From Plumapathes pennacea (Eukaryota; Cnidaria; Anthozoa; Antipatharia; Myriopathidae): a DNA stretch of 64,000 bases. Numbering within the stretch: the first letter of the stretch is position 1; the number at the start of each line of letters is the position of its first letter. The stretch lies in contig OZ038470.1 in assembly GCA_964036295.1 (NCBI GenBank), forward strand, positions 16,374,436 to 16,438,435, written 5' to 3'. The position numbers and the translations under genes were made by a program. A model generated the notes under the pieces. That model was not told where the DNA came from, did not search any database, and saw only the letters and a list, made by a program, of their open reading frames with translations. Of the stretch, positions 1 to 64,000 are shown piece by piece.

Positions 1-1757
1 AGGCTTCACCAAAACTGGCTTCTTCTGCCCTCAGGTGTGTGTGTGAGTTGCGTGTAACGTGTGCGTGTGGCGTGTAGCGTGAGTGTGTAGCGTGAGTGTG
101 TAGCGTGAGTGTGTAGCGTGAGTGTGCAGCGTGTGTGTGTAGCGTGTGTGTGTAGCGTGAGTGTGTAGCGTGTGTGTGTAGCGTGAGTGTGTAGCGTGAG
201 TGTGTAGCGTGAGTGTGTAGCGTGTGTGTGTAGCGTGAGTGTGTAGCGTGAGTGTGTAGCGTGTGTGTGTAGTGTAAGTGTGTAGCGTATAATGTAATTT
301 GCATGTATTGTGTGCGTACGTGTTTTTGAGCATATCTTGATAAGGGATTTACTGTTTGTGGCTAAGGTTTTCTCGTTCTTTATGTTATTTTTCTCTTCAG
401 TGTAAAAGCAAGTATTGTGATTTGCCAGTGGAGTGTAAAGTTTGCGGTAAGAACTGCCTCAAGCAACCTCCTTTTCAAGTTAAGGACGCAAAAAAACGTA
501 ACTGCCTTCTTCTTGGTGTTGCCCTTATTCTCGTCCCAGTTCTTTCTTCTTTCTTTCTCTTCCTCTTAATCTTTCGCTCTTGTTTTTGTTTCTGCCTTGT
601 TCCTGCTCTCCTTTCTCTCTCTCTCGCTCTCTCTTTCAATCCGCAAGTTCGTCTCCATTCTTTTCTTTCACGGTCTTGATTTTCTTTGGGGCAACACGGT
701 GCTCACTGATCACCTGAGTGTCTTTCATCCCTTGTTCTTGCTCTTGTCCTTGCTCTTGTTCTTGTTCTTGCTTTTGCTCTTGTTCTTGCTCTTGTTTTTG
801 TTTTTGTTCTTGCTCTTGTTGTTGTTGTCGCTCTCTCTTTCAATCTGCTAGCTTGTTTCTATTCTTTTCTCCGTCTCGTTTTGATTTTAGCTCGGACAAC
901 ACAGTGCTTGCTGATCAACTTTCTGTTCATCTCTGTAGGTCTCACGTTGGTGTCTGCTCCGCATCTGGCCCGCTCCTACCAGCACCTCTTCCCATTAGCA
1001 CCTTTTGTTGAAATCACTGCACCAGGAGAAGAGGACGAGACTTTATCAAGGTACTGAAAAAGCCATGTGAAATGGAATTGTCGAAATTGCGCGGAGAATG
1101 TTTCTGTAGACAGTGCGATGCTGCTAGAATTTTATGTTCTAGGTCACAATTCTCACAACCTGCCTTGAACGAAATGTATGAGTTACGTTAGGAGAATGTA
1201 CAGTCTGATCAGCTTGAACCCAAACAAGAGATCACTTGCCATTTTCTCCCATACTTAACCACATACAGTTGACTTTGTATTGAAAGGAGAAGTTTGCCTC
1301 TGATCACCTTTGTTTCTTTTATTGCCAGGCTTTGCTCCACGTGTCAGAAGGGCTTCACAGAGAAATTGGTAAGCAGTTCATCACTTCCTAGAATGGATAA
1401 CAATAAAGTCCGTTTTGCCGATGCAACTAAATTACCCAAGTTGACTTGCGTTTTCACCCACCCACGTGACTTTGGCCGAGTCAGCGCAATTTTTAACCCG
1501 TTTCCCACTCATTGCGACTCTGCGCACAAACTAAGAATTGTATTTACGAATTCTACCTGGAAATTGTTTTGGCAAGTTCTTAAAAAGCAACCTTCAATTG
1601 TCTTACATAGTTTAAATTTTCTTGAAAGGCTTACTCATGTTTAGAGTGTGGGAAATTGTTCTGTTTCGACTGTGACCAGTTCATCCACGAATCTCTTCAC
1701 GCTTGCCCCGGTTGCTCGGCAACAGTCACGACAGAAATCGTTCAAGAAGTTGGATGA
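1..1757 (+). CDS. GTF2H2: GTF2H2 paralogue, 3' end only (left duplicate)
   Basis: This is the 3' part of a second TFIIH p44 (SSL1) gene; its 5' end lies left of the window. Five exons align with the complete copy at 23050-25016: 1-34 (donor gtgtgt), 401-446, 939-1050, 1329-1368 and 1629-1757 (TGA). All splice sites and phases match that copy and the frame is open to the same stop. The exons encode the C4 zinc site (CPQC, then CKSKYC, then ECKVC) and the RING-like C-terminal zinc region. One visible replacement changes the Ser after YSC to Leu (TCG to TTA) in the last exon. In TFIIH, p44 binds and stimulates the XPD helicase and contacts p34 through its zinc domains. Whether this is a second working gene depends on sequence outside the window. 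Confidence 0.85.
35..290. repeat. 13-bp minisatellite in GTF2H2 intron (left copy)
   Basis: About 19 imperfect copies of a 13-bp unit (gtagcgtgagtgt with gtgtgt variants) begin right at the splice donor. The paralogous intron at 23084-23431 has about 26 copies, so the array has changed length since duplication. The His/Thr-rich minus-strand reading frame through it is a by-product of the repeat. Confidence 0.9.
595..845. repeat. Pyrimidine-rich hexamer repeat in GTF2H2 intron
   Basis: A ctctct-rich tract is followed at about 726-835 by tandem cttgtt/cttgct hexamers. The same structure lies at about 23757-23990 in the right copy. Leu- or Cys-rich plus-strand frames here are repeat translations, not genes. 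Confidence 0.85.
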
Positions 1758-2593
1758 ACGAGAATTCAGGTGGACAGATAAGTTCTGAGGGGCTTAAAGG
1801 AAACATTCAACAAGGTATGGCCAACAATTTAACAATGGAAAGTGTCTTTTTCATGGTGATATCTGTAAGACAAATACAACGGTGTGCCTCACAACAACCA
1901 GATCATTGCATTGTATTCCGGTTATCTTGCACCAAGCAATTATGTAGACGTCACATCCGGCTGGAGATAACGCAGCATCCGGGACATTCAGGTCGAAATG
2001 ACGTCGCATCCGGGACATTCGACTGGAAATGACGGGATACGTTTCAGAAATTTGTGGCCACCAACGCCTGACATACTATGGAACAAGGATGGTACTGTAG
2101 ATAACTGGATATTTTAGAATGCCGGAAAAAAAAAAAAAAAAAAAAACGCACCAAAAGAGATGACTATTGACAGCAAACAAGAAACGTTGTTTACATCGCT
2201 CTACTGTTTATTACATTAAAAGTTATTTACACAGAAAGAAAAGGCGCTCTTCGGTCTGCGGCACCGCGAAAAGATGTTTCGACGTCACTTCCGTCATTGA
2301 CATCACTTTTGGTGGCCAGCGTTTGTCGTCATTACCATCTAACTTGAGGTCAAGTTTCACCTCGTGTGCCAAGTCCCGTTTTTCTTGTACACAACTTATG
2401 TTATAGAAAATGCATTGGAATAACTTATACTTGAGTAACAGTCTAAGTTTTGATTTACTTGGCTATATCTGCTATATCTTCAGTTTTCTGTTTTTGCAAA
2501 CGTTGCACGAACTACGAAAATTATAACGGCCTGTGATAGGCCTTCAGCTTGTCAGTGATGTCATCCAGCATGGCGTTTCCTGGATACAGCGTT
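1758..2593. other. Spacer between GTF2H2 3' end and cassette U1
   Basis: No gene is seen. The stretch holds the probable GTF2H2 3' UTR, a cluster of catccgggacattc repeats with interleaved tgacgtc motifs (about 1948-2030), and a poly-A run at 2125-2146. The same spacer recurs after every GTF2H2 3' fragment, with a poly-A tract of different length each time. Confidence 0.7.
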
Positions 2594-2911
2594 GCTACTT
2601 AAAACGTGGCGAAAGTTTTACACAGTGAAAATCAACACTAGATCAGCTCTAGACATTTTTAGTTTCAAAATTAGCCACAAGTGCCTTTATCTTTAGTCAA
2701 ATTTCTTCCGGTCATTTTCCTTTGTCGGGATTGGTGCGCCTGCAGTCAGACTCGTTCATTTGGTGTTGCATTTGCTAAACAAAAGTATGGCTGTATATAA
2801 TCGTTTCGATTCGGAGTGCTAGTAATATGGAAATGAAATGCTGTGCTAACGCATTAGTACAGAAAAGAGAGGAAACTACGATCTTCAGTTACAATAACTT
2901 TTAACTCGATG
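2594..2911 (+). repeat. Inverted-repeat arm, left, unit U1
   Basis: This 318-bp arm is the reverse complement, with few mismatches, of 6992-7306. It ends 5 bp before the minus-strand stop codon of the pentraxin gene, so it forms the start of that gene's 3' UTR. It contains a tgtatataatcg core and recurs in all six units. Confidence 0.85.
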
Positions 2912-2916
2912 TTTAG

Positions 2917-5900
2917 CTAGTTCATGGGCTTACAAGCAGAAGGTGACAACATCTTGACGGAGCCTTGAATACCAGCGCGAAAATCTGCCCACTTTTTGAC
3001 ATCCCCTTCAAAGCCATGACACGAACGCGACATTTCGCTAATCTGATCCGCTGAAAGAACGTGATCCCACACATTCAGGTCTGTGAGTTCCCCGATGTAG
3101 CATTGAGATGCTTCAAAACCGCCGCCGACAGTGTCTTGGTCTTGTCCAATCACAAGTACCCCTGTGGGATTGATCACGTGACCTTTCTTGAGATCCACGC
3201 CACCTCCTTGGAGCACGCCGTCTCTGTAGAATTTATATTCGCCTTTCACGTTTTCCCAACTAGCGCAAACGTGGTGCCAGGAGCCGTCTCCTGTGTCAGT
3301 AAAGTTGGATGTCCTGCAATATTGAAAAGTATAACCAAACGCATTTGTACTCAAGTGAATTTCTACGTCAAGGCAAGGTTTGCTAAAACATATAGTAGGC
3401 AGGCTCGATACTCCAGGAAATATCGCTTCTTAGTAGAAAGGGAAAATAAAGTGCCCTCCTAACAGGTAGAAAAAAATAAATTCGCGCCCTGATTTCTTTA
3501 CATGGTAGTCAGAGCGTAAAATGAAAAATTATAAAGTTAATGTACCCTTTACTTTCATCCATGACGAGATGTATTTCACCACCACCGTTTCCAAGAACGA
3601 TTCCGTTGCCATTTCTCAAGTTTTTTGCGGCGTAACTAAACACGTATTTCATAGAGGCCGTTTCCGTTGTTCGCACCCGGTAACACACAGTAAAATTGTT
3701 GCTTAGCAACAGTCCTTGATGGATGACATAGTCTGTAGTTGTTTCCTTGGTGAAATTGAGGTCGAAAGAGGTTGGATCAGCTGTGAAATGAGAGATAAAA
3801 GGCTGTTATAAAAGCCAGCGAAATATTGATCCACAATGAGCACAAACGGTGATTCTCTTTTGTTAATTCAGTAAAGATGCGCGTTCCTATTGGTCAGCGG
3901 AGACATTTACAGAAGCTCAACCGGTATACAGTCAGAATTTTTATAGGAAATCTCAGTTATTTATTTGCAGAAGGCACTAGAAGAAGTTAGGCCCAGCTCT
4001 TTCCACCTCACGCACAGCAAACGTACGTTTTCATTTTTACACACTCGCACATATACAAATAATCACAAATAATTTGTAAAAACAATTATTACATAACCCT
4101 CTTAGTAACGTGCAAGAAATCCCTTAGTTACTAACGAGCAAAACAAGTGCTATTACATAGCGGTACGGCGGGGCCTAACACAATTTGGCATCAGGATGAG
4201 AACGGACGTTCGTTTGATGCTCAACGGGCTGGGAAAATTTTAATATAAAGATCCTCGATGTTCTCGTTGTTTCCAGGGTTAAAATGTTTGTAAGTGCCAA
4301 GAATGCCGAACGATTTTCTGTCCACAAAAGTCACTAAAGCATACAGTTTAGCTCTGTAATTCACCAGCCCCTTCCTAAATTGAAAATCGGTTTTAACAAA
4401 TTATGCGCACCTTACGTTTGAATAGAACAGCACTTTTGTGCATAACAAGAACTCTTAGCTGTGTTAATGCTGCGCCCCTTTTACTCGCGTAAATACATTA
4501 CCTCGGACAATAAAAAAGACTATTGATTTCGATCTACATGAAATATTCATAACACAATTTGTCCATACCAGATATACCAATTGCGCTCTGCAAAAGGGGA
4601 CAGCAGGTAAATCGAAGAGCACAAAGAAAACTGAAGTTATTGCTTAGTGAATTTTTCGAGCCCTATATTCTGACCTCTTTACTCGAGAATATTGACGGAA
4701 GCAATTTGAAGAAATAAGTAACTGGGTTCTACTTCGTGCAACATTGTTGGTGCAACTTGCAACATGGTGGTAATACACGCGATGTTACTGTGCAACTTGC
4801 AATGTAACATAGCTACGCGACCAGTTGCACTGAAAATGTTGTCCGCCTTTACTTCGTAGTGTGAATCATTTATATTGCGCTCGCACTCACGATCCCCTAT
4901 ACTAACGGCTAAAATGCTGTCATGTTTTTAAAGCAACTGACTTATTGACCGTGTCATGAAGAAGGAGAGAGCAGGTGTCTTTTATTTTGCTATAAAAGTT
5001 TCGTCACATCACGAAAATTCAGCGCGTCTTGTTTCTCCGTTGTCAGTTTTAATTTCAAGTTCAGTCCTCTTTTTACCCGTCCGTTAAACTGTTGTTATTG
5101 ACGATTTCGTACGATTACTTCCGAATGAATTGTGCGATAGAAACCTTTATTTAGACGCGATTATTGTAAAAATCGTACAGCTTACAGGTTCGTGGTAAGT
5201 GGGACTAGTTAAAAAGCAATGAGTGGATTTTTGAGAAAAACAATGTTATGGGGAATTGAAAACAGCTCACCCGTTTCGCATTTCTTTCCGATGAATCCCG
5301 GAGGACATTTGCACATAAAGTCGTCACGAGCATACAGAGCGATGCATTTCCCTCCCTCAGCACAGGGATTTTCGGAGCAAGGAGTCTACCAAGAGAAATA
5401 ATGTGCCAGTTAAGACATTGCGCAAAAAAAATATCTGCACGAAACGGGATCAGTACTCTTGAAGCACCAGGGATTTATTATCTTTTTTCGTTTATATTAT
5501 TTATTTATTTATCATCTATTTATTTAGTTACTTTCTCTTGAATTTGAGTTTTGAAAGTTTAAAAACGAAGGCACGTCGTGTTTACGGTGTCCATGATTTT
5601 GCTTGGAATAACAGTCAATTTGAAGATAAAATACTCAGAATTTCTGCGAGCTACTATATAAGATAATCAGTGTATGAATTCTACAAACTTCCAACCTCTG
5701 ATATGAATTCAGCAGGTACTTACGTAGATGCTGTAGTGATGGAAACGTTGACTTGGTTCAAACTTGTTGGACGAGTTGTACTTATCAGAGGCCAGGAGCT
5801 CGCACAGAATATGCTTGTTAGCGTGTTCCGCCACATTGAAGGAGAAACAAGACACAGCGCGAAGACAAGCGAACATACAATCCTCGATGTCATTCACCAA

Positions 5901-6080
5901 ACTTGATCCACCTTGGCTAACATTGAGGTAGTGAAACGGATGTTTAACAAACTTTGCGTGGTAAATTCCCAGAACGCCATCTCTGGTGAGACCTTTGGCA
6001 CACAGAACGTGTTGTTTGGACAGTAAGTGTACTGCAAAAACGCACCCGAATGTCAGAAAGAATCTTAACACTCCTGCCAT
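2917..6080 (-). CDS. Secreted PAN-EGF-pentraxin protein, copy U1 (intact)
   Basis: Four coding exons on the minus strand: 6080-5724, 5385-5271, 3780-3546 and 3382-2917 (TAG). All introns are GT-AG and the phases join cleanly to 390 residues. Residues 1-28 are a signal peptide (hydrophobic core [13 protein letters not shown]). Residues 29-119 form a PAN/apple-like domain (Cys68, 72, 78, 93). Residues 120-157 form an EGF domain with six Cys (122, 127, 133, 144, 146, 155). Residues 158-390 form a pentraxin domain with the conserved Cys pair 190/275, HVCASW near the family signature, and the calcium-loop motif GQDQDTVGG at 315-323 with Glu326 and Gln329. Known pentraxins are secreted calcium-dependent pattern-recognition or synaptic proteins; the PAN-EGF-pentraxin combination suggests an extracellular binding protein. 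The gene is tail to tail with the GTF2H2 3' end. Confidence 0.85.
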
Positions 6081-6530
6081 GATGGAGTCAAAAAAAGTCT
6101 TAAGAAACTAGCTATGGTACACTCCCTTTTATCATGAATCCTCAGCCAATGAGAAAAGAAGAAACACTAAATTACTTTGTGTGTCCCAGTCACCTAAGGC
6201 GAGAATCGAGTTAAATCGGTCGCCTGTTGAGTTTTTGTGGTCTCGCATTTTTATTGATTCCTGTCATGATGGAGTGAAAAAAAGTCTTAATCAACTAGCT
6301 ATGGTATACTCCCTTCTACCATGACTCTTTTGTGTTGTGTCTCAGCTAATGGGAAAAAAGGAACATTGTAATTACTTTGTGTGTGTTTTGTGTATCTCCC
6401 CGCAGTCGCCTGAGTACCCTGCGAACAGAACCACCTGTTCGCCTAAGGCGAGGATTGAGTTACATCGTCGCTTGTTGAGTTTTTTGTGCTCTCGTATTTT
6501 TATTGATTCTCAATATTTCGAAATTTGAAT
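6081..6530 (-). promoter_or_regulatory. Promoter of U1 pentraxin gene, tandemly repeated (2 copies)
   Basis: Just upstream of the ATG (minus sense) lie a TATA-like gtatacc/gataaaa stretch, an ATTGG (CCAAT) box (plus-strand ccaat at 6146-6150) and the near-palindrome TCGCCTAAGGCGA. The block, including the start-codon context, is repeated: copy A runs to about 6262 and copy B covers about 6263-6520. The distal copy keeps an ATG that opens a short upstream frame. Promoter function is inferred from position and motifs. Confidence 0.5.
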
Positions 6531-6652
6531 GAGAATCGGCTGAAGCGGATTATTTATACACAGCAGCGGCAACAATGTTCTTCATTTGAATGCGTGTACC
6601 CTAGTGCAAACCGTTTTCCTACTGTACGGGAAAGCGGAATTCAAACTTCCAC

Positions 6653-6683
6653 TTCCGTTTTCCTCAAAAATTGGAAAACGGAA
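6653..6683. other. Perfect 11-bp hairpin
   Basis: TTCCGTTTTCC and GGAAAACGGAA form a perfect inverted repeat around a 9-nt loop, inside a ttcc/ggaa-rich stretch that also has ETS-like ccggaa and cttcct motifs. It recurs in the matching positions of U3, U4 and U5, with substitutions in some copies. Confidence 0.6.
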
Positions 6684-6803
6684 TTTGAACTTCCCGATTC
6701 GCGTTTTCAGTTTCCGATTTATTGAGATTTCCGTTTCTCGCCAACCGGAAAAATGTTAGCACTTCCTGTCGTGATGAGAAAGCCTGGAAACTAAATACCC
6801 AAA

Positions 6804-6980
6804 ATGGCGGCTTTGGAACATATTCTTAATGAGCGCTTTGTCCGCAGTTTTATTCTTGAGGAAAATAGCCATAAAGACCTTCTTGTGGTAATCTTACCGA
6901 ATGTTTGTAGCGAACTAAAAATACATCAAAAGCGAGTTTTTATAGATATGGTTGCAACACTTTTTTATTCCTTTTTTTAA
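6804..6980 (+). CDS. Small conserved ORF (MAALEHIL), unit U1
   Basis: A 58-residue frame starts in aaaATGGCGGC, a YY1/TISU-like start context, preceded by ETS-like motifs. The peptide begins MAALEHILNERFVRSF and includes KDLLVVILPN. It reads like a real N-terminal exon rather than random sequence, but I do not recognise the family. The U5 copy (43081-43260) is fully open, whereas U3 and U4 carry disruptions, so it may be the remnant of a first exon whose gene was lost when the cassette formed. Confidence 0.35.
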   Translation: MAALEHILNERFVRSFILEENSHKDLLVVILPNVCSELKIHQKRVFIDMVATLFYSFF

Positions 6981-6991
6981 TCACAGTTATG

Positions 6992-7306
6992 CATCGAGCT
7001 AAAAGTTATTGTAACTGTAGATGGTACTTTCCTCTCTTTTCTGTACTAATGCGTTAGCACAGCATTTCCATATTACTAGCACTCCGAATCGAAACGATTA
7101 TATACAGCCATACTTTTGTTTAGCAAATGCAACAACAAATGAACGAGTCTGACTGCAGGCGCACCAATCCCGACAAAGGAAAATGACCGGAAGAAATTTG
7201 ACTAAAAATAAAGGCACTTGTGGCTAATTGTGAAACTAAAAATGTCTAGAGTTGATCTAGTGTTGATTTTCATTGTGTAAAACTTTCGTCACGTTTTGTA
7301 AATAGC
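6992..7306 (-). repeat. Inverted-repeat arm, right, unit U1
   Basis: This 315-bp arm is the reverse complement of 2594-2911. Together the arms bracket about 4.1 kb holding the pentraxin gene and the small ORF at 6804. Confidence 0.85.
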
Positions 7307-7585
7307 AGTCCCTCCCCCCCCTCCGTAGCCGACCAGAATTACAAATTCACCAGCCCGGACAACAGAAGCGGGAATCTGGCCGTGTTTCCGATCGGTTGTC
7401 GAAGTAATGACGTGCCCTGGAGTTTTCGCCCCTTCGCCTTGAAGCATATTTTTCGTTACTACAAACCTACAAAGCGTACTTGTCGATGAAAATGCGGACT
7501 GATTTACACGAGCTCTCTGCGTGGCGGCCATTCCCGGGGCAACACGTTGCTGTACAATTTCCTGCCGCCCTAGACACAGGGCCAT
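7289..7585 (-). CDS. Small ORF fused to GTF2H2 exon fragment (MALCLGRQE), U2 junction
   Basis: A 98-codon minus-strand frame starts exactly at the junction with the GTF2H2 exon fragment and runs into the inverted-repeat arm. It begins MALCLGRQEIVQQ and is rich in Arg, Ser and Thr, like a mitochondrial presequence; it includes FVVTKNMLQGEG. The sequence is GC-rich. The frame beyond about 7330 passes through a C-run and is unlikely to be real. It is open in U2, U5 and U6 and frameshifted in U4. I take it as a candidate first-exon fragment of an unidentified gene. Confidence 0.3.
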   Translation of the reverse strand: MALCLGRQEIVQQRVAPGMAATQRARVNQSAFSSTSTLCRFVVTKNMLQGEGAKTPGHVITSTTDRKHGQIPASVVRAGEFVILVGYGGGGGTAIYKT

Positions 7586-8136
7586 GTCAGAAGGGCTTCA
7601 CAGAGAAATTGGTAAGCAGTTCATCACTTCCTAGAATGGATAGCAATAAAGTCCGTTTTGCCGATGCAACTAAATTACCCAAGTTGACTTGCGTTTTCAC
7701 CCACCCACGTGACTTTGGCCGAGTCAGCGCAATTTTTAACCCGTTTCCCACTCATTGCGACTCTGCGCACAAACTAAGAATTGTATTTACGAATTCTACC
7801 TGGAAATTGTTTTGGCAAGTTCTTAAAAAGCAATGTATTCACAAGGTCGCTAAGAAATGTACGATATCGACAATTTATGGCCCTTTTTGACTACCCAAAA
7901 AAGAGCTTCGCCCCTCCCACGTCTGGTTTTGCTTCAATTGTCTTACATAGTTTTATTTATCTTGAAAGGCTTACTCATGTTCGGAGTGTGGGAAATTGTT
8001 TTGTTTCGACTGTGACCAGTTCATCCACGAATCTCTTCACGCTTGCCCCGGTTGCTCGGCAACAGTCACGACAGAAATCGTTCAAAAGGTGGTTGAACGA
8101 ACCTTTAGGCGGACAGATAAAGCTTCAGTGGTTTGA
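7585..8136 (+). pseudogene. GTF2H2 last-two-exon fragment, unit U2
   Basis: This holds the tail of the penultimate GTF2H2 exon (7585-7611, from TGTCAG onward, with its gtaagc donor) and the last exon (7969-8136). No upstream GTF2H2 exon precedes it: the sequence switches at 7585 to unrelated DNA. The C-terminus differs from the complete gene; the frame continues past the usual end (QKVVERTF) to a TGA at 8134-8136. It is a non-functional fragment carried along with the cassette. Confidence 0.85.
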
Positions 8137-9011
8137 AGGAAACATTCAAGAAGGTATGGATTGAATTCCCAGTCTTTTAGTATTCACGGAATTGGGTGGT
8201 AGGGAAGCAGCTGGAAACGAATTTGAGCTGAAGAGGACGTTTCCAGCCGACAAATTTAACAATGGAAAGTGTATTTTTCATGGTAATATCTGTAAGATAA
8301 ATACAACGGTGTGCCTCACAACAACCAGATCATTGCATTGTATTCCGGTTCGTGCACCAAGCAATTATATAGATGTCACATCCGGCTGGAGATAACGTAG
8401 CATCCGGGACATTCAGGTCGAAATGACGTCGCATCCGGGACATTCGACTGGAAATGACGGGATACGTTTCAGAAATTCGTGGCCACCAACGCCTGACATA
8501 CTATGGAACAAGGATGGTTCTGTAGATAACTGGATATTTTAGAATGCCGAAAAAAAAAACCGCACCAAAAGAGATGACTATTGACAGCAAACAAGAAACG
8601 TTGTTTACATCGCTCTACTGTTTATTGCATTAAAAGTTATTTACACAGAAAGAAAAGGCGCTCTTCGGTCTGCGACACCGCGAAAAGATGTTTCGACGTC
8701 ACTTCCGTCATTGACATCACTTCTGTTGGCCAGCGTTTGTCGTCATAACCATCTAACTTGAGGTCAAGTTTCACCTCGTGTGCCAAGTCTTGTTTTCCTT
8801 GTGCACAACTTGTTATAGAAAATGCATTGGAATAACTTATAGTTGAGTAACAGTCTAAGTTTTGATTTACTTGGCTATATCTCCTATATCTTAAGTTTTC
8901 TGTTTTTGCAAACGTTGCACGAACTACGAAAATTATAACGGCCTACAAAGGTGATAAGCCTGCAGCATGTCAGTGACGTCATCCAACATGGCGTTTCCTA
9001 GATACAGCGTT
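8137..9011. other. Spacer of unit U2
   Basis: This is homologous to 1758-2593, with the catccgggacattc cluster, a short poly-A and the tgacgtc motifs. No gene is seen. Bases about 8160-8250 hold a stretch shared with U5 but missing in U1, U3 and U4. Confidence 0.6.
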
Positions 9012-9453
9012 GCTATTTACAAAACGTGGCGAAAGTTTTACACAGTGAAAATCAACACTAGATCAACTCTAGACATTTTTAGTTTCAAAATTAGCCACAA
9101 GTGCCTTTATCTTTAGTCAAATTTCTTCCGGTCATTTTCCTTTGTCGGGATTGGTGCGCCTGCAGTCAAGCTCGTGCATTTGATTTGCAGTCAGGCTCTC
9201 ATTCGCTCTAACGAAGGGCTAGCGCTCGAAACGTCAACTATTGTCTCTTTGACGGCGTTCCATTACCCTCATCAACACTTAGTTGATACACCAGTTTGTC
9301 GTGCATTTGGTGTTGCATTTGCTAAACAAAAGTATGGCTGTATATAATCGTTTCGATTCGGAGTGCTAGTAGTATGGAATTGCTGTGCTAACGCATTAGT
9401 ACAGAAAAGAGAGGAAAGTACGATTTACAGTTACAATAACTTTTAGCTCGATG
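9012..9453 (+). repeat. Inverted-repeat arm, left, unit U2 (interrupted)
   Basis: Same arm as in the other units, interrupted by the insertion at 9172-9309. U2 has no right-hand arm because segment R replaces it. Confidence 0.8.
9172..9309. mobile_element. Short insertion with 11-bp target duplication and hammerhead-like core
   Basis: About 116 bp is flanked by the direct repeat tcgtgcatttg (9172-9182 and 9299-9309) and is absent from every other copy of the arm, so both ends are defined. It contains ctaacga (9208-9214), a GGGC/GCTC stem with a 4-nt loop, gaaac (9228-9232) and gtc (9233-9235). This order resembles a hammerhead ribozyme core with one core base altered (CTAACGA instead of CTGANGA). 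Hammerheads are known in Penelope-like elements and retrozymes; assignment to either is inference. Confidence 0.6.
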
Positions 9454-9458
9454 TTTAG

Positions 9459-12400
9459 CTAGTTCATAGGCTTACAAGCAGAAGGTGACAACATCTTGAC
9501 AGAGCCTTGAATACCAACGCGAAAGTCTGCCCACTTTTTGACATTCCCTTCAAAGCCATGACACGAACGCGACATCTCGCTAATCTGATCCGCTGAAAGA
9601 ACTTGATCCCACACATTCAGGTCTGTGAGTTCCCCGATGTAGCATTGAAATGCTTCGAAACCGACAGTGTCTTGGTCTTGTCCAATCACAAGCACCCCTG
9701 TGGGATCGATCACGTGACCTTTCTTAAGATCCACGCCACCTCCTTGGAGCACGCCGTCTCTGTAGAATTTATATTCGCCTTTCACGTTTTCCCAACTAGC
9801 GCAAACGTGGTGCCAGGAGCCGTCTGCTGTGTCAATAAAGTTGGATGTCCTGCAATATTGAAAAGTATAACCAAACGCATTTGTACTCAAGTGAATTTCT
9901 ACGTCTAGGCAAGGTTTGCTAAAACGCATAATAGGCAGGCTCGATACTCCAGGAAATATCGCTTCTTAGTAGAAAGGGAAAATATAGTGCCCTCCTAACA
10001 GGTAGAAAAAAATAAATTTGTGCCCTGATTTCTTTACATGGTAGTGAGCGCGTAAAAAGAAAAATTATAAAGTTAATGTACCCTTTACTGTCATCCACGT
10101 CGAGACGTATTTTACCACCACCGTTTCGAAGAGCGATTCCGTTGCCATCTCTCGATCCTTTTGCGGCGTAACTAAACACGTAGTTATTAGAGGCCGGTTC
10201 CGTTCTTCGCACCCGGTAACACACAGTAAAAGCGTTGCTTAACAACAGTCCTTGATGGATGACATAGTCTGTAGTTGTTTCCTTGGTGAAATTGAGGTCG
10301 AAAGAGGTTGGATCAGCTGTGAAATGAGAGATAAAAGGCTGTTATAAAAGCCAGCGAAATATTGATCCACAATGAGCACAACGGTGATTCTCTTTTGTTA
10401 ATTCAGTAAAGATGCGCGTTCCTATTGGTCAGCGGAGACATTTTACAGAAGCTCAACCGGTATCCAGTCAGAGTTCTTATAGGAAATCTCAGTTACTTGC
10501 AGAAGGCACTAGAAGAAGTTAGGCCCAGCTCTTTCCACCTCACGCACAGCAAACGTACGTTTTCATTTTTACACACTCGCACATATACAAATAATCACAA
10601 ATAATTTGTAAAACAATTATTACATAACCCTCTTAGTAACGTGCAAACAATCCCTTAGTTACTAACGAGGAAAACAGCTGCTATTATGTAGCGGTACGCC
10701 GGGGCCTAACAAAATTTGGCATCAGGATGAGAACGGACGTTCGTTTGATGCCCAACGGGCTGGGAAAATTTTAATATAAAGCTCTCGGTGTTCTCGTTGT
10801 TTCCAGGGTTAAAATGTTTGTCATTGCCAAGAATACCGAAAGATTTTCTGTGCACAAAAATCACTAAAGCATACAGTGTTTAGTTTCTGTAATTCGCCAG
10901 CCCCTTGCTACATTGAAAATCGGTTTTAACAAATTATGCACACCTTACGTTTGAATAGAACAGCACTTTTGTGCATAACAAGAACTCTTAGCTGTGTTAA
11001 TGCTGCACCCCTTTGACTCGCGTAAATACATTACTTCGGAGAATAAAAAGACTATTGATTTCGATCGACATGAAATATTCATAACGCAATTTCTCCATAC
11101 CAGATACACCAATCGCGCTTTCCAAAAGGGGACAGCAGGTGAATCGAAGAGCACAAAGAAAACTGAAGTTATTCCTTAGTGGATTTTTCGAGCCCCATAT
11201 TCTGACCTCTTTACTCGAGAATATTAACGGAAGCAATTTGAAAAAATAAGTAACTGGGTTCTACTTCGTGCAACATTGTTGGTGCAACTTGCAACATGGT
11301 GGTAATGCACGCGATGTTACTGTGCAACTTGCAATGCAACATAGCTGCGCGACCAGTTGCACTGAAAATGTTGTCCGCCTTTACTTCGTGGTGTGAATCA
11401 TTTATATTGCGCTCGCCCTCATGATCCCCTATACTAACGGCTAAAATGCTGCCATGTTTTTAAAGCAACTGACTTATTGATCGTGTCATGAAGAAGGAGA
11501 GAGCAGGTGCCTTTTATTTTGCTATAACAGTTTCGTCACATCACGAAAATTCAGCGCGTCTTGTTTCTCCGTTATCAGTTTTGATTTGAAGTTCAGTCCT
11601 CTTTATTCCCGTTCGTTTAACTGATGTTATTGACGATTTCCTACGATCACTTCTGAATGAATTGTGCGATAGATAACCTTTATTTAGACGCGATTATTGT
11701 AAAAGTCGTACGGCTTACAGGTTCGTGGTAAGTGGGACTAGTTAAAAAGCAATGAGTGGATTTTTGAGAAAAACAATGTTATGGGGAATTGAAAACAGCT
11801 CACCCGTTTTGCATTTCTTTCCGATGAATCCCGGAGGACATTTGCACATAAAGTCGTCACGAGCATACAGAGCGATGCATTTCCCTCCCTCAGCACAGGG
11901 ATTTTCGGAACAAGGAGTCTACCAAGAGAATAATGTGCCAGTTAAGACATTGAACAAAAAATCCTGCACGAAACGGGATCAGTACTCTTGAAACTGCTGG
12001 GTATTTTTTTTTTTTGTTTGTTTACATATTTTTATGTCTTTTCTGTTTAGTTGTTTAGTTTTTCCTCTTGACCTTACGTTTTTAAAGTTTAAAAACGAAG
12101 TAACGTCGTATTTACGGTGTCATTAGGCTAGGGATAACAGTCAATTTGATAGTAAAATACTCAGAATTTCTGCGAGCTGAATTTATCCATTATAACTATA
12201 AAATAATCGGTGTATTAATTCTACTAAACTTCCGACCTCTGATACGAACTCAGCAGGTACTTACGTAGATACTGTAGTGATGGAAACGTTGACTTGGTTC
12301 AAACTTGTCGGACGAGTTGTACTTATCAGAGGCCAGGAGCTCGCAGAGAATATGCTCGTTAACGTGTTCCGCCACATTGAAGGAGAAACAAGACACAGCG

Positions 12401-12621
12401 CGAATACAAGCGAACATACAATCCTCGATGTCATTCACCAAACTTGATCCACCTTGACTAACATTGAGGTAGTGAAACGGATGTTTAACAAAGTTTGCGT
12501 GGTAAATTCCCAGAGCGCCATCTCTGGTGAGACCTTTGGCACACAGAACGTGTTGTTCGGACAGTAAGTGTACTGCAAAAACGCACCCGAATGTCAGAAC
12601 GAATCTTAACACTCCTGTCAT
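9459..12621 (-). CDS. Secreted PAN-EGF-pentraxin protein, copy U2 (intact)
   Basis: Exons 12621-12265, 11918-11804, 10316-10082 and 9918-9459 join in frame to 388 residues. The architecture is as in U1. The signal peptide starts [11 protein letters not shown]. In the pentraxin domain the calcium loop reads [13 protein letters not shown], two glycines shorter than in U1, so the spacing between Asp/Gln/Asp and the next Glu differs. The exon-3 variable segment reads TEPASNN ... KGSRDGNG. Exon 1 belongs to a sequence group shared with U5 and U6, not with U1 and U3. No break is seen in frame or splice sites. Confidence 0.85.
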
Positions 12622-13300
12622 GATGGAGTCAAAAAAAGTCTTAATAAACTAGCTATGGTATACTCCCTTCTATCATGACTCCTCAGCCAATGAGAAAAGA
12701 AGAAACACTAATTACTTTGTGTGTCCCAGTCGTCCAAGGCGAGGATCGAGTTAAATCGGTCGCCTGTTGAGTTTTTGTGGTCTCGTATTTTTATTGATTC
12801 CTGTCATGATGGAGTGAAAAAAAGTCTTAATAAACTAGCTATGGTATACTCCCTTCTATCATGACTCCTCAGCCGATGGGAAAAGAAGAAACACTAATTA
12901 CTTTGTGTGTCCCAGTCGCCTAAGGCGAGGATCGAGTTAAATCGGTCGCCTGGTGGTCTCGTATTTTTATTGATTCCTGTCATGATGGAGTGAAAATAAA
13001 TCTTAATAAACTAGCTATGGTATACTCCCTTCTATCATGACTCTTTTGTGTTGTGTCTCAGCTAATGAGAAAAGAAGGAACACTGTATTTAGTCTACTTT
13101 GTGTATGCGTCCGTCCGTGTGTGTGTGTTTGTGTATCTCGCCAGTTGCTTAAGATATCAGTAGACGTTTCGATGAAAATGTTTTGTGGAGTTTACTTGTA
13201 TTGAATGCGCGCTATCGCAGTTTTACCGCGAGCATGTCACGAACGTCTATAGTCACCTGCTGAGTTTTTGTGCTCTCGTATTTTTGTTGATTCTCAACAT
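12622..13300 (-). promoter_or_regulatory. Promoter of U2 gene, three tandem copies
   Basis: The promoter block of about 180 bp (TATA-like stretch, CCAAT box, TCGCCTAAGGCGA near-palindrome, ATG context) is present three times, with repeat joints near 12803 and 12981. The third copy carries a tgtgtgtgtgtttg run at about 13116-13133. U1, U3, U5 and U6 have two blocks and U4 has one. Confidence 0.5.
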
Positions 13301-13749
13301 TTCGAAATTTGAATGAAAACTCAAGATTATTTAGGCACAGCTGCAGCAGCAATGTGCAGCAATCCAAGTCCGGCTCGGCGTGATATAGAAACAATTGTAT
13401 AATAATAACAAAAAGGAATAAAAAAAGGGTTGAATAAAAAAATCACTGAGTTTATACTGAAACGGACATCAAGTACGTGCTAACAAAGATGATGCCTCGC
13501 TGCAATTTTTAACCTGACAATTTAAAATCATTAAGTTATCATGCAGTTCAGAAAACAATGAAAATTAAAGACATCACGTCCTGAAGTAAGCCTTGTTCAG
13601 CTGCGAGATTCCATGCATGGGCAGAGGGCTTCAATCTATCAAATTAAAACACCGTGTAGAAGCTCCGTCGTGTTTATTTTTTTCTTCACAACGATATGTA
13701 CCTAACATATTGAACTGATACTTGAGAACAGAGACGCGAAAGAATGTCC

Positions 13750-13935
13750 TTATTTTACAGTGAAAACTTCAGGCTCGGCAAAAGCTGTACAATCGGCGTT
13801 TCGGCGCCCGCGATCCTGTTGGCCGGTGCGGGTGGAAAATTCGCGGGTGCCGAAACACCGATGGCTGGTCTGAGCCTGTAGATGCAACAGGCTAGCAAGA
13901 AGAGCAAGGACCAACATATTTCCTTTTTCATGCAT
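13750..13935 (-). CDS. Possible small secreted peptide ORF in segment R
   Basis: A 61-codon minus-strand frame with a convincing signal-peptide-like start (MLVLALLASLLHLQAQ after MHEKGN), then HRCFGTREFSTRTGQQ and an end at FTVK. Only two Cys fall in the mature part. The twin at 49555-49740 has two replacements (Leu to Met, Leu to Val), both in the signal segment, and an identical mature part. It overlaps a 22-bp-arm hairpin, so some of the residues may just reflect the palindrome. No family is recognised. Confidence 0.3.
   Translation of the reverse strand: MHEKGNMLVLALLASLLHLQAQTSHRCFGTREFSTRTGQQDRGRRNADCTAFAEPEVFTVK
13792..13862. other. Hairpin with 22-bp arms
   Basis: Arms 13792-13813 and 13841-13862 pair at 20 of 22 positions around a 27-nt GC-rich loop. 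The twin at 49597-49667 has one more mismatch. Confidence 0.75.
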
Positions 13936-16892
13936 GTATTGCGCTTATTATTGGGTGCGCTGGTGTTGTCTTTTCAGTTCCACATTTGCGTATGACTGTC
14001 GAAAACTATTTAGTCAACCAATTAGAAACCAATTGGCAAAAAGTGCATTGTCTTAGAAGGGCCAAGTTGATATTTTTGAGTTTCGAATTCGTTGTCCTTC
14101 TTTAGTAAATTTGCATCAAGTTCGAGACATAAAAAAATCAGTTGCGTTTAAGCCGGCAAGCCAAAACTCAAAAGCGACGTGCAGCGAACCATCGCTTGGG
14201 TTTTAAGAGCTGTGATGTTCACCTTGAGAAGCCCGCGAGGTATGTTCAATGAGAAATGTTTAATTATGAACATGTTTATGTATTGATATAAAACTGAAGT
14301 CGCTAGCAATGGAGTGGCGCCGAACTGATAGGTCATAACTTCATGCAGTTCCCTGACGAAAATATTGTTCATAACTTACTGTGTAGTTCATCATGCATGC
14401 GGCTTTTATCTTTCCCGCTTTGACTAAAATACGGATTTAAATCGGCATAAGGGTCTATGAGCGACAGACAACTTTATATGCGAGGGAGGGGCTTATAAAT
14501 AAGTTTAATCATCATCTGCCTGTTTCAAGGCGTGGGGCCGGCCTAAAATGAGCACATATCACCAAACGCTTTTTTTCTGTATTATGAATATTTTGGGAAT
14601 TGAAATGACATCCGTAACCTCCCTTTAATCGAGAACTTGTCACCGTTTTACTTTCGCAACGGCTATGGCAGAGTTTGATTCGTCATATCTTTGGGAATGA
14701 GTACAAACAATTTTGGGTGAAGCGATCGCTGAATTGACCACTTATGACGAGATTCTTTTTCTGTTCAATTGAATTTCTAATTACCATAGTAGAAAAAGAG
14801 AAGATTTAATCTGTGACTTCACTTTGTTGGCTCTCGTGCAGGATGGTCACACTCTTCCGTAACTCACTGAAATAGACAGCGCCAGTTCCGATATAGACTA
14901 GTGGTCAACGTAAAATGACTGCATGAGCCCAAGTTCTAAGTGCTTTATTTTTGGAAAGATTGAGTGACTACAAGTGGACAGACGCAGGGTATTCTTTCAG
15001 TTTCAAGAGCTTTTTATTTTCATCTTTTAGTATTGAAATAACGACAAGTGTGCGCATGCACCCGTTTGTTTCAAAGACACGGAAATAGTCTCGATATTTG
15101 ATCGAAATTAGTTTGAATTTGCTGTCCGTTTGGGTAGTTTTACTTTAAAGACGCGTTCGATTAATGGCTCTATTCCGGAATAAGATACTCCGCTGATCCG
15201 TAAAATGTTTTGCTTTGGAGCTGAGCCGGTTTGCGAAGCATCATATGGCTTCTTAACAACACATAAGCTAGAATGAAAGTCCACCCACCCACCGCCTCCC
15301 TCCCCCCACTCCCCTCCCACAGGAAGCAATTACACACACGGCTGAGACGTTTCAGCTATTCCTAAACAATCGGCGTTCCTTAAGCCTTGCAACTTTACGG
15401 TTTTGCCCTCTTTTTGTAGAGAAACAGTCTTCTTGTAGAGAAATCTGTCGTGAGTGTTTGCTTTTCTATACTGCAACCTGTCAGTTCCCTTCAGCTCTTG
15501 TTTAATTTTCTTTCTTTTTTCTCTCTCTCTCTTCTACCTGTTACGTCAGTAAACTCCGTCTCTTAAACGCCTTATTTTCACTCAACACTTAACCCTTACT
15601 ACTCCAAAGAAATCCCCAACATTTAATAATCATTTGTATGTATGTCCTTTTGTGATAACTTTTCAATACATTTTCATGCATTCTCATGCCGTTTTCTCCT
15701 TGTTAATTTATATATAACTATGACAGCCTCCGTCTTTCTTCTTCTTCCTGGCCGACGGCGCGTCAGTATATCGTGGGCCTTTATAGTGAAGTCACCCGTG
15801 TCAACCGCCCCCGAGTCTCATCACGATCCGCCAGTCCGTTAGTCCCCTATTTGCGCCCACTTCAGCGCGTATATTGACCTAATTATACTTCCGACCAGTC
15901 ATTATTTATAATGATTAACGGGACAGTTCTCTCGTTGTCAAGACAAATCTAGAACTACTGTATTCTGCACAGTTCGGCGACCATCAACCATAAAACAGTG
16001 TAGTGGGTTGAGTTAAAATCAGTTTGACAGTCACTGAAAAGTTCAACTGATCTTTACTGCAGTACCTATTTATCAAGGGCTCTCGAAAGGCCATTTTTTT
16101 TTTTTTCATTGGAGGCGGGAACTGATTGTCCCACACATTATTGATATGGTATGACCCAACTCCTTTCCGCGTGAGTATATTTTCAGTATTTTGATGGCCA
16201 ATACGTTCGTGGTGTACTTTTAGCCCCTTTTCTACTGATATGTGTTCTTGAGGCATTGACCTTTGGTTTTCCTACAGTTGAATACAACCACATGCCTTCA
16301 AGCTATGCAAAACTTTTTTCTTTTCCAATTCTTCTTGCAGCGTTGTCTTTTTTATCGTGGGCTTCTATATTTTATATTTGCCAGAATTTTGATTTCTATA
16401 TGATGCGCTTCAACAACACAAAAGGAATATTCATATAGCCGGTATTCAAACCGAGTCATTTAAAACAACTCATTTGCCGAATTAAAACAATGCCAGATGA
16501 AAAGTTACGAAAACTAAGACTTTGGATTGATCCCGCAATCTGCGGCAATTTGGTCAGTGGCTTTCAGGATTAGGGGGAGGGGGTGGGGGAGATATGGTAC
16601 TTGTCGCTGGGATTAGATCTCTCCAATGAGTGCTCCCCTTTTGCTGGCTGATCTCCAAATACAAACCGTTTTCGATATTTATTAATATAATTAATAATGT
16701 ATTCTTCATTTTTTGTCAAGGCTAGATGGGCAGATTCCAGAATTTGCACTACACAGCACACATGTTTTGGAAAAAAGCTGGCTGTTCCATGACTTCCTGG
16801 TGAAGAACAATATTGCAGAGGGTGTCTATTTTTAGTCGGAAATTGTTATAGGGCCAATCTTGGTTGAAAACTGTGATGGTCTTGCTCTTCAG

Positions 16893-17259
16893 ATGATGGT
16901 TGAAGTAAAGAATAAGGAGCTAGCTGATGCAAAGAAGGTAAGTCTAACTTTCAAACTGCCGTACAACCGAAGTTCAAATCTTCATTATACGTTGGGGCAG
17001 GCAGTAAAGGGGGTTGGGTGTTGAACTAAGTCATTTTTGAGTCAGTTGGGAACAGTAACATAAAAAGGAAAACTTTAGAAGTGAGAAAGTTTAGTTTCAG
17101 TTTTGTTTGCCAAAAATGCAAAAATGCATCTTTTAACATCATTTCATGTTTGTGTCTTGATGCAATGTTGTCCCCCCTTTTCAGGGAGCTTTGTACAAGA
17201 ATGGAAAGATGAAATGGTGTCTGTCTATGCATTTACACTGTCAAACAGCCAGAAGATAA
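16893..17259 (+). pseudogene. Last two exons of an unidentified gene, truncated by duplication breakpoint
   Basis: Exon 16893-16937 (acceptor cttcag, donor gtaagt; reads MMVEVKNKELADAKK) joins in phase 0 to 17185-17259 (acceptor ccttttcag; GALYKNGKMKW ... QTARR, stop TAA). The splice sites are good and the frame is open, which suggests real terminal exons. No upstream exon is seen, and the duplication breakpoint lies only 212 bp upstream at 16680. The simplest reading is the 3' remnant of the gene that originally preceded GTF2H2. I do not recognise the family. Confidence 0.4.
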
Positions 17260-18379
17260 GAACTACTTGTAATCACCAACCCAAATGTATAGTTAAATTT
17301 CCGACACTGTCGGCACATCTTCTAGGCATGTAGGAACTGTTAGTGTTATATTCATGCCATGGATGTCATATACAGTATCAGCAAATGCAGGATTATTTTA
17401 TTTAAATTGCAAATTATTATGGAGCTGTTTTTGGATGACTGTTGAAAAACCAAAGCAAGTACCCAGCCAATCACAGAGGCTTTACCCATGTTTTTCAACC
17501 AATTATTGGAATTAGCCAAGGTAATCTGTGTTGTTTTATGTTGAAGAAGAAACCAATCAGCAGTGTGAAAACAATAAGCAATTGCTTTCTTATGTGAGAA
17601 TATTGCAATCAGGTTTTGTTTTTGCTCTTGATTGACCAAGACTGCTGCTGTTCAGTAAACTTGTTTTGACAAAATTATTGGAAAGCCTAGCATTATTGCA
17701 ATGTCAATATGAAGCAATCATGTGATTACTTTCTACTGTCATCCAAAAACTGCTCTGTGCTGAAATATTCTAGATGAATATTTCTTGTTACTTTGTTTTA
17801 TGTTTTTGGAAAAATTGTACATTTAGAGATTTTTGAGATATAATTCAGCTATTGACATAAATTTTGTGAAATTGACAACAATAATGTTATATTACATCTA
17901 AATTTCTGCAAATGTTGGCAAATTGCATGTATATAAAAGTCTTGTACCAGGATATAAAATATTCAAAAATTAACTTATTCTTATTGTCAGATGTTTCAGT
18001 TCTTTTCTCTGTGCCTAAACAAACTCAGAAAAGTCAAACCAAGGGTAACAATGGTCGATTGTGAAAGATGACAAAATGCTTACTTCCAAATGATGAGACT
18101 TTGATGTCCTTTGATCGACTTCCCCACCCCCCCCCCCCCCCACCTATAGTATTTTGAAATTTTGAAATTGCTGCCAACATTTTACAAATTCTTTCCATAC
18201 GTTGTTTACCGCTGATTGGTTGCGGCTGCAAAATGTTTCCCCAGCCACTCCGCAGCTTTTTCCTCGCCCCGTTACTTGAACACGAAAACGGGAAACTCTC
18301 CACCCGTGTATTTGGGAAAGCCCCATGCGCTAGCTAGCGACCGCTGGATTTACTCTCGCGGGCACTAATTAAATCCAAC
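17260..18379. other. Intergenic region and GTF2H2 promoter
   Basis: 17260-18100 is AT-rich with no gene seen. A C-run lies at 18127-18140. 18200-18379 looks like a promoter: plus-strand gattgg (inverted CCAAT) near 18214, GC-rich sequence, and a perfect 12-bp palindrome cgctagctagcg at 18328-18339. No TATA box is obvious, as is usual for a housekeeping gene. Confidence 0.5.
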
Positions 18380-21300
18380 ATGGCGGACGAAGCTGAACAA
18401 GAAGAAGGAAGTTATCGTTGGCTAAACCAATATGAACGGACTTGGTGAGAAACTTTAGGCTAGCTCGGTAAATGTGTAAGTCATTAATGAGTATCCTGCT
18501 GGGATTAGTGTCTATTTGGGCAAAGAACTTGAAATATTTTAGCCGTCCTTTGAGTGGCAAATCTGTCTGTTTTCGCAGTGCATTTGGGCCATGCGGTTCT
18601 TCAAAGCAAGACTTAGGAGACGGGTTAATTCTTTTAGATTGCATAGGTCTATATGTCAATTTCCTTAAAACCCGGAAGTATTCCGTCACGGCTACAGCTG
18701 CCTCTAGTTGATATTAAACATGTATCTTTCGACCTGAAGCTCTTTGACATCACAACTATATAACCTGCGACTTGTGGGCCGGGAGAAAAGGAGTTTGATA
18801 AATCCCGGATGAGCCAGCAGCTAGGCCCTGGTTGTGTTATGAACTTCAGAAGCTAGTGGAGTTTCCATTTTTTGCACAGGGAGGCCATTCAAGAAGATGA
18901 TGAGGGGTCACTGCAGACTCTTGTGGAAGACTTGGCACAGAGAAGCAAACGACGAAGGTGGCCAGACTTGTTTTTCCAATCTTCATTACTGTGTTTGTTA
19001 TTCTAATAATCTATGCGAAGTATTTATTTATGAGAGGGGGGAGGGGTGGGGGGGGGGGGGGGGGGGGGAGTGGAGATGAGTATTGGTGCTTCTTCCTCCC
19101 TACATCGTCCCCCTCATTTGCCTTATTTGTCAATGCCCCTCCTCCCATGTGAAACCTATTTTATTGTACAGTCACAAGTCAGTCACTAGTAAAGGTTTTA
19201 TTTTCTGAAGACTACTCTCACATAAACAACAGTAGTTCTCAGTTCAAACCATTTGCTTTTGCACTTCCTGCAGGCTTCTTGCAAGAACTGGGAATGTTCG
19301 ACTTGGCATGGTGAGTAATTATGCTTCAATCCATCCCTCATGTTTTTGCTACACTGTAGAATTTAAACATTCCCCAAAATTGATAAAAAAAAAAAAAATG
19401 TGTTGGTATTAATTTTCTTTTGTTTATCTCTAGATGAGACATCTCTTTGTTGTTGTTGACATGTCATCGGCGATGGGAGAGGCCGATTTGAAACCAACCA
19501 GGCTGGCATGCACCATCAAGGTCTGTTACAGACTAAATACTTCACTGTGATTTAATGCAGAGGGGGGGGGGGGGGGGGGGGGGGGGGGGCGTACAACTTC
19601 CGGTAATACTCTGAATGTACTGTACTTCCGGTAATACTCTGAATGTACTGTACCACAGAAAATGTTCATGAGGTGATGTTTATTACTTGTGTCTGATTGT
19701 ATTCTTTTGCTTGTTTTTCAACAGCTCTTAGAGAATTTCATTATTGCATACTTTGATCAGAACCCCATTTCTCAGGCAAGTCAATATCCTCTTACTCAGA
19801 TACTAAACGTTGGAATAAGCCACTTGCACAATCATGCACAGTTGCATTTATTTACGAGCTCAGGAGTGAACGGATGAATGTTTCCTGACTTCTTGAGTAC
19901 AGAGATCTTTACATAGGGTGCAACAGACGAGGGCTACCAGACTTTCCCATCAGAGCAGTAGATTTTTCCACAACTTGCTCAGAAGAAAGCTGTTTGAAAT
20001 AGCTGGGCTAGTGAGTCATGGCTACAAGCAAGCTACCAAACATACAGTACTTAATTCATTATGCCTTGAAATAGCATCTGATTCTTTACCTAGTAAACAG
20101 CCGATTCAAAGTCTATCATTATCCTCTGGCTACATAATACTCGTACTGTACATTTTACTATGTGTAATGGTTGAGAGAATTTAAGTTCTGAATTTTCATT
20201 CTTCAGATTGGTTTGATTATCACAAGAAACAAGAGAGCAGAAAAGCTGACAGAATTAAGTGGTAAGATATGAGTAGTTATCTTCAAGTACTGTGTACCTT
20301 TTCGGTGATCAGTAATAAATTCCCCTTTTAATACTTGGTACAGAAAAGAAGTTTACATATAGAATGCAGGTTGATGTCAAGCATTTTCATTTGTTTGTTT
20401 AGGAAATCCAAGACTTCACATCAATGCACTAAAACAAGCTGCTAGTAAAGCTTGGCAGGGGGAACCATCACTACAGAACTCTTTGGAAGTTGCCATGCAG
20501 TCTCTAAGGTAAAAATTCTCAAGAAGAAAATAGCCATTCAAGAAGAAATAGTGTGTGTGAAGTGTTAAAGGTTAACCCTTTCATTCCCAAGAGTAAAAGT
20601 GATCAACTTCAATTTTCTTCTTCCTTTCCTCACCAGAAATATATCCTATAGTAAGGAGAACTTGGTTTTTGATACTTTGCCCAGATGATAGCTGATTTAG
20701 CTATCAATTCTCACTACATCATTCATATATTTTCCTCCTAAAAGGTTGGGAGAATCTGCATTTTGAACTTGGGAGTGAAAGGATTAATCATCAGAACAAG
20801 GCATCAAAAGCCAAATGCTCCACATTGTTGGATATATCTCTTTATGAAAGCCACATTAATTTTTTAAGTCTACATTTGGACCCAATGGTAAGGTGGGGAT
20901 TGAGAGAGAACTCTGTGTCAGAGTGTTACTTTTTCTTTCTCTGACTTTGCTCATTCAGGCACATGCCAGGCCATGCTAGTCGTGAGGTTGTCTTGGTGTT
21001 TGGCAGTTTGACATCTTGTGATCCTGGAGACATTTTTGAGACCATCAAGGTATGGTGTGTTGAGATCAACAGAATTCTCCAGGTCAGCCTTTAACACTAA
21101 GGCCCTTTTAACCACAATCCTTCGTGCGTTGAAATCCCCCATCTATAGTGCCATTTTTAGGGATCAAAAGGAATTGGCAATTCATGATTAGGCATGCAAT
21201 ATTCCTTCTTCCTCACTAGAAGCCTTGTCGTTCTTTTCACACTTATGTCTGGAAAAAGAGAAAGTTCACTAATGGACGTTGGGCACAGAATGTAGCTCTT

Positions 21301-24300
21301 AATTTCCCGTTATGTTTAATATTGATCACATCTCTTTTTTTGACAGGCACTTAAACAGAAAACTATCCGTTGCTCTGTCATTGGTCTGGCGGCGGAGGTG
21401 AAAGTTTGCCGGGTATTATGTACTGAAACTCAAGGTACTGTACTATTGACGTCTGATATTCGTACCGGCAGCGTTGATGACGGCGATGATGACGATGGTC
21501 AAGACAACAATGACGACGATGATTGTGTCGATGATGGTGTTTATGATGGCGATGATTGTGACGGTGCTGTGACGATGAAATAGAGTGGTAAAGTGATGAC
21601 GTCATAAAAATTTTTTTTCGGAAATAATGGACTTTGCGCAATTCTTCGGAATGGTCTATCTAAAAAAAGTTCACACAGAAAAAATTGGCTCTTTAGTGCA
21701 TTAAACAGCTGAGATATAGGCTTTTGAAGTTCAAATTGCTTCATACTAAACCCTCTTATTTGGTGTTGGTTCCTTTTATTTGGAACCAACACTAAATAAG
21801 AGAGTTTAGTTAAGACTATCTCGAACTTTAAAATTCTCTATCTTCGCTTTCAGTAGGGCTAGCGATTTGAAATTTTTCACAGGTTCTTTCAGCAGCTGTG
21901 TATATCGCATGATGTGGTTTTGAGGTTTAAATGGAAAAGTTTGCAAAATGATGACGTCACACTTTACCACTATTAGTTACGATGATGAAAAGACGGTGGC
22001 GATGGTTGAGACAGTTATGATGACGGTGATGACAGTGCTGTTGATTACGATTATGACGGTGACGTTGTTGACAGAGTTTTCACATGACTATCGAAAGCAA
22101 ACGTATAATTGCTTTGATTTTACATTTGCTGCACTTTTGGATTGGTCTATACAAGTTTGGCTGCATTCCTGGCCAATCAGGAAAAAAAGCGAAACCAGAT
22201 TGCGGTCTGCTCACGTAAGCAAATGGCGTTTCTTCTTTTTGATTAGTCTCCTCTACAAAGTTAAACCAATTGCAAATTACTTCAATTTGTTTGATTTTGC
22301 GGACAGTCGTCCGAAAACCGTTCTAACCAGAATGGAGATTACAAGCCATCTCCAAGGTTCACACATTGTGATGCCGTAAGTCTCTTGTTTTTTCTCTCCC
22401 TCTCCAGGAAGTTATGGGGTCATTTTGGATGAAAGTCACTTCAAGGAGTTGTTGATGCAGCACATTGTACCACCCGCGGCAAACGTGAGCAAACTCGTAT
22501 TATGCTGCAATCCGAAAAGAGCAAACAAACAAACAAACAAACAAACAAACGAGGCGATGTCCGGCGTGGGCTGAATGATAAATTCTAAGATTATTTTTGT
22601 TTTACAGGCAGATACGGAAGCTGCTCTCATAAGGATGGGTAAGAATTAATGCTTTTCCTTCTTTTCCTTCTTCTTCTTCTCTCCCTCCCCTCCCCCTCTT
22701 TGTTTTTGCTTGCTTATGTATAGGTACTGTAATCAGCATACTCATAAGTTTAAACTGTTGTTGTTGTTGTTGTCGCTTTTGTTGTCGCTGTTGTTGTTCT
22801 TGTTGTCGCTGTTGTCGTCGTCGTCGTCGTCGTTGTTGTTGTTGTTCGTTTTGTACAGGTTTTCCACAGCACATGTCAGACGGCCCAGCATCCCTCTGCA
22901 TGTGGTAAGAGCAGTTTGGATGTTTCATCTTTGAATGTACTGACTAGAATTCGGAACTAAATACTGTGCCTCTTTTCCATCCTCAGAAATAAACTGATGT
23001 ATTCAACTTGTTTTGTAATATTCAGTCATTTAGATAGCAAGAATATTCAAGGCTTCACCAAAACTGGCTTCTTCTGCCCTCAGGTGTGTGTGTAACGTGT
23101 GCCTGTGGCGTGTAGCGTGAGTGTGTAGCGTGAGTGTGTAGCGTGAGCGTGTAGCGTGAGTGTGTAGCGTGAGTGTGTAGCGTGAGTGTGTAGCGTGAGT
23201 GTGTAGCGTGAGTGTGTAGCGTGTGTGTGTAGCGTGTGTGTGTAGCGTGAGTGTGTAGCGTGAGTGTGTAGCGTGAGTGTGTAGCGTGAGTGTGTAGCGT
23301 GAGTGTGTAGCGTGAGTGTGTAGCGTGAGTGTGTAGCGTGAGTGTGTAGCGTGTGAGTGTAGCGTGAGTGTGTAGCGTGAGTGTGTAGCGTGAGTGTGTA
23401 GCGTGTGTGTGTAGCGTGAGTGTGTAGCGTATAATGTAATTTGCATGTATTGTGTGCGTACGTGTTTTTGAGCATATCTTGATAAGGGATTTACTGTTTG
23501 TGGCTAAGGTTTTCTCGTTCTTTATGTTATTTCTCTCTTCAGTGTAAAAGCAAGTATTGTGATTTGCCAGTGGAGTGTAAAGTTTGCGGTAAGAACTGCC
23601 TCAAGCAACCTCCTTTTCAAGTTAAGGACGCAAAAAAACGTAACTGCCTTCTTCTTGGTGTTGCCCTTATTCTCGTCCCAGTTCTTTCTTCTTTCTTTCT
23701 CTTCCTCTTAATCTTTCGCTCTTGTTTTTGTTTCTGCCTTGTTCCTGCTCTCCTTTCTCTCTCTCTCGCTCTCTCTTTCAATCCGCAAGCAAGCTCGTCT
23801 CCATTCTTTTCTTTGTCCGGTCTTGATTTTCTTTGGAGCAACACGGTGCTCACTGATCACCTGAGTGTCTTTCACCCCTTGTTCTTGCTCTTGTCCTTGC
23901 TCTTGTTCTTGTTCTTGCTTTTGCTCTTGTTCTTGCTCTTGTTTTTGTTTTTGTTCTTGCTCTTGTTGTTGCTGTCGCTCTCTTTTTCAATCTGCTAGCT
24001 TGTTTCTATTCTTTTCTCCGTCTCGTTTTGATTTTAGCTCGGACAACACAGTGCTTGCTGATCAACATTCTGTTCATCTCTGTAGGTCTCACGTTGGTGT
24101 CTGCTCCGCATCTGGCCCGCTCCTACCAGCACCTCTTCCCATTAGCACCTTTTGTTGAAATCACTGCACCAGGAGAAGAGGACGAGACTTTATCAAGGTA
24201 CTGAAAGAGCCATGTGAAATGGAATTGTCGAAATTGCGCGGAGAATGTTTCTGTAGACAGTGCGATGCTGCTAGAATTTCATGTTCTCGGTCACAATTCT

Positions 24301-25016
24301 CACAACCTGCCTTGAACGAAATGTATGAGTTACGTTAGGAGAATGTACAGTCTGATCAGCTTGAACCCAAACAAGAGATCACTTGCCATTTTCTCCCATA
24401 CTTAACCACATACAGTTGACTTTGTATTGAAAGGAGAAGTTTGCCTCTGATCACCTTCGTTTCTTTTATTGCCAGGCTTTGCTCCACGTGTCAGAAGGGC
24501 TTCACAGAGAAATTGGTAAGCAGTTCATCACTTCCTAGAATGGATAACAATAAAGTCCGTTTTGCCGATGCAACTAAATTACCCAAGTTGACTTGCGTTT
24601 TCACCCACCCACGTGACTTTGGCCGAGTCAGCGCAATTTTTAACCCGTTTCCCACTCATTGCGACTCTGCGCACAAACTAAGAATTGTATTTACGAATTC
24701 TACCTGGAAATTGTTTTGGCAAGTTCTTAAAAAGCAATGTATTCACAAGGTCGGTAAGAAATGTACGATATCGACAAATTATGGCCCTTTTTGACTATCC
24801 AAAAAAGAGCTTCGCCCCCTCCTCCCTCGCCCCTCCCCCCTTTGGTTTTGCTTCAATTGTCTTACATAGTTTTAATTTTCTTGAAAGGCTTACTCATGTT
24901 CGGAGTGTGGGAAATTGTTCTGTTTCGACTGTGACCAGTTCATCCACGAATCTCTTCACGCTTGCCCCGGTTGCTCGGCAACAGTCACGACAGAAATCGT
25001 TCAAGAAGTTGGATGA
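18380..25016 (+). CDS. GTF2H2: TFIIH subunit 2 (p44/SSL1), complete gene
   Basis: 17 coding exons: 18380-18444, 18880-18957, 19274-19310, 19434-19520, 19725-19775, 20207-20261, 20403-20508, 20959-21049, 21347-21434, 22408-22484, 22608-22638, 22859-22904, 23026-23083, 23543-23588, 24086-24197, 24476-24515 and 24888-25016. They total 398 residues (human about 395). The ATG sits in caacATGGCGG. The von Willebrand A domain starts near residue 61 with VVVDMSSAM (MIDAS-like Asp69/Ser71). Other p44 hallmarks are [23 protein letters not shown] and [11 protein letters not shown]. The C4 zinc site is Cys288/291/296/302/305; the RING-like C-terminus uses Cys345/348/360/363/368/371/382/385. p44 is a core TFIIH subunit that stimulates XPD in transcription initiation and nucleotide-excision repair. 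Intron 5 has a GC donor (gcaagt at 19776); all others are GT-AG. Confidence 0.95.
19033..19070. repeat. Poly-G tract in GTF2H2 intron 2
   Basis: A nearly pure G run on the coding strand. A second run of 28 G lies at 19562-19589 in intron 4. Both are prone to length error in assemblies. Confidence 0.9.
20572..20787. mobile_element. MITE-like element in GTF2H2 intron 7
   Basis: Terminal inverted repeats of 20 bp (ttaaccctttcattcccaag at 20572-20591 and its complement at 20768-20787) match at 18 of 20 positions. The 216-bp body has no coding capacity. A diverged relative may lie near 56770-57180 (shared gtgatcaacttcaat). Confidence 0.65.
21470..21583. repeat. GAT/GAC trinucleotide tract
   Basis: Degenerate gatgac/gatgat repeats just left of the MITE at 21584. 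Similar sequence resumes to its right (about 21972-22075), so the element inserted into the tract. The Asp-rich plus-strand frame here is a repeat artefact. Confidence 0.7.
21584..21971. mobile_element. MITE-like element with nested palindrome
   Basis: About 388 bp is bounded by inverted repeats (agtggtaaagtgatgacgtc at the left, its near complement at the right end). Inside, 21745-21773 and 21782-21810 form a second near-perfect hairpin with 29-nt arms. No coding capacity, so it would be mobilised by a transposase elsewhere. Confidence 0.7.
22522..22855. repeat. Simple repeats in GTF2H2 introns 10 and 11
   Basis: (caaa)n at 22522-22550 and a ttg/tcg trinucleotide tract at about 22755-22850, ending just before the acceptor of exon 12. 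Coding exon 11 (22608-22638) lies between them. Confidence 0.85.
23084..23431. repeat. 13-bp minisatellite in GTF2H2 intron 13
   Basis: About 26 copies of gtagcgtgagtgt starting at the donor of exon 13. Paralogous to the shorter array at 35-290. Confidence 0.9.
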
Positions 25017-26195
25017 ACGAGCCTTCAGGCGGACAGATAAGTTCTGAGGGGCTTAAAGGAAACATTCAACAAGGTATGGCCAACAATTTAACAATGGAAA
25101 GTGTCTTTTTCATGGTGATATCTGTAAGGCAAATACAACGGTGTGCCTCACAACAACCAGATCATTGCATTGTATTCCGGTTACTTGCACCAAGCAATTA
25201 TATAGACGTCACATCCGGCTGGAGATAACGTAGCATCCGGGACATTCAGGTCGAAATGACGTCGCATCCGGGATATTCGACTGGAAATGACGGGATACGT
25301 TTCAGAAATTCGTGGCCACCAACGCCTGACATACTATGGAACAAGGATGGTTCTGTAGATAACTGTAGATATTTTAGAATGCCGAAAAAAAAAAAACCGC
25401 ACCAAAAGAGATGACTATTGACAGAAAACAAGAAACGTTGTTTACGTCGCTCTACTGTTTATTACATTTATACAAGTTATTTGCACAGAAAGAAAAGGCG
25501 CTCTTCGGTCTGCGGCTCCGCGAAAAGATGTTTCGACGTCACTTCCGTCAATGACATCACTTCCGTTAGCCAGCGTTTGTCGTCATTACCATCTAACTTG
25601 AGGTCAAGTTTCACCTCGTGTGCCAACAATCAAATGCAAAAGTAGTTGAGACACTGCATATTTTGAGCAATTTATCGGCTTGTAAGTTTTGTTCATTTCT
25701 GCCCCTCCCCCCGTCTCAATGTTGTTCGGGCCTGAAATCTCGTTGTGCAATATTGGATACTCAACATTGAAACGGGGGAGGGGGGTAAAGATGCTGTCAA
25801 ACGAAATCCAGATAAGAGTGAGGGAATAGAAGAGAAGATTGGGCCTTTTTTTGCGAGTGTCTCAACCATTTTGCATTTGATTGTCTGAAGCGGTTAATGT
25901 GCTATTTCTCTGTGAATATTTGAGGTATCTGCATAGAATTTGCAGAACGTACGCATGGTCCGACTACCGTCTCGTTTTTCTTGTACACAACATATGTTAT
26001 AGAAAATGCATTGGAATAACTTATAGTTGAGTAACAGTCTAAGTTTTGATTTACTTGGCTATATCTCCTATATCTTAAGTTTTCTGTTTTTGCAAACGTT
26101 GCACGAACTACGAAAATTATAACGGCCTACAAAGGTGATAAGCCTGCAGCATGTCAGTGACGTCATCCAACATGGCGTTTCCTGGATACAGCGTT
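25017..26195. other. Spacer of unit U3
   Basis: The GTF2H2 3' UTR region, catccggg repeats, poly-A at about 25386-25396 and the insertion at 25627. No gene is seen. The gene-proximal part is homologous to 1758-2593. Confidence 0.6.
25627..25883. mobile_element. MITE-like insertion specific to U3
   Basis: Terminal inverted repeats of about 28 bp: 25627-25655 (caatcaaatgcaaaag...) and 25856-25883. An internal C-rich/G-rich inverted pair is also present (about 25705-25724 and 25768-25790). The equivalent site in U1 (about 2370) and the other units lacks it, so it arrived after the locus duplicated. Extra DNA to about 25968 was gained with it. Confidence 0.75.
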
Positions 26196-26506
26196 GCTAT
26201 TTACAAAACGTGGCGAAAGTTTTACACAGTGAAAATCAACACTAGATCAACTCTAGACATTTTTAGTTTCAAAATTAGCCACAAGTGCCTTTATCTTTAG
26301 TCAAATTTCTTCCGGTCATTTTCCTTTGTCGGGATTGGTGCGCCTGCAGTCAGACGCATTTGGTGTTGCATTTGCTAAACAAAAGTATGGCTGTATATAA
26401 TCGTTTCGATTCGGAGTGGTAGTAATATGGAAATGCTGTGCTAACGCATTAGTACAGAAAAGAGAGGAAAGTACGATCTACAGTTACAATAACGTTTAGC
26501 TCGATG
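26196..26506 (+). repeat. Inverted-repeat arm, left, unit U3
   Basis: Reverse complement of 30611-30925. It ends 5 bp short of the stop codon of the U3 gene. Confidence 0.85.
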
Positions 26507-26511
26507 TTTAG

Positions 26512-29500
26512 CTAGTTCATGGGCTTACAAGCAGAAGGTGACAACATCTTGACGGAGCCTTTAATACCAGCGCGAAAATCTGCCCACTTTTTGACATTCC
26601 CTTCAAAGCCATGACACGAACGCGACATCTCGCTAATCTTATCCGCTGAAAGAACGTGATCCCACACATTCAGGTCTGTGAGTTCCCCGATGTAGCATTG
26701 AGATGCTTGGAAATCGCCGCCGACAGTGTCTTGGTCTTGTCCAATCACAAGTACCCCTGTGGGATCGATCACGTGACCTTTCTTGTGATCCACGCCACCT
26801 CCTTGGTGCACGCCGTCTCTGTAGACTTTATATTCGCCTTTCACGTTTTCCCAACTAGCGCAAACGTGGTGCCAGGAGCCGTCTGCTGTGTCAGTAAAGT
26901 TGGATGTCCTGCAATATTGAAAAGTATAACCAAACGCATTTGTACTCAAGTGAATTTCTACGTCTAGGCAAGGTTTGCTAAAACGTATAGTAGGCAGGCT
27001 CGATACTCCAGGAAATATCGCTTCTTAGTAGAAAGGGAAAATAAAGTGCTTTCTTAACAGGTAGAAAAAAAAAAAAAAAAAAAAAAATTGCGCCCCGATT
27101 TCTTTACATGGTAGTCAGCGCGTAAAAAGAAAAATTATAAAGTTAATGTACCTCTTAGTGCCATTCACGAAGAGACTTATTTTACCACCACCGTTTCCAA
27201 GAACGATTCCGTTGCCATCTGTCGATTCTTTTGCGGCGTAACTAAACACGTAGTTATCATCGGTCGGTTCCGTTGTTCGCACCCGGTAACACACAGTAAA
27301 AGCGTTGCTTAGCAACAGTCCTTGATGGATGACAAAGTCTGTAATTGTTTCGTTGGTGAAATTGAGGTCGAAAGAGGTTGGATCAGCTGTGAAATGAGAG
27401 ATAAAAGGCTGTTATAAAAGGCAGCGAAATATTGATCCACAATGAGCACAAACGGTGATTCTCGTTTGTTAATTCAGTAAAGATGCGCGTTCCTATTGGT
27501 CAGCGGAGACATTTACAGAAGCTCAACCGGTATCCAGTCAGAGTTTTTATAGGAAATCTCAGTTATTTATTTGCAGAAGGCACTAGAAGAGGTTAGGCCC
27601 AGCTCTTTCCACCTCACGCACAGCAAACGTACGTTTTCATTTTTACACACTCGCACATATACAAATAATCACAAATAATTTGTAAAAACAATTATTACAT
27701 AACCCTCTTAGTAACGTGCAAGAAATCCCTTAGTTACTAACGAGCAAAACAAGTGCTATTACATAGCGGTACGGCGGGGCCTAACACAATTTGGCATCAG
27801 GATGAGAACGGACGTTCGTTTGATGCTTAACGGGCTGGGAAAATTTTAATATAAAGATCCTCGATGTTCTCGTTGTTTCCAGGGTTAAAATGTTTGTCAG
27901 TGCCAAGAATGCCGAACGATTTTCTGTCCACAAAAGTCACTAAAGCATACAGTTTAGCTCTGTAATTCACCAGCCCCTTCCTAAATTGAAAATCGATTTT
28001 AACAAATTATGCGCACCTTACGTTTGAATAGAACAGCACTTTTGTGCATAACAAGAACTCTTAGCTGTGTTAATGCTGCGCCCCTTTTACTCGCGTAAAT
28101 ACATTACCTCGGACAATAAAAAAGACTATTGATTTCGATCGACATGAAATATTCATAACACAATTTGTCCATACCAGATACACCAATTGCGCTCTGCAAA
28201 AGGGGACAGCAGGTGAATCGAAGAGCACAAAGAAAACTGAAGTTATTGCTTAGTGGATTTTTCGAGCCCTATATTCTGACCTCTTTACTCGAGAATATTG
28301 ACGGAAGCAATTTGAAGAAATAAGTAACTGGGTTCTACTTCGTGCAACAATGTTGGTGCAACTTGCAACATGGTGGTAATACACGCGATGTTACTGTGCA
28401 ACTTGCAATGCAACATAGCTGCGCGACCAGTTGCACTGAAAATGTTGTCCGCCTTTACTTCGTAGTGTGAATCATTTATATTGCGCTCGCCCTCATGATC
28501 CCCTATACTAACGGCTAAAATGCTGTCATGTTTTTAAAGCAACTGACTTATTGACCGTGTCATGAAGAAGGAGAGAGCAGGTGTCTTTTATTTTGCTATA
28601 ACAGTTTCGTCACATCACGAAAATTCAGCGCGTCTTGTTTCTCCGTTGTCAGTTTTAATTTCAAGTTCAGTCCTCTTTTTACCCGTCCGTTAAACTGTTG
28701 TTATTGACGATTTCCTACGATCACTTCCGAATAAATTGTGCGATAGAAACCTTTATTTAGACGCGATTATTGTAAAAATTGTACAGCTTACAGGTTCGTG
28801 GTAAGTGGGACTAGTTAAAAAGCAATGAGTGGATTTTTGAGAAAAACAATGTTATGGGGAATTGAAAACAGCTCACCCGTTTCGCATTTCTTTCCGATGA
28901 ATCCCGGAGGACATTTGCACATAAAGTCGTCACGAGCATACAGAGCGATGCATTTCCCTCCCTCAGCACAGGGATTTTCGGAGCAAGGAGTCTACCAAGA
29001 GAAATAATGTGCCAGTTAAGACATTGCGCAAAAAATATCTGCACGAAACGGGATCACTACTCTTGAAGCACCAGGGATTTATTATCTTTTTTCGTTTATA
29101 TTATTTATTTATTTATCATCTATTTATTTAGTTACTTTCTCTTGAATTTGAGTTTTGAAAGTTTAAAAACGAAGGCACGTCGTGTTTACGGTGTCCATGA
29201 TTTTGCTTGGAATAACAGTCAATTTGAAGATAAAATACTCAGAATTTCTGCGAGCTACATATCTATAACTATAAGATAATCAGTGTATGAATTCTACAAA
29301 CTTCCAACCTCTGATATGAATTCAGCAGGTACTTACGTAGATGCTGTAGTGATGGAAACGTTGACTTGGTTCAAACTTGTTGGACGAGTTGTACTTATCA
29401 GAGGCCAGGAGCTCGCAGAGAATATGCTTGTTAGCGTGTTCCGCCACATTGAAGGAGAAACAAGACACAGCGCGAAGACAAGCGAACATACAATCCTCGA

Positions 29501-29693
29501 TGTCATTCACCAAACTTGATCCACCTTGGCTAACATTGAGGTAGTGAAACGGATGTTTAACAAACTTTGCGTGGTAAATTCCCAGAACGCCATCTCTGGT
29601 GAGACCTTTGGCACACAGAACGTGTTGTTTGGACAGTAAGTGTACTGCAAAAACGCACCCGAATGTCAGAAAGAATCTTAACACTCCTGCCAT
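26512..29693 (-). CDS. Secreted PAN-EGF-pentraxin protein, copy U3 (intact)
   Basis: Exons 29693-29337, 28991-28877, 27386-27152 and 26977-26512 join to 390 residues. The exon-1 protein is identical to U1 across all 119 residues, and the EGF exon is also identical. The pentraxin domain differs: the variable segment reads TEPTDDN ... KESTDGNG, and in the calcium loop the Glu expected at residue 326 is Gln (GGDFQASQ). Histidines replace Leu at two sites of the second exon ([12 protein letters not shown]). All splice sites and the stop are intact. The poly-A/T run at 27068-27087 lies in an intron. Role as for U1. Confidence 0.85.
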
Positions 29694-30150
29694 GATGGAG
29701 TCAAAAAAAGTCTTAATAAACTAGCTATGGTACACTCCCTTTTATCATGAATCCTCAGCCAATGAGAAAAGAAGAAACACTAAATTACTTTGTGTGTCCC
29801 AGTCACCTAAGGCGAGAATCGAGTTAAATCGGTCGCCTGTTGAGTTTTTGTGGTCTCGCATTTTTATTGATTCCTGTCATGATGGAGTGAAAAAAAGTCT
29901 TAATAAACTAGCTATGGTATACTCCCTTTTGGTAGACTGACTCTTTTGTGTTGTGTCTCAGCTAATGGGAAAAAAAGGAACATTGTAATTACTTTGTGTG
30001 TGTTTTGTGTATCTCCCCGCAGTCGCCTGAGTACCCTGCGAACAGAACCACCTGTTCGCCTAAGGCGAGGATTGAGTTACATCGTCGCTTGTTGAGTTTT
30101 TTGTGCTCTCGTATTTTTATTGATTCTCAATATTTCGAAATTTGAATGAG
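29694..30150 (-). promoter_or_regulatory. Promoter of U3 gene, two tandem copies
   Basis: Same block and motifs as at 6081-6530, repeat joint near 29876. The TATA-like and CCAAT motifs are kept in the proximal copy. Confidence 0.45.
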
Positions 30151-30420
30151 AATCGGCTCAAGCGGATTATTTAGACACAGCAGCGGCAACAATGTGCTTC
30201 ATTTGAATGCGTGTACTTTAGTGCAAACCGTTTTCCTACTGTACGGGAAAGCGGAATTCAAACTTCCACTTCCGTGTTCCTCAAAAATTGGAAAACGGAA
30301 TTTGAACTTCCCGATTCTCGTTTTCAGTTTCCGATTTATTGAGATTTCCGTTTCTCGCCAACCGGAAAAATGTTAGCACTTCCTGTCGTGATGAGAAAGC
30401 CTGGAAACTAAATACCCAAA

Positions 30421-30559
30421 ATGGCGGCTTTGGAACATATTCTTAATGAGCGCTTTGTCCGCAGTTTTATTCTTGAGGAAAATAATAGCCATAAAGACCT
30501 TCTTGTGGTAATCTTACCGAATGTTTGTGGCGAACTAAAAATACATCAAAAGCAGTTTT
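30421..30559 (+). pseudogene. MAALEHIL ORF, unit U3 (frameshifted)
   Basis: Same start and N-terminal peptide as 6804-6980. One base is missing in the aaaagcgagttt stretch (aaaagcagttt here), and the frame runs into TAG. Confidence 0.4.
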
Positions 30560-30610
30560 TATAGATATGGTTGCAACACTTTTTTATTCCTTTTTTTAAT
30601 CACATTTATG

Positions 30611-30925
30611 CATCGAGCTAAAAGTTATTGTAACTGAAGATCGTACTTTCCTCTCTTTTCTGTACTAATGCGTTAGCACAGCATTTCCATATTACTAGCA
30701 CTACGAATCGAAACGATTATATACAGCTATACTTTTGTTTAGCAAATGCAACACCAAATGCACGAGTCTGACTGCAGGCGCACTAATCCTGACAAAGGAA
30801 AATGACCGGAAGAAATTTGACTAAAGATAAAGGCACTTGTGGCTAATTTTGAAACTAAAAATGTCTAGAGTTGATCTAGTGTTGATTTTCACTGTGTAAA
30901 ACTTTCGCCACATTTTGTAAATAGC
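30611..30925 (-). repeat. Inverted-repeat arm, right, unit U3
   Basis: Partner of 26196-26506. Confidence 0.85.
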
Positions 30926-30972
30926 AGTCCCCCCCTCCCTCCCCCCCCCCCCCTTTCCGGAGCGGACCAAAA

Positions 30973-31218
30973 TTACAAATTCCCCGGCCCGGACAACAGA
31001 AGCGGGAATCTGGCCGTGTTTTCGATCGTTTGTCGAAGTAATGACGTGCCCTGGAGTTTTCGCCCCTTCGCCTTGGAGCTATTTTTCGTTACTACAAACC
31101 TACAAACCGTACTAGTCGATGAAAATGCGGACTGATTTACACGAGCTTTCTGCGTAGCGGCCATTCCCGGGGCAACACGTTGCTGTACAATTTCCTGCCG
31201 CCCTAGACACAGGGCCAT
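30973..31218 (-). pseudogene. MALCLGRQE ORF, U4 junction (frameshifted)
   Basis: Homologous to 7289-7585. An indel near 31078 shifts the frame after FVVTKN, so only the first 46 codons match the other copies. Confidence 0.35.
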
Positions 31219-31744
31219 GTCAGAAGGGCTTCACAGAGAAATTGGTAAGCAGTTCATCACTTCCTAGAATGGATAACAATAAAATCCGTTTTGCCGATAC
31301 AACTAAATTACTCAAGTTGACCTGCGTTTTCACCCACTCACGTGACTTTGGCCGAGTCGGTGCAATTTTAAACCCGTTTCCCACTCATTGCGACTCTGAG
31401 CAGAAACTAAGAATTGTATTTAGGAATTCTACCTGGAAATTGTTTTGGCAAGTTCTTAAAAAGCAATGTATTCACAAGGTCGCTAAGAAGTGTACGATAT
31501 CGACAAATTATGGCCCTTTTTGACTATCCAAAAAAGAGCTTCGCCCCCTCCTCCCTCGCCCTCCCCCCTTTGGTTTTGCTTCGATTGTCTTACATAGTTT
31601 AAATTTTCTTGAAAGGCTTACTCATGTTTGGAGTGTGGGAAATTGTTCTGTTTCGACTGTGACCAGTTCATCCACGAATCTCTTCACGCTTGCCCCGGTT
31701 GCTCGGCAACAGTCACGACAGAAATCGTTCAAGAAGTTGGATGA
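31218..31744 (+). pseudogene. GTF2H2 last-two-exon fragment, unit U4
   Basis: 31218-31244 (3' part of the penultimate exon) plus 31616-31744 (last exon, usual TGA after EVG). No upstream exons. Several replacements versus the complete gene show it is no longer maintained together with it. Confidence 0.85.
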
Positions 31745-32576
31745 ACGAGCCTTCAGGCGGACAGATAAGTTCTGATGGGCTTAAAGGAAACATTCAACAA
31801 GGTATGGCCAACAATTTAACAATGGAAAGTGTCTTTTTCATGGTGATATCTGTAAGGCAAATACAATGGTGTGCCTCACAACAACCAGATCATTGCATTG
31901 TATTCCGGTTATCTTGCACCAAGCAATTATATAGACGTCACATCCGGCTGGAGATAACGTAGCATCCGGGACATTCAGTTCGAAATGACGTCGCATCCGG
32001 GATATTCGACTGGAAATGACGGGATACGTTTCAGAAATTCGTGGTCACCAACGCCTGACATACTATGGACAAGGATGGTACTGTAGATAACTGGATATTT
32101 TAGAATGCCGAAAAAAAAAAAAACAAAACCGCACCAAAAGAGATGACTATTGACAGCAAACAAGAAACGTTGTTTACGTCGCTCTACTGTTTATTACATT
32201 AAAAGTTATTTACACAGAAAGAAAAGGCGCTCTTCGATCTGCGGCACCGCGAAAAGATGTTTCGACGTCACTTCCGTCATTGACATCACTTCTGTTGGCC
32301 AGCGTTTGTCGTCATTACCATCTAACTTAAGTTTCACCTCGTGTGCCAAGTCTCGTTTTTCATGTGCACAACTTATGTTATAGAAAATGCATTGGAATAA
32401 CTTATAGTTGAGTAAAAGTCTAAGTTTTGATTTACTTGGCTATATCTGCTATATCTTCAGTTTTCTGTTTTTGCAATCGTTGCACGAACTACGAAAATTA
32501 TAACGGCCTACAAAGGTGATAAACCTGCAGCATGTCAGTGACGTCATCCAACATGGTCTTTCCTGGATACAGTGTT
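31745..32576. other. Spacer of unit U4
   Basis: Homologous to 1758-2593, with a poly-A at 32110-32122. No gene is seen. Confidence 0.6.
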
Positions 32577-32891
32577 GCTATTTACAAAACGTGGCGAAAG
32601 TTTTACACAGTGAAAATCAACACTAGATCAACTCTAGACATTTTTAGTTTCAAAATTAGCCACAAGTGCCTTTATCTTTAGTCAATATTCTTCCGGTCAT
32701 TTTCCTTTGTCGGGATTGGTGCTCCTGCAGTCAGACTCGTGCATTTGGTGTTGCATTTGCTAAACAAAAGTATGGCTGTATATAATCGTTTCGATTCGGA
32801 GTGCTAGTAATATGGAAATGCTATGCTAACGCATTAGTACAGAAAAGAGAGGAAAGTACGATCTTCAGTTACAATAACATTTAGCTCGATG
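32577..32891 (+). repeat. Inverted-repeat arm, left, unit U4
   Basis: Reverse complement of 36801-37115. Confidence 0.85.
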
Positions 32892-32896
32892 TTTAG

Positions 32897-35800
32897 CTAG
32901 TTCATGGGCTTACAAGCAGAAGGTGACAACATCTTGACGGAGCCTTTAATACCAGCGCGAAAATCTGCCCACTTTTTGACATTCCCTTCAAAGCCATGAC
33001 ACGAACGCGACATCTCGCTAATCTGATCCGCTGAAAGAAACTGATCCCACACATTCAGGTCTGTGAGTTCCCCGACGTAGCATTGAGATGCTTCGAAACC
33101 GCCGCCGACACTGTCTTGGTCTTGTCCAATCACAAGCTTCCCTGTGGGATCGATCACGTGACCTTTCTTGAGATCTACGCCACGTCCTTGGAGCACGCCG
33201 TCTCTGTAGACTTTATATTCGCCTTTCACGTTTTCCCAACTAGCGCAAACGTGGTGCCAGGAGCCGTCTGCTGTGTCAGTAAAGTTGGATGTCCTGCAAT
33301 ATTGAAAAGTATAACCAAACGCATTTGTACTCAGGTGAATTTCTACGTCTAGGCAAGATTTGTTAAAACATATAGTAGGCAGGCTCGATACTCCAGGAAA
33401 TGTCGTTTCTTAGTAGAAAGGGAAAATAAAGTGCTTTCCTAACAGGTAGAAAAAAAAAATAAATTTGCGCCCCGATTTCTTTACATGGTAGTCAGTGTGT
33501 AAAAAGAAAAATTATAAAGTTAATGTACCTTGCACTGGCATCCACGTAGAGACGTATTTCACCACCACCGTTTCCAAGAATGATTCCGTTGCCACTTATC
33601 GATCCTTTTGCGGCGTAACTAAACACGTATTTCTTAGAGGCCGATTCCGTTGTTCGCACCCGGTAACACACAGTAAAAGCGTTGCTTAGCAACAGTCCTT
33701 GATGGATGACAAAGTCTGTAGTTGTTTCCTTGGTGAAATTGAGATCGAAAGAGGTTGGATCAGCTGTGAAATGAGAGATAAAAGGCTGTTATAAAAGCCA
33801 GCGAAATATTGTTCCATAATCAGCACAAACGGTGATTCTCGTTTCTTAATTCAGTATACACAAGATGCGAGTTTCTATTGGTGAGCGGAGACATTTTACA
33901 GAAGCTCAACCGGTATCCAGTCAGAGTTTTTATAGGAAATCTCAGTTATATACTTGCAGAAGGCACTAGAAGAAGTTAGGCCCAGCTCTTTCCACCTCAC
34001 GCACAGCACAGCAAACGTACGTTTTCATTTTTTACACACTCGCACATATACAAATAATCACAAATAATTTGTAAAAACAATTATTATATAACCCTCTTAG
34101 TAACGTGCAAACAATCCCTTAGTTACTAACGAGCAAAACAAGTGCTATTACGTAGCGGTACGGCGGGGTCTAACAAAATTTGGCATCAGGATGAGAACGG
34201 ACGTTCGTTTGATGCCCAACCGGCTGGGAAAATTTTAATTCAAAGATCCTTGGTGTTCTCGCTGTTTCCGGGGTTAAAATGTTTGTCACTGCCAAGAATG
34301 CCGAACGATTTTCTGTGCACAAAAATCACTAAAGCATACAGTTTAGTTTCTGTAATTCGCCAGCCCCTTGCTAAATTGAAAATCGACTTTAACAAATTAT
34401 GCCCGCCTTACGTCTGAATAGAACAGCACTTTTGTGCATAACAAGATCTCTCAGCTGTGTTAATGCTGCACCCCTTTGACTCGCGTAAATACATTACGTG
34501 GGACAATAAAAAGACTCAGTATTGAGTTCGATCACAATGAAATATTTATAACGCAATTTGTCCATACCAGATACACTAATTGCGCTCTGCAAAAGGGGAC
34601 AGCAGGTGAATCGAAGAGCACAAAGAAAACTGAAGTTATTCCTTAGTGGATTTTTCGAGCCCTATATTCTGACCTCTTTACTAGAGAATATTAACGGAAG
34701 CCTTTAAAGAAATAAGTAACTGGGTTCTACTTCGTGCAACATTGTTGGTGCAACTTGCAACATGGTAGTAATACACGCGATGTTACTGTGCAACTTGCAA
34801 TGCAACATAGCTACGCGACCAGTTGCACTGAAAATGTTGTCCGCCTTTACTTCGTAGTGTGAATCATTTATATTACGCTCGCCCTCATGATCCCCTATAC
34901 TAACGGCTAAAATGCTGTCATGTTTTTAAAGCAACTGACTTATTGACCGTGTCATGAAGAAGGAGAGAGCAGGTGTCTTTTATTTTGCTATAACAGTTTC
35001 GTCACATCACGAAAATTCAGCGCGTCTTGTTTCTCCGTTATCAGTTTTGATTTGAAGTTCAGTCCTCTTTATTCCCGTTCGTTTAACTGTTGTTATTGAC
35101 GATTTCCTACGATCACTTTCAAATAAATTGTGCGATAGATAACCTTTATTTAGACGCGATTATTGTAAAAATCGTACAGCTTACAGGTTCGTGGTAAGTG
35201 GGACTAGTTAAAAAGGAATGAGTGGATTTTTGAGAAAAACAATGTTATGGGGAATTGAAAACAGCTCACCCGCTTGGCATCTCTTTCCGATGAATCCCGG
35301 AGGACATTTGCACATAAAGTCGTCACGAGCATACAGAGCGATGCATTTTCCTCCCTCAGCACAGGGATTTTCGGAACAAGGAGTCTACCAAGAGAAATAA
35401 TGTGCCAGTTAAGACATTGCGCAAAAAAATATCTGCACGAAACGGGATCAGTACTCTTGAAACACCAGGGATTTATTATTTTTTTTCGTTTATATTATTT
35501 ATTTATTTATCATCTATTTATTCAGTTACTTTCTCTTGAATTTGAGTTTTGAAAGTTTAAAAACGAAGGAACGTCGTGTTTACGGTGTCCATGATTTTGC
35601 TTGGAATAACAGTCAATTTGAAAGTAAAATAAGTAAAATTTCTGCGAGCTACATATCTATAAGATAATCAGTGTATGAATTTTACAAACTTCCAACCTCT
35701 GATATGAATTCAAAAGGTACTTACGTAGATGCTGTAGTGATGGAAACGTTGACTTGGTTCAAACTTGTTGGACGAGTTGTACTTATTAGAGGCCAGGAGC

Positions 35801-36070
35801 TCGCAGAGAATATGCTTGTTAGCGTGTTCCGCCACATTGAAGGAGAAACAAGACACAGCGCGAAGACAAGCGAACATACAATCCTCGATGTCATTCACCA
35901 AACTTGATCCACCTTGGCTAACATTGAGGTAGTGAAACGGATGTTTAACAAACTTTGCGTGGTAAATTCCCAGAACGCCATCTCTGGTGAGACCTTTGGC
36001 ACACAGAACGTGTTGTTCGGACAGTAAGAACGCACCCGAATGTCAGAAAGAATCTTAACACTCTTGCCAT
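32897..36070 (-). pseudogene. PAN-EGF-pentraxin gene, copy U4 (two disabling lesions)
   Basis: Expected exons: 36070-35725, 35384-35270, 33763-33529 and 33362-32897. Exon 1 lacks 11 nt in the signal-peptide region (near 36029), which shifts the frame and soon gives a stop. Independently, the acceptor of exon 4 is changed from AG to AA (plus-strand tgttaaaaca at 33361-33370, where other copies have tgctaaaac). Exons 2 and 3 remain open, with their own variable-site residues (TESASKK ... KGSISGNG). The Cys-bearing stretch after the lost acceptor also has a Pro to Ser change. Most likely a recent pseudogene; exons 2-4 could still donate sequence to neighbours by conversion. Confidence 0.8.
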
Positions 36071-36340
36071 GATGGAGTCAAAAAACGTCTTAATAAACTA
36101 GCTATGGTATACTCCCTTCTATCATGACTCTTTTGTGTTGTGTCTCAGCCAATGGGAAAAAAAGGAACATTGTAATTACTTTGTGTGTGTTTTGTGTATC
36201 TCCCCGCAGTCGCCTGAGTACCCTGCGAACAGAACCACCTGTTCGCCTAAGGCGAGGATTGAGTTACATCGTCGCTTGTTGAGTTTTTTGTGCTCTCGTA
36301 TTTTTATTGATTCTAAACATTTCGAAATTTGAATGAGAAT
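36071..36340 (-). promoter_or_regulatory. Promoter of U4 copy, single block
   Basis: Only one copy of the promoter block, matching the distal (B-type) copy of U1. It has the ccaat and tcgcctaaggcga motifs. A deletion between the tandem blocks would explain it. Confidence 0.4.
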
Positions 36341-36607
36341 CGGCTCAAGCGGATTATTTAGACACAGCAGCGGCAACAATGTGCTTCATTTGAATGCGTG
36401 TACCCTAGTGCAAACCGTTTTCCTACTGTACAGGAGAACGGAATTCAAACTTCCACTTCCTTTTTCCTCAAAAATCGGAAAACGGAATTTGAACTTCCCG
36501 ATTCTCGTTTTCAGTTTCCGATTTATTGAGATTTCCGTTTCTCGCCAACCGGAAAAATGTTAGCACTTCCTGTCGTCATGAGAAGGCCTGGAAACTAAAT
36601 ACCCAAA

Positions 36608-36715
36608 ATGGCGGCTTTGGAACATATTCTTGATGAGCGCTTTGTCCGCAGTTTTATTCTTGAGGAAAATAATAGCCATAAAGACCTTCTTGTGGTAATC
36701 TTACGGAATGTTTGA
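36608..36715 (+). pseudogene. MAALEHIL ORF, unit U4 (premature stop)
   Basis: Same start as in U1 and U5 but stops at TGA 36713-36715 after 35 codons (gtttga where other copies have gtttgt). Confidence 0.4.
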
Positions 36716-36800
36716 AGTGAACTAAAAATACATCAAAAGCGAGTTTTTATAGATATGGTTGCAACGCTTTTTTTATTCCTTTTTTTTAATCACAGTTATG

Positions 36801-37115
36801 CATCGAGCTAAAAGTTATTGTAACTGTAAATCGTACTTTCCTCTCTTTTCTGTACTAATTCGTTAGCACAGCATTTCCATATTACTAGCACTCCGAATCG
36901 AAACGATTATATACAGCCATACTTTTGTTTAGCAAATGCAACACCAAATGCACGAGTCTGACTGCAGGCGCACTAATCCTGACAAAGGAAAATGACCGGA
37001 AGAAATTTGACTAAAGATAAAGGCACTTGTGGCTAATTTTGAAACTAAAAATGTCTAGAGTTGATCTAGTGTTGCTTTTCACTGTGTAAAACTTTCGCCA
37101 CGTTTTGTAAATAAC
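36801..37115 (-). repeat. Inverted-repeat arm, right, unit U4
   Basis: Partner of 32577-32891. Confidence 0.85.
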
Positions 37116-37393
37116 AGCCCCCCCCCCTCTCCGGAGCCGACCAAAATTACAAATTCCCTGGCCCGGACAACAGAAGCGGGAATCTGGCCGTGTTTGCGAT
37201 CGGTTGTCGAAGTAATGACGTGCCCTGGAGTTTTCGCCCCTTCGCCTTGAAGCATATTTTTCGTTACTACAAACCTACAAACCGTACTTGTCGATGAAAA
37301 TGCGGACTGATTTACACGAGCTTTCTGCGTAGCGGCCATTCCCGGGGCAACACGTTGCTGTACAATTTCCTGCCGCCCTAGACACAGGGCCAT
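37079..37393 (-). CDS. MALCLGRQE ORF, U5 junction
   Basis: Open copy of the frame described at 7289-7585; it starts at the GTF2H2 fragment junction and runs into the inverted-repeat arm. Differences from the U2 copy include Arg to Lys and Leu to Val. Function unknown. Confidence 0.3.
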   Translation of the reverse strand: MALCLGRQEIVQQRVAPGMAATQKARVNQSAFSSTSTVCRFVVTKNMLQGEGAKTPGHVITSTTDRKHGQIPASVVRAREFVILVGSGEGGGLLFTKRGESFTQ

Positions 37394-37897
37394 GTCAGAA
37401 GGGCTTCACAGAGAAATTGGTAAGCAGTTCATCACTTTCTAGAATGGATAACAATAAAGTCCGTTTTGCCGATGCAACTAAATTACCCAAGTTGACTTGC
37501 GTTTTCACCCACCCACGTGACTTTGGCCGAGTCGGTGCAATTTTTAACCCGTTTCCCACTCATTGCGACTCTGCGCACAAACTAAGAATTGTATTTACGA
37601 ATTCTACCTGGAAATTGTTTTGGCAAATTCTTAAAAAGCAATGTATTCATAAGGTCGGTAAGAAATGTACGATATCGACAAATTATGGCCCTTTTTTCAC
37701 TATCCAAAAAAGAGTTTTGCCCCCTCCTCCCTCGCCCCTCCCCCGTCTGGTTTTGCTTCAATTGTCTTACATAGTTTTATTTATCTTGAAAGGCTTACTC
37801 ATGTTCGGAGTGTTGGAAATTGTTCTGTTTCGACTGTGACCAGTTCATCCACGAATCTCTTCACGCTTGCCCCGGTTGCTCGCAACAGTCACGATAG
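37393..37897 (+). pseudogene. GTF2H2 last-two-exon fragment, unit U5 (frameshifted)
   Basis: 37393-37419 plus a last exon from 37793. One base is missing in the gctcggcaac stretch (gctcgcaac here), giving a stop at 37895-37897, and a conserved Gly after a zinc Cys is Trp. Confidence 0.85.
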
Positions 37898-38854
37898 AAA
37901 TCGTTCAAAAGTTGGTTGAACGAGCCTTTAGGCGGACAGATAAATTGTCAATGGTTTGAAGGAAACATTCAAGAAGGTATGGATTGAAACATTTCCCAGT
38001 CTTTTAGTATTCACGGAATCGGGTGGCAGGGAAGCAGCTGGAAACGAATTTGAGCTGAAGAGGACGTTTCCAGCCGACAATTTAACAATGGAAAGTGTCT
38101 TTTTCATGGTAATATCTGTAAGATAAATACAACGGTGTGCCTCACAACATCCAGATCATTGCATTGTATTCCGGTTATCTTGCACCAAGCAATTATATAG
38201 ACGTCACATCCGGCTGGAGATAACGTAGCATCCGGGACATTCAGGTCGAAATGACGTCGCATCTGGGACATTTGACTGGAAATGACGGGATACGTTTCAG
38301 AAATTCGTGGCCACCAACGCCTGACATACTATGGAACAAGGATGGTACTGTAGATAACTGGATATATTAGAATGCCGAAAAAAAAAACAAAAAAAACAAA
38401 ACAAAACCGCACCAAAAGAGATGACTATTGACAGCAAACAAGAAACGTTGTTTACATCGCTCCACTGTTTATTACATTAAAAGTTATTTACACAGAAAGA
38501 AAAGGCGCTCTTCGATCTGCGGCACCGCGAAAAGATGTTTCGACGTCACTTCCGTCATTGACATCACTTCCGTTGGCCAGCGTTTGTCGTCATTACCATC
38601 TAACTTAAGTTTCACCTCGTGTGCCAAGTCTCGTTTTCCTTGTGCACCACTTATGTTATAGAAAATGCATTGGAATAACTTATAGTTGAGTAACAGTCTA
38701 AGTTTTGATTTACTTGGCTATATCTGCTATATCTTAAGTTTTCTGTTTTTGCAAACGTTGCACGAACTACGAAAATTATAACGGCCTACAAAGGTGATAA
38801 GCCTGCAGCATGTCAGTGACGTCATCCAACATGGCGTTTCCTGGATACAGCGTT
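37898..38854. other. Spacer of unit U5
   Basis: Homologous to the U2 spacer, including the extra stretch at about 37990-38075, with an A-rich tract at 38379-38407. No gene is seen. Confidence 0.6.
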
Positions 38855-39169
38855 GCTATTTACAAAACGTGGCGAAAGTTTTACACAGTGAAAATCAACA
38901 CTAGATTAACTCTAGACATTTTTAGTTTCAAAATTAGCCACAAGTGCCTTTATCTTTAGTCAAATTTCTTCCGGTCATTTTCCTTTGTCGGGATTGGTGC
39001 GCCTGCAGTCAGACTCGTGCATTTGGTGTTGCATTTGCTAAACAAAAGTATGGCTGTATATAATCGTTTCGATTCGGAGTGCTAGTAATATGGAAATGCT
39101 GTGCTAACGCATTAATACAGAAAAGAGAGGAAAGTACGATCTTCAGTTACAATAACTTTTAGCTCGATG
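38855..39169 (+). repeat. Inverted-repeat arm, left, unit U5
   Basis: Reverse complement of 43272-43586. Confidence 0.85.
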
Positions 39170-39174
39170 TTTAG

Positions 39175-42100
39175 CTAGTTCATGGGCTTACAAGCAGAAG
39201 GTGACAACATCTTGACAGAGCCTTGAATACCAGCGCGAAAATCTGCCCACTTTTTGACATTCCCTTCAAAGCCATGACACGAACGCGACATTTCGCTAAT
39301 CTGATCCGCTGAAAGAACGTGATCCCACACATTCAGGTCTGTGAGTTCCCCGATGTAGCATTGAAATGCTTGGAAACCGCCGCCGAAAGTGTCTTGCTCT
39401 TGTCCAATCACAAGCACCCCTGTGGGATCGATCACGTGACCTTTCTTGAGATCCACGCCACCTCCTTGGAGCACGCCGTCTCTGTAGAATTTATATTCGC
39501 CTTTCACGTTTTCCCAACTCGCGCAAACGTGGTGCCAGGAGCCGTCTGCTGTGTCATTAAAGTTGGATTTCCTGCAATATTGAAAAGTATAACCAAACAC
39601 GTTTATACTGAACTTGAAGGTTTACTAAAACGCAAAATAGTCAGATTCGTTACTCTAGGAAGTATCGCTTCTTAGTAGAAAAGGAAAATAGAGTGTCCCT
39701 CCCATCAGGTAAAAAAAGACTTAATTTACGACCCAAATATTTAAATATGGCAGTCAGCGCGTAAACAATTAGAAGGATAATTTACCTTCCACTGGAATCC
39801 ACTGTAATTATCATTTCACCACCACCGTTTGCAAAAAGGATTCCGTTGCCATCGCTTGATTCTTTGGCGGCGTAACTGAACACGTATCTTTCATAGGTCG
39901 GTTCCGTTGTTCGCACCCGGAAACATACAGTGAAAGCGTTGCTTAGCAACAATCCTTGATGGATGACAAAGTCTGTAGTTGTTTCCTTGGTGAAATTGAG
40001 GTCGAAAGAGGCTGGATCAGCTGTGAAATGATAGATAAAAGGCTGTTATAAAAGCCAGCGAAATATTGTTCCAAAATGAGCACAAACGGTAATCCTCGTT
40101 TCTTAATTTAGTATACACAAGATGCGCGTTCCTATTGGTCAGCGGAGACATTTTACAGATACTCAACCTGTATCCAGTCAGAGTTTTTATAGGAAATCTC
40201 AGTTATTTACTTGCAGAAGGCACTAGAAGAAGTTAGGCCCAGCTCTTTCCACCTCACGCACAGCAAACGTACGTTTTCTTTTTTACACACTTGCACATAC
40301 ACAAATAATCACAACTAATTTGTAAAAACAATTATTACATAACCCTCTTAGTAACGTGCAAACAATCCCTTAGTTACTAACGAGCAAAACAACTGCTATT
40401 ACGTAGCGGTACGCCGGGGCCTAACAAAATTTGGCATCAGGATGAGAACGGACGTTCGTTTGATGCCCAACGGGCTGGGAAAATTTTAATTCAAAGATCC
40501 TCGGTGTTCTCGTTGTTTCCAGGGTTAAAATGTTTTTCAGTGCCAAGAATGCCGAAAGATTTTCTATGCACAAAAATCACTAAAGCATACAGTTCAGTTT
40601 CTGTAATTTGCCAGCCCCTTGCTAAATTGAAGATCGGTTTTAATTAACAAATTATGCGCGCCTTACGTCTGAATAGAACAGCACTTTTGTGCATAACAAG
40701 AACTCTCAGCTGTGTTAATGCTGCACCCCTTTGACTCGCGTAAATACATTACCTTGGACAATAAAAAGACTCAGTATTGATTTTGATCGATATGAAATAT
40801 TCATAACGCAATTTGTCCATACCAGATACACAAATCGCGCTTTGCAAAAGGGGACAGCAGGTGAATGGAAGAGCACAAAGAAAACTGAAGTTATTCCTTA
40901 GTGAATTTTTCGAGCCCTATATTCTGACCTCTTTACTCGAGAATATTGACGGAAGCAATTTGAAGAAATAAGTAACTGGGTTCTACTTCGTGCAACATTG
41001 TTGGTGCAACTTGCAACATGGTGGTAATACACGCGATGTTACTGTGGAACTTGCAATGCAACATAGCTGCGCAACCAGTTGCACTGAAAATGTTGTCCGC
41101 CTTTACTTCGTGGTGTGATTCATTTATATTTCGCTCGCCCTCATGATCCCCTATACTAACGGCTAAAATGCTGTCATGTTTTTAAGACAACTGACTTATT
41201 GACCGTGTCATGAAGAAGGAGAGAGCAGGTGCCTTTTTATTTTGCTATAACAGTTTCGTCACATCACGAAAATTCAGTGCGTCTTGTTTCTCCGTTATCA
41301 GTTTTGATTTGAAGTTCAGTCCTCTTTATTCCCGTCCGTTTAACTGTTGTTATTGACGATTTCCTAGGATCACTTCCGAATGAATTGTGCGATAGATAAC
41401 CTTTATTTAGACGCGATTATTGTAAATGTCGTACAGCTTACAGGTTCGTGGTAAGTGGGACTAATTAAAAAGCAATGAGTGGATTTTTGAGAAAAACAAT
41501 GTTATGGGGAATTGAAAACAGCTCACCTGCTTCGCATTTCTTTCCGATGAATCCCGGAGGACATTTGCACATAAAGTCGTCACGAACATAAAGAGCGATG
41601 CATTTCCCTCCCTCAGCACAGGGATTTTCGGAACAAGGAGTCTACCAAGAGAATAAGGTGCCAGTTAAGACATTGAACAAAAAAATCCTGCACGAAACGG
41701 GATCAGTACTCTTGAAACTCCTGGGAATTTTTATTTTTTTTTTTGTTTACATATTTTTATGTCTTTTCTGTTTAGTTGTTTAGTTTTTCCTCTTGACCTT
41801 ACGTTTTTAAAGTTTAAAAACGAAGTAACGTCGTACTTACGGTGTCATTATGCTAGGGATAACAGTCAATTTGATAGTAAAATACTCAGAATTTCTGCGA
41901 GCTGAATTTTGCCATTATAACTATAAAATAATTGGTGAATTAATTCTACTAATCTTCCGACCTCAGATACGAACTCAGCAGGTACTTACGTAGATGCTGT
42001 AGTGATGGAAACGTTGACTTGGTTCAAACTTGTCGGACGAGTTGTACTTATCAGAGGCCAGGAGCTCGCAGAGAATATGCTCGTTAACATGTTCCGCCAC

Positions 42101-42346
42101 ATTGAAGGAGAAACAAGACACAGCGCGAAGACAAGCGAACATACAATCCTCGATGTCATTCACCAAACTTGATCCACCTTGGCTAACATTGAGGTAGTGA
42201 AACGGATGTTTAACAAAGTTTGCGTAGTAAATTCCCAGAGCGCCATCTCTGGTGAGACCTTTGGCACACAGAACGTGTTGTTCGGACAGTAAGTGTACTG
42301 CAAAAACGCACCCGAATGTCAGAACGAACCTTAACGCTCCTGCCAT
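39175..42346 (-). CDS. PAN-EGF-pentraxin gene, copy U5 (exon-4 acceptor remodelled)
   Basis: Exons 42346-41990, 41641-41527 and 40020-39786 are intact and in phase; exon 3 uses a gtaaat donor rather than gtacat. The start of exon 4 differs from all other copies. With the usual acceptor (exon to 39624) it is 16 nt short and hits TAA. An AG 17 nt further in (exon 39607-39175) restores the frame, at the cost of the KPC segment and its Cys. Exon 4 otherwise is intact to the stop, with Gln at the position of calcium-loop Glu326 (GGGFQAFQ). Intron 3 is also diverged here. It is either a functional variant with an altered loop or an early pseudogene. Confidence 0.6.
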
Positions 42347-42800
42347 GATGGAGTCAAAAAAAGTCTTAATAAACTAGCTATGCTATACTCCCTTCTATCA
42401 TGACTCCTCAGCCAATGAGAAAAGAAGAAACACTAATTACTTTGTGTGTCCCAGTCGCCTAAGGCGAGGATCGAGTAAAATCGATCGCCTGTTGAGTTTT
42501 TGTGGTTTCGTATTTTTATTGATTCCTGTCATGATGGAATGGAAATAAGTCTTAATAAACTAGCTATGGTATACTCCCCTTTACTACGACTCTCTTGTGT
42601 TGTGTCTCAGCGAATGGGGAAAAAAGGAACATTGTAATAATTATTATTACTTTGTGTGTGTTTTGTGTATCTCGCCCACAGTCGCCTAAATACCCTGGGA
42701 GCAGAACCACCTGTTCGCCTAAGGCGAGGATTGAGTTACATCGTCGCTTGTTGAGTTTTTTGTGCTCTCGTATTTTTATTGATTCTAAACATTTCGAAAT
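42347..42800 (-). promoter_or_regulatory. Promoter of U5 gene, two tandem copies
   Basis: Two promoter blocks with the joint near 42532. TATA-like, CCAAT and tcgcctaaggcga motifs are present. Confidence 0.45.
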
Positions 42801-43080
42801 TTGAATGAGAATCGGCTCAAGCGGATTATTTAGACACAGCAGCGGCAACAATGTGCTTCATTTGAATGCGTGTACCCATAATGCAAACCGTTTTCCTACT
42901 GTACAGGAAAACGGAATTCAAACTTCCACTTCCGTTTTCCTCAAAAATCGGAAAACGGAATTTGAACTTCCCGATTCTCGTTTTCAGTTTCCGATTTATT
43001 GAGATTTCCGTTTCTCGCGAACCGGAAAAATGTTAGCACTTCCTGTCGTCATGAGAAGGCCTGGAAACTAAATACCCAAA

Positions 43081-43260
43081 ATGGCGGCTTTGGAACATAT
43101 TCTTGATGAGCGCTTTGTCCGCAGTTTTATTCTTGAGGAAAATAATAGCCATAAAGACCTTCTTGTGGTAATCTTACCGAACGTTTGTAGCGAACTAAAA
43201 ATACATCAAAAGCGAGTTTTTATAGATATGGTTGCAACGTTTTTTTATTTCTTTTTTTAA
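43081..43260 (+). CDS. MAALEHIL ORF, unit U5 (open)
   Basis: A 59-residue frame homologous to 6804-6980, with one extra Asn (ENNSHKD) and Asn to Asp near the start. It ends just before the inverted-repeat arm. Function unknown. Confidence 0.35.
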   Translation: MAALEHILDERFVRSFILEENNSHKDLLVVILPNVCSELKIHQKRVFIDMVATFFYFFF

Positions 43261-43271
43261 TCAAAGTTATG

Positions 43272-43586
43272 CATCGAGCTAAAAGTTATTGTAACTGAAG
43301 ATCGTACTTTCCTCTCTTTTCTGTACTAATGCGTTAGCACAGCATTTCCATATTACTACCACTCCGAATCGAAACGATTATATACAGCCATACTTTTGTT
43401 TAGCAAATTCAACACCAAATGAACGAGTCTGACTGCAGGCGCACCAATCCCGACAAAGGAAAATGACCGGAAGAAATTTGACTAAAGATAAAGGCACTTG
43501 TGGCTAATTTTGAAACTAAAAATGTCTAGAGTTGATCTAGTGTTGCTTTTCACTGTGTAAAACTTTCGCCACGTTTTGTAAATAGC
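43272..43586 (-). repeat. Inverted-repeat arm, right, unit U5
   Basis: Partner of 38855-39169. Confidence 0.85.
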
Positions 43587-43870
43587 AGTCCCTCCCCTCC
43601 CCCCCTTCCGGAGCCGACCAAAATTACAAATTCCCCGGCCCGAACAACAGAAGCGGGAATCTGGCCGTGTTTCCGATCGGTTGTCGAAGTAATGACGTGC
43701 CCTGGAATTATCGCCCCTTCGCCTTGAAGCATATTTTTCGTTACTACAAACCTACAAACCGTACTTGTCGATGAAAATGCGGACTGATTTACACGAGCTT
43801 TCTGCGTAGCGGCCATTCCCGGGGCAACACGTTGCTGTACAATTTCCTGCCGCCCTAGACACAGGGCCAT
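43550..43870 (-). CDS. MALCLGRQE ORF, U6 junction
   Basis: Open copy of the frame at 7289-7585, with GEGAIIPGH where others have GEGAKTPGH. Its 3' part overlaps the inverted-repeat arm and a C-run. Function unknown. Confidence 0.3.
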   Translation of the reverse strand: MALCLGRQEIVQQRVAPGMAATQKARVNQSAFSSTSTVCRFVVTKNMLQGEGAIIPGHVITSTTDRKHGQIPASVVRAGEFVILVGSGRGGGEGLLFTKRGESFTQ

Positions 43871-44421
43871 GTCAGAAGGGCTTCACAGAGAAATTGGTAA
43901 GCAGTTCATCACTTTCTAGAATGGATAACAATAAAGTCCGTTTAGCCGATGCAACTAAATTACCCAAATTGACTTGCGTTTTCACCCACCCACGTGACTT
44001 TGGCCGAGTCAGCGCAATTTTTAACCCGTTTCCCACTCATTGCGACTCTGCGCACAAACTAAGAATTGTATTTAGGAATTCTACCTGGAAATTGTTTTGG
44101 CAAGTTCTTAAAAAGCAATGTATTCACAAGGTCGCTAAGAAATGTACGATATCGACAATTTATGGCCCTTTTTGACTACCCAAAAAAGAGCTTCGCCCCT
44201 CCCACGTCTGGTTTTGCTTCAATTGCCTTACATAGTTTTATTTATCTTGAAAGGCTTACTCATGTTCGGAGTGTGGGAAATTGTTCTGTTTCGACTGTGA
44301 CCAGTTCATCCACGAATTTCTTCACGCTTGCCCCGGTTGCTCGGCAACAGTCACGATAGAAATCGTTCAAAAGTTGGTTGAACGAGCCTTTAGGCTGACA
44401 GATAAATTGTCATTGGTTTGA
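43870..44421 (+). pseudogene. GTF2H2 last-two-exon fragment, unit U6
   Basis: 43870-43896 plus 44254-44421. The C-terminus reads QKLVERAFR and on to TGA at 44419-44421, like U2 and unlike the complete gene. No upstream exons. Confidence 0.85.
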
Positions 44422-44933
44422 AGGAAACATTCAAGAAGGTATGGATTGAAGCATTTCCCAGTCTTTTAGTATTCGCGGAATCGGGAATGCCGAAAAAAAA
44501 AAAAAAAAACAAAAAACAAAACCGCACCAAAAGAGATCACTATTGACAGCAAACAAGAAACGTTGTTTACGTCGCTCTACTGTTTATTACATTAAAAGTT
44601 ATTTACACAGAAAGAAAAGGCGCTCTTCGGTCTGTGGCACCGCGAAAAGATGTTTCGACGTCACTTCCGTCATTGACATCACTTCTGTTGGCCAGCGTTT
44701 GTCGTCATTACCATCTAACTTGAGGTCAAGTTTCACCTCGTGTGCCAAGTCTCGTTTTCCTTGTGCACAACTTATGTTATAGAAAATGCATTGGAATAGC
44801 TTATACTTGAGTAACAGTCTAAGTTTTGATTTACTTCGCTATATCTGCTATATCTTGAGTTTTCTGTTTTTGCAAACGTTGCACGAACTACGAAAATTAT
44901 AACAGCCTGTGGTAGGCCTTCAGTGACGTCATC
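44422..44933. other. Spacer of unit U6 (shortened)
   Basis: The stretch holding the catccggg repeats is deleted: sequence passes from about 44480 directly into the poly-A at 44487-44507. No gene is seen. Confidence 0.6.
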
Positions 44934-45236
44934 AAACGTGGCGTGTTTTACACAGTGAAAGTCAACACTAGATCAACTCTAGACATTTTTAGTTTCAAAA
45001 TTAGCCACAAGTGCCTTTATCTTTAGTCAAATTTCTTCCGGTTATTTTCCTTTGTCGGGATTGGTGCGCCTGCAGTCAGACTCGTGCATTTGGTGTTGCA
45101 TTTGCTAAACAAAAGTATGGCTGTATATAATCGTTTCGATTCGGAGTGCTAGTAATATGGAAATGCTGTGCTAACGCATTAGTACAGAAAAGAGAGGAAA
45201 GTACGATCTTCAGTTACAATAACTTTTAGCTCGATG
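44934..45236 (+). repeat. Inverted-repeat arm, left, unit U6
   Basis: Slightly truncated at its outer end. There is no right partner; segment R' follows instead. Confidence 0.8.
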
Positions 45237-45241
45237 TTTAG

Positions 45242-48200
45242 CTAGTTCATGGGCTTACAAGCAGAAGGTGACAACATCTTGACGGAGCCTTCAATACCAG
45301 CGCGAAAATCTGCCCACTTTTTGACATTCCCTTCAAAGCCATGACACGAACGCGACATCTCACTAATCTGATCCGCTGAAAGAACTTGATCCCACACATT
45401 CAGGTCTGTGAGTTCCCCGATGTAGCATTGAGATGCTTCGAAACCGCCGCCGACAGTGTCTTGCTCTTGTCCAATCACAAGCACCCCTGTGGGATCGATC
45501 ACGTGACCTTTCTTGAGATCCACGCCACCTCCTTGGAGCACGCCGTCTCTGTAGAATTTGTATTTGCCTTTCACGTTTTCCCAACTACCGCAAACGTGGT
45601 GCCAGGAGCCGTCTGCTGTGTCAATAAAGTTGGATTTTCCTGCAATATTGAAAAGTATAACCAAACGCATTTGTACTCAAGTGAATTTCTACGTCTGGGC
45701 AAGATTTGCTAAAACGCATAATAGGTAGGCTTGATACTCCAGGAAATATTGCTTCTTAGTAGAAAGGGAAAATAAAGTGCCCTCCTAACAGGCAGAAAAA
45801 AATAAATTTGCGCCCCGATTTCTTTACATGGTTGTCAGCGCGTAAAAAGAAAAATGATAAAGTTAATGTACCCTCTACTGCCATCCACGTCGAGACTTAT
45901 TTCACCACCACCGTTTACAAGAGTGATTCCGTTGCCATATCTCGCTCCGTTTACGGCGTAACTAAACACGTAGTTATTAGAGGCCGGTTCCGTTGTTCGC
46001 ACCCGGTAACACACAGTAAAAGCGTTGCGTAGCAACAGTCCTTGATGGATGACATAGTCTGTAGTTGTTTCCTTGGTGAAATTGAGGTCGAAAGAGGTTG
46101 GATCAGCTGTGAAATGAGAGATGAAAGGCTGTTATAAAAGGCAGCGAAATATTGATCCACAATGAGCACAAACGGTGATTCTCGTTTGTTAATTCAGTAA
46201 ATATGCGCGTTCCTATTGGTCAGCGGAGACATTTTACAGAAGCTCAACTGGTATCCAGTCAGAGTTTTTATAGGAAATCTCAGTTATTCACTTGCAGAAA
46301 GCACTAGAAGAAGTTAGGCCCAGCTCTTTCCACCTCACGCACAGCACAGCAAACGTACGTTTTCATTTTTTACACACTCGCACATATACAAATAATCACA
46401 ACTAATTTTTAAAAGCAATTATTACATAACCCTCTTAGTAACGTGCAAACAATCCCTGAATTACTAACGAGCAAAACAAGTGCTATTACGTAGCGGTACG
46501 CGGGGACCTAACAAAATTTGGCATCAGGATGAGAACGGACGTTCGTTTGATGCCCAACGGGCTGGGAAAATTTTAATTCAAAGATCCTCGGTGTTCTCGT
46601 AATTGTTTCTAGGGTTAAAATGTTTGTCAGTGCCAATAATGCCGAAAGATTTTCTGTGCACAAAAATCACTAAAGCATACAGTTCAGTTTCTGTAATTTT
46701 CCAGCCCCTTGCTAAATTGAAGATCGGTTTTAACAAATTATGCGCACCTTACGTTTGAATAGAACAGCACTTTTGTGCATAACAAGAACTCTTGCTATGT
46801 TAATGCTGCACTACTTTGACTCGCGTAAATACATTACCTCGGACAATAAAAAGACTATTGATTTCGATCGACATGAAATATTCATAACGCAATTTGTCCA
46901 TACCAGATACACCAATTGCGCTCTGCAAAAGGGGACAGCAGGTGAATGGAAGAGCACAAAGAAAACTGAAGTTATTCCTTAGTGAATTTTTCGAGCCCTA
47001 TATTCTGACCACTTTACTCGAGAATATTGACGGAAGCAATTTGAAGAAATAAGTAACTGGGTTCTACTTCGTGCAACATTGTTGCAGCAACTTGCAACAT
47101 GGTGGTAATACACGCGATGTTATTGTGCAACTTGCAATGCAACATAGCTGCGCGACCAGTTGCACTGAAAATGTTGTCCGCCTTTACTTCGTAGTGTGAA
47201 TCATTTATATTGCGCTCGCCCTCATGATCCCCTATACTAACGGCTAAAATGCTGTCATGTTTTTAAAGCAACTGACTTATTGAGCGTGTCATGAAGAAGG
47301 AGAGAGCAGGTGTCTTTTATTTTGCTATAACAGTTTCATCACATCACGAAAATTCAGCGCGTCTTGTTTCTCCGTTATCAGTTTTGATTTGAAGTTCAGT
47401 CCTCTTTATTCCCGTCCGTTTAACTGTTGTTATTGACGATTTCCTACGATCACTTCCGAATGAATTGTGCGATAGATAACCTTTATTTAGACGCGATTAT
47501 TGTAAGAGTCGTACAGCTTACAGGTTCGAGGTAAGTGGGACTAGTTAAAAAGCATAGAGTGGATTTTTGAGAAAAACAATGTTATGGGGAATCGAAAACA
47601 GCTCACCCGTTTCGCATTTCTTTCCGATGAATCCCGGAGGACATTTGCACATAAAGTCGTCACGAGCATACAGAGCGATGCATTTCCCTCCTTCAGCACA
47701 GGGATTTTCGGAACAAGGAGTCTACCAAGAGAATAATGTGCCAGTTAAGACATTGAACAAAAAAATTCTGCACCAAACGGGATCAGTACTCTTGAAACTC
47801 CTGGGAATTTTTTTTTTGTTTTTTGTTGTTTTGTTTTTGTTTACATATTTTTATGTCTTTTTTGTTTAGTTGTTTAGTTTTTCCTCTTAACCTTACGTTT
47901 TTAAAGTTTAAAAACGAAGTAACGTCGTACTTACGGTTCATTATGCTAGGGATAACAGTCAATTTGATAGTAAAATACTCAGAATTTCTGCGAGCTGAAT
48001 TTATCCATTATAACTATAAAATAATTGGTGTATTAATTCTACTAATCTTCCGACCTGAGATACGAACTCAGCAGGTACTTACGTAGATGCTGTAGTGATG
48101 GAAACGTTGACTTGGTTCAAACTTGTCGGACGAGTTGTACTTATCAGAGGCCAGGAGCTCGCAGAGAATATGCTCGTTAACATGTTCCGGCACATTGAAG

Positions 48201-48439
48201 GAGAAGCAAGACACAGCGCGAAGACAAGCGAACATACAATCCTCGATATCATTCACCAAACTTGATCCACCTTGGCTAACATTGAGGTAGTGAAACGGAT
48301 GTTTAACAAAGTTTGCGTGGTAAATTCCCAGAGCGCCATCTCTGGTGAGACCTTTGGCACACAGAACGTGTTGTTCGGACAGTAAGTGTACTGCAAAAAC
48401 GCACCCGAATGTCAGAACGAATCTTAACACTCCTGCCAT
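45242..48439 (-). pseudogene. PAN-EGF-pentraxin gene, copy U6 (1-nt frameshift)
   Basis: Exons 48439-48083, 47721-47607, 46106-45872 and 45708-45242. Exons 1-3 are intact with correct splice sites. Exon 4 is 467 nt, one longer than in U1, because of an extra base in a T-run (plus strand 45635-45638; minus sense AGGAAAATCC). The frame shifts soon after FQYC and meets TGA, removing the second conserved pentraxin Cys and the calcium loop. The rest of exon 4 remains open in the original frame, so the lesion is recent or could be an assembly error. Exon-3 variable residues are unique (AVNGARYGNG). Confidence 0.7.
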
Positions 48440-48970
48440 GATGGAGTCAAAGAAAGTCTTAATAAACTAGCTATGCTATACTCTCTTCTATCATGACTCC
48501 TCAGCCAATGAGAAAAGAAGAAACACTAATATTACTTTGTGTGTCCCAGTCGCCTAAGGCGAGGATCGAGTTAAATCGGTCGCCTGTTGAGTTTTTGTGG
48601 TCTCGTATTTTTATTGATTTCTGTCATGATGGAGTGAAAATAAGTCTTAATAAACTAGCTATGGTATACTCCCTTCTACCATGACTCTCTTGTGTTGTGT
48701 GTCAGCTAATGAGAAAAGAAGGAACACTGTATTTAGTCTACTTTGTGTGTGCGTCCGTCCGTGTGTGTGTGTTTGTGTATCTCGCCAGTCGCTTGAGATA
48801 TCAGGAGACGTTTCGATGAAAATGTTTTGTCGAGTTTACCTGTATTGAATGCGCGCTATCGCAGTTTTACCGCGAGAATGTCACGAACGTCTACTCATCG
48901 TCACCTGCTGAGTTTTTGTGCTCTCGTATTTTTATTGATTCTCAACATTTCGAAATTTGAATGAAAACTC
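48440..48970 (-). promoter_or_regulatory. Promoter of U6 copy, two tandem blocks
   Basis: Blocks joined near 48625; the distal one carries the tgtgtgtgtgtttg run seen also upstream of U2, supporting U2 and U6 as the paired right ends of the two arrays. Confidence 0.45.
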
Positions 48971-49098
48971 AAGATTATTTAGGCGCAGCTGCAGCAGCAA
49001 TGTGCGGCAATCCAAGTCCGGCTCGGCATGATATAGAAACAATAAATTGTATAATAATAACAAAAAGGAATAAAAAAGGGTTGAATAAAAAAATCACT

Positions 49099-49406
49099 GA
49101 GTTTATACTGAAACGGACATCAAGTACGTGCTAACAAAGATAAAGCCCCGCTGTAATTTTTAGCCTGACAATTTAAAAGCACTAAGTTATCATGCAATTT
49201 AGAAAACAATAATCAAAATTTAAAGACATCACGTCATGAGGCAAGCCTGGTTCATTCAGTTTATAAACGGACATCAAATACGTGCTAACAAAGATGATGC
49301 CTCGCTGCAATTTTTAACCTGACAATTTAAAATCATTAAGTTATCATGCAGTTCAGAAAACAATCAAAATTAAAGACATCACGTCCTGAAGTAAGCCTTG
49401 TTCAGC
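49099..49406. repeat. Tandem duplication of about 155 bp inside R'
   Basis: Copies 49099-49257 and 49258-49406 differ by scattered substitutions and small indels. Segment R has a single copy at about 13448-13600. Confidence 0.75.
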
Positions 49407-49554
49407 TGCGAGATTCCATGCATGGGCAGAGGGCTTCAATCTATCAAATTAAAACACCGTGTAGAAGCTCCGTCGTTTTTACTTTTTTCTTCACAACGAT
49501 ATGTACCTAACATATTGAACTGATACTTGAGAACAGAGACGCGAAAGAATGTCC

Positions 49555-49740
49555 TTATTTTACAGTGAAAACTTCAGGCTCGGCAAAAGCTGTACAATCG
49601 GCGTTTCGGCGCCCGCGATCCTGTTGGCCGGTGCGGGTGGAAAATTCGCGGGTGCCAAAACACCGATGGCTGGTCTGAGCCTGTAGATGCAACAGGCTAG
49701 CAACAAGAGCAAGGACCATCATATTTCCTTTTTCATGCAT
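49555..49740 (-). CDS. Possible small secreted peptide ORF in R'
   Basis: Twin of 13750-13935 with the same 61-codon length. The signal-like segment reads MMVLALVASLLHLQAQ; the mature part is unchanged. Function unknown. Confidence 0.3.
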   Translation of the reverse strand: MHEKGNMMVLALVASLLHLQAQTSHRCFGTREFSTRTGQQDRGRRNADCTAFAEPEVFTVK

Positions 49741-52493
49741 GTATTGCGCTTATTATTGGGTGCGCTGGTGTTGTCTTTTCAGTTCCACATTTGCGTATGA
49801 CTGTCGAAAACTATTTAGTCAACCAATTAGAAACCAATTGGCAAAAAGTGCATTGTCTTAGAAGGGCCAAGTTGATATTTTTGAGTTTCGAATTCTTTGT
49901 CCTTCTTTAGTAAATTTGCATCAAGTTCGAGACATAAAAAAATCAGTTGCGTTTAAGCCGGCAAGCCAAAACTCAAAAGTGACGTGCAGCGAACCATCGC
50001 TTGGGTTTTAAGAGCTGTGATGTTCACCTTGAGAAGCCCGCGAGGTATGTTCAATGAGAAGTGTTTAATTATGAACATGTTTATGTATTGATATAAAACT
50101 GAAGTCGCTAGCAATGGAGTGGCGCCGAACTGATAGGTCATAACTTCATGGAGTTCCCTGACGAAAATATTGTTCATAACTTACTGTGTAGTTCATCATG
50201 CATGCGGCTTTTATCTTTCCCGCTTTGACTAAAATACGGATTTAAATCGGCATAAGGGTCTATGAGCGACAGACAACTTTATATGCGAGGGAGGGGCTTA
50301 TAAATAAGTTTAATCATCATCTGCCTGTTTCAAGGCGTGGGGCCGGCCTAAAATGAGCACATATCACCAAACGCTTTTTTTCTGTATTATGAATATTTTG
50401 GGAATTGAAATGACATCCGTAACCTCCCTTTAATCGAGAACTTGTCACTGTTTTACTTTCGCAACGGCTATGGCAGAGTTTGATTCGTCATATCTTTGGG
50501 AATGAGTACAAACAATTTTGGGTGAAGCGATCGCTGAATTGACCACTTATGACGAGATTCTTTTTCTGTTCAATTGAATTTCTAATTACCATAGTAGAAA
50601 AAGAGAAGATTTAATCTGTGACTTCACTTTGTTGGCTCTCGTGCAGGATGGTCACACTCTTCCGTAACTCACTGAAATAGACAGCGCCAGTTCCGATATA
50701 GACTAGTGGTCAACGTAAAATGACTGCATGAGCCCAAGTTCTAAGTGCTTTATTTTTGGAAAGATTGAGTGACTACAAGTGGACAGACGCAGGGTATTCT
50801 TTCAGTTTCAAGAGCTTTTTATTTTCATCTTTTAGTATTGAAATAACGACAAGTGTGCGCATGCACCCGTTTGTTTCAAAGACACGGAAATAGTCTCGAT
50901 ATTTGATCGAAATTAGTTTGAATTTGCTGTCCGTTTGGGTAGTTTTACTTTAAAGACGCGTTCGATTAATGGCTCTATTCCGGAATAAGATACTCCGCTG
51001 ATCCGTAAAATGTTTTGCTTTGGAGCTGAGCCGGTTTGCGAAGCATCATGGCTTCTTAACAACACATAAGCTAGAATGAAAGTCCACCCACCCACCGCCC
51101 CCCTCCCCCCACTCCCCTCCCACAGGAAGCAATTACACACACGGCTGAGACGTTTCAGCTATTCCTAAACAATCGGCGTTCCTTAAGCCTTGCAACTTTA
51201 CGGTTTTGCCCTCTTTTTGTAGAGAAACAGTCTTCTTGTAGAGAAATCTGTCGTGAGTGTTTGCTTTTCTATACTGCAACCTGTCAGTTCCCTTCAGCTC
51301 TTGTTTGATTTTCTTTCTTTTTTTTCTCTCTCTCTCTCTTCTACCTGTTACGTCAGTAAACTCCGTCTCTTAAACGCCTTATTTTCCGCACTCAACACTT
51401 AACCCTTACTACTCCAAAGAAATCCCCAACATTTAATAATCATTTGTATGTATGTCCTTTTGTGATAACTTTTCAATACATTTTCATGCATTCTCATGCC
51501 GTTTCTCCTTGTTAATTTATATATAACTATGACAGCCTCCGTCTTTCTTCTTCTTCCTGGCCGACGGCGCGTCAGTATGTCGTGGGCCTTTATAGTGAAG
51601 TCACCCGTGTCAACCGCCCCCGAGTCTCATCACGATCCGCCAGTCCGTTTAGTCCCCTATTTGCGCCCACTTCAGCGCGTATATTGACCTAATTATACTT
51701 CCGACCAGTCATTATTTATAATGATTAACGGGACAGTTCTCTCGTTGTCAAGACAAATCTAGAACTACTGTATTCTGCACAGTTCGGCGACCATCAACCA
51801 TAAAACAGTGTAGTGGGTTGAGTTAAAATCAGTTTGACAGTCACTGAAAAGTTCAACTGATCTTTACTGCAGTTCCTATTTATCAAGGGCTCTCGAAAGG
51901 CCATTTTTTTTTTTTTTTTCATTGGAGGCGGGAACTGATTGTCCCACACATTATTGATATGGTATGACCCAACTCCTTTCCGCGTGAGTATATTTTCAGT
52001 ATTTTGATGGCCAATACGTTCGTGGTGTACTTTTAGCCCCTTTTCTACTGATATGTGTTCTTGAGGCATTGACCTTTGGTTTTCCTACAGTTGAATACAA
52101 CCACATGCCTTCAAGCTATGCAAAACTTTTTTCTTTTCCAATTCTTCTTGCAGCGTTGTCTTTTTTATCGTGGGCTTCTATATTTTATATTTGCCAGAAT
52201 TTTGATTTCTATATGATGCGCTTCAACAACACAAAAGGAATATTCATATAGCCGGTATTCAAACCGAGTCATTTAAAACAACTCATTTGCCGAATTAAAA
52301 CAATGCCAGATGAAAAGTCACGAAAACTAAGACTTTTGATTGATCCCGCAATCTGCGGCAATTTGGTCAGTGGCTTTCGGGATTAGGGGGAGAGGGTGGG
52401 GGAGATACGGTACTTGTCACTGGAATTAGATCTCTCCAATGAGTGTTCCCCTTTTGCTGGCTGATCTCCAAATACAAAACGTTTTCGATATTT

Positions 52494-53220
52494 TAACATA
52501 CACCATGTGATCATACGGCAGCTCGTTGTTGAAAAACGCCGGCATAGAAAAAAAAAGTAAAAAATTAGTCCCCCACTCCCCTGGGGAATGCACAGGAATA
52601 ATTCCCGGATAATTCGAACTGAGCGACGGAAATATCTCTGACGAGGTGTAAATTCAGAACTGTGTCGTCGGCTCTTCTCCGAAGCTTTGGGGCTTCCTTC
52701 TTTCTCAGATGTTTATTTTGTGAAACACTATAAGGTAAGTCATTGTTTTTTATCGTTTTAGTTGTTGTATTGAGCGGTCTAATGTCGCTGTTATATAGTT
52801 GGCGTGAATGTGTGAGTTCTCCAATGTCCGGTCGCAATATTGTTCGCATTCTTCTTCGAAAGGTATAACCCCCATACATGATATTTAGTTTTAAACATAC
52901 CGTACACACTGCTTTTGCTATATTGCTCGAGAATCGAGTCAAAGCGACATATGTGGTCGATTTCAAGTGTTCTCTCACAGCCGACGCCGACAAACCTTCT
53001 TCCTCGCGGATTTTCCTTGGACAAATATTTGGCTTTGCTGTTTTTTTGCTGACCGCAGACAATTTTCAGTTAAGCCTACAAATCGTGGATAAATCACTAA
53101 AACGAAATAAAACGGGCCGAAAGATTGCCAAACTTCGAGATCTTTAAGTGAAGGTCTGCGAGCGTTGTGAGGACATCGATCGCTGCGCCAAGCTTGTAAC
53201 TGACTCAACTCCTGCCCGTG
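52494..53220 (+). promoter_or_regulatory. RAP1GAP: Candidate RAP1GAP promoter and non-coding 5' exon(s)
   Basis: Unique sequence begins right after segment R'. Two good donors face RAP1GAP: gtaagt at 52735 (after actataag) and gtaagt at 53221 (after cccgtg). Either could end an untranslated first exon. Short frames on both strands here look incidental. Transcription start not determined. Confidence 0.35.
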
Positions 53221-56200
53221 GTAAGTACCGTCATGTAGATTTGCAATCAGAAGCCGTTCTTTGTTTATTCCGCTTTTATATTTATCCACATAGCTCGGTT
53301 TGGAATGGAAGAGAAACGGAATTAATTTGACGCCGTATCGCCATCTTTTTTGGTGAATGCATCAATCCGGTTGGCATATTAGCAAGCTTTTCGTGCCGCT
53401 GCGTTTTGTTTGTACGTTTCCCGGTTCACCGGTTTGTGGTATAAACACTTGATCGCCGAATCAAGAGACTAAAGTTATTGCTTTGGGTTGGGCTATTGGA
53501 ATTTTTCACAACATTTGCGGCGTTTGTGAGGTGAACGTAATCTTTCAATTTCGCACCACCCACGAGATTAAAATCGCAAGTTTCAAAGCGATTTAGGATT
53601 GTATGACCGACTTCTTAAGAAAATCCTTTAATTACAGAAATATGACTGGAAACAAAGCCCAAACATTGAACTTTCTGCTTCATGTTTGCACGCCGTTGTG
53701 TTCGAAATGGACTTCTCAGGAAATCTAATCGTTTAATTAATCCTTTTTAAAGATATGAACTCTGTCAATGGTTTGCAGATCGGGACCATCAGACGTTCCT
53801 TGTACCACATTTCTATCCCGAGAGACTTGATCCTTTAACGCATACAGATTAGTTGTAATTTTATCAAAGCGGCTTCTCTTTTGTGGTAATTGCTTTTGTG
53901 TCAGAACTACAAAATACATTTTTCGGTCGCGAACTCTCAGCGGCGCTACATACAGTGCACACGAATCTTTCCTTTTGGATTAGATTGTGTTAGCCGATGC
54001 AGAATGTTTTACAAAGCCTTGGGTCGAGGTAAATTGCTCTTGTTTATTGTGTTTGTTTGAACGGTGTTCCGTGTACTTTTAGTGTTATCTGCAGATTTTG
54101 ATGTTTTGACTTGCTTGTTTTACTAATAGCTCCTCTTTATCCTCGCTAAAGTAGTGTTGATAGTTTCCCAGTTTATCACTGAGTTCTGATTTAAGTCTGT
54201 TGAGCTGCTAGTCTAGAATGTATTTATTTTGTAGTTTAGCTGCAGATTTACAGCAATAATGGGCATATTTATAAAATGAAGACTTTATTTTGAGCACAAA
54301 CTTGGATCTTAGTGTATTTGCATGCAGTACTGGTACTCACTTCTTGACTGGAGACTTTTTAATGTGATGTGGCACAGACTTGGTTTTTAAAACCCAGGCC
54401 AAACAGACTCAAAAGTCAACCCATATTAGTCTACCAAAATTGTTTGGCCACAGTGTGGTTGACTTGCATAATGGCTTTGCATGGTCAAATGAGTGACGAT
54501 CAATTTATGTAGTACATGCAAGTTGACAAAACCTTTTCACCACCAAACACCACAAGTGTCAAGCCAGCTGATCCCTTCAAATCCCTTGAAATCTAATCAA
54601 GATCACTATAGTGGCCAGTTTTTGAGCCATAAGTTAATGAATATGTGTGTGTCTAGCTAAAGCATGAACTCCAGAAATTGGAAAATGACATACTTTAATA
54701 AACCATTTAAAAAAGGTAATTTCACACCACTTGCTATATTTTTCTTCAGTGCAACCTCTCTATACAGTACATGCAGTCTAATAATAATTTTTTTATAAAC
54801 ACTATATCACAATAGATTTTGCATTAATAGGCACACTGCAGTAAGTGTTGTCAAGACAGCTAGATTGGCTTCATAAGAAATATCACTAACATGAATGAGA
54901 ATAGAACCTCACCTTGGTAGAGCAATGCACATTTCAATCATGGCATTCTGCTGATGATCCTGTTCAAACCTTGATTTTATTTTATTTTTTATTTTTTTGG
55001 CTGCAAATATCAGCTTCACAACAATTAAAGTGTACTATTTTCTCTCAGGAGTTTGTATAGATCATGAGCTTCTAGAAAACTTGTTGCAGCTTCCCCTGCA
55101 AATAGAGAGATTCAGTGCAGTACTACACAATACTTATAGTTGAATATGACTTAATTTTTCTTCTGCGATAAAAGAAGTTTACTCTATTCCTGGTAAAAAT
55201 ATTTTGTCTGCTGTTTAACAGCGACCTGAATATCTGATATTAAACCTGATTGCAAGGGATCAAGCCAATGTATGTCATTGTAATAAAATATATTTGCCCA
55301 GAATTTGTTTTTTAGGTGCCACAGAAAATTTATTATGGTGATATATATTGTGAGGCTAGGATTTAGCTATTTTGGGAGTTTCTATGGCAGTGCAATGGTT
55401 TATTTTACAATTTATTCTCATTACTAAATAAATTAGTACTAACTAAACTCTCAATTTTGTAAAGATGTACTCAGAACTCATGAAGAAATTGCATATTTGA
55501 AAAACACCTTTGAAAATTTCTGTAGCTGCCTTGGAATTGTCAGTCTGACTGCATTATTCACTGTTATAAAATACCATATGCAACAACTGCAGTTTCTATT
55601 TTTACTTTGATATCAAATGTACATCATGGAGAAATTCTTTAGTTGGGCGTTTCCACGTCCATTGATCAAAGGTGAAGGTTATTTATTTGGACAAAGTTGC
55701 AATATACCAGATTGGCTTGAGATAGGTATTTTTCTCAAACTCCCAAGGAACGGATGGGTGTGTGCATACATTTTAGTATAGCTTGCAAAAATTGTTGTAA
55801 ATATTTGAGGTGTAAGAATTGTGATATGAAAAGAGGTGCTATAGGAGTGAAAATCCTGAAAGCTGTCAGAATCAAGTCATTTGAATAATTCAGAATATAG
55901 TCAGTCAAATTCAGGAAAGGTTCAGTATATTCAATCAACATCCAGTATTCTGCAACATTTTTATAATTCTGCTTGTGAGCGAATGGATTTCTTTATTGGA
56001 CAGGTATGATAATCAGAATGACTTATCTTGATGACAGGAAATTGTTTTAAACCAAAAAGGAAGAAATGCAATATTTTATCAAGAACATGTTCAAGCAAGT
56101 CAGTGCTGTTGATTTGATGTTATTAAATGCTTGGTATGTCATTTTTACTTTAGCATTTTTTTTTTTTTTTTTTTTTACTCTCTTAAACAGTGCAATGTAA

Positions 56201-58792
56201 TTTACTAGTACAGTGTATTCACATACTAGATGAAACTATTTTTAACTCATGAATGTGAAGCAATGAACAAGTTATTGTGAGTGGTGGGAAATCACTCACT
56301 CCATGGGTGTAAACTTCTGGAGGAAGCAGGTTCCGCTAACCAGTGCATAACAGTGGCGCAGGCCTTGCAAACAAAATGGCAGCCAGTTTGCAACTGAGAA
56401 CACTCGGCGTTCGAAACAGAGGTTGAGAGTCGCAAAAGCGATGAACTGGTCTTTTACATGTGGAGTCCTTTGGTTCTCAAGGCACATGTTATTGAAAATT
56501 AAGATTGAACTGTGGACTTCACCTGGATTTTACAGTTCGATTGATCAAAAGCTTTTTAGCACCTTTGAACCGTAGTGTTGGCTAAAATCACAGTACTTGT
56601 ATGGCGTCAATGCTATATTTTTCAATGCTATATACAGAGGATAGATCTTTAGCATTTCTCATTCACAAGTTCGCTCACAGGAGCCTTTGATTAACTACAA
56701 CCCACAGTATTTGTCAGGGTGGAAAAAGTCAAATTAATATATCGAATCTATGTTGTAAAGTTTTCTACCAAAAGTGATCAACTTCAATGTTACAGTGTAT
56801 CATACAGTTTGGAGAGCTTTTAGGCCCTGATCAAATGATAACTGATAATACAGTAGCTGATGGATCACAAGTATCTGCACCAATTGTCATTGATTGGCTA
56901 TCATAGAAAGCGTTCAATCAAACATGCAAAATTTTCATAGACTATCATGGAAAATTTGATGAGAGTTCATAGTATATGATAACTTGTGTTCAAACTGTCA
57001 CAATAATTCATCAATTCCCATCAATTATCATCATGGTATGATCAGGGTTTTAGGCTTACAGTAGATGATAACTTATCGAACTAGTCAATTTATTATTTTT
57101 GCAACATTGCTTCAATAGTTCCTTCTTGAAAGACTGGGAGATTAACATGTAATGCAGCTACATATTATGAACTTGGAAGTGAAAATGTTTTCTTTTTTGG
57201 CAAACCGAAATGATATAAATTTTAGTTGGGCTCACTCTAACTGTTAATAATTAATGATATACATTTCTAAAGTTTGTTTTTCTTTTGGTGAATTTAAACT
57301 TGTGTGTTTATTTTGCAAACTTGCACCCCAAATGTGATGAGAATCCATTGTTTTGCTATGAAACTCCCAACACATGAAAACAAAGGGAGATAATTTATGC
57401 CAACAGAAATTAGCACAGGTATGTAACATGTGAGGAAAATGCTAAAAAATCCTGTTGAAATTTCCAACTTTCTATTATTGATGACATTGATAGTACACTA
57501 ATGAGCTATTGGAAATAATTTGTAGTTGAATGTTTAATTTATGGCAAAGGTTATGGCAATAACCTATTCCTTTCATTTCAGAGAGGCCAAGATAATCATT
57601 TTGTGTACATAGTGTAATTGAGTTTGACAGGTCTAAAGTAAACTTTGCACCCCATTAATTAGACAGTTTTCTGTAGTTATTGGTTTGATTACATAGCATT
57701 TTAATTATTGGCATCACATCTGTGTTGCTGCTTATAACAGCCTGACCTGAATCTATAGTTTTCTACCTTTCAAGAAGAAACATTTAGCCCAAGCCTCAAT
57801 TCCAGCCATGATTTATGAAGGTATAATCACTAAATTTAAGGAATCTTCAAGTTTTTGTTGTTTTAACCCATGCATTCAACTAATGATTGCATCCAGGATA
57901 TTATTGATGCTTAATTTCATGTGAGGTTGTTCTTCAATGGATATAATACATGTAATGTAGGGATTCTATGCTTTTTAGAAATAGGACAGGGTAATATTTT
58001 GTATATTGAGATCCTCTGGCAGACCTCTTCTCCTGTATTTAGCTTTGTGCTGTGTTTATTTGCAATGCAAATGAATATTCATCATGTGCACTTATTACTA
58101 ACAATTCTACCAATGAAGAAATTCAGTTTTTGCTGTGGCTTTTTGCATTTTAGTCAACAAAGAATTGGCCACAGTGTAAAAGTGCTTGTATATTTTTACA
58201 TGTGCATTCTTGTTGCACCAAGGACTCACAAAACTTTGCCATTACAGATTTGGCTTTACTTTTCACACTGTTATACATTTACATGTTCTGTAATATTCTA
58301 GTATACACCCTGTATACTCTGCTGTATGAAGTCTGAAGTTAGCTGTGTTACAGTGGTCTAGTTATCACGATACATGCAACATTGTTGAATACTCTTCAGG
58401 GATACATATTATCCCAAAACTACACTACAGGTATCATGATAAAGTCAATTTGAATTTATCAGCAAAATCACAAGTCATGCTGACAATATGGTATTGCAAG
58501 AAAAGTCTGCATGCTTGCATATTGCTCTATGGCACAGGAAGAATCTAAAAATTCTAGGATTTGTGCTAACATTGCAAAAATTAAGGCTAGTAATTTTATT
58601 CATCACTGTACTTCAGGGTTCATGTAAGTAGTATTATGGTGAGATTGTGAAATAAGCTAAAAAAAAATACTGTATCAGAGTTAACCACATATTTATTGTA
58701 TTATGATTTTTTATTTTTTATTTTTGAGAGTAATGCAGTTCAAACCAGTAGAAAGACATATAAATATTATTGTCACGAATTTTGTTCCGCAG
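53221..58792 (+). other. Large first intron of RAP1GAP (probable)
   Basis: About 5.6 kb, AT-rich, with no coding exon recognised. It holds a poly-T at about 56156-56176 and a repeat whose aaatatttgaggtgt core near 55798 recurs at about 59637, together with actcccaagg near 55738 and 59560. The latter pair suggests a diverged short interspersed repeat. Confidence 0.4.
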
Positions 58793-58857
58793 GGCAGGGT
58801 TATGCAAGGGAGGAAAACAGAAAGACTGTGTGAGCCTTGCTGGCTAAACGCCAGGAC

Positions 58858-61577
58858 ATGCCAGTTGCCGCAATGGATATGCGGACCGCAGTGGTGAGTG
58901 GGAGTCTTGGCAGACGAAATGTAAATGGACACAGGGGTACTGAAGTTGGAGCTTTCGTATTTGGCTAAAGTGATATTCTTTCACAGTCTGAGCCAGCTAT
59001 ATTTTGGAAGACTAGATTTTAAAAAATGGGCAGCTGACACTACAGTATACCTAACAACCTATAAATTTTATTTGAGAGAAAATTTAACTAGTGGACAGTG
59101 CAAAAAATAATACACCTGCCTGGTAACTCCATTTTCTTTTTTGTTCGATATATTAACAAATATTGTTATGATCATTCTGACTTGTGTATATTTTTTTCAG
59201 ACTGATGACTTTCTGGAATTGCTCATCAGAACTCAGGTAACTGGACATCAAGGCTAAGCATTACACTAATGGTTTGATTCATGTTACACAAACTACCATG
59301 CCTTCCATGGTGTATGATAAAATCTTTCATAAATTATTGTAAAGTTAATTAGTGTAGCAATAAAACCAGTTGGATTTCTTTTGTCAGTGGTTTCTGTTTG
59401 AATTTTCCCAATTTGGCATCAACGGAATTACAGGTTTCCTGTGTCGAACAAAAAAATGTATATATACTAAAATTATTGCAGTAGTAATGGCTTCTTTAGC
59501 ATTGGCTGACTGGACATTTTCTTTAAAAGCATTTAATGAAGGCTATAAATAGTTCCTTGAACTCCCAAGGGAATAGATAAATGTAGATGCAAATATTTAG
59601 TGTAGATATGTGGATAGGATTGAACATACTGTAAATATTTGAGGTGTGAGAAGTATACAGTACATGAGGATTGAACTAGCAATCTGTTTAGTTTAATTTT
59701 CTAGTTTTGTTTATAAGCTAGGTGTACAAAATAGTGTGGTTGATAATGTCTGCTAGACCTGAACCATAGCCTGTGTATGTGTACCTCAGTGCTTGGTGCA
59801 GGCTGATAGTTGAGTTAAGAACTGTTATTTGAAGTCAAAATACTGAAGAAATAGAGGATCCAGAAGAAAATAACTCATTCTTTGTGTATAACTTTCCTTT
59901 TCTTCTGTGCTTTCTAGTCAAATCGCCTTGAGGACCAAAGGTGTGAAGGTCCCTCCTTTATCGACAAATGTAAAACCCCACAATTTACAAAGGTATGATC
60001 ATTATTGTTATTATTGCTAACTGCTGACCATTTGACATCAAGCTTTAAATATTTGTACAGTAGTTTGATATTAATCACTTTCTTAGAATGCACCTGCTTA
60101 GTCTCATGCCATTTTATAACTTGACTCTAAAGTGATCTTAAAGAGATCTGAGCATGGAGTGGCAAAGAGGCCATTTGACAAATTTAATCTTTGAGCTGTC
60201 ACTGACGGCCTCAAGATATTGCACTCTCATCAGAGGTTTTGATTGCCAAGTATAAAGATTTTGTCACATCACCCTCATAAAACTTAATGTAGTGTACAGT
60301 ACCAGTGTAGATGTTGCTATGGTCAATTTGTTATTGCCGCAGCTACTTAAATTAACTTATTTCATCAAAATGACATAAAATCACACCTGGTATTCAATCT
60401 ATCTTTAGATGTGATTCTCTCCAAGTTTGAAACCCAATATTTCTCACTGGGGTTAATTTCAAAGTAACGTCATATTTATGGTGATGTCAAAGGCTAATAT
60501 ATAGTAGATTATGCGTGTATGTTGGGCAGGTCACAGTGGTATGGGAATTTTTTCACCGGAGTCCCAGTTTACTGAAGCCAATACATGCAATAATATATAA
60601 TAGTTCTAAAATTATAAAATAATTCTTCAGGAAGGAAATGACTGCTGTATGATTGTTACAGTATAAGTTTCAATGAGGTATTTCTAGCAGGAAAAAATTC
60701 TCAGTGACGTCACTGAAGTCACTACAATATTGCTTAATATTTTATTTCAACCATAAGTCAGTTCCTTCTTGTTCTTCTAGAAAGATTGTGTGGTTTAGCT
60801 GATCATTATGCACGGAATGTTTTGATGTCATGCAAAGGTTTTCACTGCATGGGCCGACAGGATTATGTAACAATATCAGGGGTCAATTTTTCCTTCATAT
60901 TTTAAAGTGTAAAAGCTATTCTAGCCAGTTCAGACCGTTTCCTCTTAGAGTACACTAGTGTGTCAAACACAGACAAGGATTAGTTTGGCCCACATGTCTT
61001 GTCTTGGTATGAAGCATAGTGTTACTCTGTTGAGCTATAAGGTTTGTGAAGTACCAGTATGTATAGATGACCTTTGATACCAAATATTTCAGCATTCTGT
61101 TGGAACAACCTGTTTTTAGTTTACATGAATACCAGAACAGATGGTTTCAAGTTAGGTTTTACTTACTAGACAATAATTATGTTGTATTGTTGAACAAGAC
61201 AGTGGTCCAGGTCATTAGTACATACACACAAAGGTGTGTTGTACTGTAGGTAAAGAAAATTGATTGTGTATAATTATTTTATTAATGGCAGCATCATTGC
61301 TTGTAGAAACCAGTCAGAGAAGAAGCACAGGAAGAAGAGCAACACGAAGATTGTGTCTTTGACGAAGACGACGAATTTGAAGACGAACTACTAGACATGA
61401 AGGACCTGGACCCAGTCCAAGAGGTACAGTATGTACAATGTTGTTGGGGCTGCTTAATTAAGGAGTCCATGAGAATCTGGCATAAATGTGGTTTGACTTT
61501 GCTCTCTTTAAAATCTCTTCTTCCTTCTTTGAAGATTGGCTGTTTTTGTGTGGGGTGAGGGGAAGGAGGGTGTGTGT

Positions 61578-61608
<31 letters not shown>

Positions 61609-64000
61609 GGAGGGGAAGGGAGGGAGAAGATAAAAAGATTTCTTCCTTCCCTTTTCTGTCCCCCTCTCCCTCCCCCACCCCCTCCTTCCCCTCATCATTT
61701 TTGTCCCCTGCCCCTGGACCTCTAAGAAGTACATCATTGTTTGTAACAAACTTCACTGTTTCAGGTTCTAGCCACAAAAGGTCCATACCCACTGGTCGTG
61801 TTACCTGTCGGTGGTGAATACTGGCTGGAAGGACATAATCACCATCTTAATTTTGATTCTAGACCAAATAGCATTCCATGCTTTGACCCTCATAGCTGCC
61901 ATTTTGAAGTGAATGATACGGTAGAGTCTTTTCGCCGAGATTTCCTGGGAAAGGTTGGTGTATTCTGTACATTGTAGTAGTCAGCTTTGAATGGTTCAAT
62001 CCAATCTCCCAATACTATACTTGTCATATACATCAATATAGTTCTCCAAATGGTTTGAGATATTTCTGGTAATGAGCTGAAAGAGAAAATAGAAGTTTAT
62101 GAGCTTTTAAATCTCTTCACAGGAACACCTCAACTTTGTTTGTGACGATGAGAAACTGGGACCACTTGTGCTGTCCATAAAACAAGAAACTGAAAATGTA
62201 GACAGCTACGATTCACAAGGATTCATACGGGTCATTCTGAGGTACAGTGTATTGATATATATGCCAAAGTTTTGCTGATGTGTACAGCATGTGTATTCTG
62301 AAGAGCTTGAAAACAACTTTAATAGCTTAATGTCTATTTTCTCATTGATTTCATGAATTAGAACCAATGAAAAGACTTTGGCAGACCTCCTCCCAATAGA
62401 AAACCTATCAGAGCATAGAGGACCAAGGGAAATTTGCAAGGTTTGGGATTCCCGTCTTTTTTTTTTTTTTTTTTTTTTTTTGCTACTAACTGTAAATGCA
62501 CATCTAATAGATAAGACCTTTCAGTGATGCACATGCAAGCCCACATACAGGGCCTAATTCTGCCAACCAGCCATGAACAGAATGAAGTACAGTATGAGTA
62601 TTGTCAGGAGAACTGACAGTCAAACTTGAACCCAAGCAAGACATCACCTGCAATTTTCTCCATAAGGAGAAGTTTACACACTTGGGGTTCATGAATTCAC
62701 AGAAATGAACACACTTTTTGACATAATTATCTGGTGTTTTAGTATTTACTGGGTGACGATGCTGAACAAGTGGATCAGTTCCAGGTTGTCGCTCATCCCA
62801 AGGTACGACGAGTCCTTTGACAGTCTGAAGATATACATGTACTTAGTGTAGTGCTGCATTTACTTCTTTTTTCTTTTGTTTACTCTAATATACCTTTTTA
62901 ATTTGCTGTAACTTTTGATTTAAATTAATTTTGCAGTTACAATATTTTTAACTTTGCAAGATTTTACCAAGCTTTAATTAAACACGTGTTATTAAATAGT
63001 CTACATTTCTAAACACTTCTCAGTAGAAGGCACATTGAGCATGTTCAATTTAATCGTATTTTCAGGCTTCAGAATTGATCGTCAAGTACGACGAGCATAG
63101 TCTGGTGAACGCGTTCAAGTTTGGTGTTATTTATCAGAAAGTCGGACAGGTATGTAAAATAGACATATTCCTTTTTTTTCGTGTTTGATGCCGTCAGTAT
63201 TTCTTGCATTTTATAATTCTTGTGTTAGATGACGTCAGAAGTCACATGACCCCTGACGTCACTTGCAGGAGCTCAAGAAATAGAGAATTACTTCACTACT
63301 TCATGCAAGCATCGTTTTGTCTCGCAGACAACCGAAGAAGAATACTTTTGTAACAAATCACATAGCCCGGCAATGGACGAGTTTCTAGACCTTCTTGGAA
63401 CGCCAATTGACTTGCAAGACTTCAAAGGGTTAGTGGTGAAACAATAAGTAGCTAATCAGCAACTGGAAGGAAGACACGTACCCTCTGATTGGCCAATCGT
63501 GATTAGTTGTTTTCTTGCGCTTGATTGGCCGAGAGTACACATGCTCAGCTCTGATTGGTTGCAACATTGTGTAAAACTGTCCGTGAAAACTTGGTTTTGA
63601 TTTTTACCTTTATTTTTCTGCAGATTTAATGGAGGTCTGGATGTGAAATACGGACAAACGGGGGACACGTCAATTCACACCGTCTTCAGAGATAAGTGAG
63701 TGATCTCTCTGGCAAATCTCTCAAAAGTAATCTTCGAGTCAGAAAAGTTGTTCCTGACAATTGAGGTTTATTCTAGTCTGAATTGCTTCTTGTTTTTTAA
63801 CCCACAGGGAGATTATGTTTCACGTTTCTACGTTGTTGCCCTACAGTAATGGCGACATGCAACAGGTACCACAAGTTCCTCTGTTTATATTAAACTTTAG
63901 GCTTCATTTGACAGTTTAAAAGTTGAAGTTTTCTGATTGTTACTTGGGTTTAAAGCTGGATTCCTATTCCTTGTAGGTACAGAGGAAGAGACATATTGGA
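58858..64000 (+). CDS. RAP1GAP: Rap1 GTPase-activating protein, N-terminal part
   Basis: The first coding exon occupies 58793-58893, with the ATG at 58858 following an in-frame stop. Further exons: 59201-59236, 59918-59992, 61307-61423, 61765-61953, 62123-62241, 62362-62440, 62743-62802, 63066-63149, 63328-63428, 63624-63695, 63808-63865 and 63977 onward. They join in phase to about 350 residues and continue off the window. Residues 13-32 are a GoLoco motif (TDDFLELL, LEDQRC), which in this family binds Galpha-i/o-GDP. A very acidic exon (61307-61423) follows, then the RapGAP region: PYPLVVLP, GEYWLEG, FLGKEHLNF, FKFGVIYQK, QDFKGFNGGLDV, KEIMFHVSTLLPY and RKRHIG. The catalytic Asn-thumb segment should come next, outside the window. 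The protein switches off Rap1 by stimulating GTP hydrolysis. Confidence 0.93.
61570..61610. repeat. (TG)n/G-run in RAP1GAP intron
   Basis: tgtgtg repeat followed by about 20 G. Frames across it on both strands are low-complexity artefacts. Confidence 0.9.
62456..62481. repeat. Poly-T in RAP1GAP intron
   Basis: About 25 T between the exons ending at 62440 and starting at 62743. Confidence 0.9.

Follow-up and report, generated by a model that had tools for sequence, protein, structure and literature searches.

Whether the copies of a tandem pentraxin gene array of Plumapathes pennacea, alike over most of their length and different in a short part of one exon, owe this difference to selection for different ligands is the question raised by this locus. 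The window, which is the whole stretch of 64,000 nucleotides analysed (C9:16374436-16438435), belongs to a genome of 290 Mb in 24 contigs. Between 2917 and 48439 it contains six tandem copies (U1-U6) of one four-exon gene on the minus strand, with the exon order signal/PAN, EGF and two pentraxin exons:

5724..6080, minus strand: U1 exon 1, signal-peptide-like start and PAN-like domain, 119 aa (from splice sites and frame)
5271..5385, minus strand: U1 exon 2, EGF-like domain (Pfam EGF)
3546..3780, minus strand: U1 exon 3, part one of the pentraxin domain, with the hypervariable codons 198-236 in its second half
2917..3313, minus strand: U1 exon 4, part two of the pentraxin domain, calcium loop QDQD and stop (Pfam Pentaxin)
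9459..12621, minus strand: U2 gene, exons 12265-12621, 11804-11918, 10082-10316 and 9459-9849
26512..29693, minus strand: U3 gene, exons 29337-29693, 28877-28991, 27152-27386 and 26512-26908
32897..36070, minus strand: U4, frame-broken copy, exons 35725-36070, 35270-35384, 33529-33763 and 32897-33293
39175..42346, minus strand: U5 gene, exons 41990-42346, 41527-41641, 39786-40020 and 39175-39571
45242..48439, minus strand: U6 copy, exons 48083-48439, 47607-47721, 45872-46106 (with the usual donor) and 45242-45639

U1 matches the Pentaxin family of Pfam (PF00354) at 124.6 bits over residues 167-356 (curated cut-off 25), which is a pentraxin family match, and its exon 2 matches Pfam EGF at 36.4 bits (cut-off 21.5); exon 1 shows a weak match to PAN_1, 18 bits, under the cut-off of 21.4. 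The Pfam scan of nine proteins or ORFs at E 0.01 gives no family for the eight other than U1, and Rfam gives 0 matches at gathering scores. In the genome search, no further pentraxin match lies beside the window among the best 150 of 172 candidates. A 13-nt tandem repeat is present in the window at 20-436 and 23032-23578, with one stretch pair 96% alike; it occurs at both places, so that spacer sequence from the left end of the array recurs in the larger gap between U2 and U3. The exon 1 start, actccatcatg.cagga, is found twice, upstream of U1 and at U1 (about 6090-6275 of the window), and resembles a local duplication of the 5' end.

The sequence-only reading of a six-copy array is right in its six tandem genes and their coordinates, but two of these copies carry frame defects. 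U1, U2, U3 and U5 are intact and show canonical splice sites. An 11-nt deletion in exon 1, within the part that encodes the signal peptide, puts U4 out of frame. In U6, exon 4 has one additional base at its start: the usual splice pair leads to a stop at codon 242, and the frame (365 aa) stays open only with an alternative GTAGAG donor that lies 7 nt upstream of the usual donor. The plainly intact copies are therefore four of six. U2 shows a 6-nt in-frame deletion in the second calcium loop, with the loss of two glycines. Nearest neighbours among the copies change along the gene, a mosaic similarity, and U5 contains a mosaic block, comprising the end of exon 3 and intron 3, which is nearest to a full-length paralogue on contig C2 (8.24 Mb).

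The distribution of differences along the protein is very uneven. The PAN exon is near-invariant, as had been read, with U1 and U3 identical over the whole of exon 1, although the variable sites number 14 of 119 (besides the U4 deletion) and not about 11. The EGF exon was said to differ only at its last residues, which is incorrect: four of its 38 residues vary (138, 154, 156 and 157). High variability at residues 198-236 of exon 3 holds, at 25 of 39 positions over the six copies instead of about 22, with the framework residues GNGI and NGGG kept between the variable sites. The residues quoted for U1-U6 are also correct: V, D, F, Y, T and D at 230, R, R, T, I, S and R at 213, and E, D, G, A, S and G at 233. 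The site models and most of the selection counts exclude U4, and in the five-copy change counts U6 was read with one base omitted at the exon 3/4 junction. In these five copies 53 of the 100 inferred nonsynonymous changes are within the 39 codons 198-236, out of 367 (binomial p 1.2e-25), together with eight of the 36 synonymous changes (p 0.03). The split of 53 nonsynonymous and 8 synonymous changes in this segment vs 47 and 28 elsewhere gives a Fisher p of 0.0011. Compared with neutral site counts, the nonsynonymous share at 198-236 is significant and modest, with p 0.045, or p 0.01 when the transition bias of the introns is used.

Rates per segment (NG86, all six copies) show dS and dN of 0.034 and 0.024 in exon 1, 0.082 and 0.020 in exon 2, 0.060 and 0.037 in codons 158-197, 0.115 and 0.258 in codons 198-236, and 0.055 and 0.035 in exon 4. 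The six-copy dS at 198-236 is raised because the end of exon 3 and intron 3 of U5 are nearest to the C2 lineage; without U4 and U5 this segment has a dS of 0.050 and a dN of 0.225, and introns 3, 2 and 1 have 0.056, 0.042 and 0.129. Between U1, U2 and U3, dN is 0.226 vs a dS of 0.039 at 198-236 (w 5.8), with w 0.82 in exon 1 and 0.53 in exon 4. Codons 198-233 of these intact copies contain 49 nonsynonymous vs 1 synonymous differences, summed over the three pairs, and the pair U1-U2 shows 15.7 nonsynonymous to 0.3 synonymous at 198-236. In the five copies this segment has 0.59 nonsynonymous changes per nonsynonymous site, and the minimum counts per site in introns 2, 1 and 3 are 0.10, 0.21 and 0.32, so that its rate is 6x that of intron 2, 2.8x that of intron 1 and 1.8x that of intron 3. 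Exon 3 taken whole has a dN/dS of 1.58-1.62, hence not at or below 1. A synonymous divergence of the same size in exon 3 as in exon 1 had been put forward as evidence against selection. In U1-U3 it is indeed roughly equal (0.039 at 198-236 vs 0.027), and it differs once U5 is included; near equality is no refutation, because selection predicts exactly that.

Codon site models (M1a vs M2a, own implementation) favour M2a for the five-copy coding sequence with 2dlnL 59.2, and eight sites are above 0.9: 200, 201, 211, 219, 221, 228, 230 and 233. With exons 3 and 4 alone 2dlnL is 36.6, site 235 is added and 200 is lost; without U6 it is 48.8, with sites 200, 201, 202, 211, 228, 230 and 233; and without the doubtful codons 234-237 it is 52.8. 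The null simulations (n=60, no positive selection, two trees joined as a mosaic, one start per fit and two for the real data) reach a highest 2dlnL of 14.5, and the gene-level result stands. Because 47 of the 60 null replicates also have some site flagged above 0.9, single-site posteriors are weak alone and need outside support.

Such support was sought in the alignment with human C-reactive protein (CRP), in which five of the eight selected sites, 219, 221, 228, 230 and 233, correspond to L64, F66, S74, T76 and G79, and 235 to E81. The three other selected sites, 200, 201 and 211, align with T46, R47 and R58 (about 46-48 and 58), which are not pocket contacts. The choline contacts of CRP are Phe66 and Glu81, with Thr76 shaping the pocket, and its calcium is held by Asp60, Asn61, Glu138, Gln139, Asp140, Glu147 and Gln150, as given in the available text of PMC6503050. 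The claim that the variable region aligns with the ligand face of CRP is thus supported, and sharpened to L64, F66, S74, T76 and G79. The strict phosphocholine pocket F66/T76/E81 is absent from U1, U2, U3, U5 and U6, which show G, R, G, A and V at 221, V, D, F, T and D at 230, and K, K, K, G and R at 235, the U6 value of the last depending on the splice reading. E81 is the weakest of the three contacts because its match shifts one residue between two alignments.

A genome search with exon 3 leads to a second array, on contig C4 at 1.1 Mb, where pentraxin exons were found and the PAN and EGF exons have no match. More distant arrays are present on C9 at 12.5 Mb and on C10 at 6.5 Mb, and further ones at C2:8.2 (besides the P7 gene), C4:0.94, C7:3.4, C9:5.0, C9:7.0 and other places, among the best 150 of 172 candidates. 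Nine of the 12 C4 copies were used, one broken, one with a truncated exon 4 and one with a stop being left out. The C9 array at 12.5 Mb gave six exon pairs, with exons 3 and 4 matched by contig order and one exon 3 end cut off (L034); two exon-4 pieces lacking exon 3 (L036, L037) were left out. The C10 array contains six genes, and five of six were used from a fifth, more diverged array on C12, L043 being omitted as more divergent. A cluster of five pieces at C4:2.85 Mb (L044-L048) was considered as a further array and rejected, by eye, as too diverged for alignment. Two single-frame pentraxin matches of equal score and span, C1:40075050-40075592 and C1:40119370-40119912, are 44 kb apart; they probably represent a recent duplication of a gene that lacks the intron between exons 3 and 4. 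For the PAN exon, all of the best 150 of 262 candidates match, with a large cluster at C1:8.05-10.37 Mb, and a PAN exon followed by a similar EGF exon (by eye) is seen at C1:8.10 Mb (L052) and C11:1.80 Mb (L053). The PAN-EGF cassette seems common to many other genes.

In the C4 array w is 0.14 in exon 3 up to codon 197, 0.61 in its hypervariable part (e3b) and 0.27 in most of exon 4. M2a is favoured there with 2dlnL 20.4 and sites 230, 234 and 235; in C9 with 2dlnL 27.8 and four sites, the F66 and T76 equivalents and others near CRP 48 and 145; and in C10 with 2dlnL 19.4 and 17 sites, which include the equivalents of 64, 66, 74, 76 and 79 and many elsewhere. Averaged over e3b, dN/dS does not rise clearly above 1 (C4 0.61, C9 0.60, C10 1.05), so that only sites exceed 1 in these arrays. 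In a ranking of column variability over the four arrays, T76 is first (0.99), F66, N145 and S74 are next (0.96 each), and G79 and the CRP-48 column follow. When columns are drawn from the whole domain, the three CRP phosphocholine contacts have a permutation p of 5e-5 in the C9 and C10 arrays taken by themselves, which had no part in framing the pocket idea. In the C12 array the five sites are supported (p 0.0096) and the three contacts are not (p 0.088); the residues equivalent to N61 and D140 also vary there.

The calcium scaffold of the four arrays is largely fixed. N61, Q139 and D140 are invariant in all 26 copies and Q150 in 25; position 138 is D or E in 26 of 26; and at position 147 there is D or E in 21 copies, with Q, T or N in the other five, including U3 and U5. 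As a set the calcium ligands rank average (0.50) because E138 and E147 vary, and in the U array an insertion leaves D60 with no clear counterpart. The five pocket codons (64, 66, 74, 76 and 79) have a pN of 0.63 in U, 0.49 in C4, 0.51 in C9 and 0.45 in C10, and pS in the rest of the domain is 0.06, 0.24, 0.20 and 0.11, respectively. Their pN/pS is 3.7 in U, 0.72 in C4, 1.16 in C9 and 5.5 in C10, rough figures because sites are few and multiple hits occur; that of C4 is only 0.72 because its pocket pS is itself 0.67. The C4 and C9 values count against a uniform claim of pocket selection. The alternating strand positions 63, 65, 73, 75 and 77, which we infer to point inwards, show a pN of 0.14-0.19 vs 0.03-0.10 in the rest of the domain. 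Burial of the variable sites, which would speak against a binding role, is made unlikely by this strand alternation and the CRP alignment. Residues 301 and 305 in exon 4, equivalent to CRP-145 and CRP-149, are highly variable in several arrays, with a joint pN/pS of 11 in C10; a second pocket lip, where U2 lost its two glycines, may be diversifying too.

The same patterns bear on what else could have produced the variable segment. Under relaxed constraint the strand and loop at 198-236 would accept any residue and no selection would act, as the mean e3b dN/dS below or near 1 in three of four arrays and the frame defects in two of six window copies might suggest. It cannot, however, lift dN over the neutral level, as the dN of 0.226 vs dS of 0.039 in U1-U3 would demand; nonsynonymous change at 198-236 is above that of all three introns, the interleaved GNGI and NGGG persist, and variation is lower at the alternating strand positions; we regard this account as improbable. 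A little less credit goes to conversion from paralogues, by which older or imported e3b blocks, with homogenisation elsewhere, would give a seemingly fast evolution. The end of exon 3 and intron 3 of U5, nearest to the C2 paralogue, and the neighbours that switch along the gene agree with it, but import should also lift dS and intron 3, which without U4 and U5 are 0.050 and 0.056 beside a dN of 0.225. Import can be a supply route, and alone it does not explain the nonsynonymous excess. Synonymous change, slightly dense at 198-236 (8 of 36, p 0.03), is what a mutation hot spot confined to part of exon 3 would leave; against it, the neighbouring intron 3 is hardly raised without U5 (0.056), alternating positions have fewer replacements and the codons between variable ones are spared, so that a hot spot is very hard to credit.

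Selection on the pocket for purposes other than defence is of another kind, being compatible with a pocket-based explanation. Gamete-recognition, adhesion and allorecognition systems likewise diversify at ligand sites, and a role in gamete recognition, in adhesion to prey or substrate, or in allorecognition is a real though minority possibility, well ahead of the three mechanisms above. The part of PMC12960093 available considers pentraxin-domain proteins of coral larvae in connection with settlement and matrix remodelling; on the defence side, that of PMC6503050 treats CRP as a protein of host defence and Limulus CRP as a binder of phosphocholine and bacterial-type membranes.

Selected, pocket-focused replacement on a largely fixed calcium scaffold, through which the copies would bind different ligands, is the explanation that we consider probable, and we propose that it forms a germline repertoire. 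Selection for different ligands would be expected to leave just this trace, changing pocket residues on a calcium scaffold that stays largely fixed. The earlier claim of diversifying selection on a secreted recognition family is supported in its part on selection, through dN/dS, site models vs simulated nulls and replication in other arrays, and within this tandem multigene family positive selection centres on the binding site as placed by alignment. The array encodes predicted secreted PAN-EGF-pentraxin proteins; each copy would bind another surface ligand, such as phospho-head groups, glycans or other microbial, algal or self epitopes, with contact through the calcium-loop pocket, and the constant PAN, EGF and pentraxin framework would provide assembly and downstream effects. 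New pockets would come from duplication, point replacement under positive selection and short-block exchange between copies, and the outcome would be a germline-encoded set of soluble recognition proteins. How copies are produced and remain alike elsewhere is suggested by their tandem arrangement, by the exchange of blocks and by the constancy of PAN, EGF and exon 4. With somewhat less confidence, we favour the reading that at least four arrays independently diversified the same pocket positions (64, 66, 74, 76, 79 and in part 145/149), in a CDR-like manner, as a repertoire of soluble receptors. Immune or defence recognition, or that of symbionts, is the likeliest candidate role, as a first guess by analogy with the family.

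Several known systems resemble parts of this array. FREPs, VCBPs and Sp185/333 are germline-diversified secreted invertebrate recognition families, and their domains differ from those of this array; their diversity between individuals is known, and this array is represented by one genome only. Tachylectin-2 has a lectin fold other than pentraxin. Matches to Pfam and to PDB sequences show that the window proteins have the pentraxin domain of CRP and the short pentraxins (PF00354), with most of its calcium ligands; unlike CRP they have PAN-like and EGF domains in front, and unlike in human CRP the residues that fix phosphocholine vary, some copies also having another residue in place of E147. 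Limulus CRP has three homologous genes, whose products have identical chain ends (residues 1-44 and 206-218), but it is an arthropod system, and the available text of PMC6503050 mentions neither a PAN-EGF part nor pocket-focused selection. Coral tachylectin-2, a putative immunity gene, is likewise highly diverse in amino acids and under positive selection; several arrays go unmentioned in the accessible sections of PMC2880987. Cnidarian polydom is also secreted and unites pentraxin with PAN/Apple domains, but it is described, in the portion of PMC12549020 at hand, as a large multidomain matrix protein and not as a four-exon tandem array.

Pentraxins as such are known already, as are selection on coral immune lectins and the diversification of invertebrate receptors. 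Pocket-focused selection in pentraxin arrays was not found among the literature matches listed, as far as their available text goes, most subscription journals being outside the scope of the search; relative to this literature, a pocket-focused diversification of pentraxins, repeated over several arrays, would be new. If it is true, an early-branching animal has a defined soluble recognition set whose specificity residues can be named beforehand, pentraxins, usually seen as invariant pattern receptors, evolve in a repertoire-like manner, and exchange of the five residues should alter the ligand. This is relevant to the question of how cnidarians, which have no antibodies, discriminate microbes, symbionts and self.

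Outside the pentraxin loci, contig C24 shows, at 4629-6872 (L049-L051), a mitochondrial cox1 (table 4) that agrees with a cnidarian, hexacoral origin and is split by an intron with a LAGLIDADG-like frame; cox3 is located upstream of it, and nad4L and cox2 downstream, the gene names being assigned by eye.
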